Position numbers and translations under genes: made by a program. Positions 1 through 64,000 of a stretch of DNA of 64,000 nt are shown piece by piece (within the stretch, counting starts at the first letter, position 1; every line of letters begins with the position of its first letter). The stretch comes from Polytrichum commune (lineage: Eukaryota > Streptophyta > Polytrichopsida > Polytrichales > Polytrichaceae): assembly GCA_950295325.1 (NCBI GenBank), contig OX485803.1:20398001-20462000 (forward strand), written 5' to 3'. The notes below the pieces were generated by a model. That model worked only from the letters and a program-made list of their open reading frames with translations, was not told the origin of the DNA and ran no database searches.

Positions 1-129
1 ATGTGTTGCAATGTTTTAACTTGCAGCGAACTTTTCTTCTATCTTTCTATTTGTTACTTTTTAGCCCAAATGTGTGCACTTAAATTTCCTGAGCTGGCAT
101 GAGTCAGCTCAAGTAAGTGGCATTACAAA

Positions 130-330
130 AGGTAGAGTGTGCTAAAACCAACACCTCACCCAAACGCAACACCTATAAACGAGTCCCAATTGTCAACACT
201 CTATTATCTTAAACTGTTCCCTATGGAAATGACTTCTCGAGCCTATGGTGTGGTGGGTTTAAGTTTCATTAGTGGTACCATCTCATACCGGCCTCTTCTG
301 TTGCAACCTCAACTAGCTTCCTGTCAACCA
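130..330 (-). mobile_element. Terminal part of TIR family A element (inverted copy)
   Basis: The segment opens with AGGTAGAGTGTGCTAAAACC and follows, in reverse complement, the right-hand ends of the two complete family A elements at 37714-38759 and 57248-57966. This includes the stretch about 'ttagtggtaccatctcata'. The matching opposite terminus was not found downstream, so this copy looks truncated or diverged. No coding capacity is seen, and no clear TA duplication flanks it. Confidence 0.6.
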
Positions 331-449
331 CAAACCTCCACCCTTATGCGTCGTAGTCCGGGTGAAGGCTCTGACTCACACCAAATTAAGTAGCCTCACC
401 GCACTATTGAACTTACTCCTATTGCACTGATGAGATCCATAAAGTTCAA

Positions 450-2300
450 GCCATGATTCCATTCAACCTGACATAAAGTGGCTAGCATTCATTGATGCCA
501 ACTTCCTTGTGGATGTTGCAAAACACTGCCCCTCATTAAACCCAATCCGCACACTTAAACCTCCTCTTCATTATATTTAAACAACAAGTACTCATAAATA
601 CTTGAGTCACACACCACACCAAAGTCACACTCTAATCCACTTCTCTTCTATAAGACTCTAACCTAACAGTTACGCTTTTCCCCCACTCCTAATTTTTGCT
701 CACTGCTTGATTAACCGGCACATGATCGTGCTCATTAACTGAACTTAAACCCAAAGCCCAAGGCCACGGTAACCCAACATACATTAATTCTATCCAGCCT
801 AACAGTTCCAGTGAGTCGCCCCCCAATGCCAACCGGTGAAGCCTTGCTCCCTGCCACAATATCCTTAATGCCAGCAGCCCTCCCAGCGCAAGCCAACCAG
901 CTTTGTCCCCAACCTCACAGAGTCGTCTCAAACCTCGAATGATGTCCAAGCCTCGATTGCTCGGCAACCCCGTAATCTTGAGGCCCGCCACCAGCTGTCT
1001 CTGCCACTAAGAACTCCTTACCACAACCATCTCTCTGTCAATAGACGACTTCAGTTCTCTCTGCTCCCCTTCAAGCTTCCAGCCATACTTTGTTACTCTG
1101 TTCCTGAACCAAGGATGTTGGGCATGAAGCTCTGCTTTGCGAACTCAAGCTGCTGCTTCGTTCTCGACCCTTTCATTACAACCTGCTGTCTGTGCGGCCA
1201 TTTAGCCGATCAAACTCATTGACCTCCCCTGAGATTTCGGTGTTGGTAACCGCTTGTGAATTCGGAATGACCTCTCTTCTCTGTAAAACCAAGTGCAATA
1301 GGTGCTCCAATCTGCAGCCGCCTACGTGAATTCCCCCTCAACCCGCAACTGGGAGCACCGTTGTGCCCTCGTGCAAAGGCGCGGCAAGCAATGCAGTGGG
1401 CAACAATGTACTCTTCCCTCTCACTCAACATCCCGCAGATCCCTTGCTACCCTGTTCGGGACTTTTGGAATTGGTTTTTGACTCCTCGGGCATCAGATCC
1501 CAACAGTGTGGGTGTGCCCATCAATGTTGGGATTTCATAATTTCAATGCAGTGACTAATGAATGTAAGACTGCACCTTAATGTGCGCACTCCAGACTACT
1601 CACCACTTGTCAGGCTCGTGAGTTGCATCCTGCCGAGATGGATGGCAGTCACAACTTGTTCCTCCTCCCTGGACAATCCCACCAGTATCGTTGGCCAATT
1701 TTTCGTCACTACACATCCTTCGCTGAGTTGCGTTGGCCGACAGCCCTACCGTGCTTTGGAGGCTTCCTTCCCCCCTTTGGTCGAGCTGCTCCCTTCAAGC
1801 TCCTGGATGCGAATTCAACACCGAGCAGTCTGCAGTAGCAATGGGCTAGAGCCATTCGAAGAGGCACTCCTCAGGAGTTGCAATGTGGCTCACCATCAGT
1901 CACTTCCTCCATTATCCACACCTGCCCCAAAGGTCCCAACATCCTACACCAAAAACCTACAGCTCGGCAGCGCCTCCGCACCCAGCTCACCAAGAGAGAG
2001 AGTGAGAGAGAGAGCTGACAGAGGCCCTCAACTGCCTTCCGCTTCCTGGTCCCGGGAATTCCTAGGGCACAGTGACCATCACCCTCAACAAATACTAACC
2101 AAGCCCTATTCGGTTATTAAACTCCGACCCCTCTTAAGCCTAGTGTCAATTCCTTCTAACCTCAACAATTAACTACCAACCTATCTATTCCACCATAAAG
2201 AGTTGAGCACTATTCTTCTAGTCTAACACTTAATTCTAACCAAAACTCAATGCACCACTCTTTTTATGTTTTATACTCATTGATGAAAAATCAAAGTTTG
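450..2300. other. C-rich stretch without a recognisable gene
   Basis: The plus strand is unusually C-rich compared with its neighbours and contains a short GA microsatellite near 1990-2016. Open frames such as 1558-2172 (204 codons, plus strand) have the Ser/Pro/Leu-rich composition expected from a C-biased sequence, with no motif recognised. It could be the non-coding part or LTR of a retrotransposon on the minus strand. No primer site or polyprotein motif was seen to prove that. Confidence 0.3.
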
Positions 2301-3000
2301 AATTCTAATATCTTTAAGGGTTAACAACAAATGTGGGCTCAACTTTGGGCTCACACTTCCCTTCACCATCTTAACCATTTTGATTTCTAGCAAGGGTCAC
2401 GAGCGCTAACCCTTCGCATTCCACCATGCTAATGATTATCTTCTCATACCTCGGACCTTATACTTCATAAGGGAGAAACCAACCCTCCTACTTTACTTTC
2501 GGGATTCACCCCTTAAACGGTAACCAATTCTTACATGTAGACTTCTATCCATAGAAATCCAATCTTATGTTGATCATCGTGTTGTTAGAGCAACACTATA
2601 ACAACCTAAACCATACTAGGCAACTATGCCTTCACATTGGGCGAATACCCATGGAGGCCGTGCCGTTAGGCCTCGAGTGGGTTCAGCCACACCACCTTAC
2701 CCATATAAGCCTCTAGGACTTTTAATAGGGCCCCTACCCCACCGTCAAAAAATATTTTGTCTTTCTACCAAGAGTTGGGGCCAAATAGACATTGCCCCTT
2801 AGTTGTTGGGGCTAGAAGCCCCCAACAACTTCAAAAAACCATAATTTCTTTGTATGATCTTGGATGCTAACAACCAACCACTTCATCATCATTTATGCTT
2901 CACATAAATTCCAATGGACTCCAAAGGTTGCCTATTCAAACCTTCGCAGACCCGAGAGCCATTCCCAAGCCACTGCTGTACCAAGGCGTTGTCCTAGGAC
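2300..3000. other. Intergenic block with one short hairpin
   Basis: No gene is seen. Around 2797-2829 there is a near-perfect inverted repeat, AGTTGTTGGGG against CCCCAACAACT, with a short loop. The rest is ordinary repeat-like sequence. Confidence 0.3.
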
Positions 3001-3099
3001 AACACCTCACTGAAATTGCCATATCTCTTAACTGACACCTCTGGTAGAGGTGTTATTGAGCATTCTAGAATTCATATGCCATAAGCTATTTATAGCTTG

Positions 3100-4507
3100 T
3101 GATTTTATCCTCGTACCTCTTAATCTCCGTGGATGGGAGGTGTTTCCAATGCCCAAGGCTCTCACCCATATTAGGATCACTTGGGCCTTCTCACCAACGG
3201 CGTCATAAATCTCAGGTGTCACTTTGGAGTCCCCCTTATGCCCATGGTGTTTCGAGCATTCATCATGAAGAGGTGCGCAACATCTCCTCCATATAGGTAA
3301 TGGAGTCCATTGTATCTTGGGTTGGTTTAAGGTGGATGTAAGGCCCTCTAGGAAGCGAGTTAGTAACGAACGAACATCTAAAGGGATTTGGATGCGGACT
3401 TGTTTGTCCCCTTAGAATGTAATGTGTTGACCCTAGTTGTGAACCATATTTAGGTGGGAGGACTAAGTGTGTGGTTGGGTGACCCGTGCGAGATGTGAGC
3501 TTATAGCTTAAAGGGTGAGGATTAAGGACTCGGAGGATACGTGGGACGTGTGGAAAAGCCCAAGCCTTGGTGCTAGTGGGTAGCGCCAATGTGGCCCGTG
3601 GGTTGCCCTGTGAGACCCCTATAAGTGGTTTGGAATAAAATGGTCCATAATCTTATAAAAGACGGTTCATTTAAATAAATTTTTTGTATAAGTGAGTACT
3701 AAACTTCGCACGAGGCGTAAGGGACGTAATGACGTGTAGCATTATAAGTGGTATTAGAGCAATTTTAGCTCAAGATTGCGATAACACCTTTAAGCGAAGC
3801 AGAGCGTTTAGCAACTTTGAAAGCTAATAAGATGGCGGTTGCAAAGTGCTCAATGAAAGACGAAGGTGAGTCGCGACGAGATGAAGACGAGACTTGAGAC
3901 GGGACTTGAGAAGAATAAGCGTCGGAAGCCGAACTAGCAGTCACCCAAGACAAAGAGGGCGGGCCAAACAAAAAAACTCGTGCACCGTATAAGAAAAAAA
4001 TTCTTGAAACCAGAAAAAAAACCGCAAGTCAACTCCGCAAGGAGTTGAACTTACAATTGTTTCACACCGAGGTTATCCCAAAACTGGGGGTGGTTAATCA
4101 AGACGTGGGTGAGCACGATTAACATTAAAAACCGCTTAATTAAAGCAATGAGGTTAGTTCCGACAAGTTTGAGAAGAATTGGACCCGGGGGAGCCACGAC
4201 GACGAGAATCGTCAATTCGAGGCTTAAAAATGAAGTCTGCGAGATAAAATTGGTTATGTCCAATCTAGTGGATCAAAACCAAATGCTTTTGAAGATCATC
4301 AAGAGCGGAAAGAAGTCGTCGTCGGATACAACTAAACATACTTACATGAAAAATGTTCTGAAATTCACATGTTGGGATACTAAGGACAAACAAATCATTA
4401 TGGCAATTCTTACCGACTACGAAACCTATTACAACGCCTCATGCTACAATGAGGACAAGGTAAGAGTATGGAGCTTTGTTTTTTTTTCAAGAATAAAACA
4501 TCCATAA
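3100..4507 (+). mobile_element. LTR retrotransposon remnant: LTR end, primer site and degraded leader
   Basis: A promoter-like TATAAAA lies near 3655, and the putative LTR ends near 3741 with CA. Seven bases later comes TGGTATTAGAGC at 3749-3760, one mismatch from TGGTATCAGAGC, the standard plant primer-binding site for initiator tRNA-Met. Downstream sequence to about 4507 contains a 132-codon open frame from 4109 (Lys/Thr-rich) that may be a gag remnant, but no capsid, zinc-knuckle, protease or reverse transcriptase motif is visible. The left LTR boundary is a guess. It would lie in the long last intron of the thioesterase gene on the opposite strand if that gene continues leftward. Confidence 0.5.
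3749..3760 (+). other. Primer-binding site (initiator tRNA-Met type)
   Basis: The sequence is TGGTATTAGAGC, 11 of 12 bases matching the plant consensus complementary to the 3' end of initiator tRNA-Met. It follows a CA dinucleotide that would end the LTR. Confidence 0.55.
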
Positions 4508-4509
4508 CA

Positions 4510-5040
4510 TTTTGGTTTGACAAATTTACGAGACAAAATTTTACCGCGGAAAGAATTGGCATGCACAAGTCTTCTTATAGTCATAGCTATTATACTCTAA
4601 AATATCCATGTTTTTTAACCTCGTTTTTTCTAGCTGCTTTTGTTTTTACATATCCTTCACTTCAACTTTTTACAATGTTTTCTACACAAAGACTGAAGCT
4701 TCTAAAATTTTATGCATAATTCTCATATCTCATAAGGAACACACTTTTAAAATTTTCATATTTATTCTACACTTCAATCATTCATAATTCACAAAAAATT
4801 TCACTTCAAAGTTATGATTACCTAATAACCAACGAAATGGTATAAATAGTGCACTTAGTTCAACCTATTCATTCTAAAACTTTCATTCTCACACCCTTAA
4901 GTATATTAGAGCTTCCTAAACTTCTCTCTCTCAAATATTCAATCTACCTCCAAATTGCACACAAACACCATGTCCATAATACTCTTCCCTCAACATTCTT
5001 CTTCTACCTTTTAAATCATCTTCTTTCTAGTTCTTTGATT
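4510..5040. other. AT-rich stretch, no gene seen
   Basis: Only low-complexity open frames are present. The stretch lies between the retroelement leader and the 50-bp tandem array. Confidence 0.3.
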
Positions 5041-5041
5041 A

Positions 5042-5420
5042 ATAGAAAACAATTGGGATAAAAATTTTAGAACTTCTAAGCGGATAGCCAATAGGAAACC
5101 ATTTGGGTAAGGACTTCTAGAACCCCTAAGCGGATAGCCAATAGAAAATCATTGGGGTTAGGACTTCTAGAACCTTTAACCGGCTAGTCAATAAGAAACC
5201 TTTGGGGTCAAGGCTTTTAAAACCCTTAAACGACTATCCAATAGAAAACCTTTGGGATTAGAATTTTTAGATCCCCTAAGCAGCTAGCCAATACGAAACC
5301 TTTGGAGTTAAGATTTCTAGAGTCCCTAAGCGGCTAGCGAATAGGAAACATTTAGGGTTAGGGCTTTTAGAACTCCAAAGCGGTTAGCTAATAAGAAACC
5401 TTTGGGATTAGCGCATCTAG
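5042..5420. repeat. Tandem array, exact 50-bp period, about 7.6 copies
   Basis: Units begin at 5071, 5121, 5171, 5221, 5271, 5321 and 5371, each like 'aacccctaagcggctagcc' followed by 'aataggaaacctttggggtt' and 'aggacttctag'. A partial unit precedes them. The spacing stays at exactly 50 bases although units differ from each other by several substitutions. The array ends about 330 bases before the start of the decayed transposase frame. Confidence 0.9.
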
Positions 5421-5746
5421 GCCAGTTCGACAGTAAGGTGTCGAATAATTAATTTAATTTTCATTTTTTACATTCGACGGATAAAACAATATTTTCATCA
5501 AAATTTGACGGATGTGAGTAGTAATTTCTCATTCATTCAACTGTTCCTAACAAATTGAAACGGAATTTCACGTTTCATTACCATAATTGGTTTGTTACAA
5601 AAATCTACTCAATAAATTCTAAATCTTTGAGAGCATTTCTTGTATTTGCTTAGGGTTTAGAACACAAACTCTCTACTGCAGTGTTTCTTCTCCTTCTGCT
5701 GTAGGAAGTCATAGCTTCATAGTCTTACGTATGCCAAGTAGGAGCA

Positions 5747-7591
5747 ATGGCGTTTGATGAGAAGAAGCAAACTATGTTGACTTCTATGTTTACTAAGATC
5801 TCTCATGAGGAGATAAAGTGTGTTGTTGCAAAAGAATTTGATCAATTAAAAGCCATAGTTGTAGCTCAGAGGGAGATTCAAGGAGAAATTGTAGAGAAAC
5901 GCCAAGTTGGACGTCCAATAAAAAACACCATGCTTATATGCCCAAGCACAATCAAACAAGAGGAGGAAAAACATGATGCAAGAAGGAAGAAATCTCAACA
6001 TTTATAAATGAAAATGCATCCATACAGCATGTGGTTCATCAAGGACCTCTTTTTACTAATTCAAGAGGCAGTTAAGAAGTATGGAATGACACAAGCTGCA
6101 ATTCACTACTTGAAAATTACTTTTAGAACACTTGGAGGTCCTAGTCTTTATAAAAAAACTAAGAAGATCAAGCTTGTATGATTGGTTTGATGAAAAAAAA
6201 GAATTACAAGCTAATTATAAGGAAACAACAAACCGAGGACATCACCCAAAGAAACATGATCAAAACTTGCCAATTCTAGGGAATTACCCCCATGTTCGTG
6301 ATCAATTTGTATCCAAGCTGCAAAAAATGAGAGAAGTTGGACAAACTCTCCTCATTTCCATTGTACAACCTATTCTTAGAGGAATGTTTGAGGCTCTTGC
6401 TCCTCAACTTTTTGATGATAGACCTGGAGGTTTCACAGTATCAAGACAATAGACAAATGAATTCATGAAAGTTTACATAAATTGGACAATGAGAAAAGGT
6501 ACTACTGCTGCAAGAAAATTACCGTTAGATTGAATGAGCAAGGACTTAACATGAATTACAGGATAGCTTACCTTGTTAAAGTCTATGGCATTCCATCATC
6601 TCTTGTGGTCAATTTAAACCAAACGGGTATCCATTTGGTACCTGCAGCAAGGGGCAAAACATGGGATGCAAAATGTACAAAAGATGTCAAAATTTTAGGC
6701 ATGGAGGACAAAATACAGATCACGTGTGTTATGTCCTCTAGTGCTAGTAGAGAGTTTTTGCCAATTCAAATAATATTCATAGGGAAAACAATAAGATGCT
6801 TACCAAAATAAAGTGATGAAAAGATTAAATGCATGGAGGCAAGATGGCATTTCACCTTTTTTCCAAATCATTGGAGTACACTCCATACCTCTCAACAATT
6901 TGTTAAAGAGATTTTAGAGCCCTACTTGGCTTCCAAGATTACCCTGCACAATCTCCCGAAAGACCAGAAGTTAATATGGTTGATTGACTCATGGTCTGTG
7001 CACAAAAGTTCAGAATTTTTGAATTGGATTAAATCCAAGTATGCAAATATGCTAGTGATATTTGTTCCTACCAATTGTATTTCTAAGCTACAGCCAGTTG
7101 ATGTCATTTTACAAAGGCCATTTAAGCATGCGTTTAAGTTAGAATTTCAAAATTGGACAGCAACAGAGGTGAAATTATAAATTGAAGCCAATGGAGAACT
7201 TGAAGTTGATCTAAGCATGAGTAACTTGAAACCACGCATCCCTGCATTGTTATTCTTAGCTTGGGCACAGGTCAAAAAGATGGAAGCTATGATACAGAAA
7301 TAGTGGCAGAAATGTGGGTTTGAGAGAGTTTTCTTACCTACATTCCAATTGAAGGCAATGGAGGTGAATGCTGAATCTCCTCTCTTTACCGTGAACCATG
7401 ACTTGGAGGAGAATGTTGAAGAAGATGTTTCTGATCCAACCATACCACTTATGAATGTGGTTGAGGAATGCTTGGAATCTTGGATGCAAATGTTGAAGCA
7501 CCAACATCATCATTTGTACATGGAGCAACAACAAAGAAGAGAAAGAATACATCTAAAAATATTGACAAGAGAGGTAAACAGTATACCTTAA
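5747..7591 (+). pseudogene. Decayed DDE_1 (pogo/jerky-like) transposase
   Basis: Conceptual reading is broken into pieces: 5747-6007, 6132-6452, 6482-6811, 6833-7180 and 7349-7591. In-frame stops or frame changes occur near 6008, 6453, 6500-6530, 6812, 7181 and 7300. The core is still clear: NLNQTGIH (the first catalytic Asp of the usual N-x-DQTG appears as Asn), then LIWLIDSWSVHKSSEF, and after 37 residues the third acidic position in KLQPVDVILQRPFKHAF. That 'LQP-D-VILQRPFK' block is characteristic of a DDE_1 clade common in fungi and also known from plants. An N-terminal KYGMTQAAIHYL piece resembles its helix-turn-helix. It is non-functional as written. It sits in the last visible intron of the thioesterase gene, on the opposite strand. 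Terminal repeats were not identified. Confidence 0.8.
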
Positions 7592-7697
7592 CCTAGTGAA
7601 TTTTAAGGTAGACATACTTCATAAAATAGTTCATTTAGATGTACTATCAAACTAACATTCTAAATCGGTTCATTGCACATCAATTAGAGAAACTCAC

Positions 7698-10552
7698 AGG
7701 CGGTCCATCATCACAGAACTCGATCACTGCACGAGCTACCACATTCCCCTGTACACACATAGAGGTCAATCATCAATGGAAACATCTCAAGAAATCATGT
7801 GCACTTGATAAGATCCAAGACATTGTTCACTTGAAAGATCACTCCAATGCTCACATTATTCCATTGCATTCCTCAGGTTCTGCAGAAACAAATGTCCACA
7901 AATGCAGTGATAATAAAGTTGCTCTCTCACAAAACACGACTTTCAGTCAGGAATTGGTTGATTTGCATATAAGACCTTATGTTGCGTAAGTATTTGGTGA
8001 ATGCTTGTAGATAGTGTGAAGATTTGAATGAAGAACATTCTAAATCAGTTCATTGCACATCAAACTCAATTTGGCATGCCAGATTGAGTTGCTAAAATGA
8101 GTTTGGTCCTTAATGGACTGAAATAGGTTGGTCTTCGATCAAATTCAAAGACTACCTCTGAGCATGCACCGAAGTGGAATCAAAGGGGACCAAATCTTGA
8201 CAAAGAGTCCCATTGAATTAGAGGATAGCTCTAATATACACTGGCTTATACAACTCAATAATGCAGTTTAGTTGTGAGGAATCATATGGCTTCAAGTGGA
8301 CTAGAACGAACATACAGTTGATAGTTTAAGGAGATTACTGAAACTTCTATAATTTATTTTGAAGAATCTATTCAAATGGGTTTGACTTCCGATAACAAAT
8401 TTGTCATTTCCACCAAACACTTTGGCATTTATGTGCTAAGCTGAATCACCACTTAAGAAGTGGCAAAGTGACCAGAACAAACACCTGCGATAAACCGACC
8501 ATGTTGTATCCACCTTTCAGCTCTGGTATCTCTTTGACCTGCATATTTTCACAGATGTTTGCATAGATGAATATCACAGTATAGGAGATGATGGAGTTTA
8601 ATAAGAAAAATTTCACTTTCTAATATATTGTAACTATGCTAAAATCATTGTTTGAGGAACCTTTGGCAGTAAGATCTCAAAACTGCCTCACAGTCAAATC
8701 TGGCATTAATTTGATCCTTTGTTCCAACACACACAAAAAGGGAGTAAAGTTGTACCTCATTGCACACCAAATCTGCATGTTCCATCCCAAGGCAAGTGTT
8801 TCAATAAGGTGAGAGTTCATATGAGCAACAAATGGGTGCAACTTCATTGCAAGAATGTCATAAGAACTTCATCTCTTTACCAAAAAGCTCAAAGGGGACT
8901 CTTGACATGACTTGTTAACAATGTGGTCACCTGTTTGTCAAGGCGCATGAAGAAAGAGTCGCTCGCTCCATTACCTATCTCACTGGCACATGCATGTCAC
9001 AATGTACTCAGTAATGGACAAATACTTACCAAAACTCAGATCCTTAAAATCAACATCAAGTAGGATGAGGGCATTGAAACTGTACATGAATTACTGATCT
9101 TTAGAGGCATTGCTACTGAGCACATGCTATTTGCTTATGTCCCCCTCATCCAACATAAAATGCATTGTGAACATCACACATGTTTTTACATAGCATGTTA
9201 TGGGGACAAGCTGTGATGGGTAAAATATGTGGCCAACAACTGGCTCCTCCATGGTTGTGAAGACTCATTTGTATCTTATAACATGGCTAATTTCTGACAT
9301 CCTGTGTGAGAATAGAGAATAATGAGAATGTACTAATGAGAATAGAGAAACCAGTGTGCAAAATCTTAGGTTTGCAGCAGACACGAAATGGAGAAAAGAT
9401 AGGCAAATTCGACATAAAAAACATGCAGAAACCCACAGCTCCAGACATGTTGATCAGAAGCTGTGTGAACTGATACAGACCATGATTCTTGCATTCATCT
9501 CCAATTCCTGCAAAACAACACCCAAGTCCATTATAGCGAAGTTGTACATTATGAATTTACAGAGGACCAAGCATTGACAACTCTAGCCTCTTAAAATTAG
9601 GGCGCCGTACATTCAAAGTGTCACCATTCAAGGTTAATAAAAAAAAAAATCTTAAATTGGTTGTTGGCTACCTACTGCCCATAAATGTACCCATAAGGGC
9701 CATTTATCCAACATCAACACAAAACAGGATCTAAGCTTAACAACACTTGCAGAAGTCAAAATTGGTTGGCTAAAAGTAAAGGGGTTAAGACGATATCTAC
9801 AAACCGCAGAAAATGAGAAAGGCCCTAAATTGAATCAAACCCTAAATTCTAACTCTCAACATTCAACAAGAAAGAGATATAATGCCCCTTCCCCACTTGA
9901 CATTAGCTAAGCCTAAAAGTGGGTTCTTAAAAATGAGCGTTCACACCATGAACATTATCTAGTGCCGAGCCTAGTTGGCAAATGATGTGGCATGGCTTAA
10001 AAGTGGAGGTTTTAAGCTAAAACTACCGACCCTCCCATCGGTACCTAGACATGAGGCAAGAATGTAGGACCTCTAAAAGTGTTGCCTCCCGCCCTTGTGA
10101 TTGGTTGCTTTTAGTCTTAGCTATGAGGGCACGAGGAGCTTCATTAACAAAAACCGATGGTAAGTATTAAGGCGTTTGGGGATGGGACAAAAACTATCCA
10201 ACATTCATTGGTTGGTAGATAAAACAATGAGCATGTGTGAAAGCTACTTAACTAAAACCTACTTGGAAATCTCCGGAGCAAGTTCTTGTAGGTGCATTGG
10301 GATAGCTAGACGTGTCCGTTATAACCGAGGGAGTTTTACCCGGGCTTTAGGGAAGTCTTTGGTTATTTGCTAATGTCAAGTGGGGGAGGGGGCATAATCA
10401 TGTTTGTGCCATTGATGCAATTCACAATAATTGCGCACATTTCAGAATTGGATGAGCTTACCATGAAGGACAATGAATGGCAGCGACTTCTCAGAAGCAA
10501 CAACGATCGCGGGGAACATCACTAATAGAGCTACAAGCAAGCAAAACAACAT
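7698..10552 (-). CDS. PPT1: Palmitoyl-protein thioesterase, first five exons (3' part not in window)
   Basis: It removes fatty acyl groups from S-acylated proteins in the lysosome/vacuole (Palm_thioest family). Exons read by eye: 10552-10462, 9507-9423, 8982-8931, 8538-8485 and 7748-7698. All junctions are GT...AG and phases agree (1, 2, 0, 0, 0). Exon 1 gives a hydrophobic signal peptide then LPFIVLH. Exon 2 gives IGDECKNHGLYQFTQLL and ends GFC. Exon 3 gives EIGNGASDSFFMRLDKQ. Exon 4 gives VKEIPELKGGYNMVGLSQ, whose Ser is the expected nucleophile. Exon 5 gives GNVVARAVIEFCDDGPP. No stops occur in the exons. About seven residues usual between exons 3 and 4 (the V..VCEK region) are missing; a 17-nt candidate micro-exon at 8756-8772 reads LVCNE but does not keep frame. 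Asp and His of the triad and the C-terminus are not in the window. The gene either runs off the left edge through an intron over 7.6 kb long, or is truncated. Confidence 0.85.
8021..8100 (+). repeat. Dispersed repeat family I copy (in thioesterase intron 4)
   Basis: The sequence 'gaagaacattctaaatcagt' followed by 'catcaaactcaatttggcatgcc' recurs in altered form at 18170-18345, 30030-30130 and 54195-54290. Similar sequence 'aacattctaaatcggttcattgcacatcaa' lies at about 7657. No coding content. Confidence 0.45.
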
Positions 10553-11508
10553 AGAAGCCCCACTCTTCTGCCTCTTCGGTGCTGACTTCAACCGAGATTC
10601 GCAATCCGAACACCACAGCCATAGCTTTTGACATACAGCCTCCGCAACATCATCATCAACCTCCTATTCTACCCAACATGCCCAAGTTGCCCAACATGAA
10701 AGTGCATACCTCCACGGTGATGTTGCCCATGGTGGTGTGCAGGACCACCTGCGGAGCCTCGAGGTATGCCAACTAGGGTTTCGGAAGGAAGGTGCGATGA
10801 CGGAGGCGGGGGCGAGAGAGGGCGGGAGCGGAAAGATGTGACAACGGACATATTTCGATGAGTCCGCCAACGATTATTTCGCTTTTCAACAGCTGGACCT
10901 TTTAATAATAAAATTTTTGACAATTATTTAATAATTTAATTATCGTCGAACTCGCCTATCACATACAGTAGTAAAGATGAAATGGAGTGCCGTCTATGGT
11001 AAGTTGAACACCACAAGGGCTCTTGAACAAAGATAGAATTAACATACTCATATTCACATTAGCAGATAATGATTGATGTTCATGTTTTCTTTTCCACTAA
11101 GCTTAACTACACTGATATGTGCAATCATGTTACTCCATAAAATATTGACGCTCCACAATACTTCAAATATATATTCTCGCAATAACAAAATGCAAGATTT
11201 TTTAGTTTTTAGTTTTATTGTGATTGATAGAGGCAAATTGAACAAAGTTATAAGTTTCCGATCCAAGGTGTGTTGCATGGGTAAAGAGGCAACCTATTTG
11301 AGAAGGTGACCTAATCGCACATACCGGTGTAAGTAACATGGGTCTAGAGAATGAGAATCCCTCTAAAAGTACACGGCATTTCATGGAATAAGTCGGTGGT
11401 GAAGTGAGGTTCTATAATAAGTCACAGGAATCCCTAACCCCTCCAAAATACTCTTATGAATAGCATTTAAGCTAGCCGAGATGTCACATTCCAGCATCCT
11501 AGCATCTG
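10553..11508. promoter_or_regulatory. Upstream region of the thioesterase gene
   Basis: Bases 10553-10870 are GC-richer than the surroundings and would hold the 5' UTR and promoter of the minus-strand gene. The translation start is put at 10552 because it opens directly onto a signal peptide. No TATA box was located with confidence. From about 10900 to 11508 the sequence is AT-rich without a recognised feature. Confidence 0.4.
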
Positions 11509-11846
11509 AGGGCCACTTCACACATGAGCCAAGGGCCGTGACCATGCAACTGTGAGGGCCCTTGACTCACATCCGAAGGCCGTTTTATTAACATGGTATG
11601 TCGGAATTTGCGTCAAGTCTGCTTCTTGGAGATGGGTTTATGTAAATTCTAGCATATCATAAAAATTTATGCATAGTTTGTCATGTAAGAAATTATGTAG
11701 ACTTTTCATGTATGATAATTTCTTTGGGCTCTCAGGCCTTCACCTTCTAATGTGAAGTAAACTTGGATGGTCTCGACCATTTTGACCAATGAGAGATCTT
11801 AGAATGCAATGCTCACAGGCCTTCAGTCTTGTGTGTGAAGTGACCC
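11509..11846. mobile_element. TIR family M element, about 338 bp
   Basis: The left end 'agggccacttcacacatgag' is matched in reverse complement at the right end ('cttgtgtgtgaagtgaccca'). The same termini bound 12706-13326. There is no coding content. Target duplication is not clear. Confidence 0.55.
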
Positions 11847-12705
11847 AAATTCAACTCCACTACACAATCCTATTTGTGTGGGTGGAAATAGCGTTGAATA
11901 ATTTGCATGGGCCACACTACTTTTCTAGTTGAGGTGGACCTAATGTGGGTCCACGATCCCAGGTCTTCCCCAAAGTTTTCATGAAGACTTCCAACCAACT
12001 TGTTGAATATTCGTTATAAGATAAAAGTAGCGCAAAGCAAAATATTCACCCACATTAAGTTATTAAAACAACAATCAATTTGACCATCGCTAAATTTTCT
12101 ATTAGAAATTTAGCTTGGGTTGAGAATTAATGTGGCCCACATTAATTCTCATTATGAAAATTAGCCTGGACTCTAAAAAATTATTGTGGCCCACCATAAT
12201 GATATGACTAAGTAGATTACATCGTTTATGATATTTTGTCACATGTGTAATAGTGTCACTTACCCTATTTTGAGGTGTATTCACTATGATAGGTTACACT
12301 AATGATCAACAACTTCACTATTAGTGTCACTTTATGACTCTTGGCGTTTAGGTGTGGATCTTGGCATAAGAATGCTCAATAGTGTTGCAAGGTGTATGCC
12401 TATGTTACACACTAGTCTACAGTTGACTTAAATATACAAAATGGCACTTTTTCTAGCATACTAAATGAAAACGCATGACACTTGCCATTGGTATGCATAA
12501 TAATATCTTCCCCTTGCATACTAAAATACAAAACTATCATCTCAAGTATCCCAATATGTTATGCTAAATGTCATATTGTAAAGAAATCCTCACCTATAAA
12601 TTTAATATGTTGAAGAATAGTATCACATTGGCAATCAGTGGATGTGTCACTTGAGACCTCCAGGCATCTAATTTAGGCCCTTTGCAAATAGTGTATGTGA
12701 CACCA

Positions 12706-13326
12706 AGGGCCACTTCACACACGAGACTGAGAGTCCGTGACCATTACACTTCAAGCACTCTCATTGGTAGAAAAGGCAAAGCCAGTCCAAGTTCACTTCA
12801 CATTAAGGACCAACGGAGTATGTGAATGCAAGATGGATGTAAAACCTACATGGATTCTTACATGGCATCATATGGATCATGTTTCATTGTCACTTGGATT
12901 ATATTCAAAAATCCACCTCTTGGGGGTAGGCCTAACACAAAAACGAGAGACCATGGCACTTTGAACGCTCACAACCGTTGATATATTCTATTTTATCATG
13001 GTTGAGAACTGGCATGAATAGAAATTCATTGAAACAACATTTGGTTGAGGGCCTGATCAGAAAAGAAAAGAAAAAGTAACGCTAGTATATGATACCAGCG
13101 TGAATGCGAGCCCGTTAGCCATGCCCTGATCACGGTATTCCGTGATGCAGTGTATGGTTTTATGCCTCCTGTGTGGGCCTGATCACATATGACTTCACAC
13201 TGCACTTGAGGATCCGTGACCACACTACATGATTTCGAAGGTGTGTTGGGTTGGCCTTTGGACACTTTCTTTTGGGCTCTCACAATTTCATGGTCACGGC
13301 TCTTGGCTTGTGTGTGAAGTGGCCCT
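12706..13326. mobile_element. TIR family M element, about 621 bp
   Basis: The terminal inverted repeats are AGGGCCACTTCACACACGAG at the left and its near-complement ending 'tgtgtgtgaagtggccct' at the right. Both continue into a 'ccgtgacc' / 'ggtcacgg' pair. An extra left-type end at about 13190 ('gacttcacactgcacttgag') suggests a smaller copy inside. No intact coding frame. Confidence 0.6.
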
Positions 13327-13719
13327 AATTACCATAAACGGTGTACCTATATATTAGAATCACCAAAGAACACTGTGGTGGGCTTGGAGTCACTTGACAA
13401 GGAAGAATATCCCACTCATGGAGTGGGTTGGGAATATTGCCCAGTGGCAGTTGAGCCCTGGAACTTGGAGAGAGGGCTGTGGAAAACCTGAACCGTGAGA
13501 TGGATACCATCCTGGCCATTGGGGGATGCGGATGAATGCGGATGAAAACCCTTGGATGCCAAAGATAACCTCATCCTGCTTATGGATAGATGGAGCCGAG
13601 GGACATGGATAGAGCACAGGCCCACCTGTTCCGCCTGGATGAATATTTCTCCGTTGGTCAGTGATGGACGAACTTAAAGGTGTTCCTGCGATCCAAAGAC
13701 ATGGATCAGATCAGTGGAT

Positions 13720-13890
13720 GAACTATGGATGTTTTTCGTGGGTCCTTTTCGTTGTCCACCTGATGCATACGGATGGATGCGGCTCTATAGTACGTGAGCT
13801 GGATGAAGGAGCGGTGTGGATGAAGGTAGGGCTCTCCCATGGGAAGAATGAAAGGAGAGCCCTTACCCAAGGGCCCCAGAATAAACTCTT
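13720..13890 (+). repeat. Duplicated segment upstream of FNR, copy 1
   Basis: It contains 'gatgaaggtagggctctc' and then 'agagcccttacccaaggg', an imperfect inverted pair (GGGCTCT against AGAGCCC). The arrangement is repeated at 14430-14625, nearer the FNR gene. Confidence 0.5.
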
Positions 13891-14330
13891 ATGGGATTTG
13901 GATGAAGGCCCCCAAAATGCTCTTATACATCATCGCGGGCAATCATGGGATCAGTGATCGGCTTAGGGCGCATGACTTATCATCTTATGCTCAAGATGTG
14001 TTGACACTCTGGATCAATGACCATGAGCATCGCTTTCTAAATTCTCTCATTGGTTGAGAAATAGGTATCAATCTAATTTTGTTTTACAAAGACACTAGAA
14101 ATAAGAATGATTGTGTCGAATAAAATGATTGAGAAAGTGATATTACCATAAATGGATAATGTTCGGTAGGAGAACCCAAAGAAGTTGATATGCATAATAC
14201 AAAGGTGACCATATCAGGAAAACACCTATTAGTAATATTTATTTAAACACATCCCCTATTATTAACTAATTTATTTTATTATATTTCATTAAAAAACGAC
14301 ATCCAAATCTAAATCCGTTGCTTTACAATA

Positions 14331-14455
14331 TGTCCCATGATCAAAGCATTTAATAAAAAGTGAGGTAGAATTATCTTGGTTAGGTCCATGACCACGAGAA
14401 ATCTTGAACCCATTTTGTCTCCCAGCCCTTGGATCACGTGTGTAAAATGCCCCCC
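14331..14455 (+). repeat. Dispersed repeat family G copy
   Basis: It begins 'tgtcccatgatcaaagca' and ends 'ttggatcacgtgtgtaaaat'. A diverged copy with the same order of blocks is at 25979-26110. The final block recalls family M ends. No coding content. Confidence 0.4.
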
Positions 14456-14625
14456 AGGTTGAGGTCGATGAGGGCTTTTCAGCACGGATGGATGAATGTT
14501 GGAGCACCCACGGATGGATGGTCGAGTGATGCGGATGAAGGTAGGGCTCTCTCCAAGCAGGGGGACAGAAAGAGAGAAAGAAAGGGAGAAAGAAAGAGAG
14601 CCCTTACCCAAGGGAAGCCAGCAAC
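14430..14625 (+). repeat. Duplicated segment upstream of FNR, copy 2
   Basis: It is the same 'gatgaaggtagggctctc ... agagcccttacccaaggg' arrangement as at 13720-13890, here with a purine-rich GAAA insert between the two arms. It lies about 350 bases before the FNR start codon. Confidence 0.5.
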
Positions 14626-14821
14626 ATGTGGCGCATGAAAGCTTCCCTTTCCCATTCAATCACTTTGGATCAATCCCCTGCCCCTCCCCTCCACCCAAGC
14701 CCCCTTTCCCTAGGGCTCCCAATGGGATGAGGCGTCCCGCTCCACCACTTAAAGAAATCCCATAAAAAGAGAACCCCAACCCCCTTAAAAGAAATCCCCC
14801 AAAAGAAAAGAAATACACACA

Positions 14822-14849
<28 letters not shown>
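14822..14849 (+). repeat. (CT)14 microsatellite in the FNR leader
   Basis: An uninterrupted CT run lies about 115 bases upstream of the FNR start codon, just after a short AC run. CT tracts are common in plant 5' UTRs and core promoters, so a regulatory role is possible but not shown. Confidence 0.9.
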
Positions 14850-14852
<3 letters not shown>

Positions 14853-14964
14853 GGAAGCATACAACACAATTGCATACTCATCGAAGAAGAGTTGCCCTTG
14901 CCATTGCAAATTCTTCTGGTTTCGTGCAACCCCAAGGGTTTGGAGTTGCGCTTGAGGTGCAGAT

Positions 14965-16119
14965 ATGGCGCAGGCGGCGTGCTTCCAGGTCGGAGTGAGC
15001 CATTTGGTCACTCCGGTGGCAGCAAACATCAGCAGCAGCAACAAAGTAAACCCTGGGCAACAGGCATGGAGTAGCGATGCGTTTTTCAGCGGTCGGAGAG
15101 TGCAATGGAGCGCGAAGAATGCTTCAAGCGGGGTGACGAGGCGGTCCAACGCGGCGCGAGTAGTGGCTGCGTACACTCCAACGACGGCGACGAAGGTGGC
15201 CATCACAGCACCGGAGCTCGAGGAGCCGGCCGAGCCACCGATGAACACGTGGAAGAACAAGGAGCCGTTCATCGGGACGATTAAGTCCGTGGAGAGGATT
15301 GTTGGAGAGAATGCACCGGGAGAAACTTGCCATATTGTGATCGACCATGGAGGCCAGGCGCCATACTGGGAGGGGCAGAGCTACGGGGTCATCCCACCTG
15401 GGGAGAATCCTAAGAAGCCAGGACAACCTAATGCTGTGAGGTTGTACTCAATTGCATCTTCGAGGTATGGTGACGAATTCGATGGTAAGACTGCCAGTTT
15501 GTGTGTTCGGAGAGCTGTGTACTGGGACCCCGAGACGGGTAAAGAAGATCCTGCCAAGAAAGGTGTGTGCAGTAACTTTCTGTGTGATGCTAAGCCTGGG
15601 GATAAGGTGCAGATTACCGGACCTTCCGGTAAGGTGATGCTTCTGCCTGAGTCAGACCCTGGGGCTACACATATCATGGTGGCCACGGGTACAGGCATTG
15701 CTCCTTACAGAGGCTATCTGAGGAGAATGTTCATGGAGGATGTCCCAACTTTCAAGTTCCGAGGATTGGCATGGCTGTTCCTGGGAGTGGCTAACTCTGA
15801 TGCCCTTCTTTACCATGACGAATTCTCTAAGTTCAAGAACGACTTCCCTGACAACTTCAGATACGACATTGCTCTGAGCAGAGAGCAGAAGAATGCCTCA
15901 GGTGGGAAGATGTATGTGCAGGACAAGATCGAAGAGTACAGTGAGGAATTGTTCAAGATGCTTGATGATGGTGCACACATCTATTTTTGCGGACTCAGGG
16001 GTATGATGCCTGGAATTCAAGAAACCTTGAAAAGAGTGGCCGAGTCCAGGGGTGAGAGCTGGGAAGAGAAGCTCAAGCAATTGAAGGCGAACAAGCAGTG
16101 GCACGTTGAGGTTTACTGA
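14965..16119 (+). CDS. RFNR: Ferredoxin-NADP+ reductase, root (heterotrophic) type, plastid precursor
   Basis: The enzyme moves electrons between NADPH and ferredoxin; the root isozyme uses NADPH to reduce ferredoxin in non-green plastids for nitrite and sulfite reduction. The 384-residue frame is complete and free of introns. A Ser/Ala/Arg-rich transit peptide covers about residues 1-65. FAD-binding blocks are [12 protein letters not shown] (159-170) and GVCSNFLC (200-207). The NADP-binding blocks are [12 protein letters not shown] (241-252), SREQKN (305-310) and CGLRGMMPG (342-350). The chain ends HVEVY, with the terminal Tyr that stacks on FAD. Blocks such as [31 protein letters not shown] and [10 protein letters not shown] match root-type rather than leaf-type enzymes. 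The chosen ATG gives a full transit peptide. FNR genes in flowering plants contain introns, so an intronless copy suggests either a retrogene or a lineage that lacks them. The gene appears functional. Confidence 0.95.
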
Positions 16120-17900
16120 TTTTTTTTAAAATAATTTTCTTCTCCTCCTCTTCACTCTGGAGACAATTATGTAGTTCCCTTTACGGGTAGTTCTTCTTTT
16201 TTGCCCGATGCCGATGATGATGATGATCTTTCGGTTGTGGGTTATGACTTCGGTGGGGTTTTTGGGTCCCTGCCGAGGTGTTTCTCTGTCCTATCTCCAC
16301 CCTCTCCCTTGTGAAAATATGAAATCAATTGTAATTTGCAAAATTCTTGTATTTTAGGTCCATGTATCTTAGGGGCTGATGATGCCGCCATCGGGGAAGA
16401 GAGGCAACACGATGTCATTATTCCCATGCTTGGATCAGTTGATGGGTCAGATGTTTTGTGATTTGACAGTTTCTCAAGGTTAGAATTGCAATCTTAGTGA
16501 ACGTGAAAATTCAATTTCAACTTTTGTTGCACACATCTTGCATTGTTCTCGTTTGGAATCCTCTTTACGGGATTGAATTGCATATGGTTTTCTCTGTCGC
16601 TCTTTACTTTGGATACACCTCCTTCCGCTCAGAAAAGCTAAACGGAGCTGAAATCTGGAAGGGGACGGAATGTTTGGAGTATGCCAACTCTTGCCTTCTT
16701 GGGTGCAACGGAAAGCAATCTGTCCTCTTTATTCTTTTGTGGAATACCTGAGCTCTGTCGATAGCATCCTTGACACCACTTTTGGATCCTTATGTTTGTA
16801 ATGTCACCGTGCCAAAGAGTATTGCAGGAAGTAGGGAGCTACACCTAATTTCAAATTTAGTGGAGGTGGATTTTTTTGCTGGTAGCCCTGGAATAGAGTC
16901 TTCACTTTGGGTGAGATTTGTGTGTTAAGCTTTGTGTGGCATCCTCAAGAGGATGCGGTAATTGGTCTCGAGAAGGCTGTACTTCCTCTGCAGTTGAATG
17001 CCGAGTGCAAGGGTATACCTATCTGGATGTTGATTTCTATTTTGGAAATATCAACTGATGAAGTTTGGAGAGGTGGGCGACTCAGAACTCGTGTTTAGGC
17101 TTAACATTTCCTGGGCAGTCGGGCAGGAGGTGAAACTTCTAAATGTGGATTCACGAATCCCCTAGTGAATGGGGGTCCTTGGTATTATACAGTATATACC
17201 CAATGGTTGATATTGGTAATTAAGAGAATTGTTTCTGTTTGTGCACATCCAAAAGTTTTCTTTGAAATTCTCGAACAACTCTGTACTAATAAATACTGAT
17301 TGGTAAGCCATAGAAGCTTATGCTTGCACTTAATGTTGTCTGACATTGCTTCCAGTGTCCCTGGCTATGTAATGTTCTATTGAGTTCTGTTTATCTATGA
17401 TAGTCTAGATATGAAATGACTAAGTCAATGTCACTGGCATATGTTCCTCTCAACTTGTTTCGTGTGTCTCTTGAGGTGACTATGTAGTGTTGACTATCTA
17501 CACATTGTCTTAAACCCATCCACATTGCTTCTTTATAATCTATTTGTTTAAGCATTGTTCAAATTGACGTGTGCAATTAGAAGCGTAACCAAATAACACT
17601 CTCATGGTCTTACTGTTAAGACCTGTAAGACCCTATGAGACCTGTACTGCTGCCAATTCCTCATTGAGGTCCACAGGCAATTTCTTGGTGAAACAATGGT
17701 GTTCCCACTTGATAGTGAATTCTACATGGAAGGCATTCAATTGTAGCTTGACAGGTGGCAGCATTTGAGGTCTCTAATAATGCTGTCGATATCTCACGCA
17801 TAAGCAAAATACACACTGAATTTTCCACACTCATTTCACAATAGTGGTGAGCATGATCTTGAGACCGAAACTAGATGTTGGCAAAGGTTGGTAACAATTT
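16120..17900 (+). other. Downstream region of FNR, no further gene seen
   Basis: The 3' UTR begins with a T-rich stretch directly after the stop codon. Short frames such as 16497-16751 and 16907-17098 carry no recognised motif. No poly(A) tract marking a retrotransposed insert was seen. Confidence 0.35.
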
Positions 17901-18169
17901 TAGGCACACATACCTTAGATGTACATGAAGGGAGTGGATCATGAGTAGGCTTCAATGAAATGTCATCTGCTTCTTTATCAAATACCAATTAAATACCTCC
18001 ATAGGAAGCAAAGATAGTGAACACACATCGGAATGTGTGCTATGAATTTGCCATCATTCAAAGACATGATTGGTCTGTAATATAATGGGAGTTTTCATTG
18101 TGACTTGGCCCTCTTATGATCCTCCATTGGTTGATTTGAATACAGAATCAATAATTTCTTAATATTTTT

Positions 18170-18345
18170 GGTGCACGGTCGGAGGTAGTGTTTACAAAAG
18201 CAATGAAGAGCAACCTTTTTAGCTTCACTGAGGATCAAACTCATTTTAGCATCTCTTTGACATGCTGACAAGAGTTTGATCCTCAATGATATGATACATA
18301 ATGTTCTAAATTCAAACCTCCATACTACCATCAATCATGCAACCA
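18170..18345. repeat. Dispersed repeat family I copy with perfect 13-bp inverted repeat
   Basis: GAGGATCAAACTC at 18230-18242 is matched by GAGTTTGATCCTC at 18272-18284. The outer flanks ('ggaggtagtgtttacaaa' and 'caaacctccatactacc') are also roughly complementary, so the unit resembles a small foldback element. Related sequence is at 8021-8100, 30030-30130 and 54195-54290. Confidence 0.5.
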
Positions 18346-19999
18346 ACACTTACCAGACATGGAAGATGTTGTATGCAAAACAAGGTCAATTCCCAACCAA
18401 AAGACTTGTTGAAGTACATGAAAACTCTATTGTACATGGAAGTTTATCCTTGTACACATAAAAACTTACACAAAGGCATGTTTTTAATACCCTTCTATAA
18501 CTTATGGGAAAGCATCCGTGTAGCAAATCTATCCAAACAACCCTGCAATTTGATTGACTTAGGAGTCCGATTCTCACCAATTCAACAGGAGTCTTTAAGG
18601 CTTGTTGAAGGGCAATCAACCAAAATGTGATATGACTTCAACACTGATTTCTGAAGCCACTGACTTAATATTTACGGTGATTTCTACGTGTTATTGGAGG
18701 TGATTGTTGCTGCATCTACAGCTTGGCAAATTCAGGGATTTATTGGTCACTGTTAAGTGAGATCATGCACAATATGAGTTTTGAGGATGTTAAGTGGGTC
18801 TGTGCTATTTTCTACACTAAATATTGTAATTACTGTCACCTATTCTATTTGTCTTGCTCAATACTAATTGTAAACCTCCCATGTAGTATTACCAACACTA
18901 GGTGTCAGACTAACAATGTTTGTCAGTCCTTGTAATGCAATTTGCGCATTATAGATGCCAAATTTTGCAATTACTATCACATATTAAGTGAATTTTCATC
19001 CAAATTTCAATCATTCATGACAATATTTCATTTCTAGAATTGTTAGGATGCAAAACATATCAAAGTTTGTTTCAATAATAGGCACGAATTTTATCCATGA
19101 GGATATGTAAACTCATTCATAAGAAGTGTCATTGGAAAGGTACCATAGTGACATAAAATACCAAATGAAATAATTCTACAGTTTATTCCACCATCATGTT
19201 GTGAAGTGAAATAATTGTGAGCTTAGAATCCAAGTAGAGGGCACCACCTTGGATATTGCAAGACAATTGGAAAGTAAAACATACACTTCACATACAATAT
19301 AAGCATACATGTCCCAAGTCGCACGTATTGTGCAATTGGAAAATGTGCAAAATTGCAAATTGATAACCTCATTGGCTTAGGACTTGAACTTGAAACACCA
19401 AACCCACCATATAGAGTTTACCACAATACAAGTCTTAATTCATGTCCCATGCCCAAAATGGATTCAATGGATAAACTAATGTCACATTCATGTTGGTACA
19501 TGGACGCCGACGTTTTTTTTTTCTTCCCTTCTTCTTTGTCTTAATTCAATTCACTTGAATGCTTTAAAGGAAGTGGTGGATGACATGTAATGGTGTTTTA
19601 AAACTCTTTGTGATGTATACATCATCATACATCACCTGCCCAAAAATCATACATGCTTTCATCAGAACATGTTTGTGTGTCTCATGTATGTCCTCCACAA
19701 AAACTGCAAGGTCAATTACAATTGATGGGGGACCTTCGTTCCTACACATTTCAAACATAAAAGCATGATAAAGACACATCCCATGTTTCTAATTGCCGCA
19801 ACAAAGAGCGAGAGAGGTTACAAAGTTCCAAGCATCCTGTGGACTCTCTAAAAGGATGGCTATGGTAGCTAGTGAGACATCAAATATAAATGTCTAAAAT
19901 GTGAGAGAGCCTCTACATCACTAAGGAAGTTGCCATACCCCATAGTTCAATTTTATACGTAGAAACTAACTTATTGGTCCAACCAAGGTGTTACTCGCA

Positions 20000-21800
20000 A
20001 AAGCGGAGCTGAGGCACCCATTTTTGTGATTGTGAACGAACTGTGAGCGATCATTGTTAGGGTTCCAAATAGTTCACATCAGATCTCCAAAACAACAGCT
20101 CGATCAACAGAAAACTTACAGAATTTCGCAATGCTTGAAACTATGCATCAAGGAAAACTCTCACGCACCATGGGATTTATGTGAAATAATTGACCAAACC
20201 AAGGTGCTGCGCTCTGTTGCCGAGGTTTGTTTTGCAAGGTGGATTCGAAATACTCTTTCATGTGATTGTAGTGTTTCTTTGCTTCGCTTTGCAAATGAAG
20301 AGTAGCGAGATCGTGTGGTGCGAAACCTGTGGTCTTTTTCAAGCTCAAAAGTCACTGAAAACAACCAGTTGACAGATGTTGGATGAATCAAATGGATATT
20401 AACGAAGATGTGGGAAGCCATGCGCATGGACATAAAAGAGGTTGCGACCAAATTGACCTCACATAATTTAGTGCCATCATTTGGATGGTGATACAGTTTC
20501 TTTTTTTGGGAAGAAAATCGGGATCATTTGAGCATCGGAAATTCATCTTGAGTTGTGAATACAGTCATTACGCTGGGAAAACCCTTCAACAGTTCAGGGA
20601 AAGTTGAATAACAAAATGAGCTTTATGAACGATCAGAGATAACTGAGCAATCCTAATTCCACTTTTCAAAGCTCCTTCCTAAGTCCCAAAACCACTCACT
20701 TTATCAAGAAGGACCTCCAACTCGTGACTTGAAGGTTGGAGAAATAACATGGATAATGTGATGTCCTGTGATTAACTTGAAGGAGGTCTCCATGTTGTCA
20801 TTGACGATCACAAAATATATAACACTCTTACAGTCTACTGGGTCAATAGCAAATATCCCTCTTGAATTGTACAAGATAACATAACATCTATAACTCTGTG
20901 TAATCCACACTAAACAACGACACTTACTCAGTGGAGCTTATTCTTCCTCAACAACTTCTGCTGGAATTAACAGAAAGTTAGGTATCATCTGTCCGAGTAA
21001 CAAAAATAATTGACTTTGTTTTAGCATCAAGTTGGAAGGCTGTAATCAAATGATCAAGAGGCATCCATTTCATCTCTTAGGACAATTTGGACACAGAGGA
21101 GATGATGTAAATTTATTGCCATCCAAAGTGCAAAAACAACACCAGTCCTGTGTGCTTTATGGGCTACGTTAGGTTAGGTATCGTCATCTCTACTCAAACA
21201 AACTTTTCATCGTAGTTTCTTGTGGAACAACCTTGCTTTTGCGATAGGGTCCGGTTTGCAAGCTATTGTGCATGCTGCTGGACAACATTTCAAGCTTCCT
21301 TCCAACAATCTTCGTTGACAATTTTGAGCTTCAACAAGTTTTTCAGCGTAGTCTCTCGTGGCATGAAAAAATGATGTGCTAAAACCTGTTGGTGTGGACC
21401 CAAGATTGTTGTATTTGTACACCACATTTCGTCTTCTTAATAGTTTTATTCAAACCATGCCCAAAATTCTGAAATTACTATTTAATTCATTAGAATCTCA
21501 AGTTATGGAGTTCAGCAAATCTACTTGTGCAACATCCAAAGTAGGTAAAATTTGCAATGACGGCCATATTCTAACATACATGTTTGACAACAAGCCTCAT
21601 ATGTACAACCTCGTATGTTGTCCCTGTTGCTCCACATGAAAGAGCTTAACCAACAATTTGTTAGGAAATCTCGATATCTAAAGCTTCGTGGGCATCAGCA
21701 AAGTCTAATTTCCTTTGCTAGATTGGCTGGGACATGGAAGTTTGCCCTGAAAGGTGACATTGGACAAGACTTCATTTTCTCTTTGCCATGAGTTTCTGTT
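20000..21800. other. Region of short open frames, no gene recognised
   Basis: Several 50-90-codon frames overlap on both strands (minus 20148-20348, 20704-20910, 21207-21425; plus 21376-21639, and a short frame near 21606-21790 ending at a GGTGACATT donor-like site). Some are flanked by plausible splice signals. None matches a family known to me, and frames of this length are frequent by chance here. It may hide a spliced gene or an old transposon. Confidence 0.2.
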
Positions 21801-22141
21801 ACTTGATAATCATAATGGTCAAGCATCAAGGAGCAGTTTGACCAGTTTGAGATTCAGAACACAGCTGTAATAGCTTCCATGTTTTTTTTGGTTATGTGAC
21901 CTTATTGTGGGCATTTTCAACTCTGCATACAATTTTGACAAATTGATCAGATCAAGGATGTGAATTACAAAGCTTCCTCTATCATGTGCGATTATGTCTT
22001 ATATGTGCGAACTCCTATCACTCTAATTTTATGCACTATTCCAGTCGTGAAGCTCATAATCAACCTCCATTCTAGTAGGTAATTACCCCTCCATAAATTA
22101 CGTTATTATAGGTGTATACTTATTCTAAGAGGGAGCACCTT

Positions 22142-22158
22142 CCCCCCCCCCCCCCCCC
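22142..22158 (+). repeat. Long poly(C) run
   Basis: About 17 consecutive C in otherwise AT-rich sequence. It is one of several such runs in the window (22945-22954, about 30898-30911 as G, 31233-31247, 32171-32182, 36001-36010 as G). Confidence 0.9.
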
Positions 22159-22929
22159 GCTCGGAGGTTAGGAGAAAGTTTGGAGGAATGTCTTTGAGTA
22201 ACCGCAATGCATAAACATGTTAACCTATAGCCTTTTAGACAAGTGTTAATCTATTTGGTATTCACCTTTCAAGGTAATGTCCTTGGTAGCCTATAGCGTG
22301 CACAAAGTATCACTAGGCCTCCTCATCCTTGCATGCAAACTCTCTATCTTTTATTGGCAAGGCACAATAGACCTATCTATGTTACAACAATAGATAAAGT
22401 CAATTGGTTACTACAATAATGTAAATGTCTTTCACTCCCTTAAATCACTATAGACCTTTGTCATGGCTTTGGCCTATCAATTTCTTTGATGATGACTCCG
22501 CCTATCTCATGTTGTCTTAGTCCCTTCCCTCTTACTTGAGTTGATTGCCTTTCTTAAACTCCAACACTCTTCATCTTCTCCAACTCGACCCCACTCTCAT
22601 TAATTCTTAAACGCTATTGCCCTTCCTAAAGCGTTTAGTCTTCACTCCCTCTCACAAGCTAAGTTTGAAATTCTCAACTCTATCAGATTAAATCTAGATC
22701 CTCAAGTCTCTACTTGGGAATAGTCTATCATCTACATACCTAATCTCAATCATTGAGTTTGGGTGTTTAGGAACCGCATGCTAATATGCTAAGACTATGT
22801 CAAATGTCTAAATGCTTATGCCTTGGGCAACTTCCCTCTTGTAGAAGACAATGGGTAGAAGACAACGGTTGAGCTTGGCAACTATTTTTGAGTGGAAATA
22901 GCATGCATGTCCTTCTCTATATGAGAAAT

Positions 22930-23561
22930 GGAGGACGTTAAGTTCCCCCCCCCCACGAACTTTTCACGGGAGGAATATTCGGGCAGGGGCAACTGTACGT
23001 CTGTCTAAAAAATCAAGATTTTTTGGACCCGACCGAAAATTGTTGCCCGCCCGCCCAACTTCGAAAAAACCATTGCCCTTGCATTGTTGAAGGCCACTTA
23101 TCCACACTTCCCATATTGAGTGCACTTCATCTTCAAGAACCCAAATCCAATATTTATGTTCACTTCCATTGAGTAAGTAAGCAATTGAATGGGGTTTCAT
23201 CTTCAAAGTGAAACCGCCAATAAAACATGTAATTAACTTGAAAGGCAAAAACATTACAAAATCCTCATTAGCACTGAGGTTATAATTTTTGTGACTTACC
23301 ATTAAAAGGGTCTTTGTCATTCTAAAATGGAATTAAAATGAATGATTTATTTTTAATATTTTTACTTGACGACAAAGTGCACTCAATATGGGATTTGTGA
23401 ATAAGTGGCCTTCAAAAATGCAAGGGCAATGGTTTTTTCAAAGTCGGGCGGGCGGGCAACAGTTTTTGGTCGGGTCCAAATCTTGATTTTCTAGACAGGC
23501 GGCTGCCCCTGCCCGAATATTCCTCCCCCATAAAGTTCGTGGGGGGAACTTAGCATCCTCC
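22930..23561. mobile_element. MULE-like non-autonomous foldback element, 632 bp
   Basis: Long terminal inverted repeats of roughly 200 bp pair 22930-23130 with 23365-23561. They start GGAGGACGTTAAGTTCCCCC at the left and GGAGGATGCTAAGTTCCCCC, read inward, at the right. ATGAGAAAT occurs immediately outside each end (22921-22929 and 23562-23570), a perfect 9-bp target duplication. Long TIRs with a 9-bp duplication are the hallmark of Mutator-like elements. Only about 240 bp of AT-rich sequence lie between the arms and there is no transposase, so it needs a helper. The arms carry a 'gcccgcccgccc' C-rich motif. Confidence 0.8.
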
Positions 23562-24116
23562 ATGAGAAATGAACTGCCAAAACTTGGATAAAAGTCAACT
23601 AAATTTAAAAATAGTCCGCTCTGACTATGCAATGTTCCCAAAGATATGGTTTGCATATTCAAAGGCTAAGTGACATCAAAATTTACCATAAGCAGTGTAG
23701 TGTTGGTTTTTCACTCCATATGTAGTACTTGTTTGGTCCTCATGTGCACACATGATAATATTTTCATCTTGATTCTTTTGACCATTTTTTTGCTAAATTT
23801 ATGCTTGATATCAAAGGAAAAAAACTACATCAAATATTGTATTCAGCAACACCTACTATTTGGAAGTACACAATGTTATATGTTTTCATTATTAATGTAT
23901 TTTTTTACCAAACAAATATGTTAATGTTCTATAATGTCCAAACTATCCATTCAGCAACATTTGTTCATCCGAAACAACGAGATATACAATGAATAGTTAT
24001 AGCATTGTGTAATTCCAAATAGTGTAGTGCCGCTCAACACAATCATTTAGTGTAGTGATTTATTCGGTTCGATATAACTAGAACTAGACTTCTTGCAAAG
24101 CCTCATCATGAAATTT

Positions 24117-24141
24117 TTATTTTTATTTTTATTTTTATTTT
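24117..24141 (+). repeat. (TTTTTA)n microsatellite
   Basis: About four to five repeats of TTTTTA. No link to a gene is apparent. Confidence 0.7.
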
Positions 24142-24555
24142 CTTTCCTCTATACCGCAAGTGTGAGTGTACTTTGAGCAAGGTACACTACTACACAAGAT
24201 GGCCACGTGCAACTTTGCAGGAGAGCCCATTGCCCCTTCCCCCCAAACACTAGTACTCGTACACGAGTAACCATCGTTGTCCTGTTAAAGAGTCTGAAAA
24301 GGAGGCCAAAGCTCAACTAACCCTGCGCTTCATTTTCAACCGAGTCCCAAGCACATGTTGCACTCTAAGCTTATCTCCACCTGTTTCCCTGTCTCTTGTG
24401 GAGGAATATATTGCCTTGCAGCCTTCCCAAACCCCCAAAATGTATGAGGGAGTTTTGGATGCGTTTTGGATGCGTTTTCCCCGTATGAAAGCGTTCTCTT
24501 GCCACTTGGTGGATTCGATATGCCATCAAACCACACCACAAGAACACATGGGTCG

Positions 24556-24871
24556 AAGGCCACGTTTCGACTACAGCGAAGAAGTGCACTGGTCAGTCGA
24601 GAGTTTCAGCCCAAGACAAGGTTGTTTGAGGCACTGGTTGGTGTGGCGGACGAGGTGGGGTAAGAGTAGAAGAAAGCGTAAGGGAGACGGAGCCTGAAGT
24701 CGGAGTTCTCCGAGGGCGAGTTTCTTGTTCGAGGGGTTGAGGTTGCCCAAGAAACTTGACCTCCGGAGAGCTTCCCTCGTAGAAAGTGTCGTCGTGTTGG
24801 CAACTTTGTCAAATTTTCATCCGTGCTTGAAGTTCTCCACTGGAGACGTTGTGGCTGTAGTGTAAGCCCCG
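24556..24871. mobile_element. Degenerate PIF/Harbinger-type MITE related to 26861-28079
   Basis: The left end 'aggccacgtttcgactacag' matches the Harbinger TIR at 26861. The block 'agcccaagacaaggttgtttg' matches its 'tgccaagacatggttatatg'. The right half follows the right half of that element and ends 'tgtagtgtaagcccc'. It is an internally deleted, diverged relative without coding sequence. Confidence 0.55.
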
Positions 24872-26860
24872 GGTGGTGAAGAACCCATTTCGTAGCTGAT
24901 CATATGGCTTCATTACCCTAAAATTCTTGACCGGTTTAATCACCTCTTTAGTGTAGTTTAATCACCAACCCTAATTGACCGAGACCAAAATGACCGGAAT
25001 GACATTATGTTATTTAGACTGGCTCGCAAGTTGTATTACTTAGCGCTAGGGTATGGACCCCTAGTGCCGGGAATTTCGGGTTTCTTAAGATAATAATTAG
25101 CCCGCTTGTGTTGGGCCACTTTCACAAATTTAATTATGATACTCAACTTGGAAATTGTTCATTCTACGAAGGTGGACTGGTGGGTGCACCACATCATTGA
25201 CCACATTTGTTTACCCTTAGATAAATTATCGGACTTATCCCCCACTGATGTGATGTTTTTGGGTCTGGTATCACGTCACCATCATATGACATGTAACATG
25301 ATGGACGCCAATGTAAAATCCCTGTGAGCCGATGTAAACGACTCTAACTCATTTTGGTCAATTTGGAGCATGTCGTAAAGTAGACCCATATTTTCTTCTG
25401 ATGCCTGCCCGTTCACACCAAAAACATCCACTCAAACAAATCATTGAATATTTCTTAATGACCTATACATCCCAAGGGCCAAAAGGAGACTTTTAGTTCC
25501 AAATAATTGGAGATTCATGCTCAAACATGTTACATAAGTTTATCTCAAAAAAACTTTCATTATTTGATTAAGTGTGGTATTAACAATGACGTGTTATGCC
25601 AATTAGGGTGGTCATTATGACTAATCATGTAACGCCAAGTTTCATATGAAGCCTCTCTAGTTGCCACCCACCGATTGCAAGACTGAACGTGTGTTGATGA
25701 CAAATAGTGTGGGTGACACTAAATAAGATGTTTAGTGTAGTGCATTTACCCTTAGACAAAAGCTATTGAAATGCCTATTGGCACCTTTGAAACATTGATC
25801 ATAGAATTTTCACGACCGATTATTTTTTAACATCTCATTCACTATTCGCATGCCCTTGGCATATCAAGAGACATCTGGACAATTTGATCACTTCAAAATC
25901 ATACCACAATCGCCATTTTTGACCACTCTATATATCCATTCAAAAACATTACATCCTGGGAAAAATCCTCTTTCCACTATGTCCCATGACCAAGGCTTTC
26001 AAAACATCACTTACAACCTCGTGTGGTCGTGGCTTCGAACTGCTGACCATGACCATGAGAAATTCTAGATCATTTTTTTCTCACGGGCCTTTGGTCACGT
26101 GTGCAATAAGGCTGTAAGTAACTTTAAAAAAAAAAAAAATCCCAATGAATAAGTGTGTTGAAGACAACTTTTCTACCATCTAGAGTTTATATGATTGGAT
26201 ACAATAAGCCAAAAGTGGTTGATGTCACCATGTCCACCTGGAATATATTAATATTTGACTCTCGACAATAACGGCAAAGTTGGAGGGTGTAGAATCCCGT
26301 AGTGAGCTCAGAGGAACTTTCGGAACTAAAGTGGTTGAGAAGCGGATGGAGCAAAGAGAGAGGTGACAAAATTGCACATGCATATGATGTCCTCGTGTTT
26401 TGGCATGCAATGCAAGGTTATGAGCAATAGCATACTTTTCCTTTTTGTTTATTACATTACTCAATAGTAGGCTCTTGCACCATGGGGTCAAGATTCCAGG
26501 GTATTATTATTATTATTATTATTTTGGAGATTTGTTTTTACAAAATGAACAATGTAGTGCTTGAGTATTGTTCATTATGCTGCATTGGATTGGCAAGTGG
26601 GAATTTGTGGGCTTGCAGTGATTAGAAATTTCCAAGAGTTTTTTTTGTTTTTTTTGTTTTTTGGGTGTGATGGTTTATTTCCTAGGGCTCACTTGTAGGG
26701 GGGGCTACTTGGTCACTGTCTTTGTGCGAGTTGTAGGGCCGAGATTTTTGGCTCATAGCTACTACCAACACAATTAAGTCCTTCTTCCTTTGGGCTAATG
26801 AGGTAGGCTAGCTAGGTAAGCCTTTCCCTGTTCAGAAAGGGAGCTTCCCCCATAAGCTTA
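24872..26860. other. Repeat-derived intergenic block
   Basis: No gene is seen. It contains a 'gacactaaataagatgtttagtgtag' motif of family N near 25715, a family G copy at 25979-26110 and an (ATT)n microsatellite near 26503-26523. Remaining open frames are short and unrecognised. Confidence 0.35.
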
Positions 26861-28079
26861 GGGCCGGTTTACACTACGGTGGAGAAGGCCTCCGGTCGGT
26901 CAAGAATGCTTTGCCAAGACATGGTTATATGAGGCAAATGGTGGATGTGCCGGAGAAGAATTAAAGGCAATAAAATATTTCTTAAGGAGTCTTGACCGGT
27001 TGAAGTCTAAACACCTAGAGGAGAAGTTTAGCAGAGAAGTCCACCGGTGAAGAGAAGTTCATCTAATGGTGAAGATTTTTTGTGATAAAAAACCATAATT
27101 CTCTACATTCACATTGTATCAAAAGATTTCAACAAGAATTGTGTTCATAAGAATTGTGTAATATAATGTTTAATTTTATTCAAAAGATAATGAAAATTGC
27201 CAAATTGCCAATTGTCAAGTTTGGCCCATGTAGGAAATAAATGTCTCCTTGGGTGTTTAAGAATGAAGAGGGGAAAACCCATACACATTGGACAAAGCAT
27301 TACTCTTTGGTATTATTTAAGACATGCTCTCCTCTTAATCATCCTCATCAATTTCTCTCTTCTTATCTTTGATCTTCAATCATGGATAATCGAAGAAGAG
27401 AGATTTTGTGCTCTCTTATGATCTTTATGGTTTTGAAGTATTTTATCGTTTCAACTATGGCGATATAAAAAACCATCATGTATCACCATAATGCTTCAAT
27501 TATGATGATGGCATATTTTTTTGTTTGGGAGCAAAGAGAGGGTGGTGTGGAAATTTGACCGACCAAGTGGATATGTGTCACAATTTCTTGGATCATATAA
27601 TGCAAAAATGTTCAAAGATCGTGTACGGGTGAGTAAGCCTACTTTTTTTTATTTATGTCATTTGCTTGGACCCATGCTGAGCAAGAAAGATACAAAATTA
27701 AAACTTTGTATTCCAATAGAGTGTAGAATTTCTTTGACATTGCATCGATTGGCAACCGGTGATACTTTGCATACACTTGCCGATCTGAAATCTACGGTCC
27801 ATATATGTTTTTGAAAATTAATTTTTTATTGAGTTGGGCTTCTCTGGAGGAGGAGTTTCTTGTCCGGCCTCTTGAGGCCGGAGAAGCCCAACTCCAAAAA
27901 GTGCCGCCATGTAGGCGGCCATGTCATTTTATCATCCATGAGAAATGTTCACCACCATTGTTTTCTTCACCTAGTGTAAACACCCACTGGTCAAGAGTTG
28001 CATTTTCGACCAATCACAATTGAGAAATGCCCTTTTTTTCATGACCGGTGGACTTCTCCACCGTAGTGTAAACCGGCCC
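26861..28079 (+). mobile_element. PIF/Harbinger element, internally deleted, 1219 bp
   Basis: The ends are GGGCCGGTTTACACTACGGT and its exact complement 'accgtagtgtaaaccggccc'. TTA flanks both sides (26858-26860 and 28080-28082), the target duplication typical of PIF/Harbinger. It carries the N-terminal part of a HARBI1-type transposase at 27521-27814 and lacks the catalytic DDE domain. A further TIR-like end ('agtgtaaactcggcctta') at about 33340-33358 suggests another relative. Confidence 0.85.
27521..27814 (+). pseudogene. Truncated HARBI1-like transposase (N-terminal fragment)
   Basis: The 97-codon frame contains VSKPTFFYLCHLLGPML, then KKDTKLKLCIPIECRISL and LHRLATGDTLHTLADL. This is the order found before the DDE domain in Harbinger transposases (helix-turn-helix 'RLATGD..RTLA' block). 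It stops right after the block, at the deletion inside the element. It cannot be catalytic. Confidence 0.8.
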
Positions 28080-28082
28080 TTA

Positions 28083-30491
28083 GTAATGTTATGTTCCAAG
28101 AGGCAGCTTTATAACATTACTTGGGTCAATGTTTACAACACCTACAAAGGGGAGGGCATGGGAAAGGTGAGATGTCACTTACTGTTGTACAACATACAAC
28201 ATAAACTTCAACACTTCCATTTCTAGCCATATATGTGCCAATTTTTAATTATGAGCCCTTTGCCTCGCTTGGGTTGAGAATATTAGATTATTATGGAATG
28301 AGAGCCAGCATTGTAGTTTGAATTGTCAAGCATAGTGTAGTCCCCACGTAGTCACACTTATTCCCAACATTGTGGTGAGTTTGGTTGCTTTGAGCGATAT
28401 GATTTATGTACCAATTATCTCATTTACTTGGTAAGTAAATTTAAAAGTCTTAAATTTAACATCTCTCCATGATGGTCATGCACATCATTTATTCCCCTTG
28501 TATTTTGACATGCAACATGACACACTGAGATTTGAGAATAATCAACTACGACTCTTCTTTTATTCCAAGAGCCAAGTTGAGCATGAGAATGTGGTCCCTT
28601 GGTAGTCACACGTTATTTGGCAACACCTTGGTGAGTTTTGGTACTTGGAGTGATTTAATTTTGTGTGTAGAATCATCTCATGTAGAGTCAAAGTAAATCC
28701 AAAAGCCATGTGACTAAAACGGATTGAACCATTCCTCAATTTCTTACATGATTTTTAGGTCAAAATACTTCACAAGCCATTACGATTGTATTTGAGCATC
28801 TGATTATGCTACCCAACTTCATCATGCCCCACATTTTGCATGGGATATAGTTATTCTTGAATAGTTAGTACGACTTTGCCTAAACCCTCAATATTGTGAG
28901 GACGGGGATCACAAGTGACATGCCACACTTGCTTGTGATACCTTATATATAGTTTGATAAATTATAAAACTGGAAAATCTATGGCCCTACTCGTATCTAT
29001 GTTGGAGCCTCCACTCACTTATTATGTCACGGTGTTCTACACGGAGGGCTTGTTGTGTGTGCACATAGGTCAACGTGCTATTCCTCCAAGTTTGACTTTT
29101 ATTTTAGTATCCAAAATCATGTGACATATGCTTGGCGTCCACTTAGACCCAAACCCTGAATTCTAGATATTTGTAATAGGTCACAAAACTAAAATAAGTG
29201 CACCTACCCTAATGGATCACCTTGTCTCACATACATTGTATATTAAACGTGACCCTATTGTGGGCACTTCCAACTCCACATACAATTTCTATTGTTGAAT
29301 ATTGTGATTTTTGTATAGATTCCGAATCCACTTTGCATCATCTAATCCAATGAGATGATCAACATAGAAATTGAATCACTTTAAGTGGCCTAAACTCACC
29401 AAAGTGTACTAGTGAATGGGTGCAAAGCTACCTTTATATACACATCTCCAGTCATGAGAATATACACTTATTCTGTGAGTGATAATTGGAGTTCCGCAAT
29501 TTAGCACAACACTGACAATGTAGTCGCCATAATTTGACCTCCATTCATCTAGACTTTGTGATTAGCAATCCCAAATCCTTTGGCTTCTTGAATGATTTAC
29601 CATCATAAATTGCAATATATGTTAGAGGGAGTGTTTCACCTAGCCTATCACTTGGTCGATCTCTTTGCCTCAAATGCCTAAAGGACTTGAAATGGGATCC
29701 TCCACTTCAAAGGAATAGGATTTGATCAAAGAATGATGAATTATTCAATTACTACAATCTTGATTACAAATATGCATAAGTCTTTATCCTCTATGCTGCA
29801 TGAAAGTTCACTTCTTACAAGACATTTTGATAGTTTTACCACTTGAAGAACAATATATAGTTTCCAAGGGGATTCAAGTGTGTCCCTAACACAATTGAGA
29901 ATGGAACATGAAATAGTAGCATGGTTATCCCCAAGTCAATGAGACTTTTTGTTGGGAGTAGGTTCATCCCCTACGGTTTTCAGTTGATTGCTTTGCATGC
30001 AATGTCATTCATTTATTTTCACTTGTGGTGCATGGTTGGAGGTGGTGTTTGAATTTGAATGAGAGCAACCTATTTTGGTTCATTGAGGTCAACCTTATTT
30101 TAGCACCTCTTAACATGCACCAAAATGAGTTGAATGGTGACCCTCCACATATTAAAAGTAGAACGTGACTTCATTCAAACCTTTGAACACATACCAAACA
30201 CTCACCAAACATGGAAGGTCTCGTATGCAGAAGGACCAAATGTTGACCAATAGTCATGTTGAGGAAAAGGATATCAACTCTAAAGTGAGGAAAGAAAAAT
30301 TATTGTTTTTGTTGGATTAATGAGCCCGCTGCAATAGCTTATGCTTCAAATACACTAGACGAGTCTGATTGAGTTCATTCTCTTAACTAGACACTTTGTG
30401 ATTGAGTTGTATGCAGTTGGGTGTGGCTTCAAGAACGGACACCACAAACGACACATGTTTAAAAGAGATTGGATTGGTGGATGTTGAAAAT
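28083..30491. other. Repeat-derived block, no gene seen
   Basis: Two diverged direct copies of about 120 bp lie at roughly 28330-28450 and 28597-28715 (shared 'gtagtcacac...ttggtgagtttt'). A 'gtgaccctattgtgggca' segment near 29250 recurs near 21895. A family I copy is at 30030-30130. Open frames are short and lack motifs. Confidence 0.35.
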
Positions 30492-30697
30492 CAATGATTG
30501 GGGAGAACCGGCAGTTAGTCACAGATGAACCGGTTGAAGTCCAAGACTTCAGAAAAATTACCAATCACTTTAGAGAAATTTAGGGAATATACCTCAAACT
30601 AATATAGTCAAACCGAAGGATGTCAACATGTAACCATTTGGACTTGCAAACACTAGGATCTCAACCGATTATGCCCAAAAAATCTCCCCGATCACTG
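30492..30697 (+). mobile_element. hAT-type MITE family C, copy 1
   Basis: It begins 'caatgattggggagaacc' and ends 'ctccccgatcactg'. The body has the family order: 'agttagtcacagatgaaccg', 'tgtcaacatgtaacc', 'aggatctcaaccgatta'. It is about 206 bp, slightly shorter than the 226-bp full size. Flanks TTGAAAAT / CTGAGAAA are weakly similar. Confidence 0.75.
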
Positions 30698-30799
30698 CTG
30701 AGAAAATCTAATAACCATTCTAAACTTAATAGTGAACATGATGAAGGAACCCACACCAAATGACCATTTCACGAGCACGAGAATGTTGGACACTTTGAG

Positions 30800-31250
30800 T
30801 AATGAATAAGATGGCCATACGAGCTCCAAAACGTACGAGGGAAGTGGCGTCGAGCCGATCCCGATCGTGTGTTTCCATATCCGAGGAGGAAGTGGGCGGG
30901 GGGGGGGGGGGAGGTGGGGGAAAAGGTGATCATTTAAGTGAGGAAGCAAGTTCGAGGGTTGAAAGGGGGGAGAGTCGTGGCCTACTACTACTACAACACT
31001 AGTGAGGCAAGCAATGAAGGGGAATTGGCATGGCAGGGCATGGCAGGGATTGTCGTGGCTTTGTACACCTACAAGTACCCAACATGTACCCAGCGGGTGT
31101 CCTTTGGCCATCTTACTTAGGTGGATCTGATGCCACCTCGAGCCAGGCCATCAATGGATGTCCAAGGGCTTTCAAGAGTGCTCTCAAGCGAGTGAGTCTC
31201 CTGCATTCGAGTGATCAATCGTACACCTTCATCCCCCCCCCCCCCCCTTC
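30800..31250 (+). other. G/C-rich stretch with poly(G) and poly(C) runs
   Basis: It holds a 13-14-base G run at about 30898-30911 and a 15-base C run at 31233-31247. A 66-codon frame from 30802 (Arg/Ser-rich then polyglycine from the G run) has no recognised similarity. Confidence 0.3.
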
Positions 31251-31271
31251 TTCAATCTCCATCTTTACTCA

Positions 31272-31296
31272 AAAGAAGAAGAAGAAGAAGAAGAAG
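31272..31296 (+). repeat. (GAA)n microsatellite at the edge of a MITE
   Basis: About eight GAA units run directly into the left terminus of the family B element, where the expected TA duplication is missing. Confidence 0.85.
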
Positions 31297-31715
31297 GTAG
31301 AAATACCATAACCCGTGAAAATAAGGTGATTCGCATTGAAGATCTGGTCTGACAATCATGAGATAATTTTCCAAGATAGACGAGAAGGATTCATGAAGAA
31401 TGCAAGTTGTTTCATAATTTTCTGCCCTATGCAAAAAATGCTACAATTTTTCAAAATGGAAAGTTGTCCAATTCCCCACTTGTTCATTAGATTCTCCCTA
31501 CACCGAACACGGTAATATGCATTTCCATATAGGACATTGCCTAAATTGGTTACCTCATGAGTACATTGACACTTGAATTCCATTGGCTACACTAAGTGTG
31601 CACACATTGAAGTTGCCGCCAAGCCATAATCGGTTTTAGAAATGGCACTTCACCATTATGACGGCGGTCCAGTGCACGGCTAGAGGGTAGTTAACGGGTT
31701 ATGGTATTTTGACCT
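31295..31715 (+). mobile_element. TA-flanked MITE family B, copy 1 (421 bp)
   Basis: Ends are AGGTAGAAATACCATAACCC and the near-complement 'gggttatggtattttgacct'. The body is shared along its length with 33833-34448 and 58451-58873. No coding frame. The TA target duplication is not preserved here; the left end abuts a GAA repeat. Confidence 0.8.
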
Positions 31716-31724
31716 TGTCTCATC

Positions 31725-31749
31725 TAGGGTTTAGGGTTTAGTTTAGGGT
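31725..31749 (+). repeat. Short interstitial telomere-like repeat
   Basis: It reads 'tagggtttagggtttag' followed by 'tttaggg', about three units of the plant telomere motif TTTAGGG. It is too short to be a telomere; such telo-boxes occur in promoters and at repair junctions. Confidence 0.7.
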
Positions 31750-31780
31750 CCAAGTCGTCCAAAACACTCCTCAACTGGCT

Positions 31781-32017
31781 CAGTGATCGGGGAGATTTTT
31801 GGGCATTCATAATCAATTGAGATCCTAGTGTTGGCAAGTCCAACTGGTTACATGTTGATGACATCCTCCGGTTGTGCTATATTAATTTGAGGTATGTTCT
31901 ATAAGTTCCTTTAAAGTGATCGATAATTCTATCTTTTGAAGTCTTGAACTTCAACCGGTTATTTCTCAAACTCAACCGGTTCATTTGTAATCAACTGCCG
32001 ATTCTCCTTGATCATAG
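31781..32017 (-). mobile_element. hAT-type MITE family C, copy 2
   Basis: It starts CAGTGATCGGGGAGATTTTT and ends 'ctccttgatcatag', inverted relative to copy 1. Flanking 8-mers AACTGGCT (31773-31780) and AACCAGCC (32018-32025) match at five of eight positions, the differences being transitions. Confidence 0.75.
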
Positions 32018-32149
32018 AACCAGCCTCATTTCGGATTAAGATTGGACCCAAGTTCGATGTATATTGATTTCTCAAGCTAGGAGGAGTATATTCCTTGGGT
32101 TTAAAGTGCTCTTCAGGAGGATATATGTTGTTTGCTTGTCAAAAGCAAT

Positions 32150-32190
32150 ACCCCTCTCTCTCTCTCTCCTCCCCCCCCCCCCAAAAAAAT
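32150..32190 (+). repeat. CT repeat, poly(C) and poly(A) run
   Basis: Consecutive (CT)n, about twelve C and seven A. Low complexity only. Confidence 0.8.
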
Positions 32191-32572
32191 CAATCATGAT
32201 GGTCACCGGGAATGACATGTCTGACTTGGCTCTTTTTGTTGCAAGAATACTATACACCTATTGAAGCATCGGTGCAGACTGAGGCAGAGTTCGGGAAGTT
32301 TTTGAAGCCTTAGTGGCTAATTGCCGGTAGTTGCTATGAAGGGTCGGATTTTTTCCAATTTACATCGGCAACAGCCGGTCTTTTGTAAAATCAATCGGCC
32401 AATTGCTTATATTTTCATATTTTCATTGGTCAATATCCGATTAAATGGAATTCATATCGGCACTAATTGTTTAAAAAATGTATGAAAAGTTACTAGAAAT
32501 CATTTCTTAGTACAAATTCTTGAATAAGTGAAAAGAAAGGCATGTTCAAAACTTTAAATTTGAAGAGTTAAT

Positions 32573-32640
32573 ATCCTTGGCAGGAATTGAACCTAGCAAT
32601 GCCTTCACCGCTTGAAGGCCAAGGGTCCCCCAATTCTTCA
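32573..32640 (-). repeat. tRNA-like (pol III box A/B) remnant, Leu/Ser type
   Basis: On the minus strand a box B, GGTTCAATTCC (32583-32593), follows a box-A-like stretch reading 'ggccttcaagcggtgaaggc'. This recalls the 'GGCCGAGCGGTTAAGGC' region of Leu/Ser tRNAs. Acceptor-stem pairing is not convincing, so it is more likely a tRNA pseudogene or SINE head than a working tRNA. Confidence 0.4.
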
Positions 32641-33795
32641 TAGAAGCAATTGGATTTGGTCATGAAAAGGTTGTACAATCAAAAAGTTTAAGGTTTAGGG
32701 TACTTCCTCAAGTGCATCATCAGATGCCCCATACAAATAGTGCTCTGGATGCTTCCGGCTGAAATCCAGTAACTCACAAGAATCGGCTACATTTCCGGGA
32801 CATTTTTGGGTCCATCGGCTAATTGCCGGAGGATTGAAATTACAGTCGGATTGCCATCCGATGGTTGGAAATTGAGACTGGCCATGAGGGGAAATCCATC
32901 GGCTGATAATGAACTAGCCGTCGGTTTTCCCCGAACATAGGACTGAGGCTATTTATTTCGCTTAGCCATCTCCAGGCTATAACGGAAAGGATGGTCCCCA
33001 TTGATTTTTTAACCAACACATGAATCACCAACATATTCGAACTTTTGTTAACTTGTGCTAGCATCTCGCCTGGGGAGTTGCCAGCACAACCGAGCATCGC
33101 CTAGTGGTTGAAGAAAGTCATGGTGGAGGCTGCTAAATTGTGGCGAAAAAACCAACGACGACGCTCCATTCCATTAGCATCACTTCGCCATTCCATGTCT
33201 TGGACCTGAACCCTAGTTTGAACTTCTTAGGTCCAAGTTTTTCTTGTGCATGCTCAAGAGGTACTCTCTTGTTTGTATGCGATAATTCCATGTTTGGGCT
33301 CATCATATTAGTTTGGACGTTTCTTTGGTCTTGGACCCAGTGTAAACTCGGCCTTATCTAACCTAGATGAGAGACTCGAGACTCATGAGCACGTAAATCG
33401 TGTGACACTCAAGAGCCTAGTCATGGCATTTGGACTCGGGTTGTGGCAACACAGGAGTTCCCCTCATCTCCTCTCATGTCACCTCATCTCATGCGAATTG
33501 TCATGTCCTGGCAGCGATAATTATTGTACTGTAGGAAAGAAAGAGAGTTATGGAGTCTGTGGCTTTTGGAAACACTTTGAATAATTGGCCAGATAAAGAG
33601 CCAGAAGAGTAAATGGAAGGGGGCTACACAAAAATATAAAATAAAATAAATGTAATATAAAAGGAGTCAGTCTCCACAGGCAACTGGAAAGACTTGCACG
33701 CCACAGGCCGAGCGTGAGCTTCTGGAGCATGGGCTCACAATTGAATGTCTCCTCAATAATAAGTGCTTACACAATGCAGGTATCAATGAGACCCA
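32641..33795. other. Intergenic block, no gene recognised
   Basis: A run of 'atcggct'/'ccggca' motifs (32330-32930) hints at a repeat family with other copies elsewhere in the genome. A Harbinger-like TIR end lies near 33340-33358. No coding motif. Confidence 0.3.
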
Positions 33796-33803
33796 AGGGA
33801 AAG

Positions 33804-34654
33804 CAATGAACTAGCCGGAGAAGTGGGTGCTAAGGTAGAAATACCATAACCCGTGATAATAAGGTGATTTTTATCGCATCCAAGATCTGGTCTGACAATC
33901 ATGAGATAATTTTCCAAGATACATGAGAAGGATTCGTGAAGAATGCAAGTTGTTTCATATTTCTTTGCTCTATACAAAAAAAATATGCTACAATTCTCAA
34001 AGTGGAAAGTTGTCCAACTCCCTCCTCGTTCACTAGATTTTCCCTACATTGAACACGGTAATCCGCATTTCCATATGGAACATCGCCTAACCAGTTGGCT
34101 TATCCTGCCAAAAAAGAGTCCGATACCGTCGCCGCATGAATACGCGGCTTTTAACCAGTGAGGCCTGAAGGGCTGCGAAGAGGGCGAAGAGACTTAAAAA
34201 AAAGTATTTTTTCAGTTTCTTTTATCATTTTTTAGACAAAAAATTCTTGCGTGCACCAGAGAGCTCTTTTTGCTTGAATCGGTTACCTTATGAGTACATT
34301 AACACTTGACTCTCATTGGCTACACTAAGTGTACACGCATTGAAGTTGCCGCTGAGCCATGATCCGTTTTAGAAATGGCATTTCACCATTATGACGGCAG
34401 TCTAGTGCACGGCTAGAGGGTGGTTAACGGGTTATGGTGTTTCTACCTTAGTCACAGATGAACCGATTGTGTTTGAGAAATGACCGGTTAAAAATTTCAA
34501 GACTTCACGGAAATTACCCATCGTGTTAGAGGAATCTATAGAATATACCTCGCGTTATTGAAGAAATCTCGAAATGATGTCAACATGTAACCAATTGGAC
34601 TTGGAAACACTAGGATCTCAACCGACTATGCCCGAAAATCTCCCTTGGACACTA
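33804..34654 (+). mobile_element. hAT-type MITE family C, copy 3, split by a family B element
   Basis: The left stub 'caatgaactagccggagaag' (33804-33832) and the right body from 34449 ('tagtcacagatgaaccgatt' to 'ctcccttggacact') join into one family C element once 33833-34448 is removed. This shows that the family B insertion is the younger event. Confidence 0.7.
33833..34448 (+). mobile_element. TA-flanked MITE family B, copy 2, with about 190-bp insert
   Basis: Ends are AGGTAGAAATACCATAACCC and 'ggttatggtgtttctacct', with TA on both sides (33831-33832, 34449-34450). Compared with copies 1 and 3 (421-423 bp) it carries extra sequence at about 34091-34276 that starts 'ccagttggcttatcctgcc' and ends 'gagctctttttgcttg'. 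The insert contains a CCGC...GCGG hairpin and an A/T-rich half. Its origin is unknown. Confidence 0.8.
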
Positions 34655-35550
34655 AATCTTATATTGGTACCCAAGATGGAGACCACCTTCCAAATGATAG
34701 GTGTTATTCTTACCCTGAAGCTTGGTAAAACATGATCAGTGTAAGGGGAACGGTCTGCCATTCACATTGGTGAACGAAACACCAATACTATTTACTCCAT
34801 TTTGTTTCTGCTCAAGTTATTGGCATACATTACGAGGCAAATGGGTTCACATTCGCATCGATGTACGTTGCACCTATGTTTCTTTTTCATTTTTTTCATT
34901 TTTTTCTTTTGTTTTTGTATAAATGAATTGGAGTCCTGCAACATTCTAATTCGATTTCTTGTTCACTTACACCAATTCCTCCAAGGACTCACCAAAGTAA
35001 TAAGTATCACCTACTCTTCAAACATAATATGTGTATACCTACGGTTTGTGAGCCTTATGTCATTACTCTTTTTAATGAACACCTTTAGTTGAGTGGTATA
35101 TGGCAAGGCCTCTAGTCAAGATTGAACAAAAAAACTAAATAAAAAAATTCACCCTCCGGTCCCTCCCCTTTGGTAGGTGTTGTGAATTCTTTCACAGGTG
35201 GAAAGTGCCCACAATATGGCCACATACCTTATGTAAGTGAGCAATTTCTAGTCCAGATTGCTCCTTCATAAAATTGCCCGCGGTCTCTCCCCCACATCCT
35301 CATTGCACATTAAGCATGTGCAAATTGAGCATGCACCACTCCAAGCTGATTTTTAGCTCATCTCTTTTGGTGCGATCTATGATTTCCACATGAGATTTGA
35401 GTGGGTTGCAAGCAATGTAAGATTACCATGTGGCAGAATCACAAGAGTAAAAACCTTACCCCCCTCCCCAAAAAAACCCCCGTGAAACATGAAACCTTCT
35501 ATGATGATATCAAGCAATCACTATGGGGTTTGCATGATCTCACTATGAGG
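34655..35550. other. Intergenic block, no gene seen
   Basis: It is AT-rich with T-runs. The frame at 34802-35092 is Phe/Leu-rich low complexity. No motif recognised. Confidence 0.3.
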
Positions 35551-35552
35551 TA

Positions 35553-35783
35553 CTCCACTAAATATGATATTTAGTGTCACTAACTTTTTGAAATTATGAA
35601 ATAATATTTATTTATTTATTTATTGCATGTCTCGTATTTTACCAACAAATGTTAAATTGGTTGTTTAAACACTATAAAATATTAACAACTTTATTTGGTA
35701 AGAAATTACATCAATAGTAAAAATATATAGCACTGTGTAAATCCAAATAGTAAGTGACACTAAATATCACATTTAGTGTGGCT
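35553..35783. mobile_element. MITE family N, copy 1, with self-complementary ends
   Basis: The left terminus reads 'cactaaatatgatatttagtg' in 'ccactaa...gtcac', and the right reads 'gtgacactaaatatcacatt' then 'tagtg'. Each end is itself close to a palindrome and the two ends are inverted copies. The body is AT-rich without coding capacity. Confidence 0.55.
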
Positions 35784-36561
35784 TCTCATCCACTAGATAG
35801 TTAGTAAATTCATGAATTTGGATTTATATTTTATCATCATAGTATACCATAAAACCATCTAGTGGAAGAAAACAAAGATGGTGAGGGCAAACCTTTTAAG
35901 TTTTGGTTGTTCTAAGGTGAAGGGAATTGGACTTTGCCAGTGATGTTGAAGCTTTGGATAGAACATCACTACATTTGTTGGTTGCATGTGGAGTTTGGGA
36001 GGGGGGGGGGTGGGATTTGGCTATGAACCTTGTTGTCAAACATGTATGTGGTCTTCATCTCATGTACTCATGTTGAATATTGCATCAATGATTTTATTGA
36101 CCTTTCTATCTTGATATTTAAAAAATTTGAGTTAATTGTGCAATGTTTGAAAATATTGGTGTAAATTTGACACTCTCAGATCGACACCAACATAATCTTG
36201 CTATGTAAAAACTTTTGTTGGGCATTAATTCTTGTTCTCAATAAATAATTCAAGAACACTTCCATGTGGAGCATTTGTGGAGCAAGGTTGGGGGGGGGTC
36301 CAATATTTGATTATATATATTTATTAAAGTCACTTAGCGGTATTCGCCAACTATGTCAGCACAAGGAACTATTGCTTCAGACATGCCGATCCCTATAGTA
36401 AGTTCAGAGTATTGTGATACTGTTATACTAAAACGTGATAGAAACACCTCATTGGAGAACATTTTTGACTTTGAGGGCCACACAATTTAGCATAATTATA
36501 GTTCATTAAGAAAGGACTTAAAACTCAAAAAGTGTCTTGGCGTCCTTAGGACTTTCCATCT

Positions 36562-36596
36562 TAAAAGAAAAAGAAAAAGAAAAAGAAAAAGAAAGT
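36562..36596 (+). repeat. (GAAAAA)n microsatellite
   Basis: Five units of GAAAAA, then a broken unit. No associated gene. Confidence 0.85.
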
Positions 36597-37138
36597 ATTC
36601 ATTTTATTTATATATGACATAAGACTTGCACAATTGTAAGGGAACACATTTTGTGTTAATAAAGAACTATCATTGCATGCCTATGATGATAGAAATTCAT
36701 GAAGGTAAGTCCTCCAAATTAATCTATTAGTATTGAAATAGGATTTACAATAATCAAGTTTCTATTTGATAATGGCTATGAGGTGGACTTGTCACATGGC
36801 CATCAATGGCCACGATCGAACTTAATTTCCATCATGAAGAGAATTCACACATCATTAAAGGTATATTACCAAAAAAAAATTGAAGCATGTGACATATTCT
36901 AAATGAAATGGATATGTGTTGAAATATTTGGTATACCCTAAGAAACCTATGGGTGATACACATAACCTTTTTCCCAATGAAAATTTCGTGATGAAAGAGG
37001 ATATGATTGGGTTGTAGGGGAAGATTGCATTCATTCCTCACTGAAGACAAAGAAAACATCTCAAGGCTCGACAAGATTTTGATACTGACAAATGAACCTC
37101 CAATTTAAAGACTTGAACGAAAACGACACATCAAGCAT

Positions 37139-37230
37139 TCAGTAGTTCACAAGCGAGTTTGAACTTGGGACCTTGTGGCGGTCAAACTTGGTAAACCTCG
37201 GACCGTACCACCATATCATTACCCTTGGAC
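37139..37230 (-). repeat. tRNA-derived SINE-like head
   Basis: On the minus strand 'tggtggtacggtccgagg' (box-A-like) precedes 'caaGTTCAAACTCg' (box B) at a pol III spacing. This resembles tRNA-derived SINE heads of plants. No poly(A) tail or duplication was identified. Confidence 0.35.
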
Positions 37231-37489
37231 CCCTTCCATTTTTGTTTCCCTTGTGGTTGGCAACTCCAACGTGATTGAATATGCTCATCAAATCACTCAA
37301 ACATCCACACCCACTTGTAGTTGACAATCTCCACCATTTTGTGGATTTTCTACCACACACGAAACCTAGTGTACTTGGTTCGAGTGCTAGGGTTATTGAT
37401 AGCTCTCGAGTGGCATGGGTCCACTTTGAATGCCGCGTCCACCTACTTGTTCTCAAATGATTTTAACAGTTGTGAAAAAAAGAAAAAAA

Positions 37490-37707
37490 AAGGCCATATC
37501 CAATATTCGGTCGAGATCCTGTTGTTCCAATGTAAATCGGTTACATGTTGGCATCTAATAATTCTTCTTCATTAAATTGAGGAATATTCTGCAAATTCCT
37601 GTAAATCGATTGATCGGTAATCCTCTGAAGTCTTGAATTTGAACCGGCTGTTTCTCAAACTCAACTGGTTAATCTGTAACTAGTTGTTGGTTCTCCCCGT
37701 GCATTTG
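37490..37707 (-). mobile_element. hAT-type MITE family C, copy 4, left end lost
   Basis: The family body ('gagatcctgttgttccaatg', 'cggttacatgttggcatc', 'ttctccccgtgcatttg') is present. The first terminus has been replaced by A-rich sequence. It directly precedes a family A element. Confidence 0.65.
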
Positions 37708-37713
37708 GTGGTA

Positions 37714-38759
37714 AGGTAGAGGGTGCTGAAACCAACACTTTGAGCTATTGCACATACATATGGCTATGTGGTTGATACCAAAAAAATAAAAAGTAAGAAA
37801 TAAATCTGATTAGAATTTGGGCTAAACATAGGTATCAAGAGAGAAAAAAAAGTAGCCTCAATTGAATATTTGATGATTATTCAAAGTCAAAATCACTGGC
37901 TTCCTTAAACTAATCCCTAGGTCATGTGTATGACGACCTTGCGTATGATGAAGACCCCCACTTTCATTGCCTAGAACCAACACAACATAGTTAGTTACTA
38001 GGCCCAAGGTATATCAAAGCCCAACTAATAACGGTGCGCAAAGCCACATGGCCACCGCCATGATCCCATCTGGCTTGGTTGCAAAATTGTTATCTTGCAT
38101 CCTAGGTGTCGCTTGGGGGGTTCACTCCCTCTTATATTTTGCATACACGTGCGTTCGGGACCTATTTATTGGGGGGCTATTTACCTTGCAGAAAAGATTA
38201 TAATGTATGGTATTTTTCAAAATAAAGGTGTGATGGTATTTTACATGTAATTCTTTTTCACTATTTTAAAGCCCCCTATATTATATGTAAGTTTTTAACA
38301 AAATTTATCTACAATGAATATATTAGACCCTATTTTTTATCGCATGTTGTTCTACGATTTTTCGCCAGTGAACCCCCCGAGAGGTGTCGACCCCCTTGCA
38401 TCCCAAGTACCAACCCCCTTTGTGCTTTGTTAGCCTATCTCCTTGGCTTTGTGGATAGAATGGCTAGAACCGTCTCCCCCCCATCCCCATGGATAGAATG
38501 GCTAGAATAAGGCACTGATAGGCCACCCTAAAGCCACCTTGAACCAACCTGAGATAGAGTGCAGCTCGTTACCTACCCTATATGAAGGTAGTGGAGGCCA
38601 ATATTAGATGGTCCCACTAATGGCACCTAAACTCATCAATGTGTGGGCCCGGGCACTCTGTTCCATGGCGAACAACTAAAGGTAATAGAGTGTTAGCAAT
38701 TGGGAGGCATTTATATGTGTTGCTTTTGGGTGGGGTGTTGGTTTTAGCACCCTCTACCC
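37714..38759 (+). mobile_element. TIR family A element, about 1046 bp
   Basis: Ends are AGGTAGAGGGTGCTGAAACC and the complement 'ggttttagcaccctctacc'. TA precedes the left end (37712-37713); the right TA has decayed to CC. It shares internal blocks ('gctattgcacatacatatgg', 'aacaacatagttagttactag' type) with 57248-57966 but has about 330 bp more. No transposase frame, so it is non-autonomous. Confidence 0.75.
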
Positions 38760-39189
38760 CCGGGGAGTGGACTCTTCATACGACATACGCACTAATGTGA
38801 GTGTAAGAAGGGGTAATCATTAGCATTCATAGACTATATAGTATTCAAAAGGTCGTGGTCTTATTTTTCTCTATTGTGTACATTTAAAGAGGATATTAAG
38901 AAATTTGAAGTAAAGGTAGATGTACAAAAAGGAACCTCGAGGTTTAGAAAAAAGAAGTTGATAACAGATGTATTAATTCCATTCAATACATGTTTTCATC
39001 GATTTTTGTCATGTGGTAATAGTAATCAATGACTACCTTGTCCATTCTTGTTAGGGTTTGCATTTTGGTTCTAGGTTTTTACGCACGAGGATCTTGAAGC
39101 GATCATGGGTTCCCTTGAGTTTTGCTCCACAAATTAAGGCTAAGATATTGTGCTCTTGTCTTTGTTTGTTTCATGCAATTGTTGAGTTA

Positions 39190-40755
39190 CAGTGACGAAT
39201 GAAATTGAATACTTTGTTGAAGAAGCCAACTTCAACAAGCCAATTATAGATAATGTAGATTTTTTTTTGCAAGGCTAAAAAGTGAGTTAAAAAACATATA
39301 TTTCTATATATTTCTCTATATATATATGCAGAGTTATACATCATATTGAAAACTAGATTATCTTCTATAATTTACAATCATTAACCATATACAAGTACTC
39401 AATATTGTTCAATCTGCTTCTTTGAACTTCAATAATTTGTCCAATACTCTTTAGCAGCCAATACATGAGCAATTCTTCGCGGCATACTCTCATACTCTCA
39501 TCATCTTCACTGAAATTAGAAGAAACATTGTATACATGCTCCCACAATTCTTCAATTCCTCGTGAAGGTGTAGAAAAGTCATTCAAACGTCATTTGAGAA
39601 GAGCCCAAAAATGCTCCATGGGATTCAAATTCGGTGATTGAGCAGACCATTGGAGAAGGTGGAATGGCTGCAATTTTAGCCATTGTTGCAGGCTCTTACT
39701 TGTGTGTTTTGGATCATTATCCTGTCGAAACACAATATTGTTTGGAACCAAATTGTAATGCCTGATTGTAAACCACAAGAAGTTTTCCAAAATAAGTTTG
39801 TACACGTGTTGATCCATTATACCTTCAATTCTATGCCAAGCTCCAAGTCCAAAAGTTGTCATACAACCCCAAATCGTGATATGTCCACCACCATGTTTCA
39901 CTGTTTGTTGGACATGTTGCGGTTGTACATGCTCTGTTATTCAACACTAGGACCAACCATCAGAATTGAACATGTTTATCTTCGTCTTATCATTGAAAAT
40001 AACGCGTTTCGAATCATGAACGGTCCAATTTGCATACATGCGAGCAAACCTCACTTGTGCCTGACCATGTCTTTTTGTCAACAACAGCTTCTTTTGTTGC
40101 ACATGTGCAGTGAAACCTTCCCATCCCAAAGCACGTCTCACAATTACATCATACACATTTTTAATTGATTCGAATCTTTGCTACCACCTTTGATGCAACT
40201 CCCAAACGCCCTTCCTTAAGCAAGGTGACACATCTCCACCTCTCTCTCGCAGTACGGTGTTTTGGGCACCCTCCTTTTTGCCTCTCTAGCTCCCTTGCGA
40301 TCTCCTTTCTAAGCCTAACTACCCAAGATTAATTCATCCCAATTGCATCCACAACTTTTCGTGTTGAATTGCCATTCCGAAGTTGCTTCAGGGCTTGGAA
40401 CTTTTGCGACACAGATGAACGAGGCATACATAAGCAATTGCACAAATGCTCACTACTACACAATCTCCAATTGCAGAGCGTCATAATGCACTAATGATCT
40501 AACGAAATTGAGCACAAATTAGTATGCAAATGAAAATTGAAGTTCGGCTGGTGGCTCCAAACAAAAGTGAGTATGTGAACCCTAGCTGCTTTGACATGGC
40601 TAATATTTTTTTACATTTTCTTTTTACATACATGAAGAAGATTACTTTGTACACATACTTTGCTTAATTACTTCAATGATATCAAATTTCAATTGCCAGA
40701 GATTGCTTGCCGAAATTGAAGTTCTCAGTTGAGTACTCAATTTTGTTCGTCACTT
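39190..40755 (-). mobile_element. Tc1-family (DD34E) transposon fossil, about 1566 bp
   Basis: Inverted ends pair 39190-39220 ('cagtgacgaatgaaattgaa') with 40731-40755 (read inward 'aaagtgacgaacaaaattga'). TA lies before the left end (39188-39189); the right side shows TG in its place, consistent with one transition. Between them is a full-length but broken transposase on the minus strand. Classical plant mariner elements are DD39D, so a DD34E element is unusual in a plant genome. Confidence 0.85.
39429..40427 (-). pseudogene. Tc1-like transposase, DD34E, broken
   Basis: Length corresponds to about 332 codons, normal for Tc1. In order: a start at 40427 with MPRSSVSQKFQALKQL, an in-frame stop at 40329-40331, then WVVRLRKEIARELERQKGG and CPKHRTARERWR (paired-like DNA-binding region). 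A frameshift near 40160-40175 follows, then VIFNDKTKINMF with the first catalytic Asp, and stops at 39947-39949 and 39941-39943 where Trp codons are likely. Next come HGGGHITIWGC, the second Asp in FRQDNDPKHTS and the Glu in LNPMEHFWALL, with exactly 34 residues between them. A stop after ALLK and a frameshift near 39480 precede a tail MPRRIAHVLAAKEYWTNY ending at 39429. All catalytic residues survive, but the frame has at least six lesions. Confidence 0.9.
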
Positions 40756-40757
40756 TG

Positions 40758-43400
40758 CATGCTATGAACAAGAAATGTTCAATGACTTTCTCATTTGGAA
40801 AATAGAAGTGGATGTTACATGTAATAAAGGCATGTTTAATTCATGATGTATATTTTGTATATGGAGTGGAGGCATGTATAACATTAAATTTATAAGATTA
40901 GTATAAATATATGAGTCCATTTTCTAACATGCCGTTAGTACATATACACTATTTTTTTCCTCTATAAACCTCTTGTATATAGAAGGTTTGATTTCACAGT
41001 GACCCACACATGTCATTTAGGTTTCCATTGAATAGTCCACGCCCCAGGCGTCTACCTTATTGAGTTATTTACATGCGGCTGAGGAGAGAGACTAGGCCCT
41101 TCAACCTCAAAAAAACACAAACATAGGCTCAATATTCAAACTAAAATATAGTGTAGGTTCGCTAGAGTCTAACTTCTATATAGTCATTTTGATTTTCATC
41201 ATCTCTAAGTACACTGAACATCTATTGATATTTAGTGTGGCCCACATTTATTTATGAAGTCATGAATCTTTGAATAATTCAAGAATAATCTTGGTAAGAC
41301 TAGTACATGCGAAAACCCGTCTCGTTTATGTTTATATATATATAGATTATTATGGTGCACGACATTTGTGACTATGTTCATATAAGTCTAATAATATATC
41401 GTCAAACCGAAGCAATCTAGATTCTGTGTTTTATTGGCATAATATCATCTTTATAATTATAACTAAAAGCCACACAACTAGAGTACCGAGGAGTTTGGAA
41501 TTTAAGTACGACCCACTCACCTCGGTACACAACACTTATATGTAAACCCACATTAATGTGACGTTGACCTTGAATGTACCAACATACAAGTTGTAGGCTA
41601 CAATTTGCATGTGTTTGCGGAAAATTTTAATGACACTGCTCGTGTTGCCTAGTAGCATGTTTTATGTGTTCACACATGCACAACCATGAAGGCCAGTTAG
41701 CATGAAAACTTGAAATAGACCTCATTTCAAATTGTATGGCTTCTTAATCCCATGAAGTAGGGTAAAATACATATCTAACACGTATATTCAAGGAGGAGGG
41801 TTATAGTCCTTTCCTAAAATGTTGCCCTTTGAGGCGGCCATGTCACCTGCTAGGGTTAGGGTTACAAACGAGTTTAGTCTTCGTCCTCTTGGCTTGGTCT
41901 CTCTACACCCGGGATGGCACACTACCTATGTTGAAACTTGAGATTAATTTGTCATGTGATGTTATGGAGGAGTGATTGATGAGTTTGTGGTACTTGTGCC
42001 TTCCAGCTTGCTTCATTTTCTTGGCACTTGCTCCTATAGCCACATATATGTTTTTATTTTGCTTCATTCCAAATTTTTAGACAATAAAAGAAAAACAAAA
42101 TATTTGTTCAGACTTATTCGACATAGACTTCATAATGTTTTTCTTCATAAAGTCCACTTGAAGCACTTCAAAATACATAAAATTGAGTCAACTTTCAAGT
42201 GCAAACCCTTAAAAAAAACCAATTTAAATACTTATCTATCTATCTATAATCTCAACTTCACTCAAGACTTTATAAATACTACACTTCCATGTATAGTATA
42301 TATAGAAATTAAAAAATATAGATATTAGTATTTGGTGTCTAACTTAAGTTCTTCAATTGTGGAAGTTGGGACATATATTCAGCATGCTCACAACATAAAG
42401 TGAGACATGAGTTACACACACCCTAATTCTTAAGTATTTGGTGTAATAATAATAAAAAATCTTGTTGATCATCTTGATTTGGCTCACTGAACAAAAAAAT
42501 ATTAAAAAAATCACACACACATACACAAAACACACACATGCATGGTTCGTGGTTATGAGGTACACCACATAATAATGTTTGGTCTTGTGATGCACAATGA
42601 AGCTATAAACAGAGACTCCAGTTTGGACATATACAAGACACCCCGCCATAGATAGTTAAGTTCTTATGAGTAATACTTTTTTTATAATATTATTTGTAGT
42701 GTGCTTTTCATGCGCCAGTGAGGGACTGATCATGATAACCAAACTGAGCACATTGTAAGTCTTTCTACAATTTGCAACTTAATAAGGTACGTGGGTGTTC
42801 TTTGGTTCGTTTTTCAGGTACTCCCACCTTAGAGTCACACAACAAAACTCATGTTGCATTAGCAAGACTATGATGAAACATATGCAGAAATCAAACCTCC
42901 CATCATTTAGTTATCATGGTTATCGGAAGTGCATGTTTGTTGACTTCTTAACTGAATACAATAGGTCCTCCCAATTGTGTTCAATATTGATTATAGAGTA
43001 GTTATTAATCTTTGAAGACATACCGTAGCTCTCTAGAAACTTGGGCAAAAAATAATTAATTTTAAAGATGCCTAAATTTTTGGGAAATTAATTTTGTTGA
43101 GAAATAACATTCAAAGAGTGCCTAAAATCACAGTAATGCAAGTCACATTCACTAGAATCCAACAAAGTAGCATCAAAATCAAAGAAAAATCTGTTGGCAA
43201 GCAAAACCCTGACATACAAGTAAAAGATAAACTTTAGGGTAAGGAATTGTTCGTTAATTAAAGTGTTTAGGTCAATCGTTGCTGCCATAAATGAAATTAG
43301 GAAAACCGTCCATGATCATAGAAATGACTTGGATGATTGTCTAACTTAATTTAAATTACTTTTTGAATGCGCCCAATTTTAGAATATTACTTTTTGGGCT
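40758..43400. other. AT-rich intergenic block, no gene seen
   Basis: It contains scattered 'tttagtgtggccc' motifs (near 41230) of the family N type and short AT repeats. The 118-codon frame at 41972-42328 is rich in Lys/Ile/Asn/His as expected from AT-rich DNA and has no motif. Confidence 0.35.
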
Positions 43401-43459
43401 GCCTAGTCATTTATATTCACACTTCAATTAATTATTAGGCAAAAAGGTGCCGAAACTGC

Positions 43460-44751
43460 TAGAGAACTACGGTAGTCCAATCTCTTTTAAACATGTGTTG
43501 TTTATGATGATTGCTCTTTGATCTTCACCGCACCACATACCGATCACATCTAGGGCTCCCATGAAGTGAAGAAGTGGAGCCACTGAAGACCCATCTACCA
43601 TATATAATTTGCAGGACAAGTCGGAGGAAGAAGGCGGCGACAGTCTCCAGACAGAGAGGCTGGGCAATCACACGCCTGGAGCAGTTGTTCTTAAGCAGAT
43701 CTTAAGCAAGCAAGCAAGCTAGATGTGAGTGTGTAGCCAAGGGAGGAGCCATCTTGTCAACCTCGTACTGTAACTTCGTCGCATTGGAGGGAAGAAAAGG
43801 GCCGGGGCGGAGGAGGAGGAGGAGGATCTAAGCTAGTAAATTCAACCTTTACCTCAGTTCCTGAAGTTTATAACACTCCTGACGCCCAAAAGGCTGCTAC
43901 CCACCAACGTTACGTGACGGCAGACCCCAGTATTCATTCACATCTACAACCTTACCACTCCAATACTGCCTGTTTCCTTTTTTTCTTGTCTCTCCACAGA
44001 TTGGAATCATCAGGTGATTCATCCCCAAGCTTAAAGCCCCCACCCTAAGCTAGCGAGACGGAAGCAGCAAACTGCAGCGGAAGTAGTAGTGCGATTTTAC
44101 TCTGATCGGTGACAGTTAGGTACAGGTGCAGTAGTAGCAACAACAGAAGAAGAGGAAGAAGAAGAAGAAGCCCAACTCCGTCGGTTCTATCTGTCGACTC
44201 TTGAGTTCTCTCTGTATAGATATGCCGCGAGGGAGTCGGTACTTTTTCTGATCGGTGACACTTAGAAACTCAACTCGGTTGTTTCTGTTTTGCGGAATCG
44301 GTGTGCTGCAGAGGAGGGAGGGGAGTCCGTCGGTACTGCCAAAATTTTGTGCAGCCACCACAAGAATCAATAATCGGTGCTCCAGGGGCGGGGGTCGAAC
44401 TATCCTCGTAGAACACGAGGCCAAGGAGTTTGAGAACTTCTGTTTTTTTGGGTCTATGTTGTTGTTATTGTTGGGGGGAATCTGAATCCGAGTAAAGATC
44501 CTGCATGAAGCAAAAATCAATATCATCAGCCGCTGCAAGTAGTTACAGTTGAGTTGGGTGGGGATGATCATGATCGTCAAGTTTGAGAATCATCAAGCAT
44601 ATGAGTTTCACATTCATGAATGTTGCTACAGACAGACAGGCAGACAACCAACCAAGGCGCGGAGCATGGAGACACGCGGGTCACCAGAGATGGTAATTCT
44701 TTTGGATTGAGACACGGTCGCTGTGGCGGAGCTGTCTGTGCTTAGAAGTAC
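43460..44751 (+). promoter_or_regulatory. Upstream and leader region of the GT47 gene
   Basis: GC content rises from about 43480 and purine-rich (GGA/GAA) tracts appear at 43812-43828 and 44145-44170. This is typical of a plant promoter and 5' UTR. No intact upstream gene is visible; the minus frame 44116-44580 reads through purine repeats and is taken as noise. No TATA box is assigned. Confidence 0.4.
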
Positions 44752-46206
44752 ATGACGGAGAGATCATTGCTCTTGTCTCGCAATTATTCGAATTATTCCA
44801 CCAACAACAAGATGCAGAAACTACAGAAGCCAAGGCTGGTGTACGGGTGCTGCGTCGTCTGCTTCTTCATCATCATCCTCACGCTATGGATGTGCCCGGA
44901 GCCTCAAATTCAATTAAGCGCCATCTCCACCACTGTCAACCCTAACCCTCTTGTCTCTCCAATTTTCGCCCCAGTCACCACCACCGATGATGACACCTGC
45001 ACCGGCCGAAGAATCTTCACCTACAACCTCCCATCGTCATTCAACACCGACCTCCTGGAGCTCTGCGACGGCCATCTCGTCTTTTGGATAAAGTTCTGCA
45101 AGCACTACCGGAACTATGGGTTCGGCGAGATTCTGAACTCATCGGTGCCAATTTTTCGTGACGATTGGTATGGCACCGATGCGTACATGCTGGAGGTTAT
45201 CTTCTTCGAGCGCATGCTAACTTATGATTGTGCGACATCCAACCCCGACGAGGCAGACTTGTTTTTCATTCCCTATTTCTCAGGGTTAGATGCTTTGCCT
45301 TACCTCTACGGCAGCAAGAGGGCGCGTCGACAAGGAAAAGAATTAATCTCGTGGTTGGAAGCGAACGCGACCGAATCTTGGGGGAGGTTTAAAGGCATCG
45401 ACCATTTTATGATTGCAGGCAGAACCTCCTGGGATTTCAGCCGCCAATTATCTGAAACCGAGGCTTGGGGTACATCGCTTTTCAGTGAGCCTGCTCTTTG
45501 GAATGTGACTTCGATGCTGCTGGAGCGGAAGCCGTGGATGGGAAGAATCGAACAAGCCATCCCATACCCTGTTGGATTCCACCCTTCCACTACTGCAAGC
45601 TTAACCTCGTGGATTGACCACGTTCGAAACTCCAACCGCAATTTCCTGTTTTCTTTTTCAGGTGCTCTCCGCCCCCAGATGACAACAAGCATTCGAGGAA
45701 TTTTGTCACAACAATGTGCCAACGCAACCAACCAATGCTCCACACTCGATTGCAGCAAAATTCAGTGCAGCCATAACCCGGAGCCGATCTACACCAAACT
45801 TCTGGACGCGGATTTCTGCTTGCAACCTCGGGGGGATACTGCAACTCGGAGATCCACGTTTGATTCCATCCTCTCAGGTTGCATTCCTGTGTTCTTCCAC
45901 AAGGACACTGCGCGCACTCAGTACACTTGGCACCTACCTTCCGATTTCGAGAATTGGTCCGTCTACATCGACGAGATGGCCATCAAGAATGGCAATGCGA
46001 ATGTGCAGGAGATTCTCAATCGATACTCCAAGGAGAGAGTCATCGAGATGCGAGAAAGGTTGATTTCCATCATACCTAACATTGTGTACAGACATCCTTC
46101 CGGTGTTGCTATGGCGAATTCGATGAAGGATGCGTTCGACCTCACCATCGATGGGATGGCCCGGAAGGTTGCCGCCTTAAAAAAGGCCACCTTGCTACCG
46201 CTATAA
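44752..46206 (+). CDS. GT47 exostosin-family glycosyltransferase, MUR3/XLT2-like (xyloglucan galactosyltransferase clade)
   Basis: It is a Golgi type II membrane enzyme predicted to add a sugar, typically galactose, to xyloglucan side chains. The 484-residue frame is complete and intronless, as is usual for this clade. A short cytoplasmic tail precedes one membrane segment at about 29-47, then a Thr/Pro-rich stem and the exostosin domain at about 84-445. Clade blocks: IFTYNLPSSFNTDLL (88-102), FMIAGRTSWDFSR (219-231), FLFSFSGALRP (298-308), DFCLQPRGDTATRRSTFDS (354-372) followed by ILSGCIPVFF, then TQYTWHLP (389-396). N-glycosylation sequons face the lumen at residues 129, 205, 251, 324 and 401. 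Acceptor specificity (MUR3, XLT2 or a sister such as a galacturonosyl or arabinosyl transferase) cannot be told by eye. The frame is GC-richer than its surroundings and has no lesions. Confidence 0.93.
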   Translation: MTERSLLLSRNYSNYSTNNKMQKLQKPRLVYGCCVVCFFIIILTLWMCPEPQIQLSAISTTVNPNPLVSPIFAPVTTTDDDTCTGRRIFTYNLPSSFNTDLLELCDGHLVFWIKFCKHYRNYGFGEILNSSVPIFRDDWYGTDAYMLEVIFFERMLTYDCATSNPDEADLFFIPYFSGLDALPYLYGSKRARRQGKELISWLEANATESWGRFKGIDHFMIAGRTSWDFSRQLSETEAWGTSLFSEPALWNVTSMLLERKPWMGRIEQAIPYPVGFHPSTTASLTSWIDHVRNSNRNFLFSFSGALRPQMTTSIRGILSQQCANATNQCSTLDCSKIQCSHNPEPIYTKLLDADFCLQPRGDTATRRSTFDSILSGCIPVFFHKDTARTQYTWHLPSDFENWSVYIDEMAIKNGNANVQEILNRYSKERVIEMRERLISIIPNIVYRHPSGVAMANSMKDAFDLTIDGMARKVAALKKATLLPL

Positions 46207-47060
46207 CGACAGGCAATTCAGCCATGGAATTAGTGTTCTTCAGATTTTTTTTCAAGTTTGCTCAACTGCCCATTATATGAAATCATGAGCATCGATGATT
46301 AACGACAGCCACCACCGGCCATCCCGCCGCTCTCAGAGTTTAGTGTGGATCATAACAGGTTAGACTGTGTAAAACCTCAAACTGTACAACCTCAAATCAT
46401 CATAGCCGGTGTGCACAACAAAATCTCCTCACCGGGTTGCTGGTTTGCAGAATACTGCGAACCCATGATGATCCCTGAGTAGCAAGGAGATGTTGCTGCT
46501 GCTGCTGCTGCTGTTGCTGCTTCTTCCTGACTTGCGACATTAGGTTACTTAGATGAATTTGAGGAATAGTTGCGTATTCAACACATACACCAAACACTTT
46601 TGGGGTAAAGTTTTTTGAATAAGGAAGGGGACGCATGTCGCTCTTCGCTGTATATTAGTAGACACATCCACCATTCTTTGTGCGGAATAAAAGCATGGAA
46701 TTACGCATCCTTATCATTCAGGAGCAATTATTGTTTCAGGTTCATACTTGCTCCGATTTCCACCGTTATAGCTGCAAAATCATGTGTTCACATGAGTTGC
46801 GTGGGAACCCAAATCATTCATATCACAACTTTAGCTCACTTTTGTTTGTTTGTTTGTTTGTTTGTTTACAGTTTTGGTTTTGGGTTACATTTTCTAGGGT
46901 TGTAGAGTAGAAATTGAGAACAATGAATTACAGAGATTAAAAGGTGACCAGGCTCATGTTTAATGGAAGTTAGTATGCGTCTCTCTCTCTCTACAATACT
47001 TAGAATGTTTCCCGGTTGAATGTTCTGTACAAAATTTTACTACCTAAATAGTACTAGAAA
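46207..47060 (+). other. Downstream region of GT47 with a CTG microsatellite
   Basis: The 3' UTR is not delimited. A (GCT)n run sits at 46491-46520 and a (TTTG)n run near 46843-46868. No further coding motif. Confidence 0.4.
46491..46520 (+). repeat. (GCT)n microsatellite
   Basis: About ten triplets, one interrupted (GTT), about 290 bases after the GT47 stop codon. Confidence 0.9.
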
Positions 47061-47064
47061 ACTA

Positions 47065-47429
47065 CACTAATTGTGATATTTAGTGTCATATGGTATATAA
47101 TGTCACTATGGTAACTTTTTGAATGACACTACTTATGAATAAGTGAACGAATATTGTCACAGATGATGGATGAGTTCTTCATTTGCCAAAACCCTCCCTT
47201 CTCTAGTCAGCAACTTGTGATGAAATATTGTCATGGATGATTGGATGAAATATCACTTAGTTAGCGACAGTAATTGCAACACTGTAAATATATAATCCCA
47301 AAAAAATTACAAGGAATGACAAATAATGTTGGGTTAACTTTTAGTGTTGGTGACACTGTACCGCAATTTACAATTAGTATTGAGCAAGACGATTAGAATT
47401 GGTGACACTAAATATCATATTATTTAGTG
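47065..47429. mobile_element. MITE family N, copy 2 (365 bp), TA-flanked
   Basis: The left end is CACTAATTGTGATATTTAGT and the right end 'actaaatatcatattattta' then 'gtg'. TA lies immediately outside both ends (47063-47064, 47430-47431). No coding frame. As in copy 1, each terminus is nearly self-complementary. Confidence 0.6.
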
Positions 47430-47724
47430 TAATACTTCATTGGAAGGGTTAGAAAGCAACTTTCGTTGAAGGGTTGAGTCTCCGAATTCTTCTTAGATTT
47501 TAGGGCCTTTTGCCTACTATGCAATTTTTACAAGCAATCTTGTTTTTTTTATGGTTTTGCCATCAACAGTTACACAAAACAATGTGAGCATTTTTTTTGT
47601 TAGTAGCAGATTCAGGTAATAACAATAGAATATTTGAGTCTGAGGGGTTGAACACACCAGCCACTTATGGCACCATCCGTTGGCATCTCGTGTTTTAATA
47701 GTATGAAAATTGGTGGGTCATCAT

Positions 47725-48705
47725 CTAGAATAGAGGCGTCCATAATTGATCACTTAGAAGATTTTGCACCAAGACTAGTGAAGTATAAGGCAGTGTAATT
47801 TTTCCCGTGTAGGATGATAGAAACTAGGAGGACTGCAAATTTTTTGGTAATGTTATTCATTAAATTAAATTACTGTAACTTTTTGAAGCCAAAAGTTGGC
47901 TCAAACATATTACCAAAACATATAACTGTTCATTTTAACTACTCATTCCTCTTCAATTTAGCACTCAAAACGAGGACATGTGTCATGGCATTATTGGTTC
48001 TGGCTTGACCACAATTCAATCCCAGCTTGATTGAAATTCCGGTACCCTATAAATTGCCGATGGGGTCCTAATCGGGAATAGGCACCTCTACTACATTTCT
48101 CAACATAATCCCTAGCAATTTCATGGCTAGAACAAACGGAAACATTGGTGTGATCTCATTCCTTAGACTAATAGTAATACTTTCAAATGTTTTTCAAAAT
48201 ATTTTCCAAATTGTTAGTGATTCTAGAAGGATTGTGCATAACATTAAGTAGCAAGCCCGAATTGACCTTCTTAAAATTGACCTACTTGATGCTCTTTCAA
48301 GAGCAAAAGTAACACTAGGTTTGAGTTTTACTTAGGCTATTTTAGATCTATTTGGGTAGTTACTTTCAATGCTTAGTATTAATTATGTCGGTTTCTAGGA
48401 CAAAACTAATGCCAAGTGGTGATAAAGGTTCTAATCTAGGCTAAATTACGATCTTAACAAATTTAAATAGCTATAAAGCAACGGGAAAGTTGGTTAGGTC
48501 AAAAAGGTAGTTGCACTTTTTGGAAAAGTCTCCCGACACTAGCATTGGAAACCTCTTTGATGCCTTTTTGAAGCTTCTATATTTGATTAATTATCCATTT
48601 ATTCACCCTTGCTTTGCAAACTTTTCCCTTCTTGTTGAGGTAAATTTGCGGGTACTCAAAGGGTACCCTCTTAGCATTGCTACTTAATGTTATGTGGTTC
48701 ACAAA
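47725..48705 (+). repeat. Dispersed repeat E, copy 1 (about 1 kb)
   Basis: It is homologous over most of its length, in inverted orientation, to 62595-63705. Shared landmarks are 'cacatgtgtcatggcatta'-type sequence, 'cggtttctaggacaaaactaatg', 'cttcaaaaaggcatcaaagag' (complement) and the final 'gggtaccctc...ttaatgttatg'. Within it 'cataacattaagtagcaag' (48239-48257) and 'ttgctacttaatgttatg' (about 48682-48699) form an inverted pair about 460 bp apart. No coding motif. The superfamily is not identified. Confidence 0.6.
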
Positions 48706-49735
48706 ACGTAGCCCCTTAAAGGTTTGTGGATGTTTCATTGAAATTCAAACTCACTTACTAATTCCGGGTGATTTGACCCCAATTTCGAGGTTAGTTTGGT
48801 TTAAAGTAGTAATATCCGGACTATAATGTATCCCACCATATTCACACTCCCCTCTGGTAGGTATCATGGAACCATACCCAGGTTTGAAAGTCTGAGGGAA
48901 AGAAAATGCACTATGGTTCCTACAACTATGATCATCCTTTCAATAAAAGTTAGAGTGTAGTAATTTTTATTACATTACCTTTCTTTTACTGAGTAATCAA
49001 AACATGATTTCAACGCAATTTAACATAAAATCTCTAGACCTTGGCATATAAATATAATAGAGTGGTGATTATAGGTGTGTTTAAATTTGATCATAGATCA
49101 CATATTTAAGTAAAATTGGACAAAGTCCAAGTCCATAATCACAACATGTTGATTCTAGCCTAGGATCCTATGATATGATTATAGTGTAAAACCTCCGATA
49201 GAGTATGCAGAGTCGATTATGATAATATTCTAGTAGTTGCTTTGATTGTATGTTCACTATTCAACATTTATTATTATATATTCAACATAAAAAAATAGAT
49301 ATTTGGCTTTCTCATCATATTTCAACATCATAAACTTCCAGTAATCACTAAGGGTTCACATTATCGTCCATACAAATTAGGTGAATCAGAAATGTATCCT
49401 AGGACCCTATGATGGATTTGAAGCAACCCCAAAAAACCTCTGATTTACTCAAATACAACTTATAGACCTCTCATGTTCTCAATCATGTTCATTGTAGACA
49501 AAAATCGCATACGAATCATGTTCATTGTACGCAAAAATTCTATAAGAATCATGTTTGCGTAAAGGTCACAATAGCATACGTTTTACCATACCCAATAATG
49601 TTGCGTGAAGTTGACCGGCAACTTCAAACACATGACATCATCAAAACCAAGTTACCGACCGGGGAGTGGCTCACATTCCAAAGCACTTGGCACCGTGAGT
49701 ACTATATGAAAATCGGCCCCCCTCGGCGGGAAGGG
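48706..49735. other. AT-rich intergenic block
   Basis: No gene or clear repeat boundary is visible. Open frames are short. Confidence 0.3.
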
Positions 49736-49737
49736 TA

Positions 49738-49832
49738 GAAACCCGGCCCGGACCCAGCCCGAACCCGGCCTGAACCCGGCCCGGCCACAGGCCTCTGTGA
49801 GTGAGTGAGTGAGTGAGGGCCGGGGGAAGCAC
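49738..49832. repeat. GC-rich imperfect tandem repeat plus (GTGA)n
   Basis: Repeats of a 'cccggcc(t/c)gaa' type unit occupy about 49741-49790, followed by five GTGA units near 49796-49817. The composition differs sharply from the flanks. Overlapping frames on both strands are repeat-derived. Confidence 0.6.
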
Positions 49833-50047
49833 TACAGAAGAAGGGAACCAAATCTGAGCGTTGGTCAAAAAGGGTCATCCCACACCCACCAAAAGTTGAC
49901 CAAAAAGATGAGGCGAGGCCAGCTGCCCACTGGGCCACACATGGGGAAGTCAGTCCATAAGTTACATAATAGGTTACTCGCATCCCTTGTCAAACATATA
50001 TTTTCGCATTCATCACTTCTTAAAGAAAAAGCTTCACTCATTGAGGC

Positions 50048-50620
50048 CCCGTTCACACCATCACGCACCATGAAGTCGGACCATGGAAGATGGCCTTTTC
50101 CCATCGTCCGATTTCTTAAAAACAATCTCAGTTTGCAAAGCCGTTGGGGGGTCTGCACTGGGTGTAAAATCGAATGTGGACCAAGAGGAATGATGACCGT
50201 GCACCGAAAGTGGATGTGTTGATTTGTTTTTAATATATGTTCAAAAAGGGCAGATCTCAAAAGGAAGAAAAAAATCAAGTTTGGTCATTCTCTTGTCTTC
50301 ATCTTTTGATCCCCACAAAACATTTCAGTGAAAAATTTTATTATAACATCATTTCTCTACCATGGGCCCTTGCCTTTTTCTACTAGAGCACCTCTTTTGC
50401 CTCTCCCACTGCAAAAACCCATCGGACCATGTCAGTGGATAATGTAGGCCTTAAAATATGTTTTTTGGGGACCTCGAACTAGCATGATCACTCTCACATT
50501 TCTTCCTTGGTGTGAACCGAAGTCATCCCGGGACGAGTTCAACAACCAATCACAGATTTTACAGGGCCTTTGGGACGACTTCATCATCCATGGTGTAAAC
50601 ATCATGTCAGCCAGGCGTAA
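50048..50620. mobile_element. Possible degenerate TIR element (Harbinger-like termini)
   Basis: 'gttcacaccatcacgcacc' then 'atgaagtcggacc' at the left is roughly complementary to 'ggacgacttcatcatccatg' then 'gtgtaaac' at the right. This resembles the 'gtttacac' ends of the element at 26861. No target duplication was established. Confidence 0.3.
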
Positions 50621-50639
50621 CCTGGGAGACCTTCAGGCC

Positions 50640-50850
50640 TAGTCGGTCAAAATCCTAGTGTTTCCCAAGTCGAGCCGGTTACATGTTGCGATCTTTCGAG
50701 TTTTTCTTTCTTTCTTAATTTGAGGTGCATTCCATAGATTCCTATGAAGTGATGGGTTGATTTTTCCCCGACGTCTTGAACTTCAACCGGTTGTTTCTCA
50801 ACCTCAACTGCTTTATCTGCAAGTAGTGGTCGGTTCACCCCGTTCATTTG
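50640..50850 (-). mobile_element. hAT-type MITE family C, copy 5, left end lost
   Basis: The body matches ('aatcctagtgtttcccaag', 'ccggttacatgttgcgatc', 'caaccggttgtttctcaac', 'ttcaccccgttcatttg'). The CAGTGATCGGGG terminus is missing. Confidence 0.65.
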
Positions 50851-51072
50851 CATTCAGCTCCCTCCTTCATTCTATAATTGCAACCTGTCATCCACGAAAC
50901 AAAGAACGGTCAGTCAAGCACAACCAGACTAGCTAGGTACAGACAGGTTCATGAAGCTTTGTTTACACTGCAATTTTGTGTACTTGAAAGTTTGAACTTT
51001 GGTTTTCTCTACTTGTACTTCAAAGTGTCAAAGTTATATATATATATATATAACACCCTAAACCCATACATA

Positions 51073-52019
51073 TACCGTAGGTTCATAGCTGGTTCGACAC
51101 ATGTTAGCCAAATAATTAATTAAAGTTCAAAAAGTAGGTTCGGCACCTTAAAATAGTATATTCGTATTTTTGGCAATTTTCTGTTTTAATTTTTTTAAAT
51201 TCGGCTTAAATTCATTTTTAATTTTCTATTTAAGCTTATATCTTGTACATCTCTCTTGCATTGAATGACAACTAAGATGTGAGTGAAGAGTTGAGAATGC
51301 TCTGTGCTTTATGCAAGTAGAGTGGAGTTTTGTTCAACAATGCATATGGGATATGTAAACTTTGAGGTGAAGCACCGAGTTAGACTTCATTTTTATAACA
51401 CGCATAACTTTTGCATAGAGTCTTCAAATGACATAAAATTTGTTGGAGGTGAAAGATTACTTGATTTGTAAACTTTTCTTAGACCAACAAAATTCCAAAA
51501 AAGTTGATCTTCTATGCACAAATGAGCTCCGAAAAACTGTTATGAACGCATTTTAGTTTTTTGATCTTTATACGGCCGCAATGTTTTGTCCATATCTTTT
51601 GCATAAAGACTTATTTTGACACAAAACTTGTTGGAGGTGGAAGAAGGATTGATTTCTCAACTTTTGTTAGTTGGACAAAATTCTATAAAACTTCATCTTC
51701 TATGCTCAATTGGACTCCAAAAATTTGTGTACAACACATTTGAAAAGCCTCACCTAGAGTCTTGCTACTTCTTAACCCATATTCTTTGTGGACTAATGTA
51801 AGTGAGCTTGATTACAAAAGGAGCACCTTCTCTCTTTCAAAATTCACATATGCTTCCACTGTAAGTAAAACTCTAGTGAGAAGTAAAAATTTCTTACTTT
51901 TTGGCAATTTTGAAAAATAATTAATTTTATATTCGGCAAAAAATGCCAATAATATTCCAAAATTTTCGGCGTCTATTTTTAGAATTATTTTGTGCCGAAC
52001 CAGCTATGAACCTACGGTA
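51073..52019. mobile_element. TA-flanked TIR element, mariner-like size and site, 947 bp
   Basis: Near-identical inverted termini TACCGTAGGTTCATAGCTGG continue as GTTCG(A/G)CAC. TA flanks both sides (51071-51072, 52020-52021). Weaker complementarity continues about 100 bp inward. The interior holds two diverged direct copies of about 180 bp (about 51380-51560 and 51560-51745; shared 'aacttttgcataga', 'acttgttggaggtg', 'cttctatgc'). No transposase, so it is non-autonomous. A TA duplication fits Tc1/mariner, but the family is not proven. Confidence 0.7.
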
Positions 52020-52195
52020 TATGGTACGGCATGCATGCAACCATAATCTAAAACTAGTATGGAAGGGTAATTGAGTCTGTCGGTGAATGTTGGAGTTATC
52101 AAATTCCACTCTGCCTTCATGCATGATTGTCATCAAAGCAGGTAAAGGGTTACAGACCTTTCTAGGGGGAAGTGGGAAATTGGGAATATCGCATA

Positions 52196-53257
52196 CAGTC
52201 AGGACTCTGTAAATGTTACAGGTCGGGATTAGCAAAAAAAAAATAACATATACAGAATTATAACAAGTAACACTTATAGAATTCATACCGATGATTAATA
52301 ATATTTATAGAAATAACACTTAAAATTTTCAAAAATGAAGAACATAACGTTTTATAAAAATAAAGAAATGAAAGTACAAATGATAATATATACATAATTC
52401 AACTTAACTAATTGAAAGGAATAATCTATAATAGTAGTAACTTGGCGAGATTCTTCCAACTAAACTAACCAAAAGAAAGAGTCTATGATGGCCTTATCAA
52501 CTGAAATGAGCCAATTGGTCCGCTCAATTTAATGTAGGGAACGTGATGGGAACGTAATGATTGCTAGTTGGTACGAGAGAATACCCGTTGAGGGTTCTTA
52601 AAATATAGCTCAACCATTCCAATACACCCACACATGTTTATAAAACCATGCAAATAATCAATTGTAACTCGTCAATTGGTCTTTGTTCAAAGTATTTCTT
52701 CAAAGTCTTTAGAGAACACTCAGCAACACTAAATCGTACAACTTCTTCTACCACATCAACCATAACCTCATCAACATCAATTTCTTGATGTTCTGAGGAA
52801 TGCATATCCAAAAACTCCTCATCGGTAGGTTCATAAGGGTTGTTTGAATCAAACTCCATCTCATAATTGAGGTATTTATGAGCATTCATCACGTCACCCA
52901 CCTCACTATCATATGACAACAACGTCAGTGTTTGCATCTCCTCTCCCAAATTGCTTGAAAGTGCACAAGGACGAAGGATCTCTAAATAGGAGAGAATATT
53001 TGACTTGCTCGCAAAGAAAATGGGATAAATGTGATTACATGTTTAAAATGTATGCTCTCATATATTATTACCTTGATTTTCTCAAAATCAACACTTATAA
53101 AGGTGTGATTAACAAAGAAGGGAGTAGAGCATGTTATAACACTTAACACATAACACTCACTAGTCTTACCAATTGTGTTTTTGTATGGGAGTAAAATTTT
53201 CTTAACATATATGAAATTATAACGCTTATAGGGGTAACACTTATAGAGTCTTGATTG
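52196..53257 (-). mobile_element. pogo/Tigger-like deletion derivative, 1062 bp
   Basis: Ends are CAGTCAGGACTCTGTAAATG and, read inward from the right, CAATCAAGACTCTATAAGTG. TA lies outside each (52194-52195, 53258-53259). 'CAGTcAAg.CTC..TAA' is the pogo/Tigger type of terminus. The interior keeps a 103-codon frame on the minus strand and lacks the DDE core. Confidence 0.7.
52638..52949 (-). pseudogene. C-terminal tail of a Tigger-like transposase
   Basis: The 103-residue frame is acidic with a hydrophobic pattern (DVDEVMVDVVEEVV, then AECSLKTLKKYFEQRP). It resembles the tail that follows the DDE_1 domain in Tigger/jerky transposases. Its place between pogo-type TIRs supports this. The catalytic domain is absent. 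The identification rests on context as much as on sequence. Confidence 0.5.
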
Positions 53258-53259
53258 TA

Positions 53260-54490
53260 CCTATCATCCTACCAACATAGAAAGTTGAACCCTCTAGTAT
53301 AAGTTTGTAGCCAATTCATCTCATATAACTTAGACTATCCTAATTTGGGGTCGTTAAAGCTAACTTTTATGTTAAATAAACTTCTCCTTAGATGGTTTTT
53401 ATGTTGGTTGAATGAGAGATACAATTGTATGTAATAGTCTCTACAAGTCTTTTTCAACATTAGATCTTGTAGTCAACAAGATCTAATGGTCCATAAGATT
53501 TATGATTGTTTTTCATTTTTTTCTCTATATTAGTCGACTATCATGTCAATTGCAAAGTAACAAACCAATCCGTTGACCAAGGGAGTCACCATGTTAGTTT
53601 GCCCCTAGATATATTATTATATTTCCCCCCCACTAATGTGATGCGTTTTGGTCCACCGTCACAACATGATGGATGTGGACGTGGACATGAAAACCCTAGG
53701 TTTACATCAAACCTCTTCAAGCTAATGTGTTGCCTTGTTACCTCTCCTGTTAATGTCACCTACCATATTATTCATGGCGCTTGACAACGTCATCATACAT
53801 TGACTCATATTGATCTAGGTTCATGATAAATTATGTGACTCACAACAATTACTCTAATAGTCATTTTTGTGAGTCAAAGACGTATAATGTGGCCCACACT
53901 AAATCAAATGTATATTGTAGTGTTTTCAACCATGGTAGCAGCTACATCTTTCTTCTCTTTAGTGTGAAGACTTAAATAAAGTGCCAACAAACTAGGATGG
54001 AATAATCTAGTTGAAGACTATTTGTGAACGAAAATGTCTTACTCTCACTGTAAAATTGTGGGGCTTTTGCATGCATGGGCTTATACTAGCATTATCGAAG
54101 TGAGAAATGCTTGTAAAACTAACTCTTGCCGCTCTGCAAAGATCTTCATACTCCTTCGATATTAGAGTTATCCTTTAACTGAACCGGTGCTTGGAGTCAA
54201 TGTGGAGGTTTGAACGAAGAACCTTCCATATTAGTTCATTGGGTACCAAACTCATTTTGGCGTCTCTTGGCATGGCAGACAACCTCACTAGCAGATTCTA
54301 CATGGGTCATTTGCCAATGAAGACCGAGTTTGATGCCAATATCGATTGTATCATGTCTCTAAAGTGGTCACAAGTAAGATAAAATGTTATTGAACTAGCT
54401 TTTCATTATAGAATACCCACAATACAAGTTGGCCAGCACCTCACAGTCATATGCCTCCTCCTAATTTGCGCAACTCGTCCACAAATATCA
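53260..54490. other. Repeat-derived block, no gene seen
   Basis: Contains a family N-like motif near 53895 ('cacactaaatcaaatg') and a family I copy at 54195-54290 ('ggtttgaacgaagaacc ... caaactcattttggcgtc'). Confidence 0.35.
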
Positions 54491-54496
54491 AACATG

Positions 54497-54560
54497 TTAG
54501 AGCTCAGTGGGTAGCACTTCTAATTATGGAGGATGGTGGGTGTAGTTTGATTTTTACGAA
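54497..54560 (+). repeat. tRNA-like (pol III) remnant or SINE head
   Basis: 'tagagctcagtgggtagcac' is a near-perfect tRNA box A region, and 'gggtgtagtttgattttta' follows at about the right distance with a degraded box B (GTTTGATTT for GTTCGATTC). Stem pairing is poor, so a working tRNA is unlikely. Confidence 0.45.
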
Positions 54561-54788
54561 GATGACTAACCCAAAATACATCAAGGTGGTGGCTAAATCA
54601 ACATAAATTACCCATCCACTGATTTAGGGTGATTGTACTGCCGATTTGGAACCAAAAATAGGTGTCTGATTAAGGAAGCTAACCAAATTAGGCTCATCTA
54701 CCTTAGATAGTAGGATTCAACTAATTATAAGGTGTTCCAACTTGCATTCACAAAAAGGGATGATTTCTCTTCAATCAAAATGAAAGGT

Positions 54789-54789
54789 G

Positions 54790-54825
<36 letters not shown>

Positions 54826-54838
54826 TACAGACACACAC
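54789..54838 (+). repeat. (TA)n(CA)n microsatellite
   Basis: About ten TA units then about ten CA/TA units. Confidence 0.9.
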
Positions 54839-55462
54839 ATGTATCATTTCATGTATGGATCTCTGAATTTGAAAAGCAACCTTAGATTATTGTTGAGGAC
54901 AGTACATACTACTTTTGAAAATTTCTAGTGAATTTATAACATGGTCATACAACAAGGGTTGCCTGAATGTATGTATGTATGTATATGTATATAATATTTG
55001 AGAGATGGCTCAAAGAGATACATTTCTTTACATAGAAGGGTCAATTTTCATCAAAGCAATATACATACGCAAGACTTTTGTTACAACTGTGCAGTTGCAC
55101 ATGATATACAGTGGACTAACACTAAGAAAGAGTGGATTTCCAATTAGCCATGGAGTGAACCTCCAGAATATGCTGAAGCAGGCTTGGCCAATCTGCAAAG
55201 CGCTTAATTAGTTAGCCACATTAAAACATATCCTACCAAGGAGTCCAGATCGGCAAGTCAACTGGACAGTTTAAGCTGATGAGTACCTTCTGCTCCAATT
55301 GGACACACATCAAGTTCCTGTGAATCTCTGAGGGAATTTGCAGACATTTACTCAAGAATATCGTAGAGACTTGACATAAGTTAACTTATTCAATGGAGTT
55401 GCCTTGCAAGCCGGGTAAAGTGAAAAGAAACTGCAGCTGTTACACCATTATTGTGTCAAGAA

Positions 55463-56367
55463 CTATAAAAGGGAAACACTGCAACCATGGAGAGAATCAA
55501 TGCCCCGAATTCTCTGCAGTCGGTCGTTTCTTTGGTTTAATGACTTCCACACACACTCTAGGTATTTCAGGATAATAATTTTGGCTGCATATGTAGCATG
55601 CTTCGTGGAGGCATCAAGTGACGTGGACATGCAATGATCAAATAATACATCAGCTGCTTTTTGCTGCCTAATAATGTCGTAACTTAGTTTGATGATGAAG
55701 CTTCAATACCACAGGGTGTCGTATGGTTCGACAAAAAAAAATTCATTTCTGGAGGAAAAGTGCCGCCTGTTGTAAAACACAGTGGTCAAGACAATGTTTA
55801 ATCCCACGTGGACATTAGCTTTCGGCACTCAAAGTGTTGAATGAAACAACACTTTATGTAACATTACTAAGTTGCTTGTAGAAGTGATGTTGGTCGAAGA
55901 ACAACAAAGTGTATATGTACTGAAATAGTTCTTTGTATGTTCTCTGGCTCTCAGGGCCAGTTTGAATTTGGAAGGCACTATGTCACACCCTACTTATGGG
56001 GGAGGGGGTAACATTGGCTACCTCTACAAGATTAGAAAGAGAACCTTTGCAAGTAGCTTAAGAATGTATTGGTGAGAAAGTGACAAAGAGATAATAATCA
56101 ATCAGTTATGAGTGGTAGAGTCCCTAATACTTTGACTTATGTCTTAAGCTCAAAACTGAACCCCAATGCACATAACATTATTCAACGCTAAGGTTAAGTT
56201 ATGATTCCAAATAAAAAGATCGGCTTACCTACATGTCAATCTTTTCATGTTATTACTAATTAGTAGCAAAGACTTTTCATGTCCGACACTGAATTTAAGA
56301 AAACCAATGCATCGTTCCTCGATGATTTGAGCACCATTCCCGAGAAATCCATGGACCCACAAAAGCC
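55463..56367 (-). other. Candidate coding exons of an unrecognised spliced gene
   Basis: On the minus strand 56367-56229 reads open for 45 codons (LLWVHGFLGNGAQIIEERC ... NNMKRLTC) and ends AG|GTAAGC. The next open block begins at 55700 after AG and reads FIIKLSYDIIRQQKAADVLF onward, to a stop at 55463-55465 unless spliced earlier near 55486. The phases agree (2 then 1 base). Other possible exons upstream on the same strand are 60500-60412 (SSCKRESANAEVV) and 61750-61600. No family is recognised, and frames of this size arise by chance here, so this is only a lead. Confidence 0.25.
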
Positions 56368-57067
56368 CTTGTGAAGGGTCAAACAATGTCTACATGGTTT
56401 TGTGACATTTCGTGGGGAATATCATTCCGATTCAACCCATGTTTTATGTATATATGTGCACATCCAGTAAGGTATAATTTCCAAGTAGGTGTTATATATA
56501 TATATATATATATAAGTTTGGGTGCACTGTTACCTAGTATTGATCTTTCTAGCTCAATTGCAAAGCACAAGCACCCATCACAGAGCTTCATCACTTTGTG
56601 CATGACCAGAGCAAGAGCAATGTGCCATAATTTGACCTAGTCCCCACAGAATTTCGCTGAACCAAATATGCCCTTAAACTTCGAGGCACTGTTATACTTG
56701 CAAAATGTAGAAGCAAGAATAGTAATAATATAATGTGTGACCCCAGTAGCACTTTGTGTTGGCCTACTTTTCACTACCAGGGAGCTACAAGCTGAGTTAG
56801 TTGACTCTCAAAAGCCTGAATCCAGGAAGCCTGTAGACTTGGAGGGACTCTTATACTTGCAAATGTAGAAAAATGCATAGTAATAATATGATGAATAATA
56901 ATGTGTCACCCCAATAGCACCTTTTGTGGTTTAAATATATATATATATATTGAGACAGAAGGCCCGTAACATTCTTCAGAACCAGAAAACATGCCCACGA
57001 AGAGGTTTGGAAGAGACTCTGTCATCCCAGAAGCACTGGTGCTGGCCTACTTTTAACTACCAGGGAG

Positions 57068-57993
57068 CAATGATCAGGGAGAACTGGCAGTTAGTCACAA
57101 ATGAACCGGTTGAAGTTCAAGACTGCAGGAAAATTACCGATCAGTTTACAGGAATTTATAGAATATACCTCAATTTAATAAAGGAAAACCGAAAGATGTA
57201 AACATGTAACCGGTTGGACTTGCAAACACTAGGATCTCAACCGATTAAGGTAGAGGGTGCTTAAACCAACACTTTAAGCTATTGCACATACATATGGCTA
57301 TGTGGTTGATATATAAAATATATATTCATATTAGCCTTTGGGCTAAACATAGGTATCAAGAAAGAAAAAATATTTTTAGTCTCAATTGAATATTTGATGA
57401 ATATTCAAAGTCAAAACTACTAGCTTCCTTATACCAATCCATAGGCCCCGTGTATGGCAACCTCGCATATGATGAGGACCCCACCTTCATTGCCTAGAAC
57501 CAACACAACATAGCTGGGTACTAGACCCAAACTACATCAAAGCCCAAGTAGTAATGGTATGCAAAGCCAGACGGCTACCTCCATGATCCCTCCCGGTTCG
57601 CTTGCAAAACCATCACCTTGCATCCCGGGAACCGACCCCCTTTGCATCCCAGGAAATGACCCTTTTGTGCTTTGTGGGCCTACCTCCTTGGCGTTGTGAA
57701 TAGAATGACTAGAATAGGCATTGACAAGCCACCCTAATCCCACCTTGAACCAACCCGAGATAGAGTGGAGCCCGTTACATACCCTACATGAAGGTCATAG
57801 AGGCCACTATGAGGTGGCACCACTAATGGCACCTAAAACCGTCACTTCGTGGGCCCAGACACTCCTACACCGCCGGGTACGGTTCAAGGTTGTAGAGTGT
57901 TGATAATTGGGAGGCGTTTATAGGTGTTGGTTTTGGATGGGGTGTTGGTTTTAGCACCCTCTACCTTATGCCCAAAAATCTCCCCGATCACTG
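57068..57993 (+). mobile_element. hAT-type MITE family C, copy 6, split by a family A element
   Basis: Starts CAATGATCAGGGAGAACTGG and ends 'ctccccgatcactg'. The 8-bp target duplication is CCAGGGAG (57060-57067) against CCAGGGAA (57994-58001), and the sister unit at about 56780 shows the empty site 'ccagggagctacaag'. Removing 57248-57966 leaves a normal-length element. Confidence 0.85.
57248..57966 (+). mobile_element. TIR family A element, 719 bp, nested in a family C MITE
   Basis: Ends are AGGTAGAGGGTGCTTAAACC and 'ggttttagcaccctctacct'. TA flanks both sides (57246-57247, 57967-57968). The intact family C sequence at this point reads 'gattatgcccaaa', so TA is duplicated and the element boundaries are exact. 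No coding frame. Confidence 0.85.
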
Positions 57994-58176
57994 CCAGGGA
58001 ACTACAAGGTGGGTTAGTTTACTCTCAAAATCTTGAATCCAGGAAAGCCAAAGATTAAGGTGGATGAGCCTAAATAAAACGTTACCTACTACCTAGTATT
58101 GATATTTTAGCTCAAGTGCAAAAGCACAAGCACCCATCATGGAGGTCCGCCACTTGGTGCATGACCAGAGCAAGAG

Positions 58177-58402
58177 CAATGATCGAGGAGAACTGGCAGT
58201 TAGTTCCAGATGAACCGGTTGAGTTTGAGAAATAACCGGTTGAAGTTCAAGATTGCAGGAAAACTTCCAATCATTTTACAGGAATTTATAGAATATACCC
58301 TAATTTAGTAAAGGAAAACAGGAGGATGTCAGCATGTAACCGGTTGGACCTAGAATCACTAGGATCTCAACCGATTATGCCCAAAAATCTCTCTGATCAT
58401 TG
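58177..58402 (+). mobile_element. hAT-type MITE family C, copy 7 (226 bp)
   Basis: Starts CAATGATCGAGGAGAACTGG and ends 'ctctctgatcattg'. The target duplication AGCAAGAG is perfect (58169-58176, 58403-58410). The empty site is seen in the sister unit near 56610 ('ccagagcaagagcaatg'). Confidence 0.9.
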
Positions 58403-58450
58403 AGCAAGAGCAACATGTCATAATTTGACCATTGAACCAAGCATGCCCTT

Positions 58451-58873
58451 AAGGTAGAAATACCATAAGCGGTTAACTACCCTCTAGTCGTGCACTAGAC
58501 CGCCATCATAATGGTGGAGTGCCATGTTTGAAACGGATCATGGTTCGGCGGCAACTTCAATGCGTGTACACTTAGTGTAGCCAATGGGAGTCAAGTGTTA
58601 ATGTACTCATGAGGTAACCGATTTAGGCGATGTTCTGTATGGAAATGTGGATTACTGTGTTTAGTGTAGGGAGAATCTAGTGAACGAGGAGGGGGTTGGA
58701 CAAACTTTCCACTTTGAAAAATTGTGGAATTTTTTGTATAAGGCAGAAAAATATGAAGCAACTTGCATTCTTCATGAATCCTTCTCATCTATCTTGGAAA
58801 ATTATCTCATGATTGTCAGACCAGATCTTCAATGCGAATCACCTTATTTTCACGGGTTATGGTATTTCTACCT
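58451..58873 (-). mobile_element. TA-flanked MITE family B, copy 3 (423 bp)
   Basis: Starts AGGTAGAAATACCATAAGCG and ends 'gggttatggtatttctacct', in the opposite orientation to copies 1 and 2. TA flanks both ends (58449-58450, 58874-58875). The sister unit at about 56672 reads 'cccttaaacttcgagg' at the matching place. Confidence 0.85.
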
Positions 58874-59087
58874 TAGACCTGGAGGACTGTTATACTTGCA
58901 AATGTAGAAGCAAAAATAGTAATAAAATGATGCATAATAATGTGTGACCCCAGTAGCACTTTGGTGCTGGCATACTTTTAATAACCAGGGAGCTACGAGG
59001 TGGGTTAGTTGACTCTCAAAATCTTGAATCCAGGAAGCCAAAGCTCAAGGTGGATGAGCCTATTTAAAACGCAACAATAATCTGGAC

Positions 59088-59313
59088 CAGTGATCGGGGA
59101 GATTTTTGAGCATAACCGGTTGAGATCCTAGTGTTTGCAAGTCCAACCGGTTACATGTTGACATCCTCCGGTTTTCCTTAATTAAATTGGGGTATATTCT
59201 TTAAATTCCTCTAAAATGATCAGTAGTTTTCCTGCAATCTTGAACTTCAACCGGTTATTTCTCAAACTCAACCGGTTCATTTGTAACTAACTGCCGGTTC
59301 TCCCCGATCATTG
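59088..59313 (-). mobile_element. hAT-type MITE family C, copy 8 (226 bp)
   Basis: Starts CAGTGATCGGGGAGATTTTT and ends 'ctccccgatcattg'. The target duplication ATCTGGAC is perfect on both sides (59080-59087, 59314-59321). It is the best-preserved copy in the window. Confidence 0.92.
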
Positions 59314-59321
59314 ATCTGGAC

Positions 59322-60087
59322 ACCTATATACCTTAACCTCCACAATGTCACCTTCTGTAATGTCACTCCTTCTCTTATATCCCCAAGCCCTAGTGAACAA
59401 ATGTACTCAGTTCAAATCTCCCCTCCTTGTTGTCACAATTTCTTTTTCATATATCATGGGTTTTGACATTAGAATAATCCACCAAACCACACGTTTGCAT
59501 GCATCACATTGTCACCATTGCCATTATAATGTGTCATTATTTCAATGTTGGTTTTGTGTGATTCCCTTATTCTCACACATTACGTTATATCTCTATTATC
59601 ACAAATCCGTGTTAATAGTGCAGACCTCCTTAATATCACATGCACTTTGGTTGCCACAGGCACGATATTAGGGAGGTTAGAGTGTGTATGAATAATATGT
59701 GGTGAGGTGGGTAAGAACTAGCACTAAAAAGATGTTAGACTACATGCTCAAAATATACTAACCTTTCTAGGCTCAGTAATCAACACAATTGACCACTTAA
59801 TGAACACGCGAATATTCACGTTGACAGTACAAAAGGTTTTAATATGAACTTTGAAAAGTATGAGGCACATGGCTACATGCACGATTCGGATTTGCTATTC
59901 ATTTTAAACTTCAAATGTGTGTCATATCCTACGAGAAGTGGGTGCGGGGAGAAAAAGTATCCATATGAGGCACATCTACCTTACACTTGTTCATTCTATG
60001 AGTTCAACAACCCTTCAATCCAAACACTGAAATTCTATGAGTAAAAGTTTGGACTTTGATTATAAAAACCGAAGTCATTAGCATTAA
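59322..60087. other. Intergenic block, no gene seen
   Basis: Frames such as 59345-59671 (plus, 108 codons) lack motifs. AT-rich. Confidence 0.3.
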
Positions 60088-60313
60088 CAGTGAATGGGGA
60101 GAAGCAACCACTAGTTACAAATGAACCAGTTAGATTTTGAAAAATAACAAGCTGAAGTTCAAGACTTCAAAAAAAATACTGATCATTTTAGAAAAAAATA
60201 AAGAATATACCCCAAATTAATAAAAAAAAACCGAAAGATATCAACATGTAACCAGTTGGACTTGGAAAACACTAGGATCTCGACCGATTATGCCCAAAAA
60301 TTTCAAAATGCTG
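60088..60313 (+). mobile_element. hAT-type MITE family C, copy 9 (226 bp, diverged)
   Basis: Starts 'cagtgaatggggagaagc' and ends 'tttcaaaatgctg'. The body keeps the family order with many substitutions, and the length is exactly 226. Probably an old copy; target duplication is not readable. Confidence 0.65.
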
Positions 60314-60534
60314 AGTGAACTTGTATTGATTACAAACACACACAGACATGAGCATCATCAACATTGTATTGCATACCACTGTGTCCCATCCCACACTGTT
60401 TTGCTCACATGCTGCCGATTATATTGCGGTTCTCATGGCATGCGAGAAAATCGTGAGGTTGATTGACCACTTCAGCATTTGCGGACTCTCTCTTACATGA
60501 ACTTCTAAAATATGTGAGCAAAATAGGCAAAGAT

Positions 60535-61530
60535 AGGCCGCACCCCCGAGACCATGACATATCCTAAACTTAACACGATGTACAATTGTTGTATATTCAA
60601 AGCCTTCAAGTGTCGGACTCTGGTACATATTGCTCGTTTTGAGGTTTATTATTGGCTTCAAGTACACATATTTTATCATGTTTCAGCTTCCTCGGGACTG
60701 CGATGATCGAGGAGAACCAACAGTGAGTTACAGATGAAGCGGTTGAGTTTGAGAAATAAGCGGTTGAAGTTCAAGACTGCAGGAAATTCACCGATCATTT
60801 TAGAGGAATTTACAGAAGATACCCCAATTTAATGAAGGAAAACCGGAGGATGTCAATATTTAACCGGTTAGACTTGCAAACACTAGGATCTCAACCAGTT
60901 ATGCCCAAGAATATCCCCAATCACTGCCAAGTTGGGGATCAATGTAACATGTTCAAGATTGACTTTTTGAAGATCCAACTCCAAATCTTCTTAATAATTA
61001 ACACTATGTATCACGGTTCTACATTTAAAGCCTTCAAGTGTAGGATTCTGGTACAATTCGTTCGTTTTAGGTTCACTATTGGCTTCAAGTGTACATACTT
61101 TATCATGTTTCAACTTCTTCCGGGTTGGGGATCCATGTAACATGTTCAAAGTTGACTTTTGAAGGTCCAAGTCCAAATTCTCTTAATATTAACACTATGT
61201 ACCATTTTTCTATATCTAGAACCTCCAAATGTAGGACTCTGGTACTATTATTCATTTCAGGTTTACTGTTGGTCATAAATATATGCACCTTACTTTGGGT
61301 TGGGGCCAATGTACCATCTTCAAAGTTGACTTTTGAAGGTCCAAGTCCAAATCTTCTTAATATTTACACTATGTACCATTGTTCTATATCTAAAACCTCC
61401 AAATGTAGGACTCTAGTACTATTATTCATTTCAGGTTTATTGTTGGTCATAAATATATGCATCTTATTTTGGGTTGGGGGCCAATGTACCATGTTCAAGA
61501 TTGATCTCTAAAGTTCCAAGCCCAAATCTT
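60535..61530. repeat. Tandem array with about 175-bp period
   Basis: The landmark 'catgttcaa(a/g)(g/a)tt' starts units at 60948, 61141, 61315 and 61490 (spacings 193, 174, 175). Each unit also has 'ccaagtccaaat', 'acactatgta', 'aggactctggtac' and 'ttattggcttcaag' or 'tgttggtcataaat'. A partial unit lies at 60540-60700. A family C MITE interrupts it at 60701-60926. Confidence 0.8.
60701..60926 (+). mobile_element. hAT-type MITE family C, copy 10 (226 bp) inside the 175-bp array
   Basis: Starts 'cgatgatcgaggagaacc' and ends 'tccccaatcactg'. The array unit resumes after it ('ttggggatc'). Flanking 8-mers CGGGACTG and CCAAGTTG are only weakly alike. Confidence 0.8.
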
Positions 61531-62594
61531 CCCAAATTTGCCTTTAAAATGTCATCCTCGTTGAACAACCTAGATCAAGAAAATATATACCTCTAATGTT
61601 GACTTTAACAGTATGGATGGCATGTTTGTAAGGTTGAGATTGTTCAAAAACAAACCCCACCACCCATTTGCTCAAATTCATAAGAGCAATGTTGTAAATG
61701 TGTGCACTGGTATGGATAGACAAAGGTGGTTGCCCAGACAAGAAAGTCCTTTTCAATGTTTAGGGTTTTAAGTCCTCCCGAGCATCTCAAATTTGGCGCC
61801 AAAGTATATGCATTTCATGTCAACTCCATACATTCTTTTAGAGCCCTTCACAACCAAAGAATAGGTAATAGGATTCAACTGTATCTTTTCAACATGTGGC
61901 CAAAGCTTTACAAGCGACATTGTACTCAAATTTGACATAATCTCAAAGAAGAAAAAAAAGGAGACTGTCCCATTATTCAAAATCCATTCACACATACATA
62001 AGAGCATACTCTTCTTGGTCTATATCTTAGTCTAGCAAATGTTGGCCTCAACTAAATTTACTTGAAGACCAAACTGCAAAGACACATTCATGGATGTGCC
62101 ATCCACCCGCTATTTTGAAACTCAGGTATTGCCCTTGTCTTGCAATTTTTATTTTTTAGTTTTATTTTCTTGACCTGAAGAAAGTCAAAAAGCTTTACCA
62201 CATATATGTAAAACTCTCTGACCCAAAAATTCTTCATGACTGGAAGCAATGGATTTATAAATTTCAAGTGTTTTGGTATCAACACAAAATTACACAAAAA
62301 TTTACACAACATGTTGTGTTGACTCTGTAGATACATTATAGTGCAAAAAGATGGAGTAGAGTACAAAAAATATTTTAAAATAAAATTGGAATACACAGTA
62401 AATCTCCTTCCAAAATTAAGCCTTAAAGGTGTGGGCATACGTTTTATGGCCTGTGCAATCGTTTCATGAGCTCTCAAGAACTTCAAATTTTTTTTGAATT
62501 TCACTCCGTGTATGAGATCAAAAAGAAATCATATACGACCTACTATATAGACAATGCGAAAATACAACCATTTGTAGTCACAGTCATAAGATAC
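61531..62594. other. Block with two overlapping open frames, no gene recognised
   Basis: Minus frames 61544-61756 and 61768-62007 are adjacent and in different phases. Their translations look protein-like (IYNIALMNLSKWVVGFVF; LVKLWPHVEKIQLNPITY) and a GAG|GTATAT donor-like site follows the first. No family is recognised; they may belong to the candidate spliced gene at 55463-56367 or to an old transposon. Confidence 0.2.
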
Positions 62595-63705
62595 ACATAA
62601 CATTAAGAAGCAATGCTAGGAGGGTACCCTTGGAGTACCCACAAATTTACCTCAACAAGAAGGGAAAAGTTTGCAAAGCAAGGGTGAATGAATGAATAAT
62701 TAATCAAATATAGAAGCTTCAAAAAGGTATCAAAGAGGTTTCCAATGCGGGTGTTGGGAGACTTTTCCAAAAAGTGTAACTACCATTTTGACCTCATCAA
62801 CTTTTCCGTTGCTTTATAGCTATTTAGATTTGTTTAGATTGTAATTTAGCCTAGATTAGAACCTTTACCACCACTTGACATTAGTTTTGTCCTAAAAACC
62901 GACATAATTAATTCTAAGCAATGAAAGTAACTACTCAATCATATTAAAAATAGCCTAAGTAAAACTCAAACTTAGTGCTACCTTTGCTCTTGAAAGAGCA
63001 TCAAACCGGCACGCGCCAGTTTGATGCTCTTTTGAGAAGGTCAATCCGGGCTTGCAACTTAATGTTATGCACGTGGTATGTAGTTTGATATAGGTCATTT
63101 CATTCAAACCCAATATTTGCAGGGATTTCTTTTTCATTCAACTTTCACTATGAAGGGATTGCCAAAGCCCAACCTTACATAAATTCTTGAAACTCCTTAA
63201 ATTCTTACTATTGATTTCTACCTCAACACCCTAAAGATCAACTTTTAAACCAATTTAGCATTTTAATACGCAGTGAAGCTTCAAAAAACATTACAACCGA
63301 AAGGGCCCTATAGTAGAGGCACCTATTCCCAACCAAGACCCCATTAGCAATCCATAGGGATAGTGGAGTTTTGATCAAGTTGAGATTGAATTTCCATGAG
63401 GCTAGGAGTGAATTTTGATCATGCCAAAACCAATAGTGCCATGACACATGTCTTGGTTTTGAGTGCTTAAGTGAGGAAAAATGAGTAGTTAAAATGAGCG
63501 GTTATGTCAAACTCTACACATTGGTAATATATTTGGGCCAACTTTTGGATTCAAAAATTCATGATATTCCCAATTTAAAGAATAAAATTACCGAAAAAAT
63601 TATAGTCCTATTGATTTCTATCTTCTTACATGGGAAAATTTTGCATCGCCTTATACTTCTCTAGACCTAACGGAGAATCTCTTAAGTTACTAGTTAAGGG
63701 CGCCT
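62595..63705 (-). repeat. Dispersed repeat E, copy 2 (about 1.1 kb)
   Basis: Inverted homologue of 47725-48705. It includes 'cataacattaagaagcaatg' at its left edge and 'gcaacttaatgttatgc' near 63052-63068, the same inverted pair as in copy 1. Homology stops just outside the left 'cataacattaag', suggesting a true element end there. Confidence 0.6.
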
Positions 63706-64000
63706 CTACTCTACGAGGTCAAACAAATTAAGTTGGCTAATAAGGAAGGGAGGTGTGGAGGCCTTGGTAAAGGGGAGGGGAAATTGATGAGGGGTAAGAG
63801 GAAGGTGCCTTGAAGGTGGAAGGCAAGGGGATTTATTTATTTTAAATGATAGTCACCTTCATTGAATTATGTTCGGGTTGTGTACTTAAATTGATGTACT
63901 ACAATGATTATCCCAATTCGTGCATGTTACTATTTGGAATTATGCAATGGAAGATCATTTTACTTAGGATTTCAATGTTTACTAATAAAAGTTCAATAGG

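Follow-up and report, generated by a model that had tools for sequence, protein, structure and literature searches.

Ten related short sequences lie within 30 kb of a 64,000-nucleotide stretch of Polytrichum commune DNA (hereafter, the window), and the question raised by this locus is what kind of element they represent and how they came to be there. An earlier note on the same DNA had proposed a recently expanded hAT-type MITE family. Our analysis indicates that the sequences are, with high confidence, a non-autonomous hAT MITE family in what appears to be plant nuclear DNA, whose copies would have been mobilised through cut-and-paste by a hAT transposase encoded elsewhere, and into which two other elements, designated X and Y, inserted later.

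Ten copies and their consensus

An nhmmer profile built from five copies recovered all ten copies in the window, with E values from 8.7e-80 to 3.4e-37. Matches to the five seeds (the copies at 30492, 31781, 58177, 59088 and 60701) arise by construction, and the copies independent of the seed, at 57068, 33804, 60088, 50640 and 37490, were matched with E values from 2.9e-53 to 3.4e-37. The sole additional row at E <= 0.01 corresponded to the 57068 copy's second half, and extending the limit to E 10 added further weak rows, the best of which was 32893-32939 (E 0.055). All ten copies reported in the earlier note therefore exist, each being matched by the profile. Their consensus is 226 bp, and the copies measure 205 to 238 bp once nested inserts are subtracted, the ends of the 37490 and 50640 copies being approximate.

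A length of exactly 226 bp, previously assigned to four copies, is clear in three of them, 58177-58402 (minus strand), 59088-59313 (plus strand, with four occurrences of the motif AACCGGTT) and 60701-60926 (minus strand), but applies to the fourth, 60088-60313 (minus strand), only with its right end at 60313, where the sequence is decayed and the position uncertain. The copy at 31781-32017 (plus strand) has 237 bp. The copy at 30492-30697 (minus strand) has 206 bp and is missing a 21-bp unit that would lie between two TCAACCGGTT repeats, and that at 57068-57993 (minus strand), interrupted by element Y, has 205 bp minus the insert; absence of the internal 21-bp unit explains why these two are shorter. 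The copy at 33804-34655 (minus strand) is cut in two by element X, resumes at 34449-34655 and has eroded ends. The remaining two, both on the plus strand, are old and eroded: 37490-37706, with 71% identity to the consensus over 37480-37706 and a profile match that begins at 37503, and 50612-50849 (the 50640 copy), with 77% identity and a start at about 50612-50619. Collectively, the ten copies in the window show the features of a MITE, being short, non-coding, numerous, uniform in length and bounded by inverted ends; an element of 226 bp could not accommodate a transposase gene.

Ends, target duplications and empty sites

Short inverted ends starting with YARNG are the rule of the hAT superfamily. 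The consensus starts with CAGTG and, on the reverse complement, with CAATG, and its terminal bases agree at 14 of 15, so that the ends CARTG...CAYTG fit the rule, as had been proposed. The end CARTGATCGGGGAGA was found with no more than two mismatches at 12 of the 20 copy ends and with no more than three at 15. Not every copy has the shared end, and those of 33804, 37490 and 50640 are eroded. At three mismatches, CARTGATCGGGGAGA also occurs at 10501 and 32926 in the window, and neither place is a copy.

The two perfect 8-bp duplications and the single-base variant described earlier were all recovered. The 58177 copy is flanked by AGCAAGAG (58169-58176 and 58403-58410; 8/8), the 59088 copy by ATCTGGAC (59080-59087 and 59314-59321; 8/8), and the 57068 copy by CCAGGGAG/A (7/8), with CCAGGGAG at 57060-57067 and the right copy CCAGGGAA at 57994-58001. 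The flanking 8-mers agree at 5/8 for 30492 and 31781 and at 1 to 3 of 8 in 33804, 37490, 50640, 60088 and 60701; a recount with the ends shifted by 2 to 5 bases yielded 2, 3, 1 and 2 of 8 for 33804, 37490, 50640 and 60088, respectively. The flanks of 31781, AACTGGCT/AACCAGCC, represent a possible decayed duplication (5/8), all three differences being transitions. In flank comparison, a convincing duplication was not seen in five copies (30492, 33804, 37490, 50640 and 60088).

At a spacing of 226, 56 of the 63,680 positions compared in the window show 8-mers that agree at seven or all eight bases, a background that is inflated because at least 11 of these 56 positions lie in or around the copies at 58177 and 59088. 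Even against this background, three duplications of 7-8/8 in ten copies have a binomial probability of 8e-8, indicating that they are not due to chance. For the six copies lacking a clear duplication, we also allowed both ends to shift by as many as 3 bases, whereupon 30492 rose to 7/8 (ends moved by 1 and 3 bases), 31781 to 6/8 and the other four to 4 or 5. Among 2000 control places, 34 reached 7 and 327 reached 6, and the looser-end duplications were given no evidential weight.

Empty sites were sought by joining the flanks of a copy minus one 8-bp copy and looking in the rest of the window for matches that span the junction. Sister repeats hold empty sites of 57068 (within 58943-59051, and a shorter one within 56736-56831), of 58177 (within 56559-56637) and of 60701 (within 61069-61186, target CCGGGTTG). 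When duplication lengths of 0-12 were tried, 8 gave the highest score for each of the three, by a small margin for 60701 (104 at 8 vs 100 at 5). The duplications of the latter copy, CGGGACTG and CCAAGTTG, are, in comparison with CCGGGTTG, too decayed to be detected from the flanks only. An empty site was not found in the window for the other seven copies, including 59088, whose left flank matches 58037-58081 and stops 16 bases before the junction. The empty sites announced in the earlier note are therefore present for 57068 and 58177, and additionally for 60701, but not for 59088 and the six others.

Insertion was independent at least for the three copies that have an empty site. The family has discrete ends, duplicates 8 bp, entered sites that also exist empty and was later nested by other elements. 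The 8-bp duplication characteristic of hAT elements is carried by 3 of the 10 copies according to their flanks and by a fourth, 60701, according to its empty site. Together with the empty-site peak at 8 in 3/3 cases, the CARTG...CAYTG ends, the short length and the hairpin potential of the one copy folded, these duplications uphold the original assignment to a hAT-type MITE, and they give good support for placing the family within hAT as a non-autonomous MITE.

Elements X and Y and the age of the family

Self-comparison of the window revealed a 724-bp match of 82% identity between 31294-32015 and 58179-58874, with a hAT copy on each side. A three-place alignment resolved the extra stretch of this match as a separate element, X, which has its own inverted ends, AGGTAGAAATACCATAACC. 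Element X is nested in the 33804 copy (33833-34448, plus strand), with other copies at about 31295-31715 and 58452-58873, some 65 bp away from the 31781 copy and some 49 bp away from the 58177 copy, respectively. The second element, Y, has AGGTAGAGGGTGCT as its ends and is nested in the 57068 copy (57248-57966, plus strand); it recurs at about 37714-38758, some 7 bp from the 37490 copy, and partially at 130-297. With slightly shifted borders, the three distances become 64, 48 and 6 bp. A TA target is compatible with the flanks of both nested elements and of the 58-kb X copy; TA does not stand on both sides of the 31-kb X copy or of the 37-kb Y copy. The target of X and Y may thus be TA, and at 58 kb TTA is also conceivable. 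A DDE_1 transposase relic at 6812-7177, which we take to be pogo-type, was considered as the source of X and Y. The inverted repeats of 5400-9500 are unlike the ends of either element, and a single AAGGTAGA end is present further downstream, at 7606.

Of the six copies of X and Y, five are inside a hAT copy or no more than 70 bp from one, only two of them being truly nested (distances of 0, 0, 7, 49, 65 and 30,194 bp). Random placement over the whole window gave at least five such copies in 5e-6 of 200,000 trials, and placement within 30-61 kb gave five of five at 1e-5. The 70-bp limit was chosen post hoc from the observed distances, and the closeness is a lead, not an established result. We regard as rather improbable the idea that hAT copies serve as landing sites for X and Y (AGGTAG ends, TA borders), with nests growing stepwise; under it, hairpin-forming hAT ends would perhaps attract the two elements.

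The earlier note attributed the density of the copies to a recent or targeted burst. There is modest clustering: five copies fall within 3.9 kb (1.1% of 100,000 random placements) and all ten lie past 30.4 kb, with none before it (0.15% of 100,000), thresholds that were set post hoc with the data already seen. The two best copies, moreover, are 95% identical to the consensus. Across the ten copies, however, identity to the consensus ranges from 71 to 95% and K2P from 0.05 to 0.37, with values of 0.05 to 0.06 for 57068 and 59088, 0.08 to 0.12 for 30492, 31781, 58177 and 60701, 0.19 to 0.20 for 33804 and 60088, and 0.27 to 0.37 for 50640 and 37490; pairwise K2P among copies extends from 0.083 to 0.49. 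So wide a spread is at odds with a single recent burst, other elements already interrupt two copies, and at least three copies have eroded ends. The copies are, as judged from this divergence, of very different ages. Clustering by itself does not show targeting, and a single recent burst, or one targeted to this region, of a still active family is very unlikely.

It is also very unlikely that the 226-bp unit belongs to a larger repeat or transposon and travelled with that larger element or through segmental duplication. The 724-bp match includes a copy on both sides, and 56531-58081 and 58090-59071 are mutually related units, but the extra part of the match is element X, which has its own inverted ends and a third place inside the 33804 copy. 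Between the related units, moreover, the position of the MITE differs, and where one unit holds it the sister shows an empty site; for 57068, 58177 and 60701 the empty sites in sister repeats refute this explanation. Termini continuing into longer conserved sequence, which the earlier note had named as evidence against a MITE, were looked for, and the longer match is accounted for by element X.

Internal motif, mechanism and relation to known hAT families

The non-autonomous hAT MITE reading also draws on the interior of the copies. On the plus strand of the 226-bp consensus, CGGTT occurs at 30, 61, 82, 165, 186 and 208, and the palindromic motif AACCGGTT occurs at three places. Counted on both strands, with the palindrome counted twice, CGGTT reaches 9 against a shuffle mean of 0.55, a number attained in 0 of 5000 shuffles. 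We observed AACCGGTT 14 times in the ten copies (per copy, from none in 33804, 37490 and 60088 to four in 59088) and 0 times in the 60,410 bases that remain once the copies and nested inserts are set aside, where CGGTT occurs 58 times on both strands. The 14 occurrences are not independent, given the common descent of the copies, and part of the motif repetition is the internal 21-bp unit. The family thereby has a repeated short motif inside its ends, as Ac-type elements do, and the CGGTT/AACCGGTT repeats are best read as putative subterminal transposase-binding sites, like AAACGG in Ac. This makes AACCGGTT a concrete candidate binding site for a partner transposase; as a palindrome otherwise absent from the window, it is also a possible regulatory motif spread by the family. 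A literature search for AACCGGTT did not return the motif among the matches listed. Strand folding of copy 59088, the sole copy folded, was equalled by 0 of 200 shuffles (z -4.43).

In the mechanism that we propose, the transposase would be a hAT enzyme encoded at another genomic location, which would recognise the 15-bp ends together with the inward CGGTT/AACCGGTT repeats and move each copy by cut-and-paste. Insertion would duplicate 8 bp of the target, as seen at 57068, 58177, 59088 and 60701, and elements X and Y would later have jumped into two copies. A Pfam scan covering 30 of the 65 window frames of at least 90 aa did not find a hAT transposase domain, and Rfam and ARAGORN gave no matches in the window. 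Two other features of the window suggest plant DNA: a GT47 gene and an open frame for ferredoxin-NADP reductase, among whose best PDB matches are chains labelled chloroplastic.

A literal literature search for the end strings returned no description of the family, the only match being an unrelated one (interleukin-7 receptor, by title), and viral contigs scanned with a 26-bp pattern gave 0 matches. The 15-bp end was present in at least 119 stretches of prokaryotic contigs (257 billion bases), from bacteria and archaea; this was judged a chance-level number for a 15-base pattern, and these stretches were set aside. The family is an ordinary one of a well-known kind, the hAT MITE, and it may already be catalogued in P-MITE or Repbase; unless it is, it adds one further plant hAT MITE family with defined ends and a consensus, leaving the understanding of hAT MITEs unchanged.

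The comparisons below are made by description. Plant hAT MITE families have been described previously (PMC7385995, PMC12595863). Maize Ds1, of the Ac-Ds system, resembles the present family in being short and without a transposase gene, with an 8-bp target duplication, which Ac also generates, and short inverted ends (PMC3260210). Ac carries AAACGG where the present family carries CGGTT/AACCGGTT, in both cases a repeated short motif inside the ends, whereas the terminal sequences set the two apart (CARTGATCGGGGAGA here, C/TAGGGATGAAA in Ac-Ds) (PMC3260210). The AAACGG repeats in the terminal 200 bp of Ac bind transposase, with only three copies shown to be necessary; in maize, 17 of 331 Ds1 elements have three or more AAACGG, and some without AAACGG still move (PMC3260210). 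In Brassica nigra, BniHAT-1 and BniHAT-2, with inverted ends of 25 and 12 bp, were likewise assigned to hAT MITEs by 8-bp duplications, but they are 673 and 666 bp long with 70 and 75% AT, against 226 bp here (PMC7385995). Rice nDart1, dTok and nDaiZ are non-autonomous hAT elements moved by a partner, as proposed here, and have been shown to move, whereas the copies described here are mutually diverged (PMC12595863).

Elements X and Y and related ends

Two more families of short elements, X and Y, carry AGGTAG ends, with TA borders at several places. Copies of X lie at 31295-31715, 33833-34448 and 58452-58873, the first of these (at 31 kb) being adjoined by an AAG microsatellite, and copies of Y at 37714-38758, 57248-57966 and 130-297. 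Within the window, five of the six copies sit inside a copy of the 226-bp hAT-type MITE family or no more than 70 bp from one, a limit that was chosen after the distances had been seen and that makes this proximity a lead only. Outside the X and Y copies found, we observed three extra TAAGGTAGA ends on the minus strand, at 41057, 54703 and 59981, the latter two of which resemble each other; these ends may mark more families of the X/Y type.

The DDE_1 frame and several repeats

A frame at 6812-7177, which we take to be pogo-type, contains part of a transposase domain of the DDE_1 family (PF03184, E 2.3e-08). No X- or Y-like inverted ends were found among the repeats detected around it, and a AAGGTAGA end is present nearby, at 7606. 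A tandem array with a 50-bp unit occupies 5041-5411 (about seven copies, 75% matches). Comparison of the window with itself revealed an inverted repeat pair, 48234-48696 and 62594-63072, with 88% identity over 479 aligned bases, and an additional stretch of this pair matches at 75% (47726-48039 and 63388-63713).

Intronless coding frames

An intronless frame of 486 aa at 44746-46206 harbors an exostosin GT47 domain (PF03016, Pfam E 1.1e-64). A second, at 14956-16119, is open over 387 aa and, by its PDB matches, encodes an entire ferredoxin-NADP reductase. No long poly-A run was seen at its end in the 590 bases inspected. Because the frame lacks introns, whereas ferredoxin-NADP reductase genes usually carry them, it may represent an intact retrocopy. 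Its top PDB matches, comprising 1jb9, the maize root ferredoxin-NADP reductase, and eight others, score 578 to 583 bits, against at most 328 bits for the remainder.
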